Positions 1 to 64,000 of a DNA stretch of 64,000 nucleotides are shown here, piece by piece. The stretch covers positions 2,604,001 through 2,668,000 of the forward strand of contig NZ_CP095390.1 in NCBI RefSeq assembly GCF_023008585.1, in the 5' to 3' direction. The number at the start of each line of letters is the position of its first letter. The first letter of the stretch is position 1. The position numbers and the translations under genes are program-made. The notes beneath the pieces were generated by a model that was given only the letters and a program-made list of their open reading frames with translations, was not told where the DNA came from and did not search any database. Source of the stretch: Natribaculum breve. Lineage in GTDB: Archaea; Halobacteriota; Halobacteria; Halobacteriales; Natrialbaceae.

Positions 1-1
1 G

Positions 2-394
2 GAACGGGCCGAAAAAGCCCAGCCGGTCTCCGAGTGGTACGAGAGCGAGCGCGAGCGCATCCGCGACGAAGAAGACCTCATCGACGACGTCAAGAAGACC
101 TACGAGAGCAGCATGCGGATGAGCGAGCAGTTCGCCGAGTTCTTCCGCGAGTTCTGGGAGCTGCCCGAGAACTTCGAGTTCGCGCTGAGCGAGACGGCTC
201 GGCGATCCCTCGACAACCGGTTCGACTCGGGACTCCGACCCATGTGGGATAGCCACACGCGAGGGCACAAGACGTGGCTCGACGTCGACGACGAACCGTA
301 CGTCCCCTACACGTGGACGAGCCGCTCGATTCGAGATCTCTCCGGACCGGATTCGACGTTTAGCGACGTACAACGGGCGAGCGACGACGATTGA
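2..394 (+). CDS. C-terminal end of an unidentified protein (5' end outside window)
   Basis: An open frame enters from the left edge in phase with base 2 and ends at TGA 392-394; about 130 residues are visible. The start is of the ERERIRDEEDL type and probably helical. The rest is rich in Trp and Tyr, including the segment DEPYVPYTWTSRS. There are no membrane segments and no motif that I recognise. Codon use is typical of the window (G or C in third position), so the frame is real, but I cannot name the family from this fragment. The stop codon abuts a palindromic repeat directly, and the next gene is convergent. Confidence 0.7.
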   Translation, partial: ERAEKAQPVSEWYESERERIRDEEDLIDDVKKTYESSMRMSEQFAEFFREFWELPENFEFALSETARRSLDNRFDSGLRPMWDSHTRGHKTWLDVDDEPYVPYTWTSRSIRDLSGPDSTFSDVQRASDDD

Positions 395-474
395 TACGGA
401 CTGCTGTACCGGTTTTCCGCAGCGACCGCCCGGCGGGACGTGGTCGCCGCGGGGCGGACGGACAGCGGTCCGTA
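395..474. repeat. Palindromic element, family A, copy 1 (80 bp)
   Basis: The 13-base ends, tacggactgctgt and acagcggtccgta, are inverted repeats with one mismatch. The left flank is TGA (392-394), which is the stop codon of the upstream gene. The right flank is TGC (475-477). The interior closely matches the copy at 61158-61233, including the shared core cgaccgcccggcgggacg. It lies between two convergent genes and could also act as a bidirectional terminator. Confidence 0.75.
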
Positions 475-487
475 TGCGAACCCGGCG

Positions 488-670
488 TTAACCGCTCCAC
501 TCACCGGCGACGTCGCCAGCGACGTTCTCCCGCCAGACCTCGAAGCCCGACTCGCAGTCGGGGCTCTCGCCGAGGTGGTCGACGAAGCCAGCGCCGGGAT
601 CGGGTAAGTCGCCACCGCAGAAGGGACAGGTCGCCGGATCAGCCCAGTTCGTGGTCGTGTTCACGGACAT
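488..670 (-). CDS. Small zinc-finger-like protein (60 aa)
   Basis: This 60-residue protein has a CPFCGG knuckle near residues 15-20, then a His (VDHL) and a further Cys (PDCESGF), giving a plausible Cys3His metal site. Small CPxCG-type proteins like this are common in haloarchaea; from memory it resembles the family called DUF7501, unconfirmed. Such proteins are often regulators or subunits of larger complexes. The start ATG at 670 has a TATA-like stretch (atacttatg, minus strand) about 30 bases upstream. It is divergent from trpB and shares the AT-rich region between them. Function unknown. Confidence 0.75.
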   Translation of the reverse strand: MSVNTTTNWADPATCPFCGGDLPDPGAGFVDHLGESPDCESGFEVWRENVAGDVAGEWSG

Positions 671-690
671 CGGTATCGCTATCTCGGACG

Positions 691-926
691 AGCCATCACA
701 TAAGTATTTTCGCTAAACATATGATATACATATATGGTCATAATATGTACCTAATATTTTCGGGGCGGGTTCGCTCGAGTCGACGTTCGGTCCCACGGCC
801 GATCGATCTCGAGGGCAGCCGGCCGAGATCCGAGACGGTACAGCGACGACCGCAGAGCGACTCGAGTGGATATCGCTGTCCATCTCCGAACGTATTTTTA
901 CCCAGCACGGCAACGGTGGTGTAGAC
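691..926. promoter_or_regulatory. AT-rich divergent promoter region upstream of trpB
   Basis: Bases 700-757 are unusually AT-rich and contain repeated catat/atatg words, which could form operator palindromes. The trpB promoter itself is probably the TATA-like tattttta at 893-900, about 30 bases before the ATG at 927, which would give an almost leaderless transcript. Confidence 0.55.
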
Positions 927-2078
927 ATGTCCCAGGGCGACTTCGAAGGCTACGGGGGACGGCACGTTCCCGAACCGCTGCTCGAACCTCTCGAGCAACT
1001 CGCCGACGCGTACGACGACGTGAGCGCGACCGACGAGTTCCAGACGGAGCTTCGCGACCTCCTAGAGGAGTTCGCCGGCCGGCCGACGCCGATCTACTAC
1101 GCTCGCAACCTGAGCGAACGGTACGGGGTCGACATCTACCTCAAACGCGAGGACCTGCTCCACGGCGGCGCACACAAGATCAACAACGTGCTCGGGCAGG
1201 GCCTGCTCGCGAAGAAGGCGGGTCGCGAGCGGCTGATCGCCGAGACGGGCGCGGGCCAACACGGCGTCGCGACCGCGATGGTCGGCGCGTTGCTCGACCT
1301 CGAGACGGAGATCTACATGGGGAAAAAAGACGTCGAGCGCCAGGAGATGAACGTCTTCCGGATGCGGCTGATGGGTGCCGACGTCAACGAGGTCACTCGC
1401 GGTGACGCCGGACTCGCCGACGCCGTCGACGCCGCACTCGAGGACTTCGCCGAGAACGTCGAGGACACCCACTACCTCGTCGGCAGCGTCGTCGGTCCCG
1501 ACCCGTTCCCGCGGATGGTCCGTGACTTCCAGTCGGTCATCGGCGAGGAAGCCCGCGAACAGATGAAAGCGAAGACGGGCGAACTGCCGGACGCGGCGGT
1601 CGCCTGCGTCGGCGGCGGTTCGAACGCGATCGGGCTCTTCCACGCGTTCCGCGACGACGACGTCGCCTTCTACGGTGCCGAAGGCGGCGGCGAGGGCACA
1701 GATTCGAAGCGCCACGCCGCCCCGCTTTCGAGCGGTGACGACGAGGTTCTCCACGGGATGAAAACGCGCGTGATCGACGAGGACGTCGAGGTCCACTCCG
1801 TCTCCGCAGGGCTGGACTACCCCGGCGTCGGCCCCGAACACGCCATGTTCGACGCGGTGGGTCGCTGTGAGTACACGGGGATTACCGACGACGAGGCCCT
1901 GGCCGCCTTCAGGGAGTTGAGCGAGACCGAGGGGATCATTCCGGCCCTCGAGTCGAGCCACGGGGTGGCACGCGCCCTCCAGCTGGCCGACGACGGCGAA
2001 CACGATACCATCCTGGTGAACCTCTCGGGACGTGGCGACAAGGACATGGAGACTGCGGCCGCGACGTTCGACCTCTGA
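927..2078 (+). CDS. trpB: Tryptophan synthase beta chain, stand-alone copy
   Basis: This 383-residue PLP enzyme of fold type II joins indole to serine to make tryptophan. It has the PLP lysine in HKIN (K84), the catalytic glutamate in ETGAGQHG (E106) and the phosphate-binding loop GGGSNA at 229-234. Length and motifs are those of classical TrpB1. No trpA or trpC is adjacent; the next gene downstream is an unrelated membrane protein. It could be the main TrpB or a second copy working as an indole-salvage or indole-independent enzyme. The stop codon TGA (2076-2078) touches a palindromic element. Confidence 0.93.
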   Translation: MSQGDFEGYGGRHVPEPLLEPLEQLADAYDDVSATDEFQTELRDLLEEFAGRPTPIYYARNLSERYGVDIYLKREDLLHGGAHKINNVLGQGLLAKKAGRERLIAETGAGQHGVATAMVGALLDLETEIYMGKKDVERQEMNVFRMRLMGADVNEVTRGDAGLADAVDAALEDFAENVEDTHYLVGSVVGPDPFPRMVRDFQSVIGEEAREQMKAKTGELPDAAVACVGGGSNAIGLFHAFRDDDVAFYGAEGGGEGTDSKRHAAPLSSGDDEVLHGMKTRVIDEDVEVHSVSAGLDYPGVGPEHAMFDAVGRCEYTGITDDEALAAFRELSETEGIIPALESSHGVARALQLADDGEHDTILVNLSGRGDKDMETAAATFDL

Positions 2079-2158
2079 TACGGACTACTGTAAGTCATTT
2101 CCGACGCATCCGCATGACGGGTTGCAGATGCGCCGGTAAACAGTTACAGCAGACCGTA
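2079..2158. repeat. Palindromic element, family A, copy 2 (80 bp)
   Basis: The ends tacggactactgtaa and ttacagcagaccgta are inverted repeats of 15 bases with two mismatches. There is a second, inner palindrome: cgacgcatccgca pairs with tgcagatgcgccg. The element is flanked by TGA on both sides in direct orientation (2076-2078 and 2159-2161), and the left TGA is the trpB stop codon. The inner sequence differs from the other two family A copies. Confidence 0.75.
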
Positions 2159-2263
2159 TGAACTGACGGCCTCTGGGACTCCGGTCCGACGAGTACGGTC
2201 GACGCTCCGACGGGATCCGAACAGGCCGTCGTTAACTAAGGACACCATCCACCGGCTAGGCAC

Positions 2264-2722
2264 ATGGCCAGTGACGCTTCGGAGGCCACGTCCTCGAGCG
2301 GGCCGGTCACGACCCCGAGTCCGGACGACGCCAGCGGCTACGGCCTCACGCTCACGCTGATCGGGGCCGTCCTCCTCGCGCTCGCGTACTACGGCGTCGT
2401 CGCGATCCAGGGCAGCCACCGACTGGGACAGGCGCTGCCGGAACCGTTCTACTTTCTCGCGCTCGCGTTCCTGTTCGTCGTCGAACTGCTCAACAGTCGT
2501 CAGCGCGGACTCGTCGGACTCGCCCGTGCGATCGCGTTCACCGCGGTCTACGGCGCGCTGTTCGTCTTCGCCGTGGAGGGCGGCGCGTACCTGTGGGCAA
2601 ATCCGAACGTTGCCCTCGAGGGGTACGTCGGCGTGACGGTTCTCGCGATCGCACTCGTCGCCTCGGCACTCGTCTACGTGGGGTATCTGGCGGTACTCGA
2701 GGCCGACGGCGGATCGGCGTGA
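2264..2722 (+). CDS. Integral membrane protein, unknown function
   Basis: The protein has 152 residues. A polar, Ser/Thr-rich N-terminal tail of about 28 residues is followed by four predicted transmembrane helices (about 27-48, 60-78, 85-105 and 122-144). No conserved catalytic motif is visible. It follows trpB after a repeat element, so co-transcription is doubtful. Start ATG 2264 is the first in frame. The CBS-domain gene downstream is convergent, with a 15-base gap. Probably a haloarchaeal lineage-specific membrane protein; I do not recognise the family. Confidence 0.75.
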   Translation: MASDASEATSSSGPVTTPSPDDASGYGLTLTLIGAVLLALAYYGVVAIQGSHRLGQALPEPFYFLALAFLFVVELLNSRQRGLVGLARAIAFTAVYGALFVFAVEGGAYLWANPNVALEGYVGVTVLAIALVASALVYVGYLAVLEADGGSA

Positions 2723-2737
2723 CGGCACACCGCGCCG

Positions 2738-3142
2738 TCACGCGGGACTCGGCGTCTGGACGTGAGACAGGTAAGCTGCGAGATCAGTCGTCGTCACCAT
2801 CCCGATGACGCCCTCCTCCTCGTCGACGACCGGAAGGTGGTGGAAGCCGTGCTCGATCATCGTGTCCGCGACGTCGCGGATCGACGCCTGCGCGTGCGTC
2901 GTGACGACGTCGGTTGTCATGTATCGCGAGACGGACGTCTGCGCTTTCGGATGGCTCTCGGCGACGATTTCGACGAAGTCGGTGGTCGTCAGGATCCCCT
3001 CGAGTCGGTCGTCCCCGTCGACGACGACGACCGAGCCGATGCCGTTCTCGAGCATCGCCTCACCCGCGTCCTCGACGAGCGTGTCGGGAGCGACGGTGTG
3101 GAGGTCGGTGGACATGAGCCGTGCGACGAAAATGTCGTCCAT
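2738..3142 (-). CDS. Two-CBS-domain protein
   Basis: This 134-residue protein is built from two CBS motifs, about residues 8-60 (IGSVVVVDGDDRLEGI) and 73-125 (HHLPVVDEEEGVIGMV). Paired CBS domains bind adenine nucleotides and act as energy or ligand sensors. I chose ATG 3142 over the upstream GTG 3157 because the TATA-like ttcttaata near 3165-3173 lies about 27 bases before it, fitting a leaderless transcript. A paralogue with the same layout is at 32373-32768. The partner enzyme or transporter is not evident from the neighbours. Confidence 0.85.
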   Translation of the reverse strand: MDDIFVARLMSTDLHTVAPDTLVEDAGEAMLENGIGSVVVVDGDDRLEGILTTTDFVEIVAESHPKAQTSVSRYMTTDVVTTHAQASIRDVADTMIEHGFHHLPVVDEEEGVIGMVTTTDLAAYLSHVQTPSPA

Positions 3143-3267
3143 GTGCGAACGTGTCACAGTGCAACGTATTAAGAATTCGTCTCGGCGAACCCGTCGTACT
3201 CGCTCGAGTTTTGAGCCGTCCTCGACCCGATACGACAGGATCTCGACATCGAGTGTGACGCGGACGA

Positions 3268-3280
3268 GAGTTTAAATACG
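3268..3280 (+). promoter_or_regulatory. Candidate promoter of the AddAB-like operon
   Basis: The stretch agtttaaatac is a good haloarchaeal TATA box. It would place the transcript start near 3300, leaving a leader of about 15 bases before the ATG at 3316. No other convincing promoter is seen inside the three-gene unit. Confidence 0.5.
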
Positions 3281-3315
3281 AGAGAGTCACTACTCCGTGA
3301 CAGACCGACCGACTG

Positions 3316-5460
3316 ATGTCTTCGCCCCCCACCGACCTCGACGGCGTCCTGAAGGTCCTCCCGTCGCTTCGCAGCGACGTTCTCGAGGTCGTCACAGCGG
3401 AGTACGCCGCCCTCGCCGACGAGTACGGGCCGGGAAACGTCCTCGTCCTCAAGCGCCAGCCCGCGGGGCTCGAGCGCGTCCGCGAGGCGCTCGCGAGCGC
3501 CGACGCGACGAACGCCACGCCACACAGCCCCCGGGTCGAGTCGCTGCCGGAACACGCCTCGAAGGTTCTCGAGGAGTACGACCCGACGCTCGACCGACTC
3601 GCTTACGAAGAGCGGATCGAACTCGTCTCGATGGTGATCGACGGCGCGAAACGGGACGTCCCGGCGTACCTCGAGCGCGCCCGCCAGCACGACAGCTTCA
3701 CCCGCGACGTCGGACAGTTGCTCCTCGCGGCGACGCGTCAGGGACTTCGCCACGACGACCTCGAGGAGCCCCACGAGTGCCTCGACTTCCTGTACGCGAT
3801 GAACGATCGGTTCCACGAGGAACTGCGCGCCCGGGGGTTCGTCGAGCGGGCGGACGTGATCCCGCGGGCGGTCGACCTCCTCGAGGACGACCGTGACGGC
3901 CTGCGAAGCCGCGTCAGTTCGTCGTTCGACGCGGTGCTCGTCCTCGAGTTCGAGGAGTGCCGGCGGCTCGACCGACGGTACCTCGCCGCCCTCACCGCCG
4001 ACGCGACACTCGTCTGCCTCGGCGAGCGCCACGCGAGCGTCGAACGCACGCGGGTCGAGCCCGGCAGTCTCGAGGACCTCGCGGACGGACTCGCGGTCGA
4101 GACGGTCGAGACGGTCGAGTCGCCGACAGCGACGACCACGCGGGCGAGTGCCGATCACGGGACGATCGTCGACCTCCTCGCGACGGGCGAGTCGAGCGGC
4201 GAGCCCGCGAGTGTACGGCGAATACGGGCCGGAACGGCTCGCGAGCAGGACCGGCAGGTCGCCACGGAGATACAGGCCCTCTGCGATCGCCACGACGAGT
4301 GGCGCTACGACGACGTGGCGGTCGCCGTCCCGACGGTCGAACGGGTTCCCGAGACGCGAGAACGCCTTCGAGACGCGGGGGTCCCGACGGCGACGGTCGG
4401 CACGCACTCGCTCGCCCAGGACCCCGCGGTCAACGAACTCTACGCGTTCGTCGCGTACAACAGCGGTCACGACCGGGAAACCGCTCGAGAGCGGCTGGCC
4501 GCTCGCGTCCCCGACTTCGCTCCCGGCCTCGTCGAGGAGTGTACCGGCTCGAGTCTCGCCCGGTCGCTCGAGCGCTGGCTCGTTCGCACCGACCTGAAAC
4601 GGCGGATCGCCGAGAGCGAGACGTGGGTCGACGCCCGCGAACAGTACGAGAGCGTCCGTCGCGTCCTCGAGATCGCCCGGTTCGTCGAGGAGACCGACGT
4701 CGTCGCTCCCGACTGGGCGGGGTTGCGCCGGATGCTTCGTCGAACGATCGAGTACGACGCGCCGTACGTCCACGACGTCGAGACGCGCCCCGAAACGGGG
4801 GGCGTGACGGTCTGTCCCGTCGCCGATCTCAAGTACGACGGACGCGAGGCGGTCTTCCTGCTCGACCTGCTCGACGACAGCTATCCCGGCCGACAGCACC
4901 TCACGAACCTGTTCCCGACGCCGTGGCTCGAGTCGATGCCGAACTACCCGGCCGTCACCGGTCCGTCGCCGGCCGACGTGGCACGCACGTTCGCTCCCGT
5001 CTCGTCGCCCGCGTCGGTCGGGAACCCGTTCGAGGCCTACCACGCCCAGCGGGCCAGACGGACGCTCGCACTGGGCGCGCGGGCGGCGCGCTCGCGCCTG
5101 TACTTCTGTTCGTACGAACGTGAGTCGGGCGGCCTCGGGCGATCGCGAGAGGAGTCGCGGTACGTGAAACTGCTGGCAGACCACCCCGACGTCGCTCTCG
5201 AGGACGTCGACGCACGTTCCCGGGAGGCGGCAGTTTACGGCCGCGCCAACGCGCTCGAGGAGTTGCTCGCAGAACCGCGAGGGGAACTCGAGCGAGTGCT
5301 CCGGGAGGCGAGCACCGGCGGCGAGGCGGACCTCGCAGAGACCGAGGCGCTGTTCGAGGAGATCGCCGTCGTCCTCGAGGGCGACGTCGACGAGGAACTC
5401 GTGACGGCCGTCCGCTCGCAGTTCGAGTTCGCCGCCGGCGAGGTGGTGCGGCGTGACTGA
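3316..5460 (+). CDS. AddB/RecC-like inactivated SF1 helicase scaffold
   Basis: The 714-residue protein follows the order of a UvrD/AddB helicase, but the catalytic residues are gone. Residues 42-60 resemble motif Ia (NVLVLKRQPAGLERVREAL). Residues 204-219 occupy the motif II place, with VLEFEECRRLD instead of DEFQD. Residues 230-238 sit where motif III (GDxDQ) should be. Residues 495-520 resemble motif V without the HQAKGLE signature, and ARSRLYFCSYERE (near 590) resembles motif VI. There is no Walker A motif at the N terminus. Its 3' end overlaps the next gene by 8 bases, and an active AddA-like helicase follows. I infer a structural DNA-binding subunit; the assignment rests on motif order and context only. 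Confidence 0.65.
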   Translation: MSSPPTDLDGVLKVLPSLRSDVLEVVTAEYAALADEYGPGNVLVLKRQPAGLERVREALASADATNATPHSPRVESLPEHASKVLEEYDPTLDRLAYEERIELVSMVIDGAKRDVPAYLERARQHDSFTRDVGQLLLAATRQGLRHDDLEEPHECLDFLYAMNDRFHEELRARGFVERADVIPRAVDLLEDDRDGLRSRVSSSFDAVLVLEFEECRRLDRRYLAALTADATLVCLGERHASVERTRVEPGSLEDLADGLAVETVETVESPTATTTRASADHGTIVDLLATGESSGEPASVRRIRAGTAREQDRQVATEIQALCDRHDEWRYDDVAVAVPTVERVPETRERLRDAGVPTATVGTHSLAQDPAVNELYAFVAYNSGHDRETARERLAARVPDFAPGLVEECTGSSLARSLERWLVRTDLKRRIAESETWVDAREQYESVRRVLEIARFVEETDVVAPDWAGLRRMLRRTIEYDAPYVHDVETRPETGGVTVCPVADLKYDGREAVFLLDLLDDSYPGRQHLTNLFPTPWLESMPNYPAVTGPSPADVARTFAPVSSPASVGNPFEAYHAQRARRTLALGARAARSRLYFCSYERESGGLGRSREESRYVKLLADHPDVALEDVDARSREAAVYGRANALEELLAEPRGELERVLREASTGGEADLAETEALFEEIAVVLEGDVDEELVTAVRSQFEFAAGEVVRRD

Positions 5461-6457
5461 GCGCGTCTCGATCGAGGGGGTGCGAACGTATCTCCACTGT
5501 CCGCGCCGGTACGAGTTCGCCCACGTCCACGGACTCGAGAGCGAGGACGACGACCCGCCGGAGACGCGACGCCTCGAGTTGCTACGAACGGCGATCTGTG
5601 ACGCGTTGCGAACCGGTCGCACCGACCGCGACGACCTCGAGGCGGCCGCCATCGATCGGCTCACGGAACTGTGGACCAGCCACGGCGAGCGGTTCCACTC
5701 GCTGGCCCAGCGCCGCCACGAGCGCCAGCGACTCGAGGCCGCCGTTCGAGCGTACGTCGCGGACGTCGGCGCCGAGCACGTTCGTGGCGTGACGAAACTG
5801 CGCCGGGAAACCGACGAGGAACTGCTGGGACCGGAGCTTCCGCTGTCGGCGACGATCCCGCTCCCCGACGGCACGGGAGTCGAGGTCGAATCGGTCGTCG
5901 ACTACGTCACCACCGACGGGGGCTCGCTGACGGGCGTCCGGTTCGTCCCGACGCTCGCCCCGCTCGGACTGCTCCGGTACCGGTCGGAGTGGGAAGGCGA
6001 CGTCGCCGCGCTCTTTACCGATCACTTCGATCCCGACGACGACCGGTTCGAACCGGACGCCGTCGGCGCGCTGTTCGAGACGGCCGTCGTTCTCGAGGGA
6101 TTGCGCGACCTCCGGGATCGACTCGAACTCGAACACCGGACGTGTCGGTACGTGCAGGTGCCGCTCGTCGAGCGCTCGAGCGCCTCTGTCAACTGGGTTC
6201 GCGAGACCGTCGAGACGAGCCTCGAGACGGTCGACCTGACGGACGTCTTCCTCGATCACCACACGTTCGGGATGACTCACGAACACCGCAACCGGACCGT
6301 CGAGAGCCGACTGGGCGAGACGCTCGAGAACCTGCTGTCGGGTGCGTTCGATCCGACGTCGGCGTGGGACCGGATCGTCGACCGGTCCTGTCCGGACTGC
6401 GGGTACGCCGTCTGCTGTGGGGAGTACATGGCCACGGAGGTGCGATTCGATGGGTGA
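5453..6457 (+). CDS. AddB C-terminal-like Fe-S nuclease domain, D-x-K motif lost
   Basis: The 334-residue protein has the cysteine layout of AddB/Cas4-type iron-sulfur nucleases: one Cys in HCPRRYEF (C16) and a terminal cluster CPDCGYAVCC (C313, C316, C321, C322). The nuclease core keeps an Asp in SVVDYV (D150). Where the D-x-K catalytic strand should follow, the sequence reads LTGVRFVPT, so nuclease activity is unlikely. The start ATG 5453 overlaps the upstream gene by 8 bases, and the next start overlaps this stop by 8 bases, implying translational coupling. I infer that it is the detached C-terminal part of an AddB-like subunit, kept for structure or DNA-end binding. Confidence 0.65.
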   Translation: MTERVSIEGVRTYLHCPRRYEFAHVHGLESEDDDPPETRRLELLRTAICDALRTGRTDRDDLEAAAIDRLTELWTSHGERFHSLAQRRHERQRLEAAVRAYVADVGAEHVRGVTKLRRETDEELLGPELPLSATIPLPDGTGVEVESVVDYVTTDGGSLTGVRFVPTLAPLGLLRYRSEWEGDVAALFTDHFDPDDDRFEPDAVGALFETAVVLEGLRDLRDRLELEHRTCRYVQVPLVERSSASVNWVRETVETSLETVDLTDVFLDHHTFGMTHEHRNRTVESRLGETLENLLSGAFDPTSAWDRIVDRSCPDCGYAVCCGEYMATEVRFDG

Positions 6458-9400
6458 CGCGGACGCGACGGACGACGGCGTCGACGGGGACGCCGAGAGC
6501 GGGCAGACCAACGAGCATCCTGACGGACCGAAGGGGAACCAGCGAGCGGCCCTCGAGAGTCGGGCGGCGTGTACCTCGGTCGACGCCGGGGCCGGCACCG
6601 GCAAGACGACGACGATGCTCATGCGGATCGAACGAGCCATCGAGCGCGGCGAGGTCGCACCCGAGGACGTGCTCGTCCTGACGTTCGCGAACGAGGCCGC
6701 GGCGAGCATCCGCGAGGCCGTCTCCGAGCGACTCGGTCCCGAGGACGCCGCCGAGATCGACGTCTACACCTACCACTCGCTGTGTCACCACCTCGTCCGC
6801 GAGTACGCCTACTACCTCGGTTTCTCCCCGGAGTTCGACGTCGTCACCGAGCGCGGCCGCCGCCGGATCGTCCGACGGCTCCTCGAGGACGGCGACTACG
6901 AGTTCGCCGACTCGTCGACCCGCGGCGACGGCTCCGCGACCGACCTCGCCGACTCGCTCGACCGGTTCATCCGGGAGATGAGCCAGGAAGACGTCGACCC
7001 CGAGACGCTCACAGATCGCCTCCCCGACGTTCGCACGCTCGAGGTTCTCGGCGAGTTCGTCCTCTGGCTCGAGCGCGAAGCCGGCGAGAACCTGTCGTTC
7101 GACGACGAGGCGCTGCGGTACTTCAACCGCGAAGAGCACGTAGAGGAGGCCCGCGAGTCGCTGATCGACTACGGCAAGCTGCTGACCTACTGCCGGGAGA
7201 AGATCGCCGAGGCACCCGACGAGTTTCACGACGACGCGGTCGTCTCGGACGTTCGGCGGTACCTCGGCGTCCTCCAGACGTGCGTGACGAACACGCTCGA
7301 GGCGCTGTCGCTCGACGAGCCGACGACGAAACACCTGCCGCGGGCGCTGTTCGGAAACGAGATCCGGCGCAACGCCACGTCGACGATCGAACAGACGCCG
7401 TTCGGACGGCTCAAACACTACCTCGAGTTCCTGCGGCTGGCGCGTCATTACACCGAGGTCTACGCCGACTACCGGGCGTACCTCGAACGCGAGCGGATCG
7501 TCGACTTCGACGAACTCGTTCGGACGGCGACGCGATTACTCGAGGACGGCGGGCCGGACCGAGCCGGAAACGAGGGAGCGACGGCCAACGAGAGCGTCGC
7601 CGACGAGATCACGAACCGGTGGGCGCAGGTGTACTGCGACGAGTTCCAGGACACCGACGGGACGCAGTTTCGGCTCATCACGCAGTTGACGGCGGGCGAG
7701 GATCGACCGGACCTGTTCGCGATCGGCGACAAAGACCAGGCCATCTACGGCTGGCGCGGCACCGACCGCGAGGGGCTCGACCGGCTGGCTGTAACGTACG
7801 ACGACCACGAGGCGATCGAACTCGAACTCAACTTCCGCTCGAAACAGGAGATCCTGGACCTGACGAATCACTGTGCGTACGGCACCCAGTCCTCGAAGAC
7901 GCTCCGAGAGGTCGGACGAACGCCCGGCGAGTACGAGACGGCCGATCCGCCCGTGCGCGTCGGCCGGATCGACGGCGACGAGATCGAGTTCTCGACGCCG
8001 GAACAGGTCGCGACGACGGTCTCGAGGCTGCTAAACGGCGAGTTCGACGACGTCCCCCGACGGTCGCTCGCCGACGTGGCGGTGATCGTGCGGACGAACC
8101 GTCACGCGCAGGCGATCGCCGACGAACTGCGGGATCGACAGATCCCCTACGAGGTGTCGGGGTCGGCCCGCGGCGAGGTTCGACCGGGCACCCAGACCGT
8201 CCTCTCGTACCTCCGGGTGGTCGTCGATCCGACCGCCGACGCCCACCTTCGACGCGTGCTGGCGTACCGGTACCGGCTCTCGGCGGCCGACCTGGAGCGA
8301 CTCCAGTCGCACGACGGATCGCTGTACGACGCGCTTGCGACCGCGGATCCGACCGGGTTCGACGACCCCGAGCGCCTCGAGCGCGCACGCACCCACCTCG
8401 AGGTGCTCACGACGATGCGCGACGTCTATCCGCTCGCGCAGTTCGTCCGCCGGTTCCTCGAGGTGACGCGACTCGCGTGGTTCCTGACGAGCGAGGAGCG
8501 GGCCGAACTCGAGCGCGTCGAACGCTTCGCCGAGACGTACGATCCGGGGACGGTACTGGGGACGCTCACGACGTCGTTCGTCGACGCACTCGAGCGGACG
8601 CTGACCGGGAGCGAGACGGGATACGGGCGCGGGACGCGCTCGGAGGCCTGCGTGGACGTGATGACGGTCCACCAGGCGAAGGGGCTGCAGTTCGATACCG
8701 TGCTCGTCCCCTACCTCTCGGACGAGGAGTGGTGCGTCGAGACCGACTACGCCGAACGCGCCCGCTACCGGCTGCTCGAGGCGACGCTCGACGACGACGT
8801 CGACTCCCCGCTGCTCGCGGACCTCGCCAGCGAGACGGTCGGCGAGGAGTGGCGGGTGCTCCACGTCGCGCTCACTCGTGCCGAAAATCACCTGTTCCTG
8901 TTCGGGTCGAGCTACGACTACGAGGGCGGTGAGGGTGAACTCGCGACGTCGACGGCGGAGGCGTGTCTGGCCGACGAGATCGAGTGGCGCGTCGCCGGCG
9001 AGCGGATGGACCTCTGGTCGTCGCTCACCGAGAGCTTCGATCGGGTTCGAGACCGGTATCCCAAGACCGTCGCCGACCTCACCGAGGAGATCGCCGTTGC
9101 GGCCGACGTCACGCCGGGGACGATCACCTACTACGGAAACTACGGCGAACGGTCCGTAGAGCCGCTTGCGACCCGCGAGGCGATCGAGACGGTCCACCGA
9201 CTCGGACGGCTGCTTCGCGACGGAACCCTGCTTCCGGCGGCCGATGCGGCGGACCACGTCGACGTTCGAATCCCGACGGGTCGGAGCCCGAGCGCGCTCT
9301 CGAGTGACACCGTCCGGTTTCCGGTCGAGACGCTCGCGAGCGCGGGCGACCTCCCCGTCGCGATGCGACACAGTTACTCGGCGATGCGGACCCACGAGGA

Positions 9401-10124
9401 GTGTGCGCGCAAACACTACCTCGATCACGTGGTCGACGCGGTAGACGACCCGATCTCGAGAGGGGGAACGACGCCGAACGCACGCGCCGTCGGCAGGGTC
9501 TTCCACGCCGTCGCCGAGGAGGCGTTCTACCGCGAGTATCGAACCGACGAGCAGTGGCGCGAGGCCGCGGTGCGCCAGTTGACTGCTCGCGATCTCACCG
9601 ACGCTCGAGAGGCCGTCCTCGAGTGCGTCGACCGGTACTTCGTCGCGACCGCGCCGACGGTCGACGCGCCCGTCCACGAGTGGGAGCCGCTCGCGGCCGA
9701 ACTGCCGTTTGCGCTCGAGGACGTCCCCGGGATCGACGGCGACGTCGTCGGCTACGTCGACTCGGTCCGGCGGACGCCGGCGGGCGACCTCGTCGTCCTC
9801 GACTACAAGACGACGGCCGAGCGGATCGATCCGGAAGAGGCGGCCCAGTTGCGACTGTACCTGCGAGCCTGCGAGACGCTGTTCGACGAGCCGGTTGCCC
9901 GCGCGGGCTACGTCTACGTGGGCGAGAGCGGGCCCCACGTCGACCTGTTCGCTCGAGGCGACCTCCCGGCGTGGGCGTCGGTCCGCGAGACGCTCGCGGC
10001 GGTCGACGACCCCTCGTTCGCGGAGACGACGCCGGGAGATCACTGCCGGTTCTGCCCGCACCGGTCGCTGGGCTGTGCACCCGCGGAGTACGCGGTCGAC
10101 GAACAGGCAGTCGGAGACGACTGA
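6450..10124 (+). CDS. AddA-like UvrD-family helicase with C-terminal Fe-S nuclease
   Basis: This 1224-residue protein has a complete SF1A helicase: Q motif GNQRAAL, Walker A AGAGTGKTT (K52), motif II CDEFQDTD (D397), motif III GDKDQAIYGWRG, motif IV LNFRSKQE, motif V TVHQAKGLQFD near 736-748 and motif VI VALTRAENHLFL near 808. The C-terminal PD-(D/E)XK nuclease is intact, with VGYVD, LDYK (D1118, K1120) and a Q-x3-Y motif. Four cysteines (C985, C1199, C1202, C1209) fit the AddB/Cas4-type Fe-S cluster. I chose ATG 6450, which overlaps the previous gene by 8 bases; the frame is open further upstream but reads as antisense-like noise there. Likely role: resection of double-strand breaks with the two upstream proteins. 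Confidence 0.85.
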   Translation: MGDADATDDGVDGDAESGQTNEHPDGPKGNQRAALESRAACTSVDAGAGTGKTTTMLMRIERAIERGEVAPEDVLVLTFANEAAASIREAVSERLGPEDAAEIDVYTYHSLCHHLVREYAYYLGFSPEFDVVTERGRRRIVRRLLEDGDYEFADSSTRGDGSATDLADSLDRFIREMSQEDVDPETLTDRLPDVRTLEVLGEFVLWLEREAGENLSFDDEALRYFNREEHVEEARESLIDYGKLLTYCREKIAEAPDEFHDDAVVSDVRRYLGVLQTCVTNTLEALSLDEPTTKHLPRALFGNEIRRNATSTIEQTPFGRLKHYLEFLRLARHYTEVYADYRAYLERERIVDFDELVRTATRLLEDGGPDRAGNEGATANESVADEITNRWAQVYCDEFQDTDGTQFRLITQLTAGEDRPDLFAIGDKDQAIYGWRGTDREGLDRLAVTYDDHEAIELELNFRSKQEILDLTNHCAYGTQSSKTLREVGRTPGEYETADPPVRVGRIDGDEIEFSTPEQVATTVSRLLNGEFDDVPRRSLADVAVIVRTNRHAQAIADELRDRQIPYEVSGSARGEVRPGTQTVLSYLRVVVDPTADAHLRRVLAYRYRLSAADLERLQSHDGSLYDALATADPTGFDDPERLERARTHLEVLTTMRDVYPLAQFVRRFLEVTRLAWFLTSEERAELERVERFAETYDPGTVLGTLTTSFVDALERTLTGSETGYGRGTRSEACVDVMTVHQAKGLQFDTVLVPYLSDEEWCVETDYAERARYRLLEATLDDDVDSPLLADLASETVGEEWRVLHVALTRAENHLFLFGSSYDYEGGEGELATSTAEACLADEIEWRVAGERMDLWSSLTESFDRVRDRYPKTVADLTEEIAVAADVTPGTITYYGNYGERSVEPLATREAIETVHRLGRLLRDGTLLPAADAADHVDVRIPTGRSPSALSSDTVRFPVETLASAGDLPVAMRHSYSAMRTHEECARKHYLDHVVDAVDDPISRGGTTPNARAVGRVFHAVAEEAFYREYRTDEQWREAAVRQLTARDLTDAREAVLECVDRYFVATAPTVDAPVHEWEPLAAELPFALEDVPGIDGDVVGYVDSVRRTPAGDLVVLDYKTTAERIDPEEAAQLRLYLRACETLFDEPVARAGYVYVGESGPHVDLFARGDLPAWASVRETLAAVDDPSFAETTPGDHCRFCPHRSLGCAPAEYAVDEQAVGDD

Positions 10125-10170
10125 TAATGATGGGTGTGACTGGGTTCGACGCGCCCACACGACGGGTCGC
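10125..10170. repeat. Palindromic element, family C, partial copy
   Basis: The first 46 bases after the helicase stop codon (taatgatgggtgtgactggg onward, including cacgacgggtcgc) match one half of the full element at 39829-39908, read on its minus strand. The second half is missing. The TGA stop at 10122-10124 abuts the element, as in several other copies. Confidence 0.6.
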
Positions 10171-10205
10171 AGACGTTTTATCTCGTGGCGTCCGAACCGC
10201 CGACG

Positions 10206-10691
10206 ATGATCGAGGCGACGCTGTGTTTCGTCGTACGCGACGGTCGGGTGCTGTTGATCGAGAAGCGCCGCGGCCTCGGCGAGGGCTGGTACAACGGCCC
10301 CGGCGGCAAACTCGAGGGCGACGAGACGCCCCTGGAGTGTGCGATCAGGGAGGTCCGCGAGGAACTTGGCATCGACGTCGATCCCGCGAAGACGGAGAAA
10401 GCGGGCGAACTCACCTTCACGCTCGACGGCGACGGTCACACGTTCTGTCACGTCTACCGGACCGACGAGTTCGCGGGCGAGCCGACCGCCTCGCCGGAGG
10501 CGCGACCGGAGTGGTTCGGAATCGAGGACGTTCCGTACGACCGGATGTGGGACGACGACCGTCTGTGGCTGCCGGGCGTCCTCGAGGGCGACACCGTCGT
10601 CGGCGAGTTTCGCTTCGAGGGCGGCGAGCCGCTCGACGAGGCGACGTTCGTCGACCACGACCTCGAGTGGGGCGTCGAGTTCGCGGAGTAG
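10206..10691 (+). CDS. NUDIX hydrolase, MutT/NUDT1-like
   Basis: This 161-residue protein carries a perfect NUDIX box from G34 to I56 (G-x5-E-x7-REVREELGI, with E52 and E53 as metal ligands). Length and the tryptophan-rich middle (WFGIEDVPYDRMW) resemble NUDT1-type 8-oxo-dGTP/2-OH-dATP diphosphatases, so it may clean the nucleotide pool; substrate specificity is inferred. ATG 10206 is preferred over GTG 10185 because the TATA-like ttttat at 10176-10181 lies about 27 bases upstream. It is convergent with the quinone oxidoreductase gene, with a 9-base gap. Confidence 0.87.
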   Translation: MIEATLCFVVRDGRVLLIEKRRGLGEGWYNGPGGKLEGDETPLECAIREVREELGIDVDPAKTEKAGELTFTLDGDGHTFCHVYRTDEFAGEPTASPEARPEWFGIEDVPYDRMWDDDRLWLPGVLEGDTVVGEFRFEGGEPLDEATFVDHDLEWGVEFAE

Positions 10692-10700
10692 CGCCGCGGG

Positions 10701-11672
10701 TCAGGGCTGCAAGACGACCTTTCCGGAACTCTTCCGATCCTCGATGTACTGGTGGGCGTCTGCGGCCTCGGCCAGCGGGAACGACTCGCCGACGATCACC
10801 TCGAGGTCGCCCGACGCGAGTCCCTCCGTGAGGTCGGGGACGGCGTTCATCACCCTGTCGGGGTCGCGCTGGGCGGCCTGCCCGAGGTGGAAGCCGATTA
10901 CGCGTTTGTTCTCGAACAGCAGCCGGCGGTTGCTCACCTCGGCGGGGACGCCGCTGGCGACGCCGTAGGTGACGAGCCGACCGAAGTGCGCGAGGGCGTC
11001 GAGGCTGCGTTCGAAGACGTCGTCGCCGACGGACTCGAGGACGAGGTCGACGCCCTCGCCGTCGGTCTCCTCGTCGATCACGGCGGCGAAGTCCTCCTCG
11101 GTGTAGTCGATCGGGTGATCGCAACCCAGGTCGGCGGCCAGCTCGAGCTTTTCGGCGGAACTCGCCGTGCCGAACACCTCCGCACCCGCGCGGGAGGCGA
11201 GCTGGACGGCGGCCGTGCCGACCCCGCCCGCCGCGGCCTGGATCAGGACGCGCTCGCCCGCTTCCAGGTCGCCCCACTCGAACAGGCAGGCGTGAGCGGT
11301 GAGAAACTGGACGGGGAAGCCGGCGGCCTCCTCGAAGCTCATCGCCTCGGGGATCGGAAAGAGCGTCTGGGCGTCGGCGGTGACGTACTCGGCGTAGCCG
11401 CCGCCGGAGACCATCGCGACGACTGGGTCGCCGACCTCGAGGTCGACGCCCTCGCCCGCGGCATCGATCGTTCCCGCGGCTTCCATCCCGGGGACGTACG
11501 GCGGCTCCGGGCCGCCGGGATACTGGCCGCGTCGCTGCATGACGTCCGCGAAGTTGATGCCCGCCGCCTCGACGGCGATGCGGACTTCGCCGGGGCCGGG
11601 ATCGGGCTTCTCGCGGTCGACGGTCTGGAGAACGTCGCTGTCGCCGAACTCGGTGACTTCGATCGCTTGCAT
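10701..11672 (-). CDS. Quinone oxidoreductase-like MDR-family NAD(P)H dehydrogenase
   Basis: The 323-residue protein is a zinc-free medium-chain dehydrogenase/reductase. It has a GroES-like N-terminal half and a Rossmann half with the cofactor loop AAAGGVG (146-152). The Cys ligands of the structural zinc of alcohol dehydrogenases are absent, which points to the quinone oxidoreductase (Qor/zeta-crystallin) subfamily. The C terminus HQYIEDRKSSGKVVL is typical of that group. It would reduce quinones or enones with NADPH in the cytoplasm. It stands alone, divergent from proS. Confidence 0.88.
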   Translation of the reverse strand: MQAIEVTEFGDSDVLQTVDREKPDPGPGEVRIAVEAAGINFADVMQRRGQYPGGPEPPYVPGMEAAGTIDAAGEGVDLEVGDPVVAMVSGGGYAEYVTADAQTLFPIPEAMSFEEAAGFPVQFLTAHACLFEWGDLEAGERVLIQAAAGGVGTAAVQLASRAGAEVFGTASSAEKLELAADLGCDHPIDYTEEDFAAVIDEETDGEGVDLVLESVGDDVFERSLDALAHFGRLVTYGVASGVPAEVSNRRLLFENKRVIGFHLGQAAQRDPDRVMNAVPDLTEGLASGDLEVIVGESFPLAEAADAHQYIEDRKSSGKVVLQP

Positions 11673-11809
11673 CGTTAGCCTAGTCGTCGGCGAGCCACCT
11701 AAAGGCGCGAGAACCGGAGGAAACCGTGGCGGCGTTTCCGCCGGGCGCGCGTGTGACTCGTCGCCTTACCTTCGCATCGTTTAAGCCTGCGCTGACTGAG
11801 TGTCGAGGT

Positions 11810-13297
11810 ATGAGCGAAGAGAGTCAGGAGCTCGGCATCACCGAGTCGAAGTCACACAGACCCGGCGAGTGGTACGCCGAAGTGGTCCAGAAGGCGGGGC
11901 TGGCCGACTACGCCCCCATGGGCGGGTTCATCGTCACGAAACCCCGCGGCTACGCGCTGTGGGAGCGCATCCAGGAGGCGCTGGACGGCTGGTTCAAAGA
12001 GACCGGGGTCCAGAACACCTACTTCCCGATGTTCATCCCCGAGTCGTTCCTGGAGCGCGAGAAGGACATCGTCGAGGGGTTCGACCCCGAGGTGGCCTGG
12101 GTCACCCAGGGCGGTCACGACGAACTCGAGGAACGCCTCGCCGTGCGACCGACCAGCGAGTCGATCATCGCCCCCTTCATGGCTCAGTGGACTCGCAGCC
12201 ACCGCGATCTGCCCCTGCGGCTGAACCAGTGGTGTTCGGTCGTGCGGTGGGAGGCCACCGAGACGAAGCCGTTCTTCCGCACCAAGGAGTTCCTCTGGCA
12301 GGAGGGCCACACGGCCCACGCGACCAGCGAGGAGGCCTGGGAGGAGGTCTGGACCCGCCTCGGCCAGTACGAACGGGTCTACGAGGACGTCCTGGCGATC
12401 CCGGTCCTGCGGGGCAAAAAGCCCGAACACGACAAGTTCCCCGGCGCGGACATGACGACGACCGTCGAGGCGCTGATGCCCGACGGCAAGTCCGTCCAGG
12501 GGGCGACCAGTCACAACCTCGGCCAGAGCTTCGCCGAGGCGTTCGACATCACGTTCGTCGACGAGGACGAGGAGGAACGCACCGCCTACACCACCTCGTG
12601 GGGGCTGTCCTGGCGTGCGCTCGGGGCGCTCATCATGACCCACTCGGACGACCAGGGGCTCGTCTTGCCCCCGACGGTCGCACCCACGCAGGTCGTCATC
12701 GTCCCGATCTGGCAGGAAGACACCAAAGAGAAGGTCCTGCAGTACTCCGCGGAGGTCGCGGCGGAACTCGAGGACGCCGGCGTTCGCGTCGAACTCGACG
12801 ACCGCGACGAGCGCAATCCTGGCTTCAAGTTCAACGAACACGAACTCAACGGGGTCCCCCTCCGGATCGAGATCGGCCCCAACGAGGTCGACGACGAGGA
12901 GGTCACGCTCGTCCACCGGCCCGACAACGAGAACGTCGTCGAGGATCGTGCCGGAATCGTCGAGACGGTCGACGATCACCTCGAGACGATCTACGACAAA
13001 CTCTACGACGCAGCCGAAAAGCGCCTCGAGGAGAACGTCCGGGAAGCGGACAGCCCCGAGGAGATCATGGGGACGATCGGCAAACACGGCGGCTACGTCC
13101 AGACCGCGTGGTGTGGTGACGAGGCCTGCGAGGAGGCGATCAAAGAGAAGGTCGCCGCCGAAATCGTCATGCAACCGCTCGCGGAAGAGGGCGGTGCGAG
13201 CGCCGGCGAGCCGAAAGCGCCCGAAGACGACGACGCCGAGTGTGCCGTCTGTGGCGACCCGGCGGACCAGATCGCGTACTTCGCGAGGTCCTACTGA
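11810..13297 (+). CDS. proS: Prolyl-tRNA synthetase, archaeal/eukaryal type
   Basis: This 495-residue class IIa synthetase charges tRNA-Pro. Class II motif 2 appears in the RTKEFLWQEGHTAH region, and VRPTSESIIAPF precedes it. The anticodon-binding domain follows from about residue 295. The C-terminal zinc-type domain has two Cys pairs (CGDEAC and CAVC), and the protein ends in ARSY, as is usual for the archaeal form without the bacterial editing insert. ATG 11810 was chosen because the TATA-like gtttaagc at 11779-11786 is 27 bases upstream. The frame stays open back to 11726, but that stretch is not protein-like. Monocistronic. Confidence 0.95.
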   Translation: MSEESQELGITESKSHRPGEWYAEVVQKAGLADYAPMGGFIVTKPRGYALWERIQEALDGWFKETGVQNTYFPMFIPESFLEREKDIVEGFDPEVAWVTQGGHDELEERLAVRPTSESIIAPFMAQWTRSHRDLPLRLNQWCSVVRWEATETKPFFRTKEFLWQEGHTAHATSEEAWEEVWTRLGQYERVYEDVLAIPVLRGKKPEHDKFPGADMTTTVEALMPDGKSVQGATSHNLGQSFAEAFDITFVDEDEEERTAYTTSWGLSWRALGALIMTHSDDQGLVLPPTVAPTQVVIVPIWQEDTKEKVLQYSAEVAAELEDAGVRVELDDRDERNPGFKFNEHELNGVPLRIEIGPNEVDDEEVTLVHRPDNENVVEDRAGIVETVDDHLETIYDKLYDAAEKRLEENVREADSPEEIMGTIGKHGGYVQTAWCGDEACEEAIKEKVAAEIVMQPLAEEGGASAGEPKAPEDDDAECAVCGDPADQIAYFARSY

Positions 13298-13322
13298 CCG
13301 GACACTCGATCGTCGTCGGCGA

Positions 13323-13342
13323 CGATTCCGGTTACGGAATCG
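13323..13342 (+). terminator. Stem-loop after proS
   Basis: A perfect 8-base stem, cgattccg and cggaatcg, with the loop gtta, begins 26 bases after the proS stop. It is a candidate transcript end. No strong T-run follows at once, although cctaattgttt occurs about 30 bases later. Confidence 0.4.
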
Positions 13343-13730
13343 ACAGATAGCGGTCGATTCGGGTGCGAACCTAATTGTTTAGCCACACGCTCCTTGACGG
13401 TTCGGGTAGCGATTACGAGTGTAGCGTCTCGAGTCCGGAACTGCCCGTAGCCGGTGGGGCGCTACGGTGCCTCTGACACTTTTCGAATCCGCCAGTCGAG
13501 ACGCGAAGCGTCGGCGGTGGCCGTTCGCGCCGACGAGTGGTAGACGCGATCGACCCGTGGCTCGGTTCTCGAACGGCAGCGACGGCGAGAGCGGTTTTGT
13601 GTGCGGTTGGCTACCAGACTATAACGGTAGAAGATGAAGATATATGTGGTATTATGGCCCTAGTATGGATATATAATACACTTAGTCATTATGGGGTAGG
13701 TTCTTATTTCAGTCGTGTGCACTGTTCCCT
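13343..13730 (+). promoter_or_regulatory. Long intergenic region with the gltB promoter
   Basis: This stretch has no gene. Its last 120 bases are AT-rich, with tatatgtggtattatgg and tggatatataatacac as possible regulator or basal-factor sites. The box ttcttatttc at 13701-13710 lies about 27 bases before the gltB ATG and fits a leaderless start. The size of the upstream region suggests regulated expression, for example by nitrogen supply; this is inference. Confidence 0.5.
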
Positions 13731-16700
13731 ATGTCACAGCCACACGAAGAGCGGTTCGCCCAGCGTCGAGCGGGTCTCGCCGACCCGGCAGACGCGCGCT
13801 CTAACTGCGGCGTCGGCGTCGTCATGGACCTCGACGGCAGGGGAGGCCACGACGTCGTCGCCGACGGACTCGAGTTACTCGTCAACCTCGAACACCGCGG
13901 CACCACCGGCGCGGAGAAGAACACCGGCGACGGTGCTGGGATCGTCCTCCAGCGGCCGGACGAGTTCTTCCGTGCCGTCGTCGACGCCGACCTCCCCGAG
14001 ACCTACGCGGTCGGCTCTCTTTTCTTCCCGCAGGACGACGACGCTCGCGAGGCCCTCGCCGGAATCGTCGAGGAAGTCCTCGAGTCGTACGACCTCGAGG
14101 TGCTGGCCTGGCGAGACGTGCCGACGGACGACGACGGGCTCGGGAAGACGGCACTCGAGTCCGAACCCGACGTGTGGCAGTGTTTCGTCGCACCCGAACG
14201 CGAGCACTCCGACGAGGAGTTCGACCGCACGCTCTACGTCGCCCGCCGCGCACTCGAGAACGAGATCGAAGACGCCGACGTCGACGGTGCCGATCGCTTC
14301 TACGTCTGCTCGCTCGACTCGAAGACGGTCGTCTACAAGGGACTGCTCAAAGGCGAGCAGGTCCCCGCCTACTACCCCGATCTGACCGACGAGCGCGTCG
14401 AGTCGACGTTCGTCATGGTCCACGAACGGTTCTCGACGAACACGCTCGGCGCGTGGCACCTCGCTCACCCCTACCGGAACGTCGTCCACAACGGCGAGTT
14501 CAACACCATCCAGGGCAACATCAACTGGATGCGGGCCCGCGAGACCGACCTCGAGAGCGACGTGCTCTCCGATCTCGAGGCGATCAAGCCGATCATCGAC
14601 GATCCGGACCAGTCGGACACCGCGAGCGTCGACAACGCGCTCGAACTCCTGTTGCAGGACGGCCGGGACCTCGCTCACGCGCTACGCATGCTGGTTCCCG
14701 AGGCGTGGCGGGACGACGACTCGATGTCCCAGGAGCGAAAGGACTTCTACGACTTCCACGCCTCGCTCGTCGAACCCTGGGACGGGCCCGCGCTCGTCGC
14801 CGCGACCGACGGCGAACGCGTCGGGGCCGTCCTCGACCGCAACGGCCTGCGACCCTGCCGGTACGAGGTGACCACCGACGACCGACTCGTGATGGCAAGC
14901 GAGGCCGGCGCACTCGAGCACGCCCCCGAGGAGGTCGAAGAGCGCGGTCGCCTCCAGCCCGGACAGCTCTTTCTCGCCGACCCGAACGAGGGGCGCGTGA
15001 TCCCCGACGAGGAGATCTTCGCGGACCTCGTCGACGACCGCTACGGGGAGTGGGTCGAGCGCGAACAGGTGCGACTCGGCGAACTCGTGGCGACGGGCGA
15101 ACGCACGCCACAGCAGCCCGTCTCGGGGCTGCGAGAACGCCAGGCCGCCTTCGGCTACACCCACGACGAACTCGAGAACCTCATCGAACCGATGGTCCAG
15201 AAGGGCAAGGACCCGGTCGGCTCGATGGGCGACGACACGCCCCTGTCGGTGCTGACGGAGTTCAACCGGCCGCTGTTTTCGTACTTCAAACAGCTGTTCG
15301 CCCAGGTGACGAACCCGCCGCTCGACTACATCCGCGAGGAACTCGTCACCAGCCTCGAGTCGCGACTCGGCTTCCAGCGCAACTTGCTCGACGAGTCGCC
15401 CGAACACGCCCGCCAGCTCGTCCTCGACTCGCCGATCCTGACCGACGCCGAACTCGAGGCGATCCGCGAGTGCGAGGCGAACGAGATCACCGCCGAGACG
15501 GTCGACGTTACGTACGAGCCGGAACGCGAGGAGCCCGGTGCGGACCTTCGGGACGCGCTCGAGCGCGTCCGGGAAGACGCCGCGGCGGCCATCGAGGACG
15601 GCCACGACGTCGTGATCCTCTCGGATCGCGGCGTCGACGAAGACCGCGTGGCGATCCCGAGCCTGCTCGCGACGGGCGCGGTCCACCACCACCTCGTGCG
15701 CAACGGGCTTCGCAACCACGCCGGACTCGTCGTCGAGTCGGCCGACCCGCGGACCGTCCACCACTTCGCGACGCTGATCGGGTACGGTGCGGGCGCGGTC
15801 AACCCCTACCTCGCCTACCAGACCATCGAGGACGTTACGGCCGGTCCGGACGGCGCAGACGTCGAGGTCGCCATCGACGCCTACGTCGGCGCGGTCGAGG
15901 ACGGCCTGCTCAAGACGATGGCGAAGATGGGTATCTCGACCGTAGAGAGCTACCAGGGAGCCCAGATCTTCGAGGCGGTCGGCCTCGACTCCGACCTCGT
16001 CTCCGAGTACTTCGAGGGCACCGAAAATCGCACCGAGGGCATCGGCCTCGCCGAGATCGAAGCCGACGTCCGCGAACGCCACGCCGTCGCCTTCGGCACC
16101 GAGGAGTCCGAACTCGAGCGCCACGGCGAGTTCGAACACCGCTCTGGCGGCGTCCACCACCAGTGGAACCCCCAGACCGTCGGTGCGCTCCAGCAGTCGG
16201 TGCGCTCGAACGACTACGAGCGCTACCAGGAGTTCGCCGAGATGATCAACGAGCAGAGCCAGAACCTCCAGACGCTTCGGGGCTTGCTCGAGTTCGACTC
16301 CGACCGCGACCCCGTTCCACTCGAGGAGGTCGAACCGATCGAGGAGATCGTCGAGCGATTCTCGACGGCGGCGATGAGCCTCGGATCGCTCTCGCCGGAG
16401 GCCCACGAGAACAACTCGATCGCGATGAACCGACTCGGCGGCAAGAGCAATTCGGGCGAGGGCGGCGAGCCACCCGAGCGCTTCGGGACCGAGCGCGAGT
16501 GCAACGTCAAGCAGGTCGCCTCGGGCCGCTTCGGCGTCACCTCGACGTACCTCTCGAGCGCCGACGAACTGCAGATCAAGATGGCCCAGGGGTCGAAGCC
16601 GGGTGAGGGCGGCCACCTGCCCGGCCAGAAAGTCAACGAGATGATCGCCCACGTGCGCAAATCGACGCCGGGTGTCGGGCTGATCTCGCCGCCGCCGTTG

Positions 16701-18281
16701 CACGACATCTACTCGATCGAGGACCTGAAACAGCTCATCCACGACCTGAAGGCCGCAAACGAGGACGCGGACGTAAACGTCAAGCTCGTCAGCGAGGCGG
16801 GTATCGGCACTATCGCCGCGGGCGTCGCGAAGGCCAACGCCGACGTTGTCCACATCTCCGGCCACTCCGGCGGCACCGGCGCGTCCCCTCGAACCTCGAT
16901 CAAGAACGCCGGCCTCCCGTGGGAACTCGGCCTGGCGGAGGCAAACCAGATGCTCCGCGCGACCGGCCTGCGCGACCGCATCCGCGTCTCGACCGACGGC
17001 GGACTGAAGACCGGCCGCGACGTCGCCGTCGCCGCCTTGCTGGGTGCCGAGGAGTACGTCTTCGGTACCGCCAGCCTCGTCACCTCCGGCTGCGTGATGG
17101 CCCGGCAGTGTCACAAGAACACCTGCCCGGTCGGCGTCGCCACCCAGCGCGAGGACCTCCGCAAGCGCTTCCCCGGCGAACCCGAGCACGTCATCAACTA
17201 CATGACGTTCATCGCCCAGGAACTGCGCGAGCTCATGGCCGAACTCGGCTTCCGCAGTCTCGAGGAGATGATCGGCCGCGTCGACGTCCTGGCACAGCGC
17301 GAGGACGTCGACCACCCCAAGGCCCGCACCGTCGACCTCTCGGCCGTCCTCGCCGAACCAGACGGCGACGTCCGCACGAAGGTCCGCGAGCAGGACCACG
17401 AGATCGACGACCAGCTCGACCGGGAGCTGATCGACGCCGCAGCCGACGCCCTCGAGACCCAGCAGCCCGTGACGCTCGCGACCGACGTCTCCAACGTCGA
17501 CCGCGCCGTCGGCGCGATGCTCTCGAACCGGGTGACGAGCCGCTACGGCGAACCCGGGCTCCCCGAGGACACGATCACCGTCGACGCAGAGGGGATCGCC
17601 GGCCAGAGCTTCGGCGCGTTCCTCGCGAGTGGTGTCTCCCTGCACCTCGAGGGCGTCGCGAACGACTACGTCGGGAAGGGACTCTCGGGCGGCAAGGTGA
17701 CGGTTCGAACGCCCGAATCGGCGGCCTACGACCCGACCGAGAACGTCGCCATCGGCAACGTCGCTCTCTACGGCGCGACCGGCGGCGAACTGTACGTCAA
17801 CGGCGTCGCCGGCGAGCGCTTCGCCGTCCGCAACTCCGGCGCGAAAGCGGTCGTCGAGGGCGTCGGCGACCACGGCTGTGAGTACATGACCGGCGGCGTC
17901 GTCGCCGTCCTCGGCGAGACCGGCACGAACTTCGCCGCGGGAATGTCCGGCGGCGTCGCCTACGTCTACGACGTCGACGGCGACTTCGCCGAGCGGGCGA
18001 ACACCGGTATGGTCTCGCTGTACGACGAACTCGACGACCGCGACGAGGCGATGCTCCGACGGCTCGTCGAGAACCACGTCGCCTACACCGGCAGCGAGCG
18101 CGGCCGGGCGCTGCTCGAGAACTGGGAGAGCGTCCTCGAGTCGTTCGTGAAGGTGATGCCAGACGCCTACTACGAGGCGATCACCGAGGATGGCCGCGAC
18201 GACGTCCGCGAAACGCTCCCCGAGACGCCCGAACCGAGCGTCGAAGTCGGGACCGCGGGGTACGCCACGGGCGACGACTGA
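13731..18281 (+). CDS. gltB: Glutamate synthase large subunit (GOGAT)
   Basis: At 1516 residues this is a full-length glutamate synthase alpha chain. It begins with a class II glutamine amidotransferase domain whose nucleophile is Cys26 (SNCGVGV), implying removal of a 25-residue propeptide. The central and FMN-binding barrel domains follow, with the 3Fe-4S cysteines C1121, C1127 and C1132, and then the C-terminal GXGXG beta-helix. It converts glutamine and 2-oxoglutarate to two glutamates. No gltD small subunit is adjacent, so electrons may come from ferredoxin, or gltD may lie elsewhere. Its promoter lies in the long AT-rich region upstream. Confidence 0.95.
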   Translation: MSQPHEERFAQRRAGLADPADARSNCGVGVVMDLDGRGGHDVVADGLELLVNLEHRGTTGAEKNTGDGAGIVLQRPDEFFRAVVDADLPETYAVGSLFFPQDDDAREALAGIVEEVLESYDLEVLAWRDVPTDDDGLGKTALESEPDVWQCFVAPEREHSDEEFDRTLYVARRALENEIEDADVDGADRFYVCSLDSKTVVYKGLLKGEQVPAYYPDLTDERVESTFVMVHERFSTNTLGAWHLAHPYRNVVHNGEFNTIQGNINWMRARETDLESDVLSDLEAIKPIIDDPDQSDTASVDNALELLLQDGRDLAHALRMLVPEAWRDDDSMSQERKDFYDFHASLVEPWDGPALVAATDGERVGAVLDRNGLRPCRYEVTTDDRLVMASEAGALEHAPEEVEERGRLQPGQLFLADPNEGRVIPDEEIFADLVDDRYGEWVEREQVRLGELVATGERTPQQPVSGLRERQAAFGYTHDELENLIEPMVQKGKDPVGSMGDDTPLSVLTEFNRPLFSYFKQLFAQVTNPPLDYIREELVTSLESRLGFQRNLLDESPEHARQLVLDSPILTDAELEAIRECEANEITAETVDVTYEPEREEPGADLRDALERVREDAAAAIEDGHDVVILSDRGVDEDRVAIPSLLATGAVHHHLVRNGLRNHAGLVVESADPRTVHHFATLIGYGAGAVNPYLAYQTIEDVTAGPDGADVEVAIDAYVGAVEDGLLKTMAKMGISTVESYQGAQIFEAVGLDSDLVSEYFEGTENRTEGIGLAEIEADVRERHAVAFGTEESELERHGEFEHRSGGVHHQWNPQTVGALQQSVRSNDYERYQEFAEMINEQSQNLQTLRGLLEFDSDRDPVPLEEVEPIEEIVERFSTAAMSLGSLSPEAHENNSIAMNRLGGKSNSGEGGEPPERFGTERECNVKQVASGRFGVTSTYLSSADELQIKMAQGSKPGEGGHLPGQKVNEMIAHVRKSTPGVGLISPPPLHDIYSIEDLKQLIHDLKAANEDADVNVKLVSEAGIGTIAAGVAKANADVVHISGHSGGTGASPRTSIKNAGLPWELGLAEANQMLRATGLRDRIRVSTDGGLKTGRDVAVAALLGAEEYVFGTASLVTSGCVMARQCHKNTCPVGVATQREDLRKRFPGEPEHVINYMTFIAQELRELMAELGFRSLEEMIGRVDVLAQREDVDHPKARTVDLSAVLAEPDGDVRTKVREQDHEIDDQLDRELIDAAADALETQQPVTLATDVSNVDRAVGAMLSNRVTSRYGEPGLPEDTITVDAEGIAGQSFGAFLASGVSLHLEGVANDYVGKGLSGGKVTVRTPESAAYDPTENVAIGNVALYGATGGELYVNGVAGERFAVRNSGAKAVVEGVGDHGCEYMTGGVVAVLGETGTNFAAGMSGGVAYVYDVDGDFAERANTGMVSLYDELDDRDEAMLRRLVENHVAYTGSERGRALLENWESVLESFVKVMPDAYYEAITEDGRDDVRETLPETPEPSVEVGTAGYATGDD

Positions 18282-18294
18282 CGTCGGTCGTCGA

Positions 18295-18708
18295 TCAGTC
18301 GACGACGCCACCCGCCTCCGTCGCCCACTCGAGGACGTCCCGATCGGCGGGAACGGCGAGCAGGTGCGCCTCACACCCGCAGTCGGACGCACCGAAGCCC
18401 GCGACGGGCTCGCCGGGAAGCGCCGCCGCGAGTTCGCACTCGCGATCCGAGTCGGGGAAGGTGACGACGGCCTCGAGGCTCGTCTCCGGCTGCCCGAGCA
18501 GGTAGTCGACGTGCCAGTGGCGCGCGTCGCGCTCGCCGCGGGCGAGCTCCCGGTGGCGGTCGACGCGAGCGAACCCGCCCGGGCCGAACGCACTTCCGAC
18601 GTAGGCGTACGTCCCCGCCTCGAACGCGATCGCACCGAGCGCGCCGACCTCGATGCTGGTCGTCGTCGGGACGTCGATCTCGAGGACGTAGGTGCCACCA
18701 GTGGCCAT
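18295..18708 (-). CDS. DUF123 (GIY-YIG-like) protein
   Basis: This 137-residue protein begins GTYVLEI and has AGTYAYVGSAFGPGG followed by RHWHVDYLL. These are hallmarks of the DUF123 family, an archaeal relative of the GIY-YIG nuclease fold. Family members are found alone or fused to endonuclease III; their activity is not established. Two Cys near the end (SDCGCEAH) may bind metal. I chose ATG 18708 because family similarity starts there; the frame is open to 18804 but the extra residues look unrelated. Convergent with gltB, 13-base gap. Confidence 0.8.
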   Translation of the reverse strand: MATGGTYVLEIDVPTTTSIEVGALGAIAFEAGTYAYVGSAFGPGGFARVDRHRELARGERDARHWHVDYLLGQPETSLEAVVTFPDSDRECELAAALPGEPVAGFGASDCGCEAHLLAVPADRDVLEWATEAGGVVD

Positions 18709-18868
18709 AGCACCCTCTCGCTCGAGCAGAGACACAACGGTTTCGGGTTCGGCTGCGTGCGTGGCGACTGGCGAGAGCGAGCGGGCCGGTGCGGGTCGCC
18801 GCAAGTCCGTCAGAACGCGCTTCTCGAGCGGGCGAGTCGGACGCCCTCGAGTAGGCGATCGGCGAGCG

Positions 18869-19639
18869 TCAGCCCTGGTCGTGGACGTGCCGTCGGTTGC
18901 GCATGTCCTCCGACCGGTCTCTGCTCACCTGGTGCCCCCGTCCGCTCTCGGTCGTTCCGCGCTGACTCTCCGCCCCCTCGCGTCGTTCCTGGCCGCGTTG
19001 TTGGCGGTACTGGAGGCCGCCGCGGTTCGACTGGCCGCGTCGTTCCCGTCCACGCCGACGGCCCTGCTGCTGATGGCCCTGCCGTTCTTGCTGACCGCGC
19101 TGTCGTTCTCGCTGTTCGTGCTCGTGCTGTCCTCGCCGTCGTTCGAACTGCTCCTGGCGACCCTGCTGTCCGTGCTGTCCCTGGCGGCTGTTCTGCCCTC
19201 GCTGGCCGTACCGTTCCTGCCGACCTCGGCGGCCACGTTGACCCGTCTGACCGCTACCGTACTGACCCCGATCGCGTTCACCGCGCCGACCGTACTGCTC
19301 TCGCTGGCCGTACTCTCCCTGGCGTTCGTGCTGTCCCCGGCGGCCGTACTGCCGCTGTCGACCGCGCCCCTCCTGGCCCTGTTGCCACTGCTTGTGGCCC
19401 GCTTCCTCTCGCTGCCCGCCTCTGCCTCGCTGTCCGCGACGTTCTCGGCGGCCTCGCTGGCCCTGCTGGCCGAACTGTTCTCCCCGTTCGCGTTCTCGAG
19501 GCCGCTCCGATCGTCCGCGCTGACTCGACTGTCCCTGGAGCCAGCCCCGTTCGCGTCCGCGCTGGCGTCCGTCACCGCGTCGCTGACCGCCGTGGTGCCG
19601 TTCGCTCCCTCGCTCTGTGTTGTCGTAGCTATCGTTCAT
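18869..19639 (-). CDS. Low-complexity Arg/Gly/Gln-rich frame, reading frame uncertain
   Basis: This frame would encode 256 residues made mostly of R, G, Q and E with spaced Tyr (repeats such as EQYGRRGE and QERYGQRGQ), an RGG-like disordered protein. That would be very basic, which is rare in a haloarchaeon. The region is ambiguous: a second minus-strand frame (about 18925-19575) is open with better third-position GC and would give a Ser/Ala/Asn/Asp-rich chain, and a plus-strand frame is open and hydrophobic. The chosen frame has an ATG (19639) with the start NDSYDNTE and a TATA-like ttttatt at 19718-19724. A frameshift joining the acidic start to another frame is possible. Treat as a tentative gene. 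Confidence 0.35.
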   Translation of the reverse strand: MNDSYDNTERGSERHHGGQRRGDGRQRGRERGWLQGQSSQRGRSERPRERERGEQFGQQGQRGRRERRGQRGRGGQREEAGHKQWQQGQEGRGRQRQYGRRGQHERQGEYGQREQYGRRGERDRGQYGSGQTGQRGRRGRQERYGQRGQNSRQGQHGQQGRQEQFERRRGQHEHEQRERQRGQQERQGHQQQGRRRGRERRGQSNRGGLQYRQQRGQERREGAESQRGTTESGRGHQVSRDRSEDMRNRRHVHDQG

Positions 19640-19958
19640 AATCTGGTCTGCTCGGTGGATGATGGGCCGCTCGTCTCTGTCCGCCTTCGGCGAGGCGGCG
19701 TACACCAGCCCGCTGAATAAAACCCATCTGTGGTTTCACGGTCACGTCCGCTGAATTGGAGATTAGCCGAGCGAAAGTCGCCGCTCGACCGATCGGTCGA
19801 TCGTTCGTCGGGCCGAGACGATCCACCATCCACGAATAGCGGCCGCCTCGAGCAGATCCGCCGTCGAACGGGAAATCGTTCCGTCGGTGACGCGCCTCGG
19901 CGCTGCGATCCAGTAACGTCGGCTTTCGAGCGCCGTTTCGCTCGCGAACGATGGATTA
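19640..19958. other. Intergenic region with a 16-base palindrome
   Basis: No gene is seen. The region holds the probable TATA box of the low-complexity frame (19718-19724) and a perfect palindrome tcgaccgatcggtcga at 19785-19800, which could be an operator. The rest shows nothing that I recognise. Confidence 0.45.
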
Positions 19959-20957
19959 TTAGAGCGGTCGGCTCTCGACGTCCTGCTCGTATACGCTACC
20001 GGCCTCGGTCGTGGGATCGAACGAGAGCAACCCCCGCCCGGGAGCGTGTTCGTACGCGATCCACTGGGGATCGTACGCCGTACCGACGAGTTTGCGGATA
20101 CCCAGCTGTTTGAGCCGCGACTCCGGGACGAGACGATCGGTCAGTCGCAGGTCGACGACGCCGTCGTAGACTGGTTCGTCACCGACCCGACGACCGTCTT
20201 CGTCCGCTGACGTCGCCGCGGCGACGATCGGAACGTATCGCGCCTTGCAGACGCTCGCACGGACGTCCTCGACGAAGTTGTGCACCAGCTGATCCTGGAT
20301 CAGGGCGTCGAGTTCGTCGAGCGAATCGAGAACCACCAGCCCCGTCTCGGTCATCTCGAGGTCGTCGAGCCCTCGCTGTAGCGCGTTCGCGACCGCGCGG
20401 ACGTCGCCCGGACTCTCGACGTCGATCACCGCCTCGTCCCCGGCGTCGGCGAGAAACCGGTTCCACTCGTTCAGCGTCGTGACGAACTCGTCGCGGTCCT
20501 CGAGTCGGTGGGTGAAACAGTCGACGATCCGCAGCCGATCGTCCTCGAGGTACGGCAGGACGTTCCACCCCTGCCTGAAGAAGCGCTCGAGGACTGCCGT
20601 CGGCGGATCGACGTACGCGACGACGACGGCCGGTTCACCGCGCTCGAGCGCGCGCCAGACGAGTTCGGTCAGCAGCTCCGACCGACGGGTCCCCTCCTCA
20701 CCCGAGAGCAACAGGAAGGCGTCTGCCGGCAAGCCGGTCGGCACGAGCGAATCGAGCGGTTCGACGCCGGTCTCGAACCGCTCGTACGCGTCTTCTGCCG
20801 GTACCGGCTCCTCCTCGTCGAACGCCTCGAGACAGGACCGCGAACAGAACTCCCGTCCCGCTTCCGATCGGTGTGGCTCCTCCGGAATCGAGTAGCCACA
20901 GTACGCACACCGTCGTCGCTGTCCACTCCGTTGCTCTGTCGACTGCTGGTACGCCAT
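19959..20957 (-). CDS. RAD55/KaiC-like RecA-superfamily protein with zinc finger and degenerate P-loop
   Basis: The 332-residue protein starts with a Cys4 zinc knuckle (C17, C20, C38, C42; CAYCGYS and FCSRSC), then a RecA-like domain. The P-loop position reads SGEEGTRRSE (85-94) and lacks the usual GK[ST]. The Walker B strand GLVVLDSLD (206-214) is kept. Haloarchaea have many such RAD55-like proteins, often linked to signalling. The altered P-loop suggests weak or no ATP hydrolysis and a scaffold or sensor role; that is inference. ATG 20957 is chosen; an alternative start lies six codons upstream. Divergent from the epimerase gene. Confidence 0.75.
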   Translation of the reverse strand: MAYQQSTEQRSGQRRRCAYCGYSIPEEPHRSEAGREFCSRSCLEAFDEEEPVPAEDAYERFETGVEPLDSLVPTGLPADAFLLLSGEEGTRRSELLTELVWRALERGEPAVVVAYVDPPTAVLERFFRQGWNVLPYLEDDRLRIVDCFTHRLEDRDEFVTTLNEWNRFLADAGDEAVIDVESPGDVRAVANALQRGLDDLEMTETGLVVLDSLDELDALIQDQLVHNFVEDVRASVCKARYVPIVAAATSADEDGRRVGDEPVYDGVVDLRLTDRLVPESRLKQLGIRKLVGTAYDPQWIAYEHAPGRGLLSFDPTTEAGSVYEQDVESRPL

Positions 20958-21002
20958 GACGAGACGATTCACCACGAGCGAGGAAAAAGAACCCTTCCCC
21001 CT

Positions 21003-21052
21003 AGACTACAAAAATAATAGTATTTTAATATATAATGTGAATTATAGATAGA
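21003..21052. promoter_or_regulatory. AT-rich divergent promoter segment
   Basis: This run of about 50 bases is almost pure A/T (aaaaataatagtattttaat and onward) and lies between two divergent genes. It is likely to carry promoter elements for one or both of them. No single TATA box can be singled out. Confidence 0.4.
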
Positions 21053-21176
21053 AGGTGGTTCAGTCGGCGATAGGCGGAGAACTGCGACGGAACGTCTCGA
21101 AGGAGGGAAGACGGCGAAGTCATCGACACCTGCCCTGGTTCGCCAACGTTTTCCGCGACTCCGGCGACGTTCGACC

Positions 21177-22166
21177 ATGGACACCGCACTCGTCATCGGC
21201 GGGACGCGCTTTATCGGCCGCCACCTCGTCTCCGAACTCACGGCACACGACTACGACGTCACGATCTTCAACCGTGGCAACCACGACAATCCGTTCGCAG
21301 ACGACGACCTGGTCACCCACCTCGAGGGGGACCGAACGAACGACTCGGCGCTCGAGGCCGCAGCGGCCGACGTCGACCCGGACGCCGTCTTCGACTGCGT
21401 GGCCTACTACCCGCGGGACGTCCGTGCGGCCACCGAAATCTTCGCCGACTCCGAGGCGTACGTCTACGTCTCGAGTGGTGCAGCCTACGGCCGCGAGGAG
21501 ATCCCCAAGCGAGAGGGCGAGACGCCACTCGAGCCCTGCACCGCAGACCAGGCGGTCGACGACTCGGCGGCCACCTACGGCAACCGCAAGGCGGAGGGCG
21601 ACCGGGCGATATTCGCGGCCGCCGACCGCGGCGTCGACGCGATGGGCGTCCGGCCGCCGATCGTCTACGGCCCACACGACTACACCGAACGCCTGGACTT
21701 CTGGATCGATCGCGTCAACCGCTTCGATCGCGTGATCGTCCCCGGGGACGGCACCAACATCTGGCACCGCGTCTACGTCGAAGACGTCGCCACGGCCCTC
21801 CGGGTCGTCGCCGAACGCGGCGAACCCGGCGAACTCTACAACGCCGGCGATCGACGGATCACCACGCTGGAGGAGATGGTCGAGTTGATCGCCGAGAGCC
21901 TCGACACCGAGGTCGAGGTCGTCCACGCCGGCCCGCGCGAACTCGAGGCCGGCGGGCTCTCGCCCGACGACTACGTCCTCTACCGGGAGTACCCGCACGT
22001 CATGTCGACGGCGAAACTCGCCGACCTGGGCTGGGAGTCGACGCCGCTCGAGGACGCGATGGCGAAGACGGTCGACGAGCACCTCGAGAGCGACCGCGAC
22101 GGGAGCGAGCACGATCCTGGACGCGAGGCCGAAGAGCGCGTGCTCGGCATCCTCGATACGCTTTAG
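21177..22166 (+). CDS. NAD-dependent epimerase/dehydratase (extended SDR)
   Basis: The 329-residue protein is an extended short-chain dehydrogenase. It has the Rossmann loop GGTRFIG at 8-14 and the catalytic pair Y134-x3-K138 (YGNRK), with SSGAAYG upstream as the substrate-side serine region. The middle HRVYVEDVA is typical of sugar-nucleotide epimerases, dehydratases and chloroplast-type RNA-binding relatives. Substrate unknown; a nucleotide-sugar or a reductase role is equally possible. It stands alone between the RAD55-like gene and egsA. Confidence 0.87.
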   Translation: MDTALVIGGTRFIGRHLVSELTAHDYDVTIFNRGNHDNPFADDDLVTHLEGDRTNDSALEAAAADVDPDAVFDCVAYYPRDVRAATEIFADSEAYVYVSSGAAYGREEIPKREGETPLEPCTADQAVDDSAATYGNRKAEGDRAIFAAADRGVDAMGVRPPIVYGPHDYTERLDFWIDRVNRFDRVIVPGDGTNIWHRVYVEDVATALRVVAERGEPGELYNAGDRRITTLEEMVELIAESLDTEVEVVHAGPRELEAGGLSPDDYVLYREYPHVMSTAKLADLGWESTPLEDAMAKTVDEHLESDRDGSEHDPGREAEERVLGILDTL

Positions 22167-22385
22167 TGGCGTCTCGAGTCTGCAGTCGACGCTCGGGAGG
22201 GTACCAGGATTTTTGTACGAAGAGGCGACCAGACGGCCCATGCACTGACGGTCCGTCCGGTCGCGGCCCTGGCGGTCGTGTGGCCGACCGCACCGGAGTT
22301 CGACGCAACGTGCCACCTGTTCGCCTCGAGACATGAGGAGACGCTCGAGTCCCATCCGAACGCGATCGGTGCTGGCGACGAGAAC

Positions 22386-22396
22386 GCCTTTATATC
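22386..22396 (+). promoter_or_regulatory. egsA TATA box
   Basis: The segment gcctttatatc centres about 27 bases before the egsA ATG at 22418, so the transcript is probably leaderless. Confidence 0.55.
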
Positions 22397-22417
22397 GCGG
22401 CTGCCGTCCTCAGAGAT

Positions 22418-23479
22418 ATGTTCGAGAAGTCGACGTGGATTCGGCTCCCGCGGAACGTGGTTGTCGGACACGACGTCCTCTCCCAGACCGTCGACGTCGT
22501 CTCCGACCTCCACCTGCGGGGCCGACCGCTGTTCGTGACGAGTCCGACGCCTCGAGCGGTCGCGGCCGATCCGATCGCCGCCGACTTCGAAGCGGCAGGA
22601 ATCGAGCCCGCCGTCGTCACGGTCGAGCAGGCGAGTTTCGACGCCGTCGAACGAGTGATCGAGACCGCCGAAACCGAGGCGGTCGACTACCTCGTCGGGA
22701 TCGGGGGCGGGAAGGCGATCGACATCGCGAAGATGGCGAGCCACCACCTCGGGATGGGCTTTCTCTCGGTGCCGACGGCCGCGAGTCACGACGGCATCGT
22801 CAGCAACCGCGGCTCGGTGCCGGAAGGCGACACCCGACACAGCGTCGCGGCCGAGCCGCCACTCGCCGTCGTCGCGGACACCGAGATCCTGGCCAACGCG
22901 CCGTGGGAACTCACGACGGCGGGGTGTGCGGACATCATCTCGAACTACACCGCCGTGATGGACTGGCGGCTCGCCCACCGGCTGAAGAACGTCGAGTACT
23001 CCGAGTACGCCGCCGCCCTCTCGGAGATGACCGCCGAAATCCTCGTCGACAACGCCGACCTCATCCGTCCGGGACTCGAGGAGTCGGCCTGGGTCGTGAC
23101 GAAGGCGCTCATGTCCTCCGGCGTCGCGATGAGCATCGCCGGTTCGTCGCGACCGGCAAGCGGCGCGGAACACCTCTTCTCACACCAGCTCGATCGGCTC
23201 GCACCCGGCGCGGCCTTGCACGGCCACCAGGTCGGCATCGGGTCGATCATGACCGCCTACCTCCACGGCGGCGACCGGGGGATCTGGCGGGACATCCGCG
23301 ACGCACTCGACAGCATCGACGCCCCGACGACCGCGGCCGAACTCGGCATCGACGACGAGACGGTCGTCGAGGCGCTGTCGACCTGCCACGAGATCCGCGA
23401 CCGGTACACGATCCTCGGTGACGGCATGGACGAACGGGCCGCTCGAGACGTCGCGAAGAAAACCGGTGTCATCTCCTGA
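22418..23479 (+). CDS. egsA: sn-glycerol-1-phosphate dehydrogenase
   Basis: This 353-residue enzyme makes sn-glycerol-1-phosphate from dihydroxyacetone phosphate, the first committed step of archaeal ether-lipid synthesis. It has the NAD(P)-binding GIGGGKAIDIAK, the segment VPTAASHDGIVSNRGS, and the metal-binding histidine regions AEHLFSHQLD and ALHGHQVGIGS, all diagnostic of EgsA. Length is usual. A clear TATA box sits 27 bases upstream. Monocistronic, convergent with the ABC transporter genes. Identification is firm. Confidence 0.95.
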   Translation: MFEKSTWIRLPRNVVVGHDVLSQTVDVVSDLHLRGRPLFVTSPTPRAVAADPIAADFEAAGIEPAVVTVEQASFDAVERVIETAETEAVDYLVGIGGGKAIDIAKMASHHLGMGFLSVPTAASHDGIVSNRGSVPEGDTRHSVAAEPPLAVVADTEILANAPWELTTAGCADIISNYTAVMDWRLAHRLKNVEYSEYAAALSEMTAEILVDNADLIRPGLEESAWVVTKALMSSGVAMSIAGSSRPASGAEHLFSHQLDRLAPGAALHGHQVGIGSIMTAYLHGGDRGIWRDIRDALDSIDAPTTAAELGIDDETVVEALSTCHEIRDRYTILGDGMDERAARDVAKKTGVIS

Positions 23480-23506
23480 AGCCGTTTCGGACGGTGCGTC
23501 GACCGA

Positions 23507-24346
23507 CTACCCGAGGTCGGTTCGTCCGAACTGCCACATTCCGACCATCAGCGGGACGACGATCCAGCCGGCGAGGATCACGAGCATGAACCAGCCCTGC
23601 ACGTAGAAGACGTCGCTCGCGGTCGTCGTGGACTGAAGTGCGCTGAAGTCGCCCGGGAAGACGAGTTTCATCCCGTTGAGGTAGGCACCGGTCGGGCTGA
23701 GACTGAAGATCAGGTCCAGCAACGCGTCGCTGTAGCTGACGTCGAGTTCGGTGAGGACGAACTCGGCCATCCTGACGGGACCGATCGGCAGGAAGTTCCA
23801 GACGATGTTGAACACGAAGAAAAAACCGATCGCCCCGCTCATCGCCCGCGAGCGACTCGAGGTAGCCGCCGAGATGCCGACCGCGACGGCGACGTAGGAG
23901 AGCGCGTACAGCAGCGTGAGCGCGACGAACGCGCCGTAGGCGTCGTACTCGACGGTCATGTCGGGGACGAACACCTGGCTGGCGACGATGCCGACGGCGA
24001 ACGCGACGAGCAACGCGACGGCGACGACGGTCGACCGCGCGAGGAGTTTCCCGAGTACGACGTCCGTCCGCGAGACCGGGAGGCTCAGCTGGTACTTGAT
24101 GCTGCCCGACTCGCGCTCGCCCGCGATCGAGAGGTACGCCGCGACGAGCGCGGCGAGTGGGATCACGAGCGCACCACCCAGCCCGGCGAGGCCCCAGAGG
24201 ATCATGTAGAAGTCCGGGTTCGTCGAGTTGCTCTGGCCCCAGTAAAACAGGAGCATGAAGAGGACGTACAACACCATCGGAGCCCAGACGAGTTTCGCCC
24301 GTCGCACGTCGAGGAAGTCCCGTTTTGCGACCGAGACGACGTTCAT
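23507..24346 (-). CDS. ABC transporter permease (ABC-2 type)
   Basis: The 279-residue membrane protein has six predicted helices and a short cytosolic start (SVAKRDFLDVRRAK). The segment ERESGSIKYQLSLPVSRTD near residues 76-95 is the hallmark of ABC-2 permeases related to NosY. Its start codon overlaps the stop of the ATPase gene by 4 bases (ATGA), so the two are translationally coupled. The substrate could be a drug, lipid, protein-processing product or copper-related; nothing in the neighbourhood decides. Confidence 0.88.
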   Translation of the reverse strand: MNVVSVAKRDFLDVRRAKLVWAPMVLYVLFMLLFYWGQSNSTNPDFYMILWGLAGLGGALVIPLAALVAAYLSIAGERESGSIKYQLSLPVSRTDVVLGKLLARSTVVAVALLVAFAVGIVASQVFVPDMTVEYDAYGAFVALTLLYALSYVAVAVGISAATSSRSRAMSGAIGFFFVFNIVWNFLPIGPVRMAEFVLTELDVSYSDALLDLIFSLSPTGAYLNGMKLVFPGDFSALQSTTTASDVFYVQGWFMLVILAGWIVVPLMVGMWQFGRTDLG

Positions 24347-25290
24347 GCGACCACCTCCTCCGGCTGCATCTCGTCTGGAGACTCGGCCGTCTCGCCCGTG
24401 TACTGGTTGAACAGCTCCTCGAGTGAGGTGTCGGCCGAGAGGATGTCTGTCACGGTCGCCCGGTCGTCGAGGTAGCGCACGACGTCGACTTTTGCCGAGG
24501 GGGCCACGCAGGTCGCGGTGACGACGTCGTCCTCGAACGAGACCTGACGGACGCCGTCGATCGACTCGAGGGCGAGCGAGTCGGGGACCGACTCGAGTTC
24601 GACCTGAATGGTGACGTCGCCGACGGCCTCGTCCTGGAGGTTCTCGATGGAGTCGAGCGCGACGAGTCGACCCTCGTTCATGATCCCGACGCGGTCACAG
24701 ACGGCTTCGACCTCCGAGAGGATGTGACTCGAGAAGAAGACGGTCGTGCCGGAGTCGGCCTCCGACCGCAACAGCGAGCGCATGTCCTGGATGCCGGTCG
24801 GGTCGAGACCGGAGGAGGGTTCGTCCAAGATCAGCAGGTCGGGGTCGCCGACCAGTGCCATCCCGAGGCCGAGGCGCTGACTCATCCCCTTCGAGTAGCC
24901 GCCTGCGGGGCGGGCGCGGTCGTCGGGCGTGAGGCCGACGCGCTCCAGGATCGCGTCCGGGTCGTCGTCGGTTCCTTTGGTCTCGATGACCCACTCGACG
25001 TGCTCGCGTCCGGTGAGTCGGTCGTACAGCGTCGCGCCTTCGGGGAGGACGCCGATCCGATCCCGGATCGCCTCGATCTCCTCCTGGGTGTCGTAGCCGA
25101 GGACGGTGGCCGATCCCTCGGTCGGGCGAACGAAGTCGAGCAACATGTTGATCGTCGTCGACTTGCCGGCACCGTTCGGGCCGAGGAAGCCGAACACCTC
25201 CCCCGACTCGACGGTGAGGTCGAGATCGGAGACGGCGAGGACGTCGTCGCCGAACCGTTTTGTCAGGGCGGATGTCTGAATAGCAGACAT
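24343..25290 (-). CDS. ABC transporter ATP-binding protein
   Basis: This 315-residue ATPase has Walker A GPNGAGKST (37-45), a signature region YSKGMSQRLGLG in place of LSGGQ, and Walker B LLILDEPSSGLD. The C-terminal 90 residues form the extension common in CcmA/NatA-type exporters. It pairs with the overlapping ABC-2 permease. ATG 25290 starts the family similarity; aaatatac about 27 bases upstream is a probable TATA box. The frame is open back to 25512, but that part is not protein-like. Confidence 0.93.
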   Translation of the reverse strand: MSAIQTSALTKRFGDDVLAVSDLDLTVESGEVFGFLGPNGAGKSTTINMLLDFVRPTEGSATVLGYDTQEEIEAIRDRIGVLPEGATLYDRLTGREHVEWVIETKGTDDDPDAILERVGLTPDDRARPAGGYSKGMSQRLGLGMALVGDPDLLILDEPSSGLDPTGIQDMRSLLRSEADSGTTVFFSSHILSEVEAVCDRVGIMNEGRLVALDSIENLQDEAVGDVTIQVELESVPDSLALESIDGVRQVSFEDDVVTATCVAPSAKVDVVRYLDDRATVTDILSADTSLEELFNQYTGETAESPDEMQPEEVVA

Positions 25291-25366
25291 ACTTGCCACG
25301 TCATGTTGGTGTACTGTATATTTTTCCGATGAGGGGTGTCCGCACGACACACAACGTGACGTCACA

Positions 25367-25415
25367 GCGTGGCGGTGAGAACGACGGCGTGACGGTGAGA
25401 ACGACGGCGTGGCGG
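25367..25415. repeat. 20-bp tandem repeat, 2.4 copies
   Basis: The unit gcgtgacggtgagaacgacg occurs twice in a row (25367-25386 with one change, 25387-25406) and begins a third time (25407-25415). It lies in the intergenic region between the S9 peptidase stop and the ABC operon promoter. It may be slippage or a binding-site array. Confidence 0.6.
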
Positions 25416-25537
25416 AGCATCGGTCGACGAGAAGTCGAGGACGGCGACGTATCGTCGGTCCGTCGGTCGGCGGTGAGTGTCGGCGCGGCGACGACCCGCC
25501 GTGCGATCGCACCGAGAACCGGTTCCGACCGGCGCTA

Positions 25538-27394
25538 TCAGACGTGTTCGTCGAGGAAGTCGGCGATCGCCGAGTAGGCCTCGATTCGGTTCTCGAGTTT
25601 CGAGAAGCCGTGGCCCTCGTCCTCGAAGATCAGTTTTCGGACGGGCACGCCGTGTTCGCGAACCTCCTCGACGATCTGTTCTGCTTCGCCGACCGGCACG
25701 CGCGGGTCGTTCTCGCCGTGGAGGACGAAAAGCGGGGCCTCGATCTTCTCGACGTTGTTGATCGGCGAAATCTCCTCGAGGAACTCCCGGTCGTCCTCGA
25801 GCGATCCGTACTCGGCTTCGCGCAGCTCGCGTCGCCACTCGCCGGTGTTCTCGAGGAAGGTGACGAAGTTGGCGATGCCGACGACGTCGACGCCGGCGGC
25901 CCACAGGTCGGGGTACTCGGTCATCGACGCGAGCACCATGAATCCACCGTAGGAGCCGCCGTAGGCGACGATCCGGTCGGGGTCGATCGCGTCGTGGGCC
26001 TGGAGCCACTCGACGCAGGCGCGAATGTCGGCGACCGAATCCATCCGTTTCTCGACGTCGTCTAAGCTCGCGTACTCGCTGCCGTATCCCGACGAGCCAC
26101 GGACGTTGGGCTCGAAGTAGGCGTAGCCGCGGTTCAGGAAGTACTGTTTGACACTCGAGAACGACGGGCGGCGCTGGCTCTCGGGGCCGCCGTGGATGTC
26201 GACGATCACCGGAGCCGACCCGGCGTCGTACTCCTCGGGGAGGGTGAGAAAGCCGGGCACCTCGAGGGCAGCGCGGGACGACGTCCCGCGAGCGGACGGG
26301 CTTTGCCCGTCGACGCCGGAGCTCTCGACGTGGACGAGGTCTGACTCGCGGAACGTCTCGGGCGGGATGCCCGCGGTGGGTGCGGCGGTCCACCGTTCGG
26401 CCTCGCCGGTTTCGACCTCGACGACGAAGACGTTCGCGTTGACGTCGTCGCCGGTCGTCGACACGGCGAAGCGCTCGGCGTCGGGGTCGAAGCTCACGCC
26501 GCCGGAGACGCCTCCGGGGAGGTCGGGTTCGGGGAAGGTCTCGAACGCGGTCGGGTCGTCGCCGGCGAGTTCGCCGACCGTCAGTTCGGTGTACCCCTCG
26601 ACGTTTCGCGAGTAGACGAACCGGCCCGTCTCGTCGTCGAGCGCGATCCCGTCGACGTTCCACCCGTCTCCGTCGGCGACCGTCTCGAGGTCGAGCGTCT
26701 CGAGATCGAGGTAGGCCAGATAGAGCGTGTCCGCGCCCTCGTCGGTCACGAGGTAGAGCCCCTCGCCGTCGGGTGCCCAGTTCGCGCTCTGGTAGCGGAC
26801 GTCGCCCTCGTGGGGCGTGAGGTGGGTCAGCTCGCCGGTCTCGACGTCGAGCGCGTAGAGGTCTTGGTCGAAGTTCGAGTAGGCCTGCGAGACCAGCAGT
26901 CGGGAGTCGTCGGGACTCCAGCCGCCGACGGTGAGCCAGCCGTCGCCCTCGTAGACGAGGGCGGCCTCGTCGCCGACGGCATCGCGGTCCTGGACGTAGA
27001 CGTCGAAGACCGCCTCGTCGCGACGGTTCGAGGTGAACGCGAACCGATCGCCGTCGTGGTCCCACCCGCCCCAGCGGTGCTTGGCGTCGGGCATCGCCGT
27101 GAGGTTCGTTATCTCGCCGGACTCGGCGTCCAGCCGGAACAGCTGTGCGCGCTCGTTGCCGCCCTCGTCCATGCCGAACGCGAGCTCTGGCCGCTCGGGC
27201 GACCACGACGCGAACGTCACGCGCTCGTCGTAGAAGGTTCGCTGTTCGGGCCACTCGCGCGGTGACTCGACCGTCCAGACCTGCGGGACGCCGGTGGTGT
27301 CCATCAGAAAGGAGAGTCGGTCGCCGTCCGGTCCGAACGACGCGCCGTAGGCGCTGCGAACGTTCAGGTAGCGTTCGATGTCGTACGTGCCCAT
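25538..27394 (-). CDS. S9 family serine peptidase (acylaminoacyl/oligopeptidase type)
   Basis: The 618-residue protein has an N-terminal beta-propeller (about 1-350) and a C-terminal alpha/beta-hydrolase domain. The catalytic triad is S481 in GGSYGG, D563 in GENDPR and H595 in EGHGF. It should cleave short peptides in the cytosol; there is no signal peptide. Between propeller and hydrolase an extra segment (about residues 357-380) carries two tandem DNA hairpins and looks like a small in-frame insertion. ATG 27394 begins the family similarity; the frame is open much further upstream but is noise there. Convergent with no close partner. Confidence 0.92.
   Translation of the reverse strand: MGTYDIERYLNVRSAYGASFGPDGDRLSFLMDTTGVPQVWTVESPREWPEQRTFYDERVTFASWSPERPELAFGMDEGGNERAQLFRLDAESGEITNLTAMPDAKHRWGGWDHDGDRFAFTSNRRDEAVFDVYVQDRDAVGDEAALVYEGDGWLTVGGWSPDDSRLLVSQAYSNFDQDLYALDVETGELTHLTPHEGDVRYQSANWAPDGEGLYLVTDEGADTLYLAYLDLETLDLETVADGDGWNVDGIALDDETGRFVYSRNVEGYTELTVGELAGDDPTAFETFPEPDLPGGVSGGVSFDPDAERFAVSTTGDDVNANVFVVEVETGEAERWTAAPTAGIPPETFRESDLVHVESSGVDGQSPSARGTSSRAALEVPGFLTLPEEYDAGSAPVIVDIHGGPESQRRPSFSSVKQYFLNRGYAYFEPNVRGSSGYGSEYASLDDVEKRMDSVADIRACVEWLQAHDAIDPDRIVAYGGSYGGFMVLASMTEYPDLWAAGVDVVGIANFVTFLENTGEWRRELREAEYGSLEDDREFLEEISPINNVEKIEAPLFVLHGENDPRVPVGEAEQIVEEVREHGVPVRKLIFEDEGHGFSKLENRIEAYSAIADFLDEHV
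26272..26311. repeat. Tandem hairpin insertion inside the S9 peptidase gene
   Basis: Two perfect stem-loops stand side by side: cgcgggacg-a-cgtcccgcg (26272-26290) and gacgggc-ttt-gcccgtc (26295-26311). The reading frame is preserved through them. They fall where family members go straight from the propeller to a sequence like DGLEVPGFLTLP, so they appear to be inserted DNA tolerated as a linker. Confidence 0.6.
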
Positions 27395-27549
27395 GACACA
27401 GAGATATCGACTCGAAATGGTAACGGTTTCGTCTCGAGCCGTCGGCCGTCGGCGCTGCAGACCGCGCCTTCGGTCCATAGGCTCGCCGACCAGGTGCTGT
27501 GGGCCGTGCCTAACAAAGCGCCTCCAGCGCGGGTAAGAGAGCGAGACGC

Positions 27550-28347
27550 ATGCGACGCGACGAGTACCAGGAGCCGTCGACGATGGCGGTACTCGCCATC
27601 GTGGTCGCCATCCTCGTGACGTTCGGCGGGGTTGCGGCGTTCGTCGGACCGGACGTGTGGACGGGCACCGGTCCATCGGAGGCGTCCGACGACGAACCGC
27701 CTCCGTCGAGCACGTCGTCCGACGACGATCCGAACGCTGGACTCGAGGCCGACGCGGCTGGAAACGGCGGGGATAGCGGCGGTGACGAACGAGCCGCGGA
27801 CGACGACCCCGTCGGGAATGCAGACGACGAGTCCGGCGGAGACGGGGCGACCGAGCGCCCGCCAGACGACGAACCGGTGGCGGAAGCGCCCGACGAACCG
27901 GACGCCGAGGGTGCCACGACGGCCGACGGAGCGGACGAGTCGGGAGGCGGCGACTCGCTGGCCGACGAACTCGCAGACGACGTACCCGACGGCGAGGGCG
28001 TACTCGACGAACTCGAGTTGCCCGACGGAGACGACCTCGCAGAGGAGACGGACCTGCCGGACGACGTCGAGCTACCGGACGAGGGCGGCGGGCCACCGGA
28101 CGACGCCGGGCCACCAGCGGACGCCGGACCGCCCGACGACGCTGGGCCACCAGCGGACGCCGGACCGCCCGACGATGCTGGGCCACCGGACGATATCGGG
28201 CCACCTGACGGCGAGGAAGACGACGACGGTGACGATGATGATGATGACGACGACGAGGACGAAGATGACGAGGACGAAGATGACGAGGACGAAGATGACG
28301 AGGACGACGACGATGACGACGACGAAGACGACGAAGATGACGAATAA
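27550..28347 (+). CDS. Membrane-anchored, extremely acidic repeat protein
   Basis: The 265-residue protein has a hydrophobic segment at 12-33 (MAVLAIVVAILVTFGGVAAFV), acting as signal-anchor or signal peptide. A long Asp/Glu/Gly-rich disordered stretch follows, then hexapeptide repeats GPPDDA/GPPADA at about 180-222, and finally about 45 residues that are nearly all Asp and Glu. The net charge is hugely negative. It is probably exposed outside the membrane and could bind cations or hydrate the surface. A glycosyltransferase gene follows 122 bases downstream. No family recognised. Confidence 0.7.
   Translation: MRRDEYQEPSTMAVLAIVVAILVTFGGVAAFVGPDVWTGTGPSEASDDEPPPSSTSSDDDPNAGLEADAAGNGGDSGGDERAADDDPVGNADDESGGDGATERPPDDEPVAEAPDEPDAEGATTADGADESGGGDSLADELADDVPDGEGVLDELELPDGDDLAEETDLPDDVELPDEGGGPPDDAGPPADAGPPDDAGPPADAGPPDDAGPPDDIGPPDGEEDDDGDDDDDDDDEDEDDEDEDDEDEDDEDDDDDDDEDDEDDE
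28108..28179 (+). repeat. 36-bp tandem repeat encoding GPPADAGPPDDA
   Basis: Two 36-base units (28108-28143 and 28144-28179) differ at a single position and encode twelve residues each. They suggest recent duplication. The poly-acid tail behind them (to 28344) is also built from a short tandem unit, gacgaggacgaagat. Confidence 0.7.
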
Positions 28348-28469
28348 CTCCCCGACGACCCGGAAGAAACCTGGTTTTCAGTCCAGAACTCGCGTGCGGA
28401 TCACCTGTGGCGGACGACGCCGAACCGGAAAAAGTGACTTTTTAACCCGCGACTGCGTGCCGACACCAC

Positions 28470-29531
28470 ATGCGCATCGCGTTCGTCTCCTTCGTAACGG
28501 TCCACCACCGCGAAACGGAGACGAACGTCCGTCTACAGCGCGTGATCTCGGGGCTCTCGGCGCGTGGACACGACGTTCACGTCCTCTGTGCCCAGTTCTG
28601 GCCCGGCGAGGATAGCCGCCTCGAGCGCGACGACGTCGTCTACCACGGCGTCGCGCCCGACCTCGAGTCGCGTCGCTCCTTTTGCCTTCGGCTGCCGTCG
28701 GCGCTGCGGTCGGTCGGTCCAGACGTGATCCACGCGAGCGCACGGCCGGCGGGGCAGGTGCTCGCCGCCAGCGGCGCGTCGACGCTCACGCGAGCGCCGC
28801 TGGTCGTCGAGTGGTACGGCGAGGAGGGCGTCGGCGACGGCCGACTGCGCCAGTGGGCGACCGGTCGACCGGATCGGATCGTCACGCCGTCTCGACTCGT
28901 CCAGACGTGGGTGCGAGAACTCGGCGTCGACGGCGACCGGATCGAGGTGATCCCGAATCCGATCGAGATGGATCGAATCCGGGAGACGCCGCCCGGCGAC
29001 GCCACAGACGTCGTCTACGCACGCCGCCTCGACGAGGAGGCGAACGTCGAGAGCCTCCTGCTCGCGCTCGCCGAGGTGCGCGACCGCGAGTGGTCGGCGA
29101 CGATCCTGGGGGACGGCCCCGAACGCGAGACCTACGAGGGGCTGGCGAGGGACCTGCGCATCGACGACCGGGTCACGTTCGTCGGCGAGGCGACCAGAGA
29201 AGAACGCATCGCAGCCTACAGGAGCGCACACGTCTTCGTCCAGACCGCCCGCCACAGCGTCTTCCCGACCGAGTTGCTGTGGGCGCTCGCGGCGGGCTGT
29301 GTCGGCGTCGTCGAGTACCACGTCGACTCGAGCGCCCACGAACTCGTCGAGGGCCGCGAACGAGGGTTTCGCGTCACGAACGAGGACGAACTCGTCGACG
29401 CGATCGTCGAGGCGGGCGACCTCGAGCACCGGACGGACGACGAGCGGTTCGCGGAGTTCGACCGCGACCGGGTGATCGAACGGTACGTCGAGAGCTACCG
29501 GGAGATACAAGACGAACGTGGACTGTTCTAG
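28470..29531 (+). CDS. Glycosyltransferase family 4
   Basis: This 353-residue GT-B enzyme begins MRIAFVSFVT. It has the acceptor-side helix ISGLSARGHDVHVL and the donor-side features VIPNPIEMDRI, ILGDGPERETYEGLA, VTFVGEATREERIAAY and a PTELLWALAAGC motif, where the usual E-x7-E glutamates are partly replaced. It transfers a sugar from an activated donor, probably to a surface glycan or lipid; acceptor unknown. The TATA-like gactttttaac at 28436-28446 sits 27 bases before the start, so the transcript is leaderless. A small membrane protein gene follows 11 bases later and is probably co-transcribed. Confidence 0.88.
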   Translation: MRIAFVSFVTVHHRETETNVRLQRVISGLSARGHDVHVLCAQFWPGEDSRLERDDVVYHGVAPDLESRRSFCLRLPSALRSVGPDVIHASARPAGQVLAASGASTLTRAPLVVEWYGEEGVGDGRLRQWATGRPDRIVTPSRLVQTWVRELGVDGDRIEVIPNPIEMDRIRETPPGDATDVVYARRLDEEANVESLLLALAEVRDREWSATILGDGPERETYEGLARDLRIDDRVTFVGEATREERIAAYRSAHVFVQTARHSVFPTELLWALAAGCVGVVEYHVDSSAHELVEGRERGFRVTNEDELVDAIVEAGDLEHRTDDERFAEFDRDRVIERYVESYREIQDERGLF

Positions 29532-29542
29532 CTATCGTACCG

Positions 29543-29779
29543 ATGAGTGACGTCCCCTGGATCGTACGGGCGTTCGTCTCGCTTCTCGTCGTCCTGTTCG
29601 GCGGCACCGTCGGCGTCCTCGTCGCCGGTCCGCTCGGCGGCGTCGGCGGTGCGATCGTCTCCGGTCTCGGATGGGCCTGGGCGAGACGACGAGACGCGCG
29701 TGCAACTCGTATCGAGGCCCTCGAGCGTCGCGTCGACGAACTCGAGACGAGGACCGACGGAGACGACTCACGGTCGTGA
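29543..29779 (+). CDS. Small membrane protein with C-terminal coiled coil (78 aa)
   Basis: The 78-residue protein has two predicted transmembrane helices (about 6-25 and 28-48) rich in Gly and Val, followed by a basic patch WARRRDARATR and a heptad-like coiled coil (IEALERRVDELETR). It starts 11 bases after the glycosyltransferase stop, so the two are likely one transcript. Function unknown. It could anchor or oligomerise a membrane-side complex. It is convergent with folCP, with a 24-base gap. Confidence 0.7.
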   Translation: MSDVPWIVRAFVSLLVVLFGGTVGVLVAGPLGGVGGAIVSGLGWAWARRRDARATRIEALERRVDELETRTDGDDSRS

Positions 29780-29803
29780 TCGGATCGGCCCGACCTCGCG
29801 GAC

Positions 29804-32251
29804 CTACTCTCGTTGCTCGTCGTCGAACGATCGCGGATCTCGCGTCGCGAGCGCCGTCTTCACGGCGGCGACGTTCTCGGGAACGTCGTGGACGCGGACG
29901 ATGTCGGCCCCCCGATCGGCGGCGAGTGCCGTCGCGGCGACGGTCGGCTCGCCCCGCTCGCCGGCGTCGCGGTCGACGAGACCGAACATGGACTTGTGCG
30001 AGTGGCCGATGAGGACGGGACAGTCGAGCGCGCGCAACTCCTCGAGTCGGTCGAGCAGTTCGAAGCTCTCGGCGGCCGACTTGCCGAACCCGAGTCCGGG
30101 GTCGACGACGATCTGCTCCCGGTCGAGGCCCGCCTTCTCGGCGAGCAACACCAGTTCCGCGAGCTGGTCGATCACGTCCTCGACGACGTCGTCGTAGGTC
30201 ACGTCGCGGTCGGGGACGACCGGGGCGTCGATGCTGTGCATCACGATCAGCGGCACGTCGTACTCCGCGGCGACGAAGCGCATCTCGGGGTCCTCGAGTC
30301 CGGAGACGTCGTTGACGACGTCGGCACCGGCCTCGATGGCCGCGCGGGCGACGGCGGCCTTCCGGGTGTCGACGGAGACCGTCACGTCGAGGTCGGCGAT
30401 CCGCTCGATCACGGGGACGACGCGATCGATCTCCTCCTCGGTGGAGACGGGCTCTGCACCGGGTCTGGTCGACTCGCCACCGACGTCGATCATGCCGGCC
30501 CCGTTCTCGACCATCGCTTCCGCCCGGGCGACGGCGTCCTCGAGCGCCTCGTACTCGCCGCCGTCGTGGAAACTGTCGGGGGTGACGTTCAGGATGCCCA
30601 TCACCGTCGTCCCGTCTTGCCACGGATAGCGCGGCTCGAGCGCCTCGTCGTCGAGTTCGAGGGTTTCCTGAAGTTCGCGGGCGACCTCCGCGAGGCCGTC
30701 GGATCGGGTCTCGAGTCGGTCGACGAGTCGCCCGAACTGCGAGAGCGTGCCCATCAACACGGCGTCGACGGGTTCGTCGCCCCGCTCGAGGCCGGAGAGG
30801 GCACACTCGCCGCCGAGACCGAGCAGTTCCTGTTTGAGCGCGAGCGCCTGCGGGTACTGCAGGCTCGTCTCGACGACCCGGTGGACCGCCTTCCCGCGCA
30901 GGCGAGTGGCGTCCCCCTCGGCGACGGCCGCGTCCTCGAGCGCCCGGCGGGCGTCGTCCTCGTCTCGAATTCGTTTGGGGATCTCGGTTCGAGTGTATCG
31001 CCTGCGGGCTTCGGCGACGGCGAACAGCGACCCCGTGACCAGCACGCAGTCGTCCGCGTCGGCGTCCGCGAGCGCGCTCGCGAACGCGTCCTCGACGGCC
31101 CGCTGCGTCCGGACGGTCCCGGCACCGGCGCGGTCGAACACTTCCGCGAGCGTCGCCTCGTCTTCGGCGCGGTCGAGGGTCGGCCGGCAGGCGATCACCG
31201 AGTCGGGCGTCGGCAGCGTCGCCGCCATCTCGCGGTGGTCTTTGTCGTGCATCGCGCCGAAGACGAGGTGGAGGTCGTCGTACTCGAACGACGACAGCGT
31301 CTCGGCGAGGCGCTCGCAGGCCCCCGGGTTGTGCGCGCCGTCGAGGACCACCAGCGGCTCGGTGTCCATCACTTCGAATCGACCGGGCCAGTGGGCGTTT
31401 CGCAGCCCGCGCTCGACGTCGCTCCGGGAAACGTCGGCGACCTGGCGGGCGAGTGTCGCCGCGATGGCCGCGTTCTCGGCCTGGTGTTCCCCGAGCAGCG
31501 GAATCCGCGTCTCGAGGTCCCAGTCAGGTCCCTCGATCGAGACGGCCGCTTCGGTGTGGTTCGTCCGCCCACCGTAGGTGACCCGTACGTCCGCCTCGCT
31601 CGTGCCGACGGTGACGACGTCGCCGGCGACCTCGCGGGCGGCCTCGAGTGCGCTCCCGGAGAGACCGGTGACGAGTGGCGCGTCGTCGGGTGCGACGTGG
31701 GCCTTGTCGTGGGCGATCTCCTCGACGGTCTCGCCGATGACGCTCGTGTGCTCGAGGCTGACGCTCGTGACGGCGCTCGCGACCGGGTCGACGACGCTCG
31801 TCGCGTCGTACCGACCGCCGATGCCCACCTCCAGGACGGCGACGTCGACGTCCTCGCGGCCGAAGTGCCACAGGGCGAGCGTGGTCATCGTCTCGAAGAA
31901 CGTCGGCGACTGGCCGTCTGCGGCTCTGTCGACGACGTACTCGCGTACCGTGTCGACGAACTCGCAGATCGCGCTGCGGGGAATCTTCCGCCCGTCGACG
32001 CGGATCCGCTCGCGAACGTCCGCCAGGTGTGGCGACGTGTACAGCCCGACGGAGAGGCCGGCCTCCCGGAGGGTCCGCTCGAGCATCCGGGCCGTACTCC
32101 CCTTCCCGTTCGAGCCGGCGACCTGGACGTAGTCGACGCCCTCGTGGGGATCCTCGAGGTGTGCGAGAAACTCCGCCGTCGACTCCGTGCCGGGCTTGGG
32201 CCGGAAGCGACGCAGGTCGAAGAGAAAGTTCGCCGCCTCGTGATACTCCAT
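29804..32251 (-). CDS. folCP: Fused folylpolyglutamate synthase / dihydropteroate synthase
   Basis: The 815-residue protein joins two folate enzymes. Residues 1 to about 430 are FolC-like, with the P-loop GSNGKGST (46-53) and a Mur-ligase fold (LDGAHNPGA). Residues from about 545 on are FolP (MGILNVTPDSFHDGG, VGGESTRPGAE, DPGLGFGK, IGHSHKS). The linking ~100 residues are extra. Such a fusion is known in haloarchaea, including Haloferax volcanii. It makes dihydropteroate from pterin-CH2-PP and p-aminobenzoate and adds glutamate tails. The TATA-like cctaaagc is about 27 bases before ATG 32251. Confidence 0.94.
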   Translation of the reverse strand: MEYHEAANFLFDLRRFRPKPGTESTAEFLAHLEDPHEGVDYVQVAGSNGKGSTARMLERTLREAGLSVGLYTSPHLADVRERIRVDGRKIPRSAICEFVDTVREYVVDRAADGQSPTFFETMTTLALWHFGREDVDVAVLEVGIGGRYDATSVVDPVASAVTSVSLEHTSVIGETVEEIAHDKAHVAPDDAPLVTGLSGSALEAAREVAGDVVTVGTSEADVRVTYGGRTNHTEAAVSIEGPDWDLETRIPLLGEHQAENAAIAATLARQVADVSRSDVERGLRNAHWPGRFEVMDTEPLVVLDGAHNPGACERLAETLSSFEYDDLHLVFGAMHDKDHREMAATLPTPDSVIACRPTLDRAEDEATLAEVFDRAGAGTVRTQRAVEDAFASALADADADDCVLVTGSLFAVAEARRRYTRTEIPKRIRDEDDARRALEDAAVAEGDATRLRGKAVHRVVETSLQYPQALALKQELLGLGGECALSGLERGDEPVDAVLMGTLSQFGRLVDRLETRSDGLAEVARELQETLELDDEALEPRYPWQDGTTVMGILNVTPDSFHDGGEYEALEDAVARAEAMVENGAGMIDVGGESTRPGAEPVSTEEEIDRVVPVIERIADLDVTVSVDTRKAAVARAAIEAGADVVNDVSGLEDPEMRFVAAEYDVPLIVMHSIDAPVVPDRDVTYDDVVEDVIDQLAELVLLAEKAGLDREQIVVDPGLGFGKSAAESFELLDRLEELRALDCPVLIGHSHKSMFGLVDRDAGERGEPTVAATALAADRGADIVRVHDVPENVAAVKTALATRDPRSFDDEQRE

Positions 32252-32372
32252 ACTCGAACCACAGAGTCCGGCCGCTTTAGGGTGTCGAACTCGCGGCTCC
32301 GTGCGACGGCGTCGTGACTCGAGAGACGCTGTCGACGGCGATCCGGCGGCCGACCGCGCCTCCGCAGACCGC

Positions 32373-32768
32373 TCAGAGGGCGACGGAGGTGTCTGCCAGG
32401 TCGGTCGTCGTGACGACGCCGACGACCTCGCCGGACTCGTTTACGACTGGCAGGTGATGGAACGTGCGCTCGCGCATCGTCTCGACCGCCGTCTCGAGCG
32501 GTTCGTCCGGCGTGACGGTGACGACGTCCGTCTCCATCACCGCACGAACGGTGGGAACGTCGCTTCCGGTCAGGAGCGTCTCGTCGGCCGCGAGTCGCAC
32601 GAAGTCGGTTCGCGTGAGGATGCCCTGCGGGCCGTTGTCGTCGTCGACGATGACGAGCGAGCCGATCCCGGCGTCTTGCATCGCCTGTGCGGCGTCCGTG
32701 ATCGGGTCGTCGGGACGGATCGTCACGACCGGCGAGGTCATGATCTGGCGTACTGACGTGTCACCCAT
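32373..32768 (-). CDS. Two-CBS-domain protein, paralogue of the one at 2738-3142
   Basis: The 131-residue protein has two CBS motifs (IGSLVIVDDDNGPQGIL and HHLPVVNESGEVVGVV), arranged as in the protein at 2738-3142. It probably senses adenine nucleotides and regulates a partner. I chose ATG 32768 because the TATA-like tccttaagag (32791-32800, minus strand) lies 27 bases upstream; ATG 32774 is two codons earlier and also possible. It lies upstream of folCP on the same strand, but folCP has its own promoter. Confidence 0.85.
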   Translation of the reverse strand: MGDTSVRQIMTSPVVTIRPDDPITDAAQAMQDAGIGSLVIVDDDNGPQGILTRTDFVRLAADETLLTGSDVPTVRAVMETDVVTVTPDEPLETAVETMRERTFHHLPVVNESGEVVGVVTTTDLADTSVAL

Positions 32769-32857
32769 ACGCATTCGTTTCGGCAGGATACTCTTAAGGA
32801 TTGATGATGAAGATCGTCGAAACGAGAGGTCAGCCGAGGCTCGGCGACGGTGGGCGG

Positions 32858-33583
32858 TTAGAGGTAGGAGGCGTCCCACCGCGTCGGCTTCCGGGCGTTT
32901 CCACAGCTCGAACACTGGATACGTCCCATCGGGTCCATCGCGGTCGCGAGCGTTTCACAGCCGGCGCAGTAGTATCCGTACCGGGTCTCCCTGTCGGGAT
33001 CGGTGAAGACGGGGTTGAACGGCGCGTCCGAGCCGGCGTCCTCGTCGAGCTGGTCGACGTAGACGACCTCGCCGTCCTCGCTGACGACGCTCTGCAGGCG
33101 GTCGGACTCGGCGTCGAGGTAGATGTACTGGAAGTAGCGGTTGCCGTCGATCTCGAGTTCCTCCTCGTCGACCCGCTCGAAGCCACGCGCCTCGTAGAAC
33201 GACGCGCCCGTCTGGTTGTCCGACAGGACGCGCCCCCGCAGGTACGCCGCTCCCTCCTCGGTCAGTCGCTCGCGGGTCCGTTCGAACAGGTCGCCGCCGA
33301 TCCCGTGCCCGCGGTAGTCGGGGTGGACGTGCAACCAGAGGAGGTCGCCCTCGCCGCCGTCGGTGACGACGACGCTCTCGGAGAACGCGACCGGTTCGCC
33401 GTCGCGCTCTGCGAGGAGGACGTCGTGCTCGTCGAGCGTCTCCTCGAACGCGTCGGGGCCGTACCACTGTTCGACCGCGTTCTCGATCGTTCCGGGGTTC
33501 AGCGAGTACGACGTCTCGAGCGACCGGCGGGCGATCTCGGCGATCGCGTCCCGATCGTCGGCCGTGGCGTCGCGAATTTCCAT
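32858..33583 (-). CDS. GNAT N-acetyltransferase with C-terminal zinc ribbon
   Basis: The 241-residue protein has a GNAT domain (about 1-165) with the acetyl-CoA loop DYRGHGIGGDLF, followed by a C-terminal zinc ribbon with CAGC and CSSC pairs and the ending KPTRWDASYL. The combination is common in haloarchaea. The substrate is unknown and may be a protein or small amine. ATG 33583 starts the conserved region; the upstream AT-rich cattattaat is the probable promoter. The frame is open to 33751 but reads as noise. Confidence 0.87.
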   Translation of the reverse strand: MEIRDATADDRDAIAEIARRSLETSYSLNPGTIENAVEQWYGPDAFEETLDEHDVLLAERDGEPVAFSESVVVTDGGEGDLLWLHVHPDYRGHGIGGDLFERTRERLTEEGAAYLRGRVLSDNQTGASFYEARGFERVDEEELEIDGNRYFQYIYLDAESDRLQSVVSEDGEVVYVDQLDEDAGSDAPFNPVFTDPDRETRYGYYCAGCETLATAMDPMGRIQCSSCGNARKPTRWDASYL

Positions 33584-33756
33584 ATTAATAATGTGGAATG
33601 CGACGTCATAAATCCCAGTCTTGGAACGAGATTTTGCGAGCGAACCGAGCGACACGTCGACGTCCGGTGAGAGCCGAGCAGGTTCCGGTCGATCGGTAGT
33701 GGTTCTATCGAAATCCGCCGACACTGGCAGGTGTCTTACAAATATCGCCAAAGTCT

Positions 33757-33939
33757 ATGAGCGTAGATTGTAATTATTCGATGATGTCTGGTGCTGCAAT
33801 TCAACGATTTGCGACGGTCGTGCTGTTGTTCGGCGGGTTCCTCGAACTCGGCGCAGGGACCAGCGGCGGATACGTATATATGTTGCTCGGCTTACTCGCT
33901 GGCGTAGTCGGATTAGTTATCGAACTCCGAGCACAGTGA
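33757..33939 (+). CDS. Small two-helix membrane protein (60 aa)
   Basis: The 60-residue frame has two hydrophobic stretches (about 17-33 and 39-57) and little else. Its codon use is more AT-rich than its neighbours, so it may be a recent acquisition. The start is uncertain: ATG 33757, 33781 or 33784 are all possible; the TATA-like cttacaaatatc upstream favours the later ones with a short leader. Function unknown. Confidence 0.5.
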   Translation: MSVDCNYSMMSGAAIQRFATVVLLFGGFLELGAGTSGGYVYMLLGLLAGVVGLVIELRAQ

Positions 33940-34037
33940 CCGATACTAGACTACCTGTTCGTATCTCGAGAAGTAGCGACGCGGTCAAAAAACGACGACG
34001 TGGACGGAGTCAGCGGCCAGAGCCGCCGTGAGAGCAG

Positions 34038-37217
<3,180 letters not shown>

Positions 37218-37462
37218 TTGTCGTTGTTCGTCCGAAGTTCGTACATCGTAATAAGCCCCACGAACTATTACGATTCCCGTAGCGATTTTTCGAAATTCGA
37301 ATCAACCGCTGGACGGGTTCCACCGCCGCGTTCGGGAACCCGCCGGAGAACCGGCTGTCGAGGTGCTGGCGGCTCGTACTCGGCTCCAGCGTCTCGAGCC
37401 GTAGAGTCCGCTCGACGCGACTGGTGCGAGAGAAAAGCGGTCGTGGTGGAGAGCGTTCGTGA

Positions 37463-38023
37463 TCAGACGGGGCTGTCGCGTTCGGTCTCGAAGTCTCTGA
37501 CCTGGCGGTACTCGTCGACGAACGCCTCGACGTCGAACTCGAGCATCTGGGACTCGAACTCCGTCACCGCGGTCTCGTCCTCGGCGTGGCTGACGGCGTG
37601 TTCCATGAGTTCGACGACGAGTTCGACGACGATCTCGTGGAGTCGCCGGGAGTCGAAGTCGGTGATCCACAGCATCGCGTAGCCGACGGTGCCGTCTTCC
37701 GTGGCGTCGTGGGAGACGACGCGCTCCGGAAACTCCTCCATGACGACGCCGAGCAAGTGGGGGGTCCCGAACTCGTCGAAGTCGTCGGCGGTCTCGACGG
37801 TCTCGCGCAACACGGCGACGAGCGACTCGGGGAAAAAGCGCGAGGGTGGGTGGACGTCCATCACGACCGCGTGGCGGTCGCCACAGGAACACGCGTACTC
37901 GCGCATCCCGAGGTCGATCTCTCTCGGATCGAGGGACTCGCCACAGGGCAACTCGAGCGTCTGCCGATCGTCACCCGGAACGCGGGGCTCTGCCATCGAC
38001 GGTAGTTCGGTCGGCGTCTGCAT
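37463..38023 (-). CDS. Conserved haloarchaeal protein (DUF5815-like)
   Basis: The 186-residue acidic soluble protein has a short Cys-rich element near the start (LPCGES, CSCGDRH), which may bind zinc, followed by a mostly helical body (RLHEIVVELVVELMEHAVSHAED). From memory it resembles the haloarchaeal family DUF5815; this was not checked. No enzymatic motif is seen. ATG 38023 is used; ATG 37996 (nine codons later) is an alternative start. Stands alone upstream of carB. Confidence 0.72.
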   Translation of the reverse strand: MQTPTELPSMAEPRVPGDDRQTLELPCGESLDPREIDLGMREYACSCGDRHAVVMDVHPPSRFFPESLVAVLRETVETADDFDEFGTPHLLGVVMEEFPERVVSHDATEDGTVGYAMLWITDFDSRRLHEIVVELVVELMEHAVSHAEDETAVTEFESQMLEFDVEAFVDEYRQVRDFETERDSPV

Positions 38024-38116
38024 AAGGGCGACGACTTCTCACGGCAGTCGAGGCCGGTTACCAGTGCAATCGCGAGCGGTTCGCGGTTGCACCGGAACAG
38101 ACTCGCGACCGCCGCG

Positions 38117-38887
38117 TCAGGGCAGGAGTTCGTCGTCGACGCCCGCCCACTTCTCGGCTTCCGCAGCGCGGACCGTCTCGAGTTGATCGAACGCGCTCGC
38201 GAGGACGGAAAGCGCGAACAGCCACGCGAGCGCGCCGACGGCGACGTTCACCAGTTCGGCGAGGACGGGAACCGCGCCGAGACCGATCGCGAGCAGCCCG
38301 CCGACCACGCCGATGGCGAAAAAGCCCAGCCCAGTGACGACGAGCACGCCGAAGACGCGCAGTCGGTGGCCGCGCGTGAGTTCCCAGCTCCGTCGCATCG
38401 CCTCGAAGACGGTCGTCCGGTCGACGGCGACGTACGGGTAGGTGAACGCGAGCGCGGTCGCGAGAAAGAGCCCCGGGAGCACGAACAGGACGAGGCCGAG
38501 CGACACCGCAGTCGAGATCACGAGCGCGGCGACGACGCCGTTTGCCGTCGCGACGAACAGCGCCGCCGGGCCGTCGATCGCGTCCGACGAGAGCAAGGTC
38601 TGGAACGCGACCAGCGAGACCGCGACTAGCGCGACCAGTGCGAGCAGCCACAGCGACGTCGCGACGCCGACCGGTATCTCGAGGGCGAGCGGCAGCGTTT
38701 CGGGGAGTAGCGCCTCCTCGAACAGGGCGTCGTCGCCGAACTGGTCGCGCTGGGCGGCGAGTTGACTCTGCGTTCCGATCGCCAACAGGAGGTGGGCGGC
38801 GGAGAGGCCGAGGAAGACGCCGAGCTGACGGGCGTCGGCCAGGCGGACGATTCCGTCCTCGAGTGCCTCACCGATCGAAAGCCCCAT
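38117..38887 (-). CDS. Multi-helix membrane protein
   Basis: The 256-residue protein has five or six predicted membrane helices. The pattern FVLPGLFLATALAFTYPYVAV followed by AMRRSWELTRGHRLRVFGV is the signature of a widespread membrane domain seen in prokaryotic proteins of unknown function, related to the membrane part of glycerophosphodiester phosphodiesterases. It starts 3 bases after the upstream gene's stop, so the two form an operon. Role unknown, presumably in the cell membrane. Confidence 0.82.
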   Translation of the reverse strand: MGLSIGEALEDGIVRLADARQLGVFLGLSAAHLLLAIGTQSQLAAQRDQFGDDALFEEALLPETLPLALEIPVGVATSLWLLALVALVAVSLVAFQTLLSSDAIDGPAALFVATANGVVAALVISTAVSLGLVLFVLPGLFLATALAFTYPYVAVDRTTVFEAMRRSWELTRGHRLRVFGVLVVTGLGFFAIGVVGGLLAIGLGAVPVLAELVNVAVGALAWLFALSVLASAFDQLETVRAAEAEKWAGVDDELLP

Positions 38888-38890
38888 CGG

Positions 38891-39301
38891 TCAGGGCCAG
38901 TCGTCCCGGACCGGGTCGGCGTCGTCGCCCTCGCCGTCGTCCTCGCTCGCGAGTTCCCAGTCGGCGGCCTCGGCGGCGTCCTCGACGGCGAGGTACTCCC
39001 ACTCGAGGTCGGCGGCGAGGGTTTCGTCGTCCTCGCTCGTACCGACGAAGACGTGTCGGTCGGTGTCGAACTGCCGCCTGACGCTCTCGAGGCTCTCGGC
39101 TTTGCCCCGCGGGCCGGAGAAGAAGTCCTGGCGGATGCGGTTTTTGCGCGTGAAGTTCGTGACCACGTAGGTCGGCTTCTCGGAGACGACGCCGACGTAC
39201 TGGCTCCAGCCGCGAGCGTCGTCGAAGACGGCCTCCGGGGAGGCGAGTTCTTTCAGCGCCTCGAGTTCGAACGCGAGCGTCATGTCGCTGCCGCCGTTCA
39301 T
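38891..39301 (-). CDS. Conserved haloarchaeal protein, unknown function
   Basis: The 136-residue acidic protein begins MNGGSDMTLAFELEAL. The middle, with YVVTNFTRKNRIRQDFF, is its most basic and probably most conserved part. It ends in an acidic tail (EDDGEGDDADP). No membrane segment or known motif is seen. ATG 39301 is chosen because a weak TATA-like ttttgg lies 27 bases upstream; ATG 39283 is an alternative. It is followed at 3 bases by the membrane protein gene. Confidence 0.7.
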   Translation of the reverse strand: MNGGSDMTLAFELEALKELASPEAVFDDARGWSQYVGVVSEKPTYVVTNFTRKNRIRQDFFSGPRGKAESLESVRRQFDTDRHVFVGTSEDDETLAADLEWEYLAVEDAAEAADWELASEDDGEGDDADPVRDDWP

Positions 39302-39416
39302 GCACGAACGGTGACGCGCACGGGCCAAAACGGCTTCGATACGGCAAGAAGCGACCGTCGTGATCGAACTAGACGAGAGAGAGACCGTCCGCTCGTCTAC
39401 CCGTCTGGCGAACTCA

Positions 39417-39494
39417 TACTATCGGACGTAACTGTGTGAAGATTCTCGCCACCCCGGGACGGCGAGAATCTTTCACGACTTACGTCTGGCAGTA
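39417..39494. repeat. Palindromic element, family B, copy 1 (78 bp)
   Basis: The ends tactatcggacgtaa and ttacgtctggcagta form an imperfect inverted repeat. Inside, gattctcgcc and ggcgagaatc form a perfect 10-base stem. Both flanks are TCA on the plus strand (39414-39416 and 39495-39497), which is TGA on the minus strand. The right one is the stop codon of the next gene. It matches the copy at 59793-59870 at all but one position. Confidence 0.8.
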
Positions 39495-39719
39495 TCAGGC
39501 GAGTTCGACCCTGTAGTAGTCGGTGAAGACGATCACTTCGCCGTCGACGAACTCCGCGTCGTCGACGGCCGTAGACGGTGAACCAGACTCGAGCAGGGCG
39601 TGAAATCGCTCGAGGGCGGACTCGCTCAGTTCGTCGACGTGGCGCACTCGAGCGGCCGCGTGAACCGAGTCGGTTCGGCGCAGCGAGAGCGTTCGGCGGA
39701 CGGTATCGCTGGTGGACAT
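39495..39719 (-). CDS. Small haloarchaeal protein (74 aa)
   Basis: The 74-residue soluble protein reads like a compact helix-strand domain: a basic start (RRTLSLRRTDS), a helical middle (LSESALERFHALLESG) and a strand-rich end (EVIVFTDYYRVELA). I do not recognise the family. ATG 39719 is preferred because the TATA-like ttataccg (39747-39753, minus strand) is about 27 bases upstream. The stop codon TGA is also the flank of a palindromic element. Confidence 0.65.
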   Translation of the reverse strand: MSTSDTVRRTLSLRRTDSVHAAARVRHVDELSESALERFHALLESGSPSTAVDDAEFVDGEVIVFTDYYRVELA

Positions 39720-40019
39720 GTGGTATGACATCAATTAGCACGATACGGTATAAACGTTTGGTTTGACGCAGATTTCACGCGACCGACGGGCGACGCAGAC
39801 TCGAAAGGAGCGAGTCCGTCGGTCGTGATAACGATAGCCGTGAGTCTGTACCGCCGCGACCGCGACCCGTCGTGCGGTCGCGTCGGCAACCAGTCACAGC
39901 CATCATTATGGGACGTCTCCCGGTCGGCGGTCGTCTCGAGCAGGCGACGATGGGAAGCCCCAAGCCGGGGCCGACACTGGCACACAACGCTCTTATTACA
40001 GGGGACTGTACCCTCGGGT
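39720..40019. other. Intergenic region holding a family C element
   Basis: It contains the promoter of the 74-residue protein at its left end, the full family C palindrome in the middle and the TATA box of the next gene (tcttatta, about 27 bases before 40020) at its right end. No gene is seen in the rest. Confidence 0.5.
39829..39908. repeat. Palindromic element, family C, full copy (80 bp)
   Basis: The ends taacgatagccgtgagt and, read on the other strand, taatgatggctgtgact are related inverted repeats. Inside, gcgaccgc and gcggtcgc form a perfect 8-base stem. The flanks are TGA (39826-39828) and TGG (39909-39911). Half of it recurs at 10125-10170. Confidence 0.7.
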
Positions 40020-40307
40020 ATGGCGGACAAACCGACTTCCGGTGAGATTCTCGGTGTACCGTACAACTTCGAGCGGCCGAGCCTGGGACGGATGCTCTCG
40101 GCGTACTGGCAACCCGGCGAGGGGATGCTCGTCGAGAAGCCCTTCGGCGTCGGCTACACGCTGAACCTGGCCAACTGGCGGTCGTGGATCGTCGTGCTCG
40201 TCGCGGGCGGACTCCTGTGGCAACAGGAGAAGTCGAAGACCGCCGCCAGCGAGGAGGCCAAAGCGGACGAGCCCGTCGAAGTCATCGTCGACGAAGACGA
40301 CGACTAG
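40020..40307 (+). CDS. DUF5808-like small membrane protein
   Basis: The 95-residue protein starts with ILGVPYNFERPSLGR and a Trp/Pro/Gly-rich segment (YWQPGEGML, FGVGYTLNLAN), as I remember for DUF5808 proteins. One transmembrane helix follows (about 54-67), then a short acidic tail. ATG 40020 is supported by the TATA-like tcttatta about 27 bases upstream, giving a leaderless transcript. Function unknown. Confidence 0.75.
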   Translation: MADKPTSGEILGVPYNFERPSLGRMLSAYWQPGEGMLVEKPFGVGYTLNLANWRSWIVVLVAGGLLWQQEKSKTAASEEAKADEPVEVIVDEDDD

Positions 40308-40606
40308 CGTCGATCGGTCGACGATCGATCTCTCGTTCTCCCGGCGACCACGGGCGATCAGTTCGTGGTGTCGCTCGCGTGGCGGGGCGCGCGAGCGCCG
40401 TGTACGCCGCCGAAAATATTGCGCCGGATGGAAGGCATAAGTACGATTCCGCCGCTCGAGCGGCCAAACACAACTATCGAACATTATATTTCATCGCAGA
40501 TAAGTTATCGATCGCTCACGTGAGGTGATGCTGAACCAACGCGGATACTATATTTCGAAGGTCCCGTAAGGCTATTAAACTCGAGTCGATTGACGGCCAG
40601 TCGTCG
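40308..40606 (+). promoter_or_regulatory. Intergenic region upstream of the tauE cluster
   Basis: No gene is seen. The segment has several AT-rich patches (gaaaatattgcg, cattatatttcat, tactatatttcg). The TATA-like gctattaaac near 40571-40580 lies about 30 bases before the first small reading frame. A small RNA cannot be excluded. Confidence 0.45.
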
Positions 40607-40654
40607 ATGGCAGTCACACAGCCGCACGAGAAAGCGGGTGACCGCAGATGCTAG
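40607..40654 (+). CDS. Possible 15-residue leader peptide
   Basis: ATG 40607 opens a 15-codon frame ending at TAG 40652-40654. This stop overlaps the start codon of the next small gene (ATG 40648-40650). It is about 30 bases after a TATA-like box and would be the first frame translated. The arrangement suggests translational coupling or a leader; a chance ORF is also possible. Confidence 0.3.
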   Translation: MAVTQPHEKAGDRRC

Positions 40655-40797
40655 GAATCGAATCGTTCGGAGCAACGGGACAGGCGCTCACCGACGTCGG
40701 CGTCGTGCTCGCCGGCGCGATCGTGCTGTACGTCGTCTACGGAGCCGTGACGTCGCTTCTCGGTGGAAAGATCCGTCAGACGGTGGGTGGTGAGTAG
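40648..40797 (+). CDS. 49-residue single-helix membrane protein (DUF7512-like)
   Basis: The 49-residue protein has one transmembrane helix (about 14-35, GVVLAGAIVLYVVYGAV) and a short basic C terminus (GGKIRQTV). From memory, small proteins of this kind (DUF7512) precede TauE-type exporters in haloarchaea; this was not verified. It ends 3 bases before the exporter start, so it is probably in the same transcript and may help assemble the exporter. Confidence 0.6.
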   Translation: MLGIESFGATGQALTDVGVVLAGAIVLYVVYGAVTSLLGGKIRQTVGGE

Positions 40798-40800
40798 CCG

Positions 40801-41805
40801 ATGGCGATGGAACTGTTCGGCATCGCGATGGTCCAGCTCGTCCTGTTCGTCGGGTTCGGGCTGCTCATCGGGACGCTCTTTGGATTCTTCGGGATGGGCG
40901 GGTCGTTTCTCGTGACGCCCGCACTGCTCGTCCTGGGCTACGACTCCACGACTGCGGTCGGGAGCGGCCTGGCGTTCGTCTTCGGGACGTCGGTCATCGC
41001 CGCCCTTCGCCACCGCGATCACGGGCAGGTCGACTACAAACTCGGCCTCATGTTCATCGTCGGGATGACCGCCGGCATCGAGGTCGGCAAGGAGGCCGTC
41101 TTCTACCTGAAGGAACTCGGCGTCGCCGACCTCGTCGTGAGCGTCTCGTACGTCGGCTTGCTCGCGGTCGTGGGGCTGCTCATGTTCCGTGACGCACGAA
41201 GCGACGAGCCCGACGACGCGAACGACGAGCCCGCGATCGCCGAACGACTGGGTGCGTTCCAGATTCCGCCGATGATCTCTATCAAAGGCGGTGCGGAGGT
41301 TTCGCTGTGGCTGACGCTGGGCATCGCGCTCGGTATCGGCGTCCTCTCTGGCTTCCTCGGCGTCGGCGGTGGCTTCCTGCTGATGCCCGCCATGATGTAC
41401 GTCCTCGGCGTGCCAGCGGCGGTCGCCGTCGGGACCGACGTGTTCCAGATTACGGCCTCCGGCGCGTTCGGTGCGTTCACCTACGCACAGTCCGGTGCCG
41501 TCGACCTCTCGATCGTCCTCCCGCTGCTTACGGGCAGTGCGATGGGCGCTCGCATCGGTGCCGGCGCAACCGCGCTCGTAGACGAAGACGACATCACGGA
41601 GTACTTCGCCGCGATGCTGCTTGCGGGATCGGCCGCCGTGGGGAGCAAGAACCTCGGGAACGCCTACGACGTCGAGTTGCTGAACCAGCTCAGCATCGTG
41701 CTCATCTTCGGCGCAGCACTGGTGGTCACCGGGGCCATCGTGTGGGCGAGCATACAGAGTATGCAAGACGGCGAGACGGTCTCCTCTCCCGCCGCCGCCG
41801 ATTGA
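40801..41805 (+). CDS. TauE/SafE family anion exporter
   Basis: The 334-residue membrane protein has about eight helices and the internal duplication of this family: FFGMGGSFLVTPALL near residues 29-43 and FLGVGGGFLLMPAMM near 187-201. TauE/SafE proteins export sulfite, sulfoacetate or other organosulfur anions. Substrate here is not known. ATG 40801 follows the 49-residue gene by 3 bases; an ATG two codons later is possible. Convergent with the NuoCD gene. Confidence 0.9.
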   Translation: MAMELFGIAMVQLVLFVGFGLLIGTLFGFFGMGGSFLVTPALLVLGYDSTTAVGSGLAFVFGTSVIAALRHRDHGQVDYKLGLMFIVGMTAGIEVGKEAVFYLKELGVADLVVSVSYVGLLAVVGLLMFRDARSDEPDDANDEPAIAERLGAFQIPPMISIKGGAEVSLWLTLGIALGIGVLSGFLGVGGGFLLMPAMMYVLGVPAAVAVGTDVFQITASGAFGAFTYAQSGAVDLSIVLPLLTGSAMGARIGAGATALVDEDDITEYFAAMLLAGSAAVGSKNLGNAYDVELLNQLSIVLIFGAALVVTGAIVWASIQSMQDGETVSSPAAAD

Positions 41806-41845
41806 GCGGCGTTCGTCACCCACGAGACCGGACTCGACGAGCGGA

Positions 41846-43504
41846 CTACCGATCGACTTCGCCCATGATCGTGTCGAGACTGCCGATCGCGGCGATCAGG
41901 TCGGGGACGTACTCGCCGCGGACGATCTCGGGGAGCGCAGAGAGGTTCGAGAAACAGGGGCTCCGAATCTTGAACCGGGCGGGCGTGTCCGTCCCGTCCG
42001 AGCGGATGTAGATGCCGAGTTCGCCCTTCGCGGCCTCGACGGCGCGATAAATCTCGGCGTCGGCGGCGGGTTTGAGCGTCCGGGGGACGTTGCTCTGGAT
42101 CGTCCGATCGTCCTCGGGCCACTCCTCGAGTACGTCGAGACACTGCTCGACGATCTTCGCCGACTCCTCGATCTCCCGCATGCGTACGAGGACGCGACTG
42201 TAGTTGTCTCCCCGATCTTCGGTGACGACGTCCCACTCGAGTTCGGGGTAGTAGCCGTAGGGATCGTCCCGCCGGAGGTCGTAGTCGATCCCGGAGCCGC
42301 GAGCGACGGGGCCGGTACAGCCGTACTGTTTCGCGACGTCTGGCTCGAGAACGCCGGTGTCGACGCAGCGAGCCTGGAACACCTCGTTGGTGACGAGCAG
42401 GTCGTGGTACTCGTCGATCTTCGCCGGGAGCCCGTCGAGGACGTCCCGGGCCTTCGCGAAGAACTCCTCGCGGGGCTCGGGCAAGTCCCACGCGACGCCG
42501 CCCAGCCGGAGGTAGTTGAACATCATCCGCGAACCGGTGAGATCCTCCAGGAGTTCGAGGACGAGTTCGCGATCCCGAATCGCGTACTGGAAGATGGCGG
42601 TGAACTCGCCGAAGACGTCGAGTGCGTAGGTGCCGAGAGCGATGAAGTGAGAGGCGAGCCGCGAGAGTTCCCCACCCATCGTCCGAACGACCTGCGCGTA
42701 CTCGGGCACCTCGAGGTCCGCCAGGTCTTCGGCGGCGCGGGCGTAGGCCCACTCGTTCAGGAGGCCGGCCGAGACCCAGTCCCACCGGTCGGGGTAGGGC
42801 ATGATCTGGTGGCGGTACGTGCCCTGCTGGCACATCTGCTCCTCACAGCGGTGGATGTAGCCGACGTCGGGGTCGACGTCGACGACCGTCTCCCCGTCGA
42901 GGACCGTCTTCACGTGGAGGACGCCGTGGGTCGACGGGTGGTGTGGCCCGATGTTGAGGAACATCGTGTCCGACTCCTCGTCGTGGACGTCGCCGGCGAT
43001 CGGATTCTCGTGCTCCGAGAGCGTGACGACCTGGGACGTCTCCTGGTCGTACTCGAGTCCGAGGGGGTGGCCCTGCCAGGTCTCCGGCAGGAGGATCCGC
43101 CGGAGGTCGGGGTGGTCCTCGTACTCGATCCCCACGAGGTCGTAGGCTTCGCGCTCGTGCCAGTCGGCGGTCCGATAGACGGGTGCCGCGGATTCGCTCA
43201 CCGGGTCCGCACGCGGCGTCGGGACGACGACGCTGACCTCCCGGGTCGGATCGGCGTACGACCGGAGGTGGTAGATCGTCTCGAAGCGATCCTCGTACTC
43301 CTGGGCGGTGACGCAGGCGCAGTAGTCGAAGCCGGCCTCGTCGCGCAGCGTCGCGAGGGTCGACTGGACCTCGTCCGGGCGAACTACCACCCCCGGTGCG
43401 TTCAGGTGGTCGTCGCGAGCGAGGAGGCGGTCGCCGAGCAGCGCCTCGATGTCGACCGTCGCTGTCGGTTCGACCGTCGCTCGCTCGAGTTCCTGAGATG
43501 ACAT
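41846..43504 (-). CDS. Orphan fused NuoC-NuoD subunit of complex I
   Basis: The 552-residue protein fuses a NuoC domain (about 1-160, with DWHEREAYDLVGIEYEDHPD) to a complete NuoD domain (about 180-552, with GPHHPSTHGV, GYIHRCEEQM and the typical ending GSLDTIMGEVDR). Both form the peripheral arm around the quinone site of NADH-quinone oxidoreductase. None of the other nuo genes is nearby; the neighbours are a TauE-type exporter and a Bat-like regulator. It may be an extra copy of the one expected in a nuo operon, used as an alternative subunit. ATG 43504 starts the protein-like part. Confidence 0.88.
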   Translation of the reverse strand: MSSQELERATVEPTATVDIEALLGDRLLARDDHLNAPGVVVRPDEVQSTLATLRDEAGFDYCACVTAQEYEDRFETIYHLRSYADPTREVSVVVPTPRADPVSESAAPVYRTADWHEREAYDLVGIEYEDHPDLRRILLPETWQGHPLGLEYDQETSQVVTLSEHENPIAGDVHDEESDTMFLNIGPHHPSTHGVLHVKTVLDGETVVDVDPDVGYIHRCEEQMCQQGTYRHQIMPYPDRWDWVSAGLLNEWAYARAAEDLADLEVPEYAQVVRTMGGELSRLASHFIALGTYALDVFGEFTAIFQYAIRDRELVLELLEDLTGSRMMFNYLRLGGVAWDLPEPREEFFAKARDVLDGLPAKIDEYHDLLVTNEVFQARCVDTGVLEPDVAKQYGCTGPVARGSGIDYDLRRDDPYGYYPELEWDVVTEDRGDNYSRVLVRMREIEESAKIVEQCLDVLEEWPEDDRTIQSNVPRTLKPAADAEIYRAVEAAKGELGIYIRSDGTDTPARFKIRSPCFSNLSALPEIVRGEYVPDLIAAIGSLDTIMGEVDR

Positions 43505-43590
43505 CGTACGTGACCGTTCGACCGGCGACCACCAGTCGATTCTGCGCCACTCACTAGGGCATTTATGTCGCGAGTGCGAACGCCAGTCGG

Positions 43591-44241
43591 ATGAAGTCCG
43601 TCCGGCTGACGCTTCGCCACGATTCCGAGACGATCCACCCGATGCACCGGTTCGTCGCCGAGCACGACGCGTTCGACTCCTATCGGCTGGTTCACTGGAA
43701 CTTCTCCGGCGACGCGGAGAACGTCTTGCTCTTTCACGTCGTCGGCGACCCGGCGGTCTACGAGGCGGCACTCGAGGAGACAGACGGGATCACCTCCTTC
43801 GACGTCACGCGGCGCGACGACCGGTCGTTCTCCGTCTACGTCCGCGACCGACCGGACGACGTCGGCGAGGGGCTACTCGAGGCCTTCTCGGCGCGGAGTC
43901 TCGTCCCGGTGCCGCCACTGGAGTATCGCGACGACTGGACGGTCCGGTTCTCGCTGGTCGGCGAACCGGACGACCTGCGAAACGCGCTCGAGTCGGTTCC
44001 CGACGGGATCGGCGTGGCCGTCGAACGGGTCGGCGAGTACGACGCGGGTGGGAGACTGCAGTCGACACTGACCGGGCGGCAACTCGAGGCGCTGCAGGTC
44101 GCCCGGGAGGTAGGCTACTACGAGGTGCCCCGCGAGGCGAGCGTCGAGGACGTCGCCGGCGAACTCGGCTGTGCCCCCGGAACGGCCGCCGAACACCTCC
44201 GGAAGGCAGAGCAGGCGGTGATCGACAGCCTCGAACTATAA
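43591..44241 (+). CDS. Bat-like HTH transcription regulator
   Basis: The 216-residue protein ends in a bacterio-opsin-activator type HTH (about 160-216: LTGRQLEALQVAREVGYYEVPRE, with AEHLRKAEQAVI as the recognition part). The N-terminal 150 residues are the sensor-like region common in haloarchaeal Bat homologues. It is divergent from the orphan NuoCD, with 86 bases between, and may control it. Ligand unknown. Confidence 0.87.
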   Translation: MKSVRLTLRHDSETIHPMHRFVAEHDAFDSYRLVHWNFSGDAENVLLFHVVGDPAVYEAALEETDGITSFDVTRRDDRSFSVYVRDRPDDVGEGLLEAFSARSLVPVPPLEYRDDWTVRFSLVGEPDDLRNALESVPDGIGVAVERVGEYDAGGRLQSTLTGRQLEALQVAREVGYYEVPREASVEDVAGELGCAPGTAAEHLRKAEQAVIDSLEL

Positions 44242-44279
44242 CCGACGACGCTTTGCCCCCGCCGGACGGCCCCTCGAAC

Positions 44280-44879
44280 ATGGCCATCCAGTTCGTCACG
44301 GGCAACGAGGGGAAAGTCCGGGAAGCACGCGAGTACCTCGAGGGCGTCGAACCGGTCGAGCAGGTCGCGTTCGACTACACGGAGATCCAGAGCGACGACC
44401 TCGAGGAGATCGCAGCACACGGCGCGCTCGAGGCGTTCGAGGAACTCGGCGGCGAGGACGGCGTGCTCGTCGACGACGCGGGACTGTTCGTCGACGCGCT
44501 CGGTGGCTTTCCGGGGCCGTACTCGGCGTACGTCGAGGACACAGTCGGCGTCGAACGCCTCTGGCGACTCGCGAGCGAGGAGGAAAACCGGCGGGCGCAC
44601 TTCCGGACGGTGCTCGCGTACGTCGACGCCGAACTGCTCCGCACCTCGGAACGCTCGAGTGAGGACGGAAGCGACCCGCGAGAGCTGGGCGTACAGACGT
44701 TCGAGGGATCGGTCGCCGGGACGCTCGTCGCACCCCGCGGCGAGGGTGGGTTCGGCTACGATCCGATCTTCGAGTACAACGGGGCGACGATGGCGGAGAT
44801 GAGCACCGAAGAGAAGAACGCGATCTCCCACCGCGGGCGCGCCCTGGCGGCGTTCGCGGAGTGGTACGCCGATCGATAG
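44280..44879 (+). CDS. ITP/XTP pyrophosphatase (RdgB/HAM1 family)
   Basis: The 199-residue protein has the family start FVTGNEGKVREA, the metal and substrate residues VDDAGLFVDALGGFPGPYSAY and the end motif GYDPIF with SHRGRAL. It hydrolyses non-canonical purine triphosphates (ITP, XTP, dITP) to monophosphates and so prevents their incorporation. ATG 44280 is chosen; the in-frame start 27 bases earlier gives unrelated residues. It follows the Bat-like gene by 38 bases. Confidence 0.94.
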   Translation: MAIQFVTGNEGKVREAREYLEGVEPVEQVAFDYTEIQSDDLEEIAAHGALEAFEELGGEDGVLVDDAGLFVDALGGFPGPYSAYVEDTVGVERLWRLASEEENRRAHFRTVLAYVDAELLRTSERSSEDGSDPRELGVQTFEGSVAGTLVAPRGEGGFGYDPIFEYNGATMAEMSTEEKNAISHRGRALAAFAEWYADR

Positions 44880-44953
44880 CCGGCAGACGGGCACCGGTCC
44901 ACGTCCGACCGTGCGACAGTTTGTGCAGATTGGTAACAGTAGACAATGACTAA

Positions 44954-44977
44954 ACCCTCCGTCGCCGTACGGAGGGT
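44954..44977 (+). promoter_or_regulatory. Hairpin masking GGAGG next to a start codon
   Basis: The perfect 9-base arms accctccgt and acggagggt (loop cgccgt) end directly at the ATG at 44978. The right arm contains the Shine-Dalgarno-like ggagg and the left arm the anti-SD-like cctcc, so the site would be hidden when folded. It could instead be a repressor operator at the DNA level. Confidence 0.6.
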
Positions 44978-45709
44978 ATGGACGCAATCGAGCGGCCAAC
45001 GTTCGAGTCCGACGCCAGTCGGCGGCTCTACGAGTACGTCGAGCGAAACGGCACCGTCAAACGGAACGCGCTTCGCGATCACGTCGAACTCTCCGCCGAG
45101 GAGTTCGGGACGCACCTCGAGAAGCTGAAGACGAGGGGCTACCTGGAAGAAGAGGGCGGGACGCTCCAGATCGCACTCGAGTTCGGTGCGATCGAGGAGT
45201 ACGAGACCGACGGCACCCACTTTACCGTTCGCCCGGCACGCCAGACCGACTTCGAGGGACTCGTCGAGACCATCCGCGACGTCACCGCCGAGGAGACGTA
45301 CGTCGTCGCCGAGACCATCGCCGAGCAGCTCCTCTACGAGCAGGCCGTGACCCGGCACAACACCGTCGAGTCGCGCGTGTTCTTCGTCGCCACCGTCGAC
45401 GGCGAGGTGGTCGGGTGGACCCACCTCGACTGTCCGCAGGTCGACCAGGTCCAGGAGGTCGCCCGCCAGACCGTCGGCGTTCGCGAGGCCTACCGCGGGA
45501 AGGGCATCGGGAGCAAACTGCTCCAGCGCGGACTCGAGTGGGCCGAGGCGAACGGCTACCGGAAGGTGTACAACAGCGTTCCGATGACCAACGATCGGGC
45601 GCTCGAGTTTCTCACCGACCACGGCTGGGACACCGAGGCCATCCGCCGGGACCACTACACGATCGACGGCGAGTACGTCGACGAGGTCATGATGGCCTAC
45701 AGTTTCTAG
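44978..45709 (+). CDS. Winged-helix / GNAT acetyltransferase fusion
   Basis: The 243-residue protein has an N-terminal winged-helix-like region (about 8-70, RRLYEYVERNGTVKRNALRD) and a GNAT domain (about 82-243) with the acetyl-CoA loop RGKGIG at 173-178. The combination suggests a regulator with an acetyltransferase sensor or an enzyme with a partner-binding domain. The start lies directly behind a perfect hairpin, which may control it. Convergent with the PIN-type pair. Confidence 0.85.
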   Translation: MDAIERPTFESDASRRLYEYVERNGTVKRNALRDHVELSAEEFGTHLEKLKTRGYLEEEGGTLQIALEFGAIEEYETDGTHFTVRPARQTDFEGLVETIRDVTAEETYVVAETIAEQLLYEQAVTRHNTVESRVFFVATVDGEVVGWTHLDCPQVDQVQEVARQTVGVREAYRGKGIGSKLLQRGLEWAEANGYRKVYNSVPMTNDRALEFLTDHGWDTEAIRRDHYTIDGEYVDEVMMAYSF

Positions 45710-45734
45710 ACGCGCTCGACGCTGCCGACGGCGA

Positions 45735-46208
45735 TCACGCCCGCGGGTCGACGTCCGGGCCCGGGTACGTGCCGCCCTCGACGGCCTCGTAGAGGCTCTC
45801 GGCGTCGAACAGGCGGGCGAAGGCGTCCGGCGGGCGAACGCTGACCGAGATTCGCGGCTGCAGCGTCAGCCCCGCCTTCGCGGATCGGAGCCCCTCGTCG
45901 TACGAGAGCAGGTGGGCCGCCGTCCCCCGGTAGGCCGAGGCGAGCGCGGGGTGGTCACCCTCGGGATGCTCGACGCGGACGCGCTCGTCCTCGAGTCGCG
46001 CCCGGTGGTCTGCGGCGAGATCGGGGTCGGCGAGGTCGGCGACGAGCGCCTCCGTCTCGGCGAGCAGCGGGTCGCTCGCGACCAGTTCGACCCACGAGTG
46101 GCGACGGACGTGATCGAGCGCCTCGCGGGCGTCGTCGCCGACGAGCAGGTCCGCCGCGAGCACGTCGGCGTCGGCGACCACGCGGGTCGGGTTCGGCCGC
46201 TCAGGCAT
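45735..46208 (-). CDS. PIN-domain-like protein, possible toxin
   Basis: The 157-residue protein begins with RVVADADVLAADLLVGD, a typical PIN start with an acidic residue after a short strand, and has LLSYDEGLRSA where the later acidic site sits. PIN proteins are Mg2+-dependent RNases, often toxins of toxin-antitoxin pairs. Its start codon overlaps the stop of a 34-residue gene by 8 bases, which fits the small antitoxin-then-toxin order. Assignment as a toxin is inference. Confidence 0.7.
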   Translation of the reverse strand: MPERPNPTRVVADADVLAADLLVGDDAREALDHVRRHSWVELVASDPLLAETEALVADLADPDLAADHRARLEDERVRVEHPEGDHPALASAYRGTAAHLLSYDEGLRSAKAGLTLQPRISVSVRPPDAFARLFDAESLYEAVEGGTYPGPDVDPRA

Positions 46209-46305
46209 CGTCGGCCCTCCGGCGGGCGAGTTCCTCGTCGATCTCCTCGAGTGTGACCTCGTAGGTCTCGGCGCGGTCGAACAGCGCGTCCCAGCGTTCG
46301 GTCAT
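46201..46305 (-). CDS. 34-residue protein coupled to the PIN gene
   Basis: The 34-residue, mainly helical, acidic peptide reads MTERWDALFDRAETYEVT and ends in LARRRADDA. The stop overlaps the PIN start by 8 bases, so the two are translated together. Size and position fit an antitoxin or small partner protein. It is only supported by coupling and codon use. Confidence 0.55.
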   Translation of the reverse strand: MTERWDALFDRAETYEVTLEEIDEELARRRADDA

Positions 46306-46358
46306 CGCTGGACGTTCGACGCTCGAGGTGAAAAAGCGGTGCGTTCGGCGGGAGCGTC

Positions 46359-47456
46359 TCACCGCCAGCCGAGCCAGTAGACGACGGCCCCGAGGACGAA
46401 CGCGACGCCGACGTTGACGAGCAGGCCGACGAGGCCGACTGCGGCGACGAGGGCGAACGCCCGTAGTCCGTCGACGGGCTCGAGTGCGGCTCGACCGAGT
46501 TCGAGGGCGACGACGGCGAGGAGGACGCCGAGCAGGGCGAGCGGGAACGCGGCGAGCAACGCGCCGGTGGCGACGAGCGCGAGCGCGAGGTAGCCGACGC
46601 CGAGCAGGACGTTCGCGCCGCCGGTGCGCGCGCCGAAGGCGTACTTCCCGGCGAGGCCGCCGCTGCCGTGGCACATCGGCACGCCGCCGAGAGGGACCGC
46701 CGCGAGACACGTGACGCCCATGCTCTCGGCGAGGTCGTCCGCCGAAATGTCGCGGCCGTAGAGATCGGTACAGAGCAACGACGTCGCGATCGCCGCGTTG
46801 CCGATCGTCATCCCGAGCTGGGCGACCGTCCCCTCGAGCGCTCCCGCCGTGAGCGTCGGTCCGCCGACGGGAAAGAGCGTGGCGGCCGGAACCTCGAGCG
46901 TCGGCACGCCGGCGGCGACGACGGCGACGACCCCGCCGACGGCGAGGACGATCAGGGGACTCACCCGGCGGTAGCCGACGGCAGCGAGAGCACCCACGAG
47001 GGCGATCCCGGCGAGTGCGACGGTGACGTTCCCGATCGAGAGGTCGACGGCGGCCTCGAGCAACAGCAGGGCGACCGCGAGCTGGACGCCGCGGACGACC
47101 GGTTCGCCGACGACGCGCTGGACGCGCCCGATCAGTCCGGCGCGGCCGGCGACGATCAACGCGACGCCCGCGAGGAGGCCGGCCGCGGCGAGTTCCGCGT
47201 ACGAGAGGACGCCGACGATCGACAGCCCGACGAGGGCCTTCATCGGCTCGACCGAGATCGGCATCCCGTAGTACAGCCCCCAGACGATCTGGAAGACGCC
47301 GAAGCCGACGAGGACGTGCGGAAGCGAGACGGTCGTGGTCATCGCGAGTGCGACCAGCAGCGGGAGGACCGTAATCGAATCCCCTAGCGCGCCGGTCAGC
47401 TCCCCCGTCGTGAACTCGAGATCGTGTCGAGTCGGCGCTTCCCACGAAAAAGCCAT
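46359..47456 (-). CDS. MOT1-like sulfate/molybdate transporter
   Basis: The 365-residue membrane protein has about 10 helices and the diagnostic segment PMCHGSGGLAGKYAFGAR, with a first motif GALGDSITVLPL. These fit MOT1-type (SulP-related) molybdate or sulfate transporters. It probably takes up molybdate for molybdopterin enzymes, or sulfate. Stands alone, with no other uptake genes adjacent. Confidence 0.85.
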   Translation of the reverse strand: MAFSWEAPTRHDLEFTTGELTGALGDSITVLPLLVALAMTTTVSLPHVLVGFGVFQIVWGLYYGMPISVEPMKALVGLSIVGVLSYAELAAAGLLAGVALIVAGRAGLIGRVQRVVGEPVVRGVQLAVALLLLEAAVDLSIGNVTVALAGIALVGALAAVGYRRVSPLIVLAVGGVVAVVAAGVPTLEVPAATLFPVGGPTLTAGALEGTVAQLGMTIGNAAIATSLLCTDLYGRDISADDLAESMGVTCLAAVPLGGVPMCHGSGGLAGKYAFGARTGGANVLLGVGYLALALVATGALLAAFPLALLGVLLAVVALELGRAALEPVDGLRAFALVAAVGLVGLLVNVGVAFVLGAVVYWLGWR

Positions 47457-47542
47457 CTACGCCGGGCTACGAGATGGCTCTATTTCACTGTTTGCAGTAA
47501 CTATCCTGCGTTTCAGACGGCGAGTAGTGTGATGAGAAGTGG

Positions 47543-48412
47543 TTACGCCTCGAGTGCGCGCTCGAGCAGCGTCTCGAGCTGGCGCGTGACGGCGGCGTCG
47601 ACGGGCCGAAGCGGGCGACGCGGCGTCCCGACGGGCTGGTCGCGCAGCGAGAGCGTCGCCTTGACGCCGGGGACGCCGTAGCGGGCCGTCACGGCCCGGT
47701 TGAGTTCCACGAGCGCGGCGTTCAGTTCGCGGGCGGCGTCGACCTCGCCGTCGCGGTGGAGCCGGTAGACCTCGCTCGCGCGCTCGGGGACGACGTTCGC
47801 GAGCGCGAGGACGCCGCCGTCCGCGCCCGCGTCGAGTCCCGCCGCGTAGACGCTGCCGCTGCCGACCAGGACGTCGAACGCCTCGTCGTCGGTCAGGCGG
47901 ACGAGCCGCTGGATCGACTCGAGGCTGCCACTCGAGTCTTTGATCCCGGCGACGTTCTCGTGGCCCGCGAGGGATTCGGCGGTCTCCGGCGAGAGCGCGT
48001 GATCGGTGAACTTGGGGACGCTGTAGAGGTAGATCGGGAGCGGCGAGTCGTCGGCGAGGTCGCGGTAGTACGCCTCGAGCGCCTCCTCGTCGGCGTCGTA
48101 GTACGACGGCGTGACCACGAGCGCGGCGTCGGCGCCGACCTCGGCGGCGCGTTCGGTCGCCTCGAGCGTCGGTTCGTAGCCTTCGTGGCCGGTTCCCGCC
48201 AGGATCGGAAGGTCGGTCGCGTCGGCGACGGTCTCGATCACGCGAGCGCGTTCGGCCGGGTCGAGCGACGGTGCCTCGCCGGTCGATCCACAGGGGACGA
48301 GGAAGTCGACGCCCATCGACTCGAGCCACGTAGCCAGCCCGCGGAGCGATTCGTGGTCGACACGACCGGACTCGTCGAACGGCGTCACGAGTGGTACGCC
48401 AGTGCCATGCAT
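47543..48412 (-). CDS. Dihydrodipicolinate synthase family aldolase
   Basis: The 289-residue TIM-barrel enzyme has the substrate loop CGSTGEAPSL, the tyrosine region PIYLYSVPKF and the Schiff-base lysine in GIKDSSGS. It belongs to the DapA/NanA/KDG-aldolase superfamily and condenses or cleaves pyruvate-containing sugar or amino acid acids. Actual substrate unknown; a KDG-type aldolase is possible in view of the KDG kinase at 60 kb. ATG 48412 gives the family start MHGTGVPLVTPF. Confidence 0.9.
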   Translation of the reverse strand: MHGTGVPLVTPFDESGRVDHESLRGLATWLESMGVDFLVPCGSTGEAPSLDPAERARVIETVADATDLPILAGTGHEGYEPTLEATERAAEVGADAALVVTPSYYDADEEALEAYYRDLADDSPLPIYLYSVPKFTDHALSPETAESLAGHENVAGIKDSSGSLESIQRLVRLTDDEAFDVLVGSGSVYAAGLDAGADGGVLALANVVPERASEVYRLHRDGEVDAARELNAALVELNRAVTARYGVPGVKATLSLRDQPVGTPRRPLRPVDAAVTRQLETLLERALEA

Positions 48413-48507
48413 GCACAGGCGTACGATCGCATCCAGTAAAGTGTCGTGGATTCGACCGCCGGTTCGGGATCAGTACGGCTAAGGCCGCCGGAGCAGTCGG
48501 TCGACCC

Positions 48508-49515
48508 GTGACCGACCTCGGAAAGATCGACCGGAACTTCTTCGAACAGCACGTCGCGCCGAACCTCGGTGCCGACCGCGACGACGTCGTCGTCGGGCCG
48601 CGCCACGGCGTCGACTTCGGCGTCCTCGAGGTGGGCGGGCGGGCCGTCGTCACCGCGACGGATCCGCTGTCGATCCTCCCCGTCCTGGGCTTCGAGCGGG
48701 CGGCGCGGTTCGCACTCGACCTCGTGCTGGCGGACGTCGCCGTCAGCGGCGTCCCCCCGTCGCACCTCTCGATCGCCTTCACCCTCCCGCCGGAGATGAC
48801 CGACGAGGAGTTCGCGACCGTCTGGGAGACGATCCACGCAGAGTGTGCCGACCTCGGCGTCGCCGTCGTCACGGGCCACACGGCCCGGTACTCGGACTGC
48901 TCGTACCCGTGGGTCGGTGCGGCGACGGCCGTCGGCGTCGGCGACCGCGAGGACGTCGTTCGACCCGACGGCGCACGACCCGGCGACCGACTACTGCTGA
49001 CGACCGGCCCCGCCGCAGAGGCGGTCGGCCTGTTGACGACGCTCTTTGGCGACGAGATGGATCTCCCCGACGACGTCCTCGCGGACGCCCGCGACCGCCT
49101 CGAGGACGTCTACGCCGTCCGGGACGCGCTCACGGCTGCTGCCGCCGGTCCCGTCACCGCGATGCACGACGTCACCGAAGGCGGGCTGGCGGGCGCGCTG
49201 AACGAGATGGCAGACGGTGCCGGCGTCCGGTTCGCAGTCGACAGCGACGCCGTCCCGGTCCAGCCGGGCGTCCGCGAGGTCGGCGAGTACCTCGAGATCG
49301 ACCCCTGGCACGCGACCAGCTGTGGCTCGCTGTTGCTCGCCGTCGAGCCATCGGGCGTCGACGACGTACTCGCGGCACTCGAGGCTCGCGACACCGTCGT
49401 CGCCGAGATCGGCCGCGTCGAGTCCGGCGAGGGCGTCGTCGTCGACGGCGAGTCGCTCGCCCATCCCGGCGTCGACCCCTCCTGGGACGCGTACGCCGAC
49501 CTCGCCGAGGAGTGA
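48508..49515 (+). CDS. AIR synthase-related (PurM/HypE-like) protein
   Basis: The 335-residue protein has the two-domain ATP-binding fold of PurM, HypE, ThiL and SelD: GPRHGVDFGVLEVGGRAVV with VTATDPLS in the N-terminal half, VTGHTARYSDC in the middle and MHDVTEGGLAGALNEMAD in the second half. Its own substrate is unclear; relatives act in purine, hydrogenase and thiamine phosphate chemistry. The start is probably GTG 48508, as the TATA-like acggctaagg lies about 27 bases upstream. No hyp genes are nearby. Confidence 0.85.
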   Translation: MTDLGKIDRNFFEQHVAPNLGADRDDVVVGPRHGVDFGVLEVGGRAVVTATDPLSILPVLGFERAARFALDLVLADVAVSGVPPSHLSIAFTLPPEMTDEEFATVWETIHAECADLGVAVVTGHTARYSDCSYPWVGAATAVGVGDREDVVRPDGARPGDRLLLTTGPAAEAVGLLTTLFGDEMDLPDDVLADARDRLEDVYAVRDALTAAAAGPVTAMHDVTEGGLAGALNEMADGAGVRFAVDSDAVPVQPGVREVGEYLEIDPWHATSCGSLLLAVEPSGVDDVLAALEARDTVVAEIGRVESGEGVVVDGESLAHPGVDPSWDAYADLAEE

Positions 49516-49602
49516 CCGCACTACAGGAACAGAGCGGGCCGCGTCCCGGTCGAGCGCGAGAGCAGCCTGTGTACCTATGGTACTCCGGCGTGACCATCAC
49601 GT

Positions 49603-50820
49603 ATGGCCGACAGCGGAGACTCGATCGTGGCGACGCTGCCCGATCGATCGCGGGCCGTCTGGTGGGCGCTGGCCCTCGCCGTCGCCGCCGTCTTCCTCGC
49701 GATCGTCGTGCGTTATCTCGGCATCGTCGCCTTCGGCCTCTTTCTGTACTACGTCGGTCGACCCGTCTCCCGTCGACTCGAGCCGATCGTCGGAACGGCC
49801 GGCCGGGCGGCAGCGCTGACGATCGTCGCCATCCTGCTCCCGCTGCTCGCCGTCATCTGGGCCGTCACGGCCGTCGCGGTCGGTCAACTGCTCGTGCTGG
49901 CCGACGGCGACGTCGGTCGCCTCCTCGAGGCCGCCGAACCGACACTCGGCCTCGAGACGATTCCCGAGTCGCCCTCGGAGCTGTTCACCATCGTCGGCGA
50001 CGAACTCAAGCCACGAGACGCGACGACGCTGCTCGACATCGGAACCGGCGTGCTCGCCCAGATCGGCGGGCTCGTCTTCGTGACCACGCTGCTTTTCGCG
50101 TTCGTCTACCTCCTGTTGCGCTACGATCGCGAGGTGACTGCCTGGACACACGAGAACGTCCTCGGATCGGAGACGGCCGGAGCGACGTACCTGCAGGCGG
50201 TCGATCGGGAACTCGGCCGGATCTACGGCGGACAGATGCTCACGATCCTCGTCGTCGTCGTGCTCGCGTGGGTGCTCTACACGGGACTCAACGTCGTCGC
50301 TCCCGCGGGCGTGTCGATCCCGTTCCCACTGTTGCTCGCGCTCGTCACCGGCGTCGCCTCGTTCGTCCCGCTCATCGGACGATCGCTGGTGTACGTGCCG
50401 CTCGTGGTGTACCTCGCGATACTGGCGCTACGGATCGACTCGCGGCTGCTCTGGTTTCCCGCCGTCACCGGTCTCGTCGGCGTGCTCGTCCTCGATCCGA
50501 CCGTCCGGTACGGCATTCGGCCCTATCTCTCGAGTCACGGCACGCCCTCGAGCGTGATGCTCGTCAGCTACGTCCTGGGGAGCGCGATCTTCGGCTGGTA
50601 CGGCGTCTTCCTCGCGCCGATCGCGGTCGTCTCGATCCGACAGTTCCTCCGGTCGGTCTTCCCCGCCCTGGTTCGGGGTGAGCCAGTTCGGCCGGTCGAC
50701 GACGGACGGCCGAACGACGACTCGAGCGACGAGTCGGAACTCGACGCCGACGCACCGACAGCCGGTGGCGACGGGCGACCGACGACGCCGGCCGAAGACG
50801 ACGCGTCGACGCTCGAGTGA
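49603..50820 (+). CDS. AI-2E/PerM family membrane permease
   Basis: The 405-residue membrane protein has about eight helices with the PerM pattern: a helical pair at 18-60, a soluble middle region (about 95-145), and the conserved end (VTGVASFVPLIGRSL, and GIRPYLSSHGTPSSVML). The C-terminal ~40 residues are an acidic tail. The family exports small molecules or sodium; substrate unknown. It may be co-transcribed with the thiD-thiN gene 45 bases downstream. Confidence 0.87.
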   Translation: MADSGDSIVATLPDRSRAVWWALALAVAAVFLAIVVRYLGIVAFGLFLYYVGRPVSRRLEPIVGTAGRAAALTIVAILLPLLAVIWAVTAVAVGQLLVLADGDVGRLLEAAEPTLGLETIPESPSELFTIVGDELKPRDATTLLDIGTGVLAQIGGLVFVTTLLFAFVYLLLRYDREVTAWTHENVLGSETAGATYLQAVDRELGRIYGGQMLTILVVVVLAWVLYTGLNVVAPAGVSIPFPLLLALVTGVASFVPLIGRSLVYVPLVVYLAILALRIDSRLLWFPAVTGLVGVLVLDPTVRYGIRPYLSSHGTPSSVMLVSYVLGSAIFGWYGVFLAPIAVVSIRQFLRSVFPALVRGEPVRPVDDGRPNDDSSDESELDADAPTAGGDGRPTTPAEDDASTLE

Positions 50821-50865
50821 CCCCGGACCACCACCGATTAGTACAATCGGAGAATACCACCGGGT

Positions 50866-52221
50866 ATGAGACGAACACTGCCAGACGAGCGTCCCGTCGG
50901 CCTCACCATCGCGGGCAGCGACTCCGGCGGCGGCGCGGGCGTGCAGGCGGACCTCGCGACGATGGCCGCCCACGGCGTCTACGGCACGAGCGTCGTCACC
51001 GCAGTCACGGCCCAGCACACCCGCGGCGTCGAGCGCTCGTTCGTCCTCCCGGTCGAGGAGGTCGAGGCCCAGCTCGAGGCCGTCCGCGACGACTTCGCGA
51101 TCGGCGCGGCGAAGACCGGAATGCTCGCGACGACCGAAATCGTCGAGACGGTCGCCGGGCGAGCCGGCGAGTTCGCGTTCCCGCTCGTGGTCGATCCGGT
51201 GATGGTCGCGACCTCCGGCGACCGGCTGCTCGAGCCCGCAGCCGAACGCGCGTACGAGGAACTGATCGCGGAGGCGACCGTCGTCACGCCCAACGCCGAC
51301 GAGGCGGCGGTGCTGACGGGAATCGACGTCGAGGACGGGGCGAGCGCACGGGAGGCCGGCGAACGGCTGTGCGAACTGGGTGCCGACGCGGCGCTGATCA
51401 AGGGCGGCCACGTCCCCGGCGAGACCGTCCGGGACGTGCTCGTGACCGACGGACAGAGGGCGACGTTCGAGCACCCGCGGGTCGACACCGACGCGACTCA
51501 CGGCTCCGGCTGTGCGCTCGCGGCGGCGATCGCAGCACGGCTGGCACGTGACGACGACCTCGAGACCGCCGTCGGTCGGGCGACGGACTTCCTCGCGCGG
51601 GCGATCCGCTATCACTACGACGTCGGCGAGGGACCGGGTGCCGTCCACCATCTGGTCGAGCAGCGCGACGACGCCGCACGCGAGCGAACGGCCGAAGCGG
51701 TCCGGTCGGTCGTCGACCGGTTCGTCGCGGCGGACGTCTCCCCGCTGATTCCGGAGGTCGGCACGAACGTCGTCGGCGCGACGCCGTACGCCGAGACGGT
51801 CGCGGAGACGGCGGCCGTCGAGGGGCGGATCGCCCGCACGCTCTCGGGCGCGAAACCCAACCGCGGCGTCCGCTTCGGTGCCTCGAGTCACGTCGCCCGC
51901 TTCCTGCTCGCCGCCCGGGAGTTCCATCCCGACCTGCGTTTCGCCGCGAACTGCCGGTTCGACGCCGACGTCGAGGACGCACTCGAGGACCTCGACTGGT
52001 CGGTCGCGGAGTACGACCGCGCCGCCGAACCGGGCGACAAGGAGACCGAAGGAGGCACGATGGAGTGGGCCGCCCGACACGCGCTGGGCGACCGCGAGGA
52101 CTCGCCCGTCGCCGTGATCGACCGCGGTGACGTCGGCAAGGAGGCGACGACGAAACTGGTCGCGACCGACGCCGACACGCTCACGGAACGGACGCTCGAG
52201 CTGTGCGATCGACTCGCGTAG
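50866..52221 (+). CDS. thiD: HMP / HMP-phosphate kinase fused to ThiN thiamine-phosphate synthase
   Basis: The 451-residue protein has an N-terminal ribokinase-fold ThiD (about 8-260; GLTIAGSDSGGGAGVQADL, KGGH and THGSGCALAAAIAA) and a C-terminal ThiN domain (about 275-451; PLIPEVGTNVVGATPYA, GRIARTL, RGVRFGASSHVARFLL). Together they phosphorylate HMP and join it to the thiazole, as in many archaea lacking ThiE. Its stop codon meets the stop codon of the convergent Tat lipoprotein gene without any gap. Confidence 0.93.
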   Translation: MRRTLPDERPVGLTIAGSDSGGGAGVQADLATMAAHGVYGTSVVTAVTAQHTRGVERSFVLPVEEVEAQLEAVRDDFAIGAAKTGMLATTEIVETVAGRAGEFAFPLVVDPVMVATSGDRLLEPAAERAYEELIAEATVVTPNADEAAVLTGIDVEDGASAREAGERLCELGADAALIKGGHVPGETVRDVLVTDGQRATFEHPRVDTDATHGSGCALAAAIAARLARDDDLETAVGRATDFLARAIRYHYDVGEGPGAVHHLVEQRDDAARERTAEAVRSVVDRFVAADVSPLIPEVGTNVVGATPYAETVAETAAVEGRIARTLSGAKPNRGVRFGASSHVARFLLAAREFHPDLRFAANCRFDADVEDALEDLDWSVAEYDRAAEPGDKETEGGTMEWAARHALGDREDSPVAVIDRGDVGKEATTKLVATDADTLTERTLELCDRLA

Positions 52222-53418
52222 TCAGTTCTCGAGCGCGTGGACGTCGCCGCTCGCGAACGGGCCGGCGAACGGGACGACGTACAGTCGATCGCCGACGGCG
52301 GCCATCCGGCCGGTCGTCCGGACGTCTTCCTCGTGCCAGCGGAGCGTTCCGTCGACGTCGACCGCGAACAGCCCCCGGTTGGGCGTGCCGAAGTAGACGC
52401 CGTCGGCGACGGCGACCGGCGGGCCCCCGTACCGGCCGGTGTCGATCGACCACAACTCGTCGCCGGACTCGAGGTCGAGACACGTCGTGCTCGTGGCTCC
52501 GCCCGGGAGGTACGCGTGCCCGTGTGCGAGCGCTGGCGTGACGGACGAACTCGCACCGGTCCGATATCGCCAGACGGTTCCGCCGTCCTCGCGGTCGAGC
52601 GCGTAGACGTCGCCGCCGCGGGTGGAGGCGACGACGAAGTCGCCGGCGACCGACGGTGGCGTGTAGAGGCCGCCGAGGTCGTCCCGGTTCCACAGCGTCT
52701 CCTCGCCGTCGAGCGCGTACAGTTCGCCGTCGGATTCTGACACGCCGGTCGTGTAGACGACGCCGTCGGCGACGGCCAGCGAGGCGACGAACGGGCGGCC
52801 GCCGCTGGGCTCGAGCGTCCACTCGATCGCCCCCGTCTCGGCGTCGACGGCGGCGACGGCCGGGCCGCCGACGATGGCGTAGAGCCGATCGTCGACGAGG
52901 ACGGACGACCCCCGGCGGATCAACGCGTCGTTCGTCCACAGCTCCGTGCCGTCGGCGGCGTCGAGCGCGTACGTCCCGTTGTCGGAGGTGACGTAGACCA
53001 CCTCGCGGGTGAGCGACGGGATCGACCGAACGCCGGCGTTCGGGTCGGCCTCGTACGTCCACAGTCGTTCGCCCCCCGTCGTGTATCCGAGGACGTCGCC
53101 GGCGCTGGTCCCGAAGTAAAACCGGTCCCCGCCGACCGCGACGCCACCACCGAAAGAGGTGTCGATACCCGACCCGCCGCGGGTGAGTTGCCTCGTCGTC
53201 GGGTCGGCCTCGAGCAAGGACGCGTCGGGGTTGTAGCCGGTGTTCGCGGGATCGAACCCGCAGCCGGACCAGGCGTCGGTGCCGTCGGGCAGCGGCGTCG
53301 CGTCGCGGTCGCCGATCGACCCCCTCGAACGGCGGGGATCGAGCGCGGCGAGACAGCCAGCGGTCGCCATCGCGAGGGCGCTTCCGGCGAGCGACCGGAG
53401 GAACGGGCGGCGTCTCAT
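52222..53418 (-). CDS. Tat-exported lipoprotein with PQQ-type beta-propeller
   Basis: The 398-residue protein starts MRRRPFLRSLAG, with an Arg pair, and has the lipobox TAGC (C22), typical of the Tat-dependent lipoproteins of haloarchaea. The mature part is a run of PQQ-like repeats (GELYALDGEETLWNRDD, GDVYALDREDGGTVWRYRTG and similar), forming a propeller. No catalytic residues of alcohol dehydrogenases are obvious, so it may be a binding or scaffold protein. ATG 53418. It shares no gap with the convergent thiD-thiN gene. Confidence 0.9.
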   Translation of the reverse strand: MRRRPFLRSLAGSALAMATAGCLAALDPRRSRGSIGDRDATPLPDGTDAWSGCGFDPANTGYNPDASLLEADPTTRQLTRGGSGIDTSFGGGVAVGGDRFYFGTSAGDVLGYTTGGERLWTYEADPNAGVRSIPSLTREVVYVTSDNGTYALDAADGTELWTNDALIRRGSSVLVDDRLYAIVGGPAVAAVDAETGAIEWTLEPSGGRPFVASLAVADGVVYTTGVSESDGELYALDGEETLWNRDDLGGLYTPPSVAGDFVVASTRGGDVYALDREDGGTVWRYRTGASSSVTPALAHGHAYLPGGATSTTCLDLESGDELWSIDTGRYGGPPVAVADGVYFGTPNRGLFAVDVDGTLRWHEEDVRTTGRMAAVGDRLYVVPFAGPFASGDVHALEN

Positions 53419-53586
53419 GTCAAGTTTATTTCGTTTTATGGTATTAAACGTACCCGTTCGTCTCACGGCCGTCCGGGCGACGCGCGGCCGCTCGAGAGTG
53501 GAGACGTCGCCATCGACGACGGGCCGACGCGCGGCCGAAAGCGGAGCGACACGGCGTTTTTGACAGCGTGGGTCGTCACTCGAGGC

Positions 53587-53910
53587 ATGGTCGAGAGTCC
53601 GTTCGACGTCGAGATTCGCGTCGGCGAAGTACTGGAAGCGGAGGCGTTTCCGGAGACGAACAAGCCGAAAATGACGAAGCTGCGTATCGACCTCGGCGAC
53701 GAGGAGATCCAGTCCTGTGCGCAACTGGGCTACCACCACGACCTCGACGAGCTGCCGGGAACGCAGGTGCTCTGTGCGACGAACCTCGGGTCGGTACGGA
53801 TCGCCGGCTTCGAGTCCGAGGCGCTGACCGTCGGCGTCCCGGAAGAGGACGGGAATCCGGTGCTGGTGACGCCGGAGAGTGAGGTGCCGCTGGGCGGCGT
53901 GCTGTTCTGA
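53587..53910 (+). CDS. tRNA-binding (CsaA/EMAP-II-like) domain protein
   Basis: The 107-residue OB-fold protein has the family pattern DVEIRVGEVLEAEAFPETNK and the conserved end segment (LVTPESEVPLGGVLF). Such stand-alone domains bind tRNA and, in the CsaA group, have chaperone activity. ATG 53587 is chosen. It stands between the propeller lipoprotein and mutS. Role in the cell is inferred from family. Confidence 0.88.
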   Translation: MVESPFDVEIRVGEVLEAEAFPETNKPKMTKLRIDLGDEEIQSCAQLGYHHDLDELPGTQVLCATNLGSVRIAGFESEALTVGVPEEDGNPVLVTPESEVPLGGVLF

Positions 53911-54071
53911 ATCGCTCGAGCGGCCTCGGCTCGAGCTCTCCCGCTCGCAGGTTCCGATCGATGTCGCCCCCCGCACCGACCGATACCGACCAGACGGTCG
54001 AAACGTTCTCCGTGGATCACTTTCACCGCGGAACCCGCAGGACTTTTGCGCTCGAGGGCCACTGGCCCAGT

Positions 54072-56693
54072 ATGACCGAGGCGACGGGTATCGTCGGAGA
54101 GTTCCTCTCGCTGAAAGCGGAGACGGACGCGGAGTTGTTGGCGATGCAGTGTGGCGACTTCTACGAGTTCTTCGACGAGGACGCCGAGATCGTCGGCGAC
54201 GAACTCGATCTCAAGGTGTCACAGAAGTCCTCTCACGGCTCGTCGTACCCGATGGCCGGGGTGCCGGTCGACGACCTCACCCCCTACCTCAAGGCGCTCG
54301 TCGAGCGCGGCTACCGCGTGGCGGTCGCCGACCAGTACGAGACCGAGAGCGGCCACGCCCGCGAGATCGTCCGGGTCGTCACGCCGGGCACCTTGCTCGA
54401 GACGAGCGACGCCGACGCCCAGTACCTCGCGGCCGTCGTCGAGGGCTCGAGCGGGACCTACGGCCTCGCGTTCGCGGACGTGACGACCGGGCGCTTTCTC
54501 GTCGCCGGGGCGGCAGACGCCGACGAGGTGCTGACGGAACTGTACCGGTTCGGCCCGGTCGAGATCCTGCCCGGTCCCGAGGCGCGAAACGACGACGACC
54601 TGCTGAGCCGGGTACGAGAGCGGACCGACGCGACGCTCACGCTCCACGACGCGGAGGCGTTCGCCCCGAAGCGGGCGACCCACGCCGTCCGGGAGCAGTT
54701 CGGCCGCGAGACGGTCGACCGACTCGCCGTCCCCGAACCCGGGATCGCCGCCGCGGGGGCCGTCCTCGCCTACGTCGAGGAGACCGGCGCGGGCGTGCTG
54801 GCCTCGATGACCCGCATCCAGGCCCACCACGGCGACGACCACGTCACCCTCGACGCGACCACCCAGCGCAACCTCGAGTTGAGCGAGACGATGCACGGCG
54901 GCAGCGAGGGCTCGCTGTTCGCGACGATCGATCACACCGTGACGAGCGCGGGCGGTCGCCTGCTCAAGGAGTGGCTCTGTCGTCCCCGGCGCTCGCTGTC
55001 GACGCTCGAGCGACGCCAGGAGAGCGTCGCCGCGCTCTCGACGGCTGCGCTCGCCCGCGACGAGATCCGCGAGACGCTGGGCGAGGCCTACGACCTGGAA
55101 CGGCTGGCCTCGAAGGCGACCCACGGCAGCGCCGACGCCGGCGATCTGCTCGCCGTCCGAGATACCCTCGCCGTCCTGCCGGCGCTGGCAGATGCTATCG
55201 AGGCGGAGCCTGCGCTTTCCGACTCGCCGCTCACCGAGATCGTCGACCGGCCAGACCGCGAGGCGGCCGCCGACTTACACGACGCGCTCGCGGACGCCCT
55301 CGCCGAGGACCCACCGTCGACGGTGACCCAGGGCGGTCTGCTCGAGCGCGGCTACGACGACGAACTCGACGAGGTGATCGACCGCCACGAGGAGGTCCGG
55401 GAGTGGCTCGACACCCTCGCCGACCGCGAGAAACGCCAGCACGGTCTCAGTCACGTCACCGTCGACCGGAACAAGACCGACGGCTACTACATCCAGGTCG
55501 GCAAGTCCGCCGCCGACGGGGTTCCGGACCACTACGAGCAGATCAAGACGCTGAAAAACTCGAAGCGATTTACGACCGCAGAACTCGAGGAGAAAGAACG
55601 CGAGATCCTGCGACTCGAGGAACGGCGCGGCGATCTCGAGTACGAACTCTTCTGTGAACTTCGCGAGGAGGTCGCGGCTCGTGCGGAACTGCTCCAGGAC
55701 GTCGGCCGGGCGCTGGCGACCGTCGACGCGCTGGCGAGTCTGGCGACCCACGCCGCCGAAAACCGCTGGGTTCGACCCGACCTCCACCGGGGCGAGGACC
55801 TCGAGATCGACCAGGGTCGCCACCCGGTCGTCGAACAGACCACGGAGTTCGTCCCGAACGACGTGCGAATGGACGACGAACGTGGCTTTCTCGTCGTGAC
55901 GGGACCCAACATGTCCGGGAAGTCGACGTACATGCGCCAGGTGGCGCTGATCGTCCTGCTCGCGCAGGTGGGCAGTTTCGTCCCGGCTCGAGACGCGTCG
56001 ATCGGCCTCGTCGACGGCATCTTCACCCGCGTCGGGGCGCTCGACGAACTCGCGCAGGGTCGGTCGACGTTCATGGTCGAGATGAGCGAACTCTCGAACA
56101 TCCTCCACACCGCCACCGAAGAGTCGCTGGTGATCTTAGACGAGGTGGGCCGGGGCACGGCGACCTACGACGGCATCTCGATCGCGTGGGCCGCCACCGA
56201 GTACCTGCACAACGAGATCCGGGCGAAGACGCTCTTTGCGACCCACTACCACGAGCTGACGGGGCTGGCAGAACACCTCCCCCGGGTCGCGAACGTCCAC
56301 GTCGCGGCCGACGAGCGCGACGGCGACGTCACCTTCCTGCGCACGGTCAGAGACGGCCCGACCGATCGCAGTTACGGCATCCACGTCGCCGACCTCGCGG
56401 GCGTCCCCGAACCCGTCGTCGACAGGGCGCGGGACGTCTTAGAACGGCTGCGCGAGGAGAAGGCCATCGAGGCGAAAGGCGGCGGCTCGAGCGACCCCGT
56501 CCAGACCGTCTTCGACGTCTCGAGCGGGCAATTTCGCGGACCGGCCAACGCCGACGGTGGCGATCCGACGTCCGACCGCGATCCGGAACTCGAGGAGATC
56601 GTCGAGGACCTCGAGTCGATCGACGTCAACGCGACGCCGCCGGTCGAGTTGATGGCGAAAGTCCAGGAGTGGCAGCGGCGGCTAAAGGAGTGA
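54072..56693 (+). CDS. mutS: DNA mismatch repair protein MutS
   Basis: The 873-residue MutS has the mismatch-binding GDFYEFF (F30, Y31, E32), the lever and clamp domains, the Walker A loop GPNMSGKST (K617) and the Walker B region LVILDEVGRGTATYDG. The C-terminal end has a short acidic extension. ATG 54072 is chosen because a TATA-like gacttttgcgc lies about 27 bases upstream; the frame is open to 53961. A mutL gene follows 750 bases later, with a hydrolase remnant between them. Confidence 0.95.
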   Translation: MTEATGIVGEFLSLKAETDAELLAMQCGDFYEFFDEDAEIVGDELDLKVSQKSSHGSSYPMAGVPVDDLTPYLKALVERGYRVAVADQYETESGHAREIVRVVTPGTLLETSDADAQYLAAVVEGSSGTYGLAFADVTTGRFLVAGAADADEVLTELYRFGPVEILPGPEARNDDDLLSRVRERTDATLTLHDAEAFAPKRATHAVREQFGRETVDRLAVPEPGIAAAGAVLAYVEETGAGVLASMTRIQAHHGDDHVTLDATTQRNLELSETMHGGSEGSLFATIDHTVTSAGGRLLKEWLCRPRRSLSTLERRQESVAALSTAALARDEIRETLGEAYDLERLASKATHGSADAGDLLAVRDTLAVLPALADAIEAEPALSDSPLTEIVDRPDREAAADLHDALADALAEDPPSTVTQGGLLERGYDDELDEVIDRHEEVREWLDTLADREKRQHGLSHVTVDRNKTDGYYIQVGKSAADGVPDHYEQIKTLKNSKRFTTAELEEKEREILRLEERRGDLEYELFCELREEVAARAELLQDVGRALATVDALASLATHAAENRWVRPDLHRGEDLEIDQGRHPVVEQTTEFVPNDVRMDDERGFLVVTGPNMSGKSTYMRQVALIVLLAQVGSFVPARDASIGLVDGIFTRVGALDELAQGRSTFMVEMSELSNILHTATEESLVILDEVGRGTATYDGISIAWAATEYLHNEIRAKTLFATHYHELTGLAEHLPRVANVHVAADERDGDVTFLRTVRDGPTDRSYGIHVADLAGVPEPVVDRARDVLERLREEKAIEAKGGGSSDPVQTVFDVSSGQFRGPANADGGDPTSDRDPELEEIVEDLESIDVNATPPVELMAKVQEWQRRLKE

Positions 56694-56742
56694 ACACAGG
56701 AGCACGAACGAGACTCGCTCGAGCGTCGAGTACGCCCGGGCG

Positions 56743-57231
56743 ATGGGGGACCTCGAGAACTTCGTCGGGATGCTCGCCGCCTCGGTCGGACTGCTCGGGG
56801 CGCTGGCAGAACGAGCGCGCGAGCGGGGCAGCCCGGGCGTCGTCGCGTCCGGGATCAGCCTCGGCGGCTGGGCGGTGAACCTCCACCGGGCCTGCGTCGG
56901 GGACCTCGAGCGTTACGCGCCGATCTTCGCGGGGGCCGCCCTGGGCGAGATGTTCGTCTCGTCGGTCTACCGCAGAACGACCGGGGAACGGGCGCGGGCG
57001 AACCCGGATCGGCTGCGGAACGTGCTGGACTTCGAGGGGGCGTTCGCGGCTGGCGACGCCGACGACTGCTCGCCGCTTTTGGCCCGCTACGACCGGATCG
57101 TCGAGTTCGAGCGTCAGCGAGGGATCTACGACGACCACCCGCTCGCGGTGATCGAGAAGGGCCACGTCACGGGATCGCTCGCGACGGAGACGCTCCGGGG
57201 GCACGTCCTCGAGGCGATCCGTCGAACCTGA
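56743..57231 (+). pseudogene. 5'-truncated alpha/beta-hydrolase
   Basis: The 162-residue frame resembles the C-terminal half of an alpha/beta hydrolase: nucleophile elbow SGISLGGWAVNLHRA (Ser near residue 39), APIFAGAALGEMF and the terminal histidine region IEKGHVTGSLATETL. The N-terminal strands and the oxyanion part are missing; the bases just upstream of the ATG still translate to protein-like residues (VEYARAMGDLENF), which suggests a 5' deletion. Whether it is translated is unknown. It sits between mutS and mutL. Confidence 0.6.
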
Positions 57232-57441
57232 TACCGCCTGAGAAAACGGGTCACACACTGCTCGCACGTGAGACGCTGTCGCCGGTGGCGACACACTCGA
57301 GTCGCGATCGGGCGTGTCCTGACTGTTGTCCAGGAGTACGACCGCCGCTCACGCGACAGAACTATTGACACCCCACACCAAGGCGGGATAGCACCGCAAT
57401 CGAACGACGCCACACCGACGCGTCGCACTCGAGCACTACCC

Positions 57442-59601
57442 ATGACCGACCCGAACGCCCCGACCGACGAGACGGAGATTCACCAGCTAGACGAGGACAC
57501 CGTCGCCCGCATCGCCGCAGGCGAGGTCGTCGAGCGGCCAGCCTCGGCGGTCAAGGAACTCGTCGAGAACAGCCTGGACGCCGACGCCTCGAGTATCGAC
57601 GTCGAAGTCGAAGCGGGCGGGACGGAGCTGATCCGGGTCGCCGACGACGGCCACGGGATGACCGAGGCCGACGTCCGCGCGGCCGTCCGCCAGCACACGA
57701 CGAGCAAGATCGACGGCCTCGAGGACATCGAGTCGGGCGTCACGACCCTCGGCTTCCGGGGTGAGGCGCTGCACACCATCGGCTCCGTCTCGCGGCTGAC
57801 GATCCGGTCCCGGCCGCGAGACGGCGACGGGGCGGGGACGGAACTCGTCTACGAGGGCGGCGAGGTGACGAGCGTCGAGCCGACGGGCTGTCCCGAGGGG
57901 ACCGCGGTCGAGGTCGCGGACCTCTTTTACAACACGCCCGCCCGCCGGAAGTTCCTCAAGACCACGGCGACGGAGTTCGCCCACGTCAACCGCGTCGTCA
58001 CGCGGTACGCGCTCGCGAACCCCGACGTCGCCGTCTCGCTCACCCACGACGGTCGAGAGGTGTTCGCCACGACGGGACAGGGCGACCTGCAGGCGGCCGT
58101 CCTCGCCGTCTACGGTCGCGAGGTCGCCCGGGCGATGATCCCCGTCGACGCCGACGGCGACGACCTCCCGCCGGGTCCACTCGAGTCGGTCTCCGGGCTC
58201 GTCTCCCACCCAGAGACCAACCGCTCGAGTCGCGAGTACCTCGCGACGTACGTCAACAGCCGGGCAGTCAACTCCGATCCGATCCGCGAGGGGATCATGG
58301 GGGCCTACGGCAACCAGCTGGGCGGCGACCGCTACCCGTTCGTCGTCGCGTTTCTGGAGGCTCCAGGCGACGCCGTCGACGTGAACGTCCACCCGCGCAA
58401 GCGCGAGGTCAGGTTCGACGACGACGACGCCGTCCGCCGCCAGGTCGACGCGGCGGTGGAGGCGGCGTTGCTCGAGCACGGTCTGTTGCGCTCGCGAGCG
58501 CCGCGGGGCCGGTCGGCACCCGGCGAGGCCCGGATCGAACCCGGCGGGGGGGACGCAGACGAGCGCCGACGGCCGACCGCCGGGAGGGAATCGACGCTCG
58601 AGCGCGACGCGGCCGACGCGTCGACGACGAACGAAACGGGTCCCGACAGTGCCACGAGTCGCACGACGCCGACCGACGACGAGCGGTCGACGACGTCAGA
58701 CGACGGAGCGGCGGACGCCGAGACGGCGACCGCCGAATCGAAGATCCGGAGCCCGGACGCCGCCTCGAGCCCCGAGGGGTCGACGACGGAACCGTCAGAA
58801 CGCGAGACGGCCGGAGAGCCGGACTCGAGGGTCGGCCCCGACCGGGCGTCCAGCGACGATCGAAGCGCGCAGGGAGACGACAGCGCTCGCGTCGACCACG
58901 GCGACCGCGAGGGCGACCGCGACCGCAAGTTCACCGCGGCGACCGAACAGCGAACCCTCGAGGGCGAGGCTGCGACGGGCGACGGGACGCGCTTCGACTC
59001 GCTGCCGCCGCTTCGCGTCCTCGGGCAACTGCACGACACCTACGTCGTCTGCGAGACGCCCGACGGCCTGGCGCTGATCGACCAGCACGCCGCCGACGAA
59101 CGCGTGAACTACGAACGGCTTCGGGACGCGTTCGCGAGCGATTCCACGGCGCAGGCGCTCGCCTCCCCGGTCGAACTCGAACTCACCGCCGCCGAGGCGG
59201 AGGCGTTCGAGGGCTACCGCGAGGCGCTCTCGAGGCTCGGCTTCTACGCCGACCGGGTCGACGACCGCACCGTGGCGGTGACGACGGTTCCGGCCGTCGT
59301 AGAGGAGACGCTCGAGCCGGACCGACTCCGAGACGTCCTCGCGTCGTTCGTCGAGGGTGACCGCGAGTCGGGTGCCGAAACGGTCGACGCGCTCGCCGAC
59401 GAGTTCCTCGCGGATCTCGCGTGTTACCCCTCGATCACGGGCAACACGTCGCTGACGGAGGGGTCGGTCGTCGACCTCCTGGCCGCCCTCGACGACTGCG
59501 AGAACCCCTACTCCTGTCCGCACGGCCGGCCGGTGATCGTCCGACTCGACGAACGCGAACTCGAGGAGCGGTTCGAGCGCGACTATCCCGGACACGGGTG
59601 A
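57442..59601 (+). CDS. mutL: DNA mismatch repair protein MutL, endonuclease type
   Basis: The 719-residue MutL has the GHKL ATPase (VKELVENSLDA with E42, DDGHGMTEAD, GFRGEALHTI), the transducer domain, then an acidic, low-complexity linker of about 150 residues (about 355-510). The C-terminal domain carries DQHA-x2-E-x4-E (D547-, DQHAADERVNYE) and CPHGRP, so it should nick DNA like MutL of bacteria without MutH. ATG 57442 starts the family similarity; the frame is open upstream to 57268. Confidence 0.95.
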   Translation: MTDPNAPTDETEIHQLDEDTVARIAAGEVVERPASAVKELVENSLDADASSIDVEVEAGGTELIRVADDGHGMTEADVRAAVRQHTTSKIDGLEDIESGVTTLGFRGEALHTIGSVSRLTIRSRPRDGDGAGTELVYEGGEVTSVEPTGCPEGTAVEVADLFYNTPARRKFLKTTATEFAHVNRVVTRYALANPDVAVSLTHDGREVFATTGQGDLQAAVLAVYGREVARAMIPVDADGDDLPPGPLESVSGLVSHPETNRSSREYLATYVNSRAVNSDPIREGIMGAYGNQLGGDRYPFVVAFLEAPGDAVDVNVHPRKREVRFDDDDAVRRQVDAAVEAALLEHGLLRSRAPRGRSAPGEARIEPGGGDADERRRPTAGRESTLERDAADASTTNETGPDSATSRTTPTDDERSTTSDDGAADAETATAESKIRSPDAASSPEGSTTEPSERETAGEPDSRVGPDRASSDDRSAQGDDSARVDHGDREGDRDRKFTAATEQRTLEGEAATGDGTRFDSLPPLRVLGQLHDTYVVCETPDGLALIDQHAADERVNYERLRDAFASDSTAQALASPVELELTAAEAEAFEGYREALSRLGFYADRVDDRTVAVTTVPAVVEETLEPDRLRDVLASFVEGDRESGAETVDALADEFLADLACYPSITGNTSLTEGSVVDLLAALDDCENPYSCPHGRPVIVRLDERELEERFERDYPGHG

Positions 59602-60036
59602 CTCGAGGCAAGCGAGACCGCGACGGGTCGCTCGACCGACGAGGAACGAGCACGTGCCGATGAACAAAACGATCGTCACCGTCGCCGCGAACTATTAGTA
59701 CACACAACATTACAAATAATATTAATATTCGATTATTCACATCGAGGAGAGATTTACAACATTTGTCATATTGCTAGTCCACAATGGCTTCATACTATCG
59801 GACGTAACTGTGTGAAGATTCTCGCCACCCCGGGACGGCGAGAATCTTTCACGACTTACGTCCGGCAGTATCACGAGAGGTCAAACTCCAGAGTACCGTC
59901 GACGGGTACACCGCGACCGGGAAACTCCACACGCTCAGCGTCTGGTTTATCCTCGCACTCCGGTTGATGACGCCGACTCTTTCCTCTCGTAGGCCGTCTC
60001 TCGGCCGAACTCGTTCGACAGAACGGCGCGCTCGAG
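59602..60036. other. Intergenic region with AT-rich segment and family B element
   Basis: Bases 59690-59790 are strongly AT-rich (tacaaataatattaatattcg and similar). A family B palindrome follows at 59793-59870. To its right, 59871-60036 shows no real gene; a short minus-strand frame reads ...VDGTLEFDLS before the TGA at 59873-59871, which may be the remnant of a gene. No RNA gene is seen. Confidence 0.5.
59793..59870. repeat. Palindromic element, family B, copy 2 (78 bp)
   Basis: Same 78 bases as at 39417-39494 with one substitution in the right arm. Both flanks are TCA on the plus strand (59790-59792 and 59871-59873), i.e. TGA on the minus strand, in direct orientation. Confidence 0.8.
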
Positions 60037-60990
60037 CTACCTCGAGATGTCTTCGGTCCGATCGGAGACGACCGCGTCGACCTCTTCTTTGGTGACCAGT
60101 GCGACGTCGCCGGGAACGGTGCGCTTGAGCGCCGCCGTCGCGGAGGCGTACTCGAGCGCCTTCGGGACGTCGTCGCCGGCGAGTCGGCGGGCGATGAACG
60201 CACCGGTGAACGCGTCGCCGGTGCCGATGGGGTCGACGGTTTCGGTGTCGTAGACCTCGTGGTCGTGGACGACGTTGTCGTGCCAGGCGAGTGCGCCCTG
60301 GTCGCCGCGCGTGACGACGACGGTGGTGAAGTCGAACTGCGAGGCGAGTTTGTGCGCGAGCTGGCGCGGGTCGCCCTCGTAGTCGAGCACCGTGCGGGCG
60401 TCGCGGGCGGCGATCAGCAGGATGTCGATCCCCGGGAAGAGTTTGAGAAGCGTCTCCCGGGCTTCCGCGGGCGACCAGAGCTTGCGACGGTAGTTGACGT
60501 CGAACGCCGTCGTCGTCTCGGCCTCTCGGGCCGCTTTCAGCATGTTCACCGTCGTCTCCCGCAGGGTCGACGAGAGGGCCGGCGTGATCCCCGACGTGAA
60601 GAAGACGCGGGCGTCCTGGATCAGGTCGACGTCGAACTCCTCGGCTTTGGCCGTCGTGATGGCGGCGTCTTCGCGGTCGTAAACGACGTTCGTCCCGCGA
60701 GGTTTGCCGCCGTGCTCGAGGTAGTAGATCCCCTGCCGTCCCGACTGGCTCCAGACGACGTCCGTGTCGATTCCGTACTGGTTGAGTTCGCCGACGACGC
60801 GCCGTCCGAGCGGCGAGTCGGGGAGCTTCGAGGTCCACGTCGAGACGGCCCCCAGTCGTTCGGCGGCGACGGCGACGTTGCTCTCTGCACCCGCAGCGCG
60901 GACCTCGAACTCGCTTGCGGACTCGATGCGTTCGTTCCCCGGCGGAGAGAGACGAAGCATCGTCTCGCCGAAGGTGACGAGGTCGCTCAC
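60037..60990 (-). CDS. kdgK: 2-keto-3-deoxygluconate kinase (PfkB family)
   Basis: The 317-residue ribokinase-family protein begins [18 protein letters not shown], ends near SDRTEDI, and has the catalytic [13 protein letters not shown] (D259). Similarity to the haloarchaeal KDG kinase of the semi-phosphorylative Entner-Doudoroff pathway is good. It phosphorylates KDG, perhaps also its galactose form. The start is GTG 60990, by homology; a leader of about 50 bases would follow the TATA-like acttatacc near 61064-61072. Alternative GTG starts lie 9 and 57 bases upstream. Confidence 0.88.
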
Positions 60991-61157
60991 GAGTGCCACC
61001 ACCGAACGCCGTGTCGTCCGGTATCGAAAGTCTCGGTCATACGTCACGAGACGGAACGGAACGGTATAAGTGGTGTAGTTAGTGGGAGCCCACAAGCAGT
61101 CCCAGCGACGTCGTCGGCCGATTCAAGCGCCGCCAGCACGCGAACAAGGACCGCCTG

Positions 61158-61233
61158 TACGGTCTGCCGTCGCTCGTTTCCGCCGCGACCGCCCGGCGGG
61201 ACGCGATCGCCGCGGGACGGACGGCGGTCCGTA
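61158..61233. repeat. Palindromic element, family A, copy 3 (76 bp)
   Basis: The ends tacggtctgccgtc and gacggcggtccgta are inverted repeats with two mismatches; the inner sequence (ccgcgaccgcccggcgggac) is that of copy 1. The right flank is TGA (61234-61236) on the plus strand; the left flank is CTG. It lies 7 bases from the rtcA stop codon, not touching it. Confidence 0.7.
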
Positions 61234-61240
61234 TGATGCG

Positions 61241-62278
61241 TCACGACGACCGTCGGACCACCGTCGGTGCGGGCCGCTCCTCGAGGTCGACCCCGAGACC
61301 GAACGACTCGAGCAACTCGAGGCTCGTCTCGACGTGGTCGGTGACGGACGGGATCTGTACCCTGCCGCCCGCCAGCGCGAGGAAGACGAGCAACTGGTCG
61401 GCCATGTGCCGGTCGACCGCCGCCTCGCGCTCGAGAAACCGGATCGCGGCGGCGGCGGCGTCCTCGCCGACGCGTTCTGCGGGCGTCCCCCGCTCGCCGA
61501 GCGCCGAGAATCCCACGAGCGCCGGCCGGCGCCGCTCGTCTTCGGCGCAGTCGAGTCGGATCACGACGGCAGAGCCGGGACAGTCGCTCGCCGCCGTCGT
61601 CTCGACGCGCTCGCGCACCTCGAGGCCGCGATCCGCGGGCTGGAGTCGCTCGAGTGCGCCCGCCGCCTGTCGGGTCGCGACGTCGCTGTCGGCGAGCGCC
61701 GCCGCCTCCGTCGAGTAGACCCGGACGCCACGGACGTCGCCCCGGGAGTCGAGGTGGATCGGCTCGAGCGACGAGGGTGCGATCGAGAGCGTCGCCCGAC
61801 CGCCGCCGCTCGGGTAGAACCCCCGCCGCTCGAGATCGACGGCAGCGTCGAGCCCGTAACGGCGCAACAGCGGGAGTTTGACGTACCGAAAGTAGTCGAG
61901 CGGCGGCGACCACTTCACGTCCGTCCCGCCAGAGACGGTCACGGCGAGTCGGGACTCGAGTCGCGTCGCGAGCGGAAGCAGCGTATCGAACAGCAGCGTC
62001 GTGCTCCCGGCGGTTCCGATGTCGACGGCGTAGCGGCCGCCACTGATGCCGTCGGGATCGAACTCGACCGTCTCCGCGCCGACTTCGTCGCCGGCGACGT
62101 CGGCGGCACAGACCTCGGCCATCGTCTCGAGCGCCGCGAGGTGCTGTGGTCGGAGACCTGGCGTCGACCGCCCGCCGCGGACGTTTTCGAGGCGAACCGG
62201 TTCGTCTTCCAGCGCCGAGAGGGCGAGAGCCGTCCTGACGAACTGTCCGCCGGCCGCCGCGCCGTCGAGTTCGAGCAT
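61241..62278 (-). CDS. rtcA: RNA 3'-terminal phosphate cyclase
   Basis: The 345-residue protein begins MLELDGAAAGGQFVRTAL and has the family features RGGRSTPGLRPQHLAAL, RRGFYPSGGGRA and the nucleophile His in RHMADQLLVF (H291). It turns 3'-phosphate ends of RNA to 2',3'-cyclic phosphate with ATP, and may act in RNA repair or tRNA processing. ATG 62278 is chosen. No RtcB is visible nearby. Confidence 0.93.
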   Translation of the reverse strand: MLELDGAAAGGQFVRTALALSALEDEPVRLENVRGGRSTPGLRPQHLAALETMAEVCAADVAGDEVGAETVEFDPDGISGGRYAVDIGTAGSTTLLFDTLLPLATRLESRLAVTVSGGTDVKWSPPLDYFRYVKLPLLRRYGLDAAVDLERRGFYPSGGGRATLSIAPSSLEPIHLDSRGDVRGVRVYSTEAAALADSDVATRQAAGALERLQPADRGLEVRERVETTAASDCPGSAVVIRLDCAEDERRRPALVGFSALGERGTPAERVGEDAAAAAIRFLEREAAVDRHMADQLLVFLALAGGRVQIPSVTDHVETSLELLESFGLGVDLEERPAPTVVRRSS

Positions 62279-62358
62279 CGGCCGCGAATACGTCGAGGAG
62301 GCCGAAATAGCTGTTCGATCACCGGGTATTACGTCGGTGGGCGGAGACGTCTCGAGTC

Positions 62359-62868
62359 GTGACACTCGACGTCAGAGAGGTGGTCCCGGCGGACGCCGCG
62401 TCGATCCGCGAGGTCGCCCGCGAGAGCTGGCTCGCCGCCTACGACGAGGTACTCGACCGCGAGACGATCTCGAAGACGGTCGACGACTGGTACGCCGTCG
62501 ACGACCTCGAGCGGTCGATCGTCGAGGCGCGCGACCGCGCGGGCGCGACCTTCCTCGTCGCCGACGCTGACGACGAGGGCGTCGTCGGGTTCGCCCACGC
62601 GAGACCGTGGCAGGACGATCCCACAGTCGCCTACCTGATCCGGATCTACGTCAGACCGGACCTGTGGGACGAGGGGATCGGACACCGGCTGCTCGAACGT
62701 CTCGAGGCCGATCTCGAGGGCGCGTTCGATCGACTGCGGCTGGTCGTCCTCGCGGACAACGACGTCGGCGTCTCCTTCTACGAGGCGACGGGGTTCGACC
62801 GCGTCGAGACGCGCGAGAGCGGACTGAGCGAGGGACTCGAGGAGTACGTCTACGAGAAATCGCTGTGA
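62359..62868 (+). CDS. GNAT family N-acetyltransferase
   Basis: The 169-residue GNAT protein has the acetyl-CoA loop RPDLWDEGIGHRLL and the typical C-terminal LADNDVGVSFYEATGF. It starts at GTG 62359, since the TATA-like gtattacg lies about 27 bases upstream. It is divergent from rtcA. Substrate unknown; the pattern is that of RimI-like or small-molecule acetyltransferases. Confidence 0.87.
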   Translation: MTLDVREVVPADAASIREVARESWLAAYDEVLDRETISKTVDDWYAVDDLERSIVEARDRAGATFLVADADDEGVVGFAHARPWQDDPTVAYLIRIYVRPDLWDEGIGHRLLERLEADLEGAFDRLRLVVLADNDVGVSFYEATGFDRVETRESGLSEGLEEYVYEKSL

Positions 62869-62938
62869 CACCGCTCGAGCCGTCGGCAAAGGTCGCCCTC
62901 GATCCGGGACGCCTCGAGATGCGAGTGCGAAAACGTAG

Positions 62939-64000
62939 CTAGAGCGTCTTCTCGGCCTCTTCTTCCTCGACCACTTCGATACCGCGGTTGTTGACGGCCA
63001 TCGGGTCGAGACCGACCTCCTGGAGGAAGTTCTTGTACTCGCGTTCGCACTGCTCTGCGGCCTTCTGCTTGTCGCTCGCGCGGTCGCAGAGTTCGACGAG
63101 GTTCTCCGGAACGTCGTTCTTGTAGACGATCCAGTGGTTGATCAGGTCGGACAGACGGCGGATGGGACTCGTGAAGTGGCCGTAGATCTCGAAGTTGAGC
63201 GCGTGGTGGCCCCCGAAGGGATCGTTCATGTACCGTGCCCGGGGCATCACCTTCATCACGGCCCACTGGATCTTGTCGAGTTGCCGGCCGGGTGCCTCCT
63301 CGAGGGTTGCGTTGACGGCCTTCCGGGGGTCGTCCCAGGAGTCGCCGGGAATCGAGACGCCGTCCAGGTCCTGGATCTCCTGGAGGGCTTCGGACCACTC
63401 GTCGGGGCTGGGCTGGGGGTGGACGCGGTACATCGCCTCGACGCCACGAGACCACATGAGTTCGTGCGTGACGGCCTTGTTCGCCTTCAGCATGCACTCC
63501 TCGATGATGGTGTGTGCGCGGTCGCGACTCGGATTCAAGACGAGCGAGCCGTCTTCCTTGCGCTGTTCGTGCATCCGATCGGCGAGTTCGTACACGAGCG
63601 CGTTCTCCTCGTGGAGGGGCGCGTCGGGGTCGTCCAGCCGGTTTTCGGCCTGGGAGTAAGTCAGGCGCTCGTCGGACTCGATGACGGACTTGTAGATGTC
63701 GATCGACTCGTACCCCAGCGTCTCCTTGTCGAGGTGCATCTCGACGGTGTGGGCGAGTCGTTCCTCGTTGGGGACGAGCGAACAGACCGTCTCGGCGAGC
63801 ACCGGCGGGAGCATGTGGATCGTGTAACCGGGTAGGTAGACGGTGTTCCCGCGCTCGACGGCCTCGTCCCACATCGACGTGTCGGGGTTGACGTAGTGGG
63901 TGACGTCGGCGATGTGGACCCAGAGGACGTACTCGTCGTCGCGCTCTTCGACCGAGAGCGCGTCGTCGAAGTCCTGGGCGTCGATCGGGTCCGTCGTCCA
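62939..64000 (-). CDS. RNB-domain exoribonuclease, C-terminal part (RNase R/II family)
   Basis: The frame runs through the right window edge; 353 residues are visible. It has the RNB active site DPIDAQDFDDAL at the window edge, then HIADVTHYV, PVLAETVCSLVPNEERLA (with the usual motif SL.P), and HFTSPIRRLSDLINHW. It has no S1 domain at the visible C terminus. The enzyme degrades RNA 3' to 5' to nucleotides. N-terminal cold-shock domains lie outside the window. Confidence 0.9.
   Translation of the reverse strand, partial: WTTDPIDAQDFDDALSVEERDDEYVLWVHIADVTHYVNPDTSMWDEAVERGNTVYLPGYTIHMLPPVLAETVCSLVPNEERLAHTVEMHLDKETLGYESIDIYKSVIESDERLTYSQAENRLDDPDAPLHEENALVYELADRMHEQRKEDGSLVLNPSRDRAHTIIEECMLKANKAVTHELMWSRGVEAMYRVHPQPSPDEWSEALQEIQDLDGVSIPGDSWDDPRKAVNATLEEAPGRQLDKIQWAVMKVMPRARYMNDPFGGHHALNFEIYGHFTSPIRRLSDLINHWIVYKNDVPENLVELCDRASDKQKAAEQCEREYKNFLQEVGLDPMAVNNRGIEVVEEEEAEKTL

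What the first reader, a model, noticed from the sequence alone, without database searches (positions are those of the whole stretch)
395..61233. Palindromic elements flanked by TGA direct repeats, often at stop codons
In families A, B and C the terminal inverted repeats start with TA, and the three bases outside are TGA in direct, not inverted, orientation on both sides (2076/2159; minus strand at 39414/39495 and 59790/59871). This is what a 3-bp target duplication looks like. One TGA is a gene stop codon in four of seven copies (392, 2076, 10122, 39495). Insertion at TGA would leave the protein unchanged. The rule TGA fits the TNA targets of some IS5-type transposases, but no transposase is in the window.
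Basis: partly seen in the sequence, partly recalled or inferred. Interest (0 to 1): 0.8.

Follow-up and report, generated by a model that had tools for sequence, protein, structure and literature searches.

The report
Tiny transposons parked at stop codons
The palindromes are short non-coding mobile elements of salt-loving archaea, mostly 76-108 bp, that copy a 3-base target (T-any-A) when they insert, so a hit on a TGA stop codon rebuilds that stop and leaves the protein unchanged; the enzyme that moves them was not found.

Summary
The window lies in a 4.35-Mb haloarchaeal genome. Families A, B and C, and a fourth (D) found here, are imperfect palindromes, mostly 76-108 bp, whose terminal repeats begin with TA. 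In 91 of 99 B copies collected the same 3-mer stands on both sides: TCA 41, TGA 37, TAA 8, TTA 5. The middle base covaries, so this is a TNA target duplication; TGA is one case. Seven sites that are empty in a same-genus genome carry one copy of the target, and nested copies agree. The preferred target is C-T(C/G)A-G. B is a recent burst: 95 forward exact ends here, 5 in the relative. Stop codons: in 394 kb of the relative, 27 of 38 elements start exactly at a predicted stop, against 28% expected from target preference. C shows the excess here (28 of 47), A more weakly (22 of 52, p=0.019). The young B family does not (23 of 83, p=0.57). So most of the stop-codon bias looks acquired, by survival or re-use of sites. 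No transposase with matching ends was found; PF13586 and PF13359 had no match in the genome.

The parts
395..474 (+). family A element (80 bp); flanks TGA (392-394, predicted gene stop) and TGC
   Evidence: fold z -5.1
2079..2158 (+). family A element (80 bp); direct TGA at 2076-2078 (stop of trpB) and 2159-2161
   Evidence: fold z -5.2
10125..10172 (+). left half of a family C element; TGA 10122-10124 is a predicted gene stop; right half lost (end of the remnant approximate)
39417..39494 (-). family B element (78 bp); TCA at 39414-39416 and 39495-39497 (predicted stop of the - strand gene 39495-39731); site empty in G001 with one TCA
   Evidence: fold z -6.1
39829..39908 (+). family C element (80 bp), intergenic; flanks TGA and TGG
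   Evidence: fold z -2.4
57232..57338 (+). family D element (107 bp, degenerate); TGA 57229-57231 is a predicted gene stop, other flank CGA; G001 flanks are 107 bp apart here too
59793..59870 (-). family B element (78 bp), intergenic; direct TCA at 59790-59792 and 59871-59873
   Evidence: fold z -7.6
61158..61233 (+). family A element (76 bp); flanks CTG and TGA; the predicted - strand gene stop is 7 bp away
   Evidence: fold z -2.1

Best explanation
These are MITE-like non-autonomous transposable elements: four related families (A-D), mostly 76-108 bp, imperfect palindromes with terminal repeats beginning with TA. They are mobilised in trans by an unidentified cut-and-join transposase that cuts the symmetric target C-TNA-G with a 3-base stagger, so that gap repair leaves TNA on both sides. 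Because TNA includes TGA and TAA (and TCA, TTA read from the other strand), an insertion into a stop codon rebuilds it and is harmless. Insertions into coding sequence are lost or avoided, and over time insertions next to stops persist best and the same sites are re-used, so old families are concentrated on stop codons. Shown: the anatomy, the TNA duplication, empty sites, the recent burst of B, the depletion from genes and the stop-codon concentration of the older families. Inferred: a transposase acting in trans, the staggered cut, and survival plus re-use as the cause of the stop-codon excess.
For: B: after removing five copies that are family D or doubtful from the 104, 91 of 99 have the same 3-mer on both sides, and where both flanks are TNA the middle base agrees in 91 of 92; C 33 of 50, A 18 of 55 identical. 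Of 26 G000 elements placed in G001 stretches, seven sites are cleanly empty: one TCA at window B 39417, L110, L153 (B) and L067 (C); one TGA at L023 (A) and L083 (C); one CGA at L082 (C). Nested copies: B in D (L263) and A in D (L272), TCA on both sides. Of 13 close pairs of elements eight are separated by exactly one TGA or TCA. Target preference: C 0.62 before, G 0.62 after, centre C or G 0.43 each, strands averaged. B exact ends 95 forward in G000, 5 in G001. B insertions per 1000 preferred sites: stop 120, 1-30 nt after a stop 101, within 60 nt of a start 48, coding 1.4 (with the 104 copies). G001: 27 of 38 at stops, p 5e-8 against the preferred-site expectation. Plasmid records annotated by others: a feature lies under the best match in 6 of 13 annotated records for A, 4 of 9 for B, 0 of 4 for C; in the eight of these ten that I opened the CDS ends exactly at the element flank, three of the ten being one Haloarcula locus.
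Against: No autonomous partner was found. Eight of the 99 B copies lack identical flanks. In A and C the second copy is often CGA (A 20, C 9), TGG once, which random decay does not explain well. A passes the stop-codon test only at p 0.019.
Confidence: 0.85

Rival explanations
1. The elements are actively aimed at stop codons, for example through a target protein, the transcript 3' end or DNA shape at gene ends, so that the stop-codon excess is insertion preference and not survival.
For: Five of 12 sites occupied in both G000 and G001 carry clearly different element copies with 94-98% identical flanks, against 0.35-1.15 such coincidences expected by a rough estimate; four of the five are at predicted stops, one (L084) with C in G000 and A in G001. 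C at stops exceeds C at 1-30 nt downstream (odds 3.2, p 0.01; A odds 2.5, p 0.07).
Against: The young family B, least filtered by time, is at stops no more than at neighbouring 3' sites (odds 1.2, p 0.73) and no more than the preferred-site expectation (23 of 83).
Confidence: 0.25
2. The elements serve the host as 3'-end hairpins (transcript ends or mRNA protection, as proposed for REPs) and are kept at stop codons by selection for that role.
For: Hairpins more stable than shuffled sequence (z -2.1 to -7.6 in eight folded). In A (21 copies of 80 bp) several variable arm positions pair more often than independent arms would, e.g. position 26: 19 of 21 vs 10.7, position 30: 19 of 21 vs 12.4.
Against: Over all positions the arms pair no more than conserved columns predict (A 566 vs 568, C 1248 vs 1275, B 2791 vs 2785, A of 76 bp 187 vs 192). 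Between orthologous copies there were 12 compensatory and 15 breaking changes, the compensatory ones all at the five sites that hold different copies. 35 of 104 B copies lie away from gene ends by the zones. No Rfam match in the window.
Confidence: 0.15
3. The elements belong to IS630/Tc1-mariner: the terminal TA is the duplicated target and TNA is host sequence.
For: The four families begin and end with TA.
Against: The clean empty sites hold one TNA (one CGA) and no TA in its place; the middle base of TNA agrees between sides in 91 of 92 B copies.
Confidence: 0.02
4. TNA is part of the element and nothing is duplicated, as reported for Haloquadratum SMRs.
For: A and C flanks are mostly TGA/TCA or one step from it.
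Against: N takes all four bases in B but agrees between sides; empty sites already hold the 3-mer.
Confidence: 0.03

Closest known systems
MITEs of prokaryotes, as reviewed in PMC10969869 (passages seen)
   Same: Short, non-coding, terminal inverted repeats, target duplication, many near-identical copies.
   Different: No autonomous element with the same ends found; the whole element is an imperfect palindrome; older copies concentrated exactly on stop codons.
Small mobile repeats (SMR-A, SMR-B) of Haloquadratum walsbyi, PMC3119063 (sections 25 and 31 and passages read)
   Same: Haloarchaeal, 80-110 bp, prominent terminal repeats, up to 54 copies in a genome, no known mobiliser, target preference (SMR-A).
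   Different: SMRs are reported to cause no target duplication and to hit PATEs and IS605-type elements; these duplicate TNA and hit C-TNA-G outside genes.
REPINs and RAYTs, PMC3116915 (passages read)
   Same: Short palindromic repeats outside genes, thought to be mobilised in trans, high copy.
   Different: REPIN movement is proposed to depend on a REP-associated tyrosine transposase; here a 3-bp duplication points to a different chemistry (inference). Three Y1 genes exist on contig C2; no link to the elements was looked for.
IS5-family groups and eukaryotic PIF/Harbinger that duplicate TNA (recalled; comes from no call)
   Same: 3-bp TNA duplication.
   Different: The transposase domains PF13586 and PF13359 had no match in the genome; that these are the right domains is recalled.

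Membership tests
MITE | short, no room for a transposase gene, terminal inverted repeats, multicopy | tested here: met
   104 B, 50 C, 55 A in the DNA collected, 67-108 bp, five of the B being D or doubtful
MITE | target site duplication | tested here: met
   91 of 99 B copies; seven empty sites
MITE | ends shared with an autonomous transposon | tested here: inconclusive
   none found; 30 of 54 PF01609 loci and only part of the end matches examined
IS5 family, TNA-duplicating groups | TNA duplication | tested here: met
IS5 family, TNA-duplicating groups | transposase of the PF13586 or PF13359 type in the genome | tested here: not met
   no match in G000; a lost or remote enzyme is not excluded
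IS630/Tc1-mariner | TA target duplication | tested here: not met
   clean empty sites hold TNA or CGA, not TA
REPIN/RAYT | no target duplication (recalled) | tested here: not met
   3-bp duplication
REPIN/RAYT | REP-associated Y1 transposase beside the repeats | not tested
   three Y1 genes present on C2; their neighbourhood was not examined
Haloquadratum SMR | 80-110 bp with terminal repeats unrelated to known transposons | tested here: inconclusive
   size and repeats fit; ends compared only with the 30 PF01609 loci fetched
Haloquadratum SMR | no target duplication | tested here: not met
Haloquadratum SMR | insertion into PATE and IS605-type elements | not tested

The most novel reading that the evidence does not exclude
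A stand-alone, host-borne TNA-duplicating transposase, no longer flanked by its own ends, keeps these palindromes moving across haloarchaea, a counterpart of the RAYT/REPIN partnership, and gene stop codons act as standing docking sites that are emptied and refilled by different copies over evolutionary time.
Probability: 0.15. Interest if true: 0.8.

Novelty: new variant of a known kind. Interest (0 to 1): 0.5.

Why it matters
It shows a simple way for a mobile element to live in a gene-dense genome: a target that, when duplicated, rebuilds a stop codon. A pair of close genomes (one with a burst of about a hundred near-identical copies, one nearly without) makes insertion preference and later selection separable, and the missing transposase is a well-defined target for a search in haloarchaea.

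Tried and rejected
Transposase search: PF01609 gave 54 places in G000; 30 came as loci and were examined. A-D ends near them belong to ordinary short elements or are chance-level matches, and the clear end repeats printed (best four per locus) had duplications of other lengths, mostly 8 or 10 bp. PF13586 and PF13359: no match. A pattern for B/D ends not followed by the B interior gave 24 places: family D copies and apparent chance matches. Unpaired ends in the loci then held: eight, none beside a recognised transposon of this kind. Ends in G122, G023 and G037: nearly all ordinary short copies.

IS630 rejected on the empty sites; 'TNA is part of the element' rejected on covariation; hairpin selection weakened by the arm-pairing totals and the ortholog comparison.

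I saw no paper describing these elements in their listings; the search for the end motifs as text gave three unrelated papers. Subscription papers and ISfinder were not searched. PMC10264941: passages only.

Limits and rows dropped: the listings were cut at 100 places, so the copies counted are those in the loci fetched, not all copies. Five of the 104 'B' are family D or doubtful and were removed; still include them. One search dropped copies predicted inside genes (B 5, A 2) and without a TNA flank (B 4, C 2, A 2). The expectation did not mask element interiors; one search did, which moved it from 26% to 28%. Gene ends are from my own gene finder, not annotation.

Full report
What is there. 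The window is G000:C1:2604001-2668000 of a 4.35-Mb genome; the elements' best plasmid matches are in haloarchaea (Natribaculum, Natronorubrum, Natrinema and others). Those folded are more stable than shuffled sequence.

Copy number. End patterns suggest about 120 B copies in the genome (123 forward and 117 reverse matches at two mismatches; reversed-pattern control 1 and 1), 37 and 39 C-end matches (control 0 and 0), and 72 and 83 A matches against a control of 12 and 14. After removing repeats, the loci fetched gave 104 B, 50 C and 55 A; five of the 104 are D or doubtful.

Target duplication. Of the 99 remaining B copies 91 have identical flanking 3-mers: TCA 41, TGA 37, TAA 8, TTA 5. Of 92 with TNA on both sides 91 have the same middle base; eight copies lack identical flanks. 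C has 33 of 50 and A 18 of 55 identical. G001, of the same genus, is 96% identical over a test stretch. In its fetched stretches 26 G000 elements could be placed. Seven sites are cleanly empty with one copy of the target: TCA at the window B copy, L110, L153 and L067; TGA at L023 and L083; CGA at L082. Thirteen are occupied in both (12 of them compared, L081 not), and six are ambiguous or rearranged. A B copy and an A copy are nested in D copies with TCA on both sides (L263, L272), and eight of 13 close pairs share one TGA or TCA between them. The preferred target is C-T(C/G)A-G.

Age. Exact B ends: 95 forward in G000, 5 in G001; 118 of 125 genomes searched in the family have none of this exact 15-mer. 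A pairs by a strict pattern occur in 46 of 125.

Stop codons. With a gene finder trained on the window, the element starts exactly at a predicted stop in B 25 of 104 (23 of 99 after removal), C 29 of 50, A 22 of 55. Against class-matched non-coding TNA sites in the fetched loci the counts are B 25 against 10.4 expected of 95, C 29 against 5.6 of 48, A 22 against 6.1 of 51. Those loci are rich in non-coding DNA. Taking the expectation from 394 kb of contiguous G001 chromosome with elements masked, 28% of preferred sites outside genes are stops: on the G000 chromosome B is 23 of 83 (p 0.57), C 28 of 47 (p 6e-6), A 22 of 52 (p 0.019); G001 itself has 38 elements in that DNA, 27 at exact stops (p 5e-8). 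By zone, insertions per 1000 preferred sites at the stop, 1-30 nt beyond a stop, and in coding sequence are B 120, 101, 1.4; C 139, 43, 0; A 106, 43, 0.5. So insertions in genes are removed or avoided in the three families tested; exact stops stand out only in the older ones. Annotation by others agrees: among annotated plasmid records a feature lies under the best match in 6 of 13 for A, 4 of 9 for B and 0 of 4 for C. I opened 11 regions, eight of them because a feature was listed; in those eight the CDS ends exactly at the element flank (CPBP protease in two Haloarcula records, tpiA, PHP-domain, PhzF, phosphatase, dienelactone hydrolase, universal stress protein); the other three show none.

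The window B site. In G001 it holds one TCA. The C-terminal part of the - strand gene reads in the same frame to the same TGA, but upstream G001 differs and my gene finder calls a + strand frame there instead.

Re-use of sites. Of 12 sites occupied in both species, seven hold the same copy (0-3 substitutions, one with an 8-base gap). Five hold different copies (11-31 differences; at L203 the inverted copy differs by 8) although flanks are 94-98% identical. Chance coincidence would give roughly 0.35 to 1.15. At L084 the two species have C and A at the same stop codon.

What moves them. Unknown. PF13586 and PF13359 had no match; the 30 of 54 PF01609 loci seen carry other ends and duplication lengths. 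The target rule resembles TNA-duplicating IS5 groups, which I state from memory.

Unexplained. In A and C the copy away from the TGA read as stop is often CGA (A 20, C 9), with TGG once. It could be decay, removal of the ATG made by element end plus TGA, or a base carried by the element; three empty sites fit the last, which I could not settle.

Verdict. A haloarchaeal set of MITE-like elements with a TNA target duplication; orphan for now; older copies concentrated on stop codons.

Noticed in passing
window 57232-57338: A degenerate family D element (107 bp), predicted TGA gene stop on one side and CGA on the other; the G001 flanks are equally far apart.
   Followed up: yes
L066, L202, L203, L084, L217 against G001: Orthologous sites hold different element copies in two close species; at L203 the other copy is inverted, at L084 the families differ.
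   Followed up: partly
flanks of A and C copies, e.g. L023, L083, L082: The second target copy is often CGA instead of TGA; other changes are fewer.
   Followed up: partly
G000:C1:3031728-3031846 (L185): Four copies of a C-family end 33 bp apart in a row, perhaps an internal tandem amplification.
   Followed up: no
G049 and G043 A elements: The central loop of A elements occurs in both orientations inside otherwise like arms, as if it had been flipped.
   Followed up: no
L289 (G122), about 945-1051: A further palindromic family (about 107 bp, ends like TACTGTCGGTCAT) directly next to a B copy.
   Followed up: no
window near 39630 against L235: G001 seems to carry about 1.07 kb extra here: the B1 right flank aligns at two places that far apart.
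   Followed up: no
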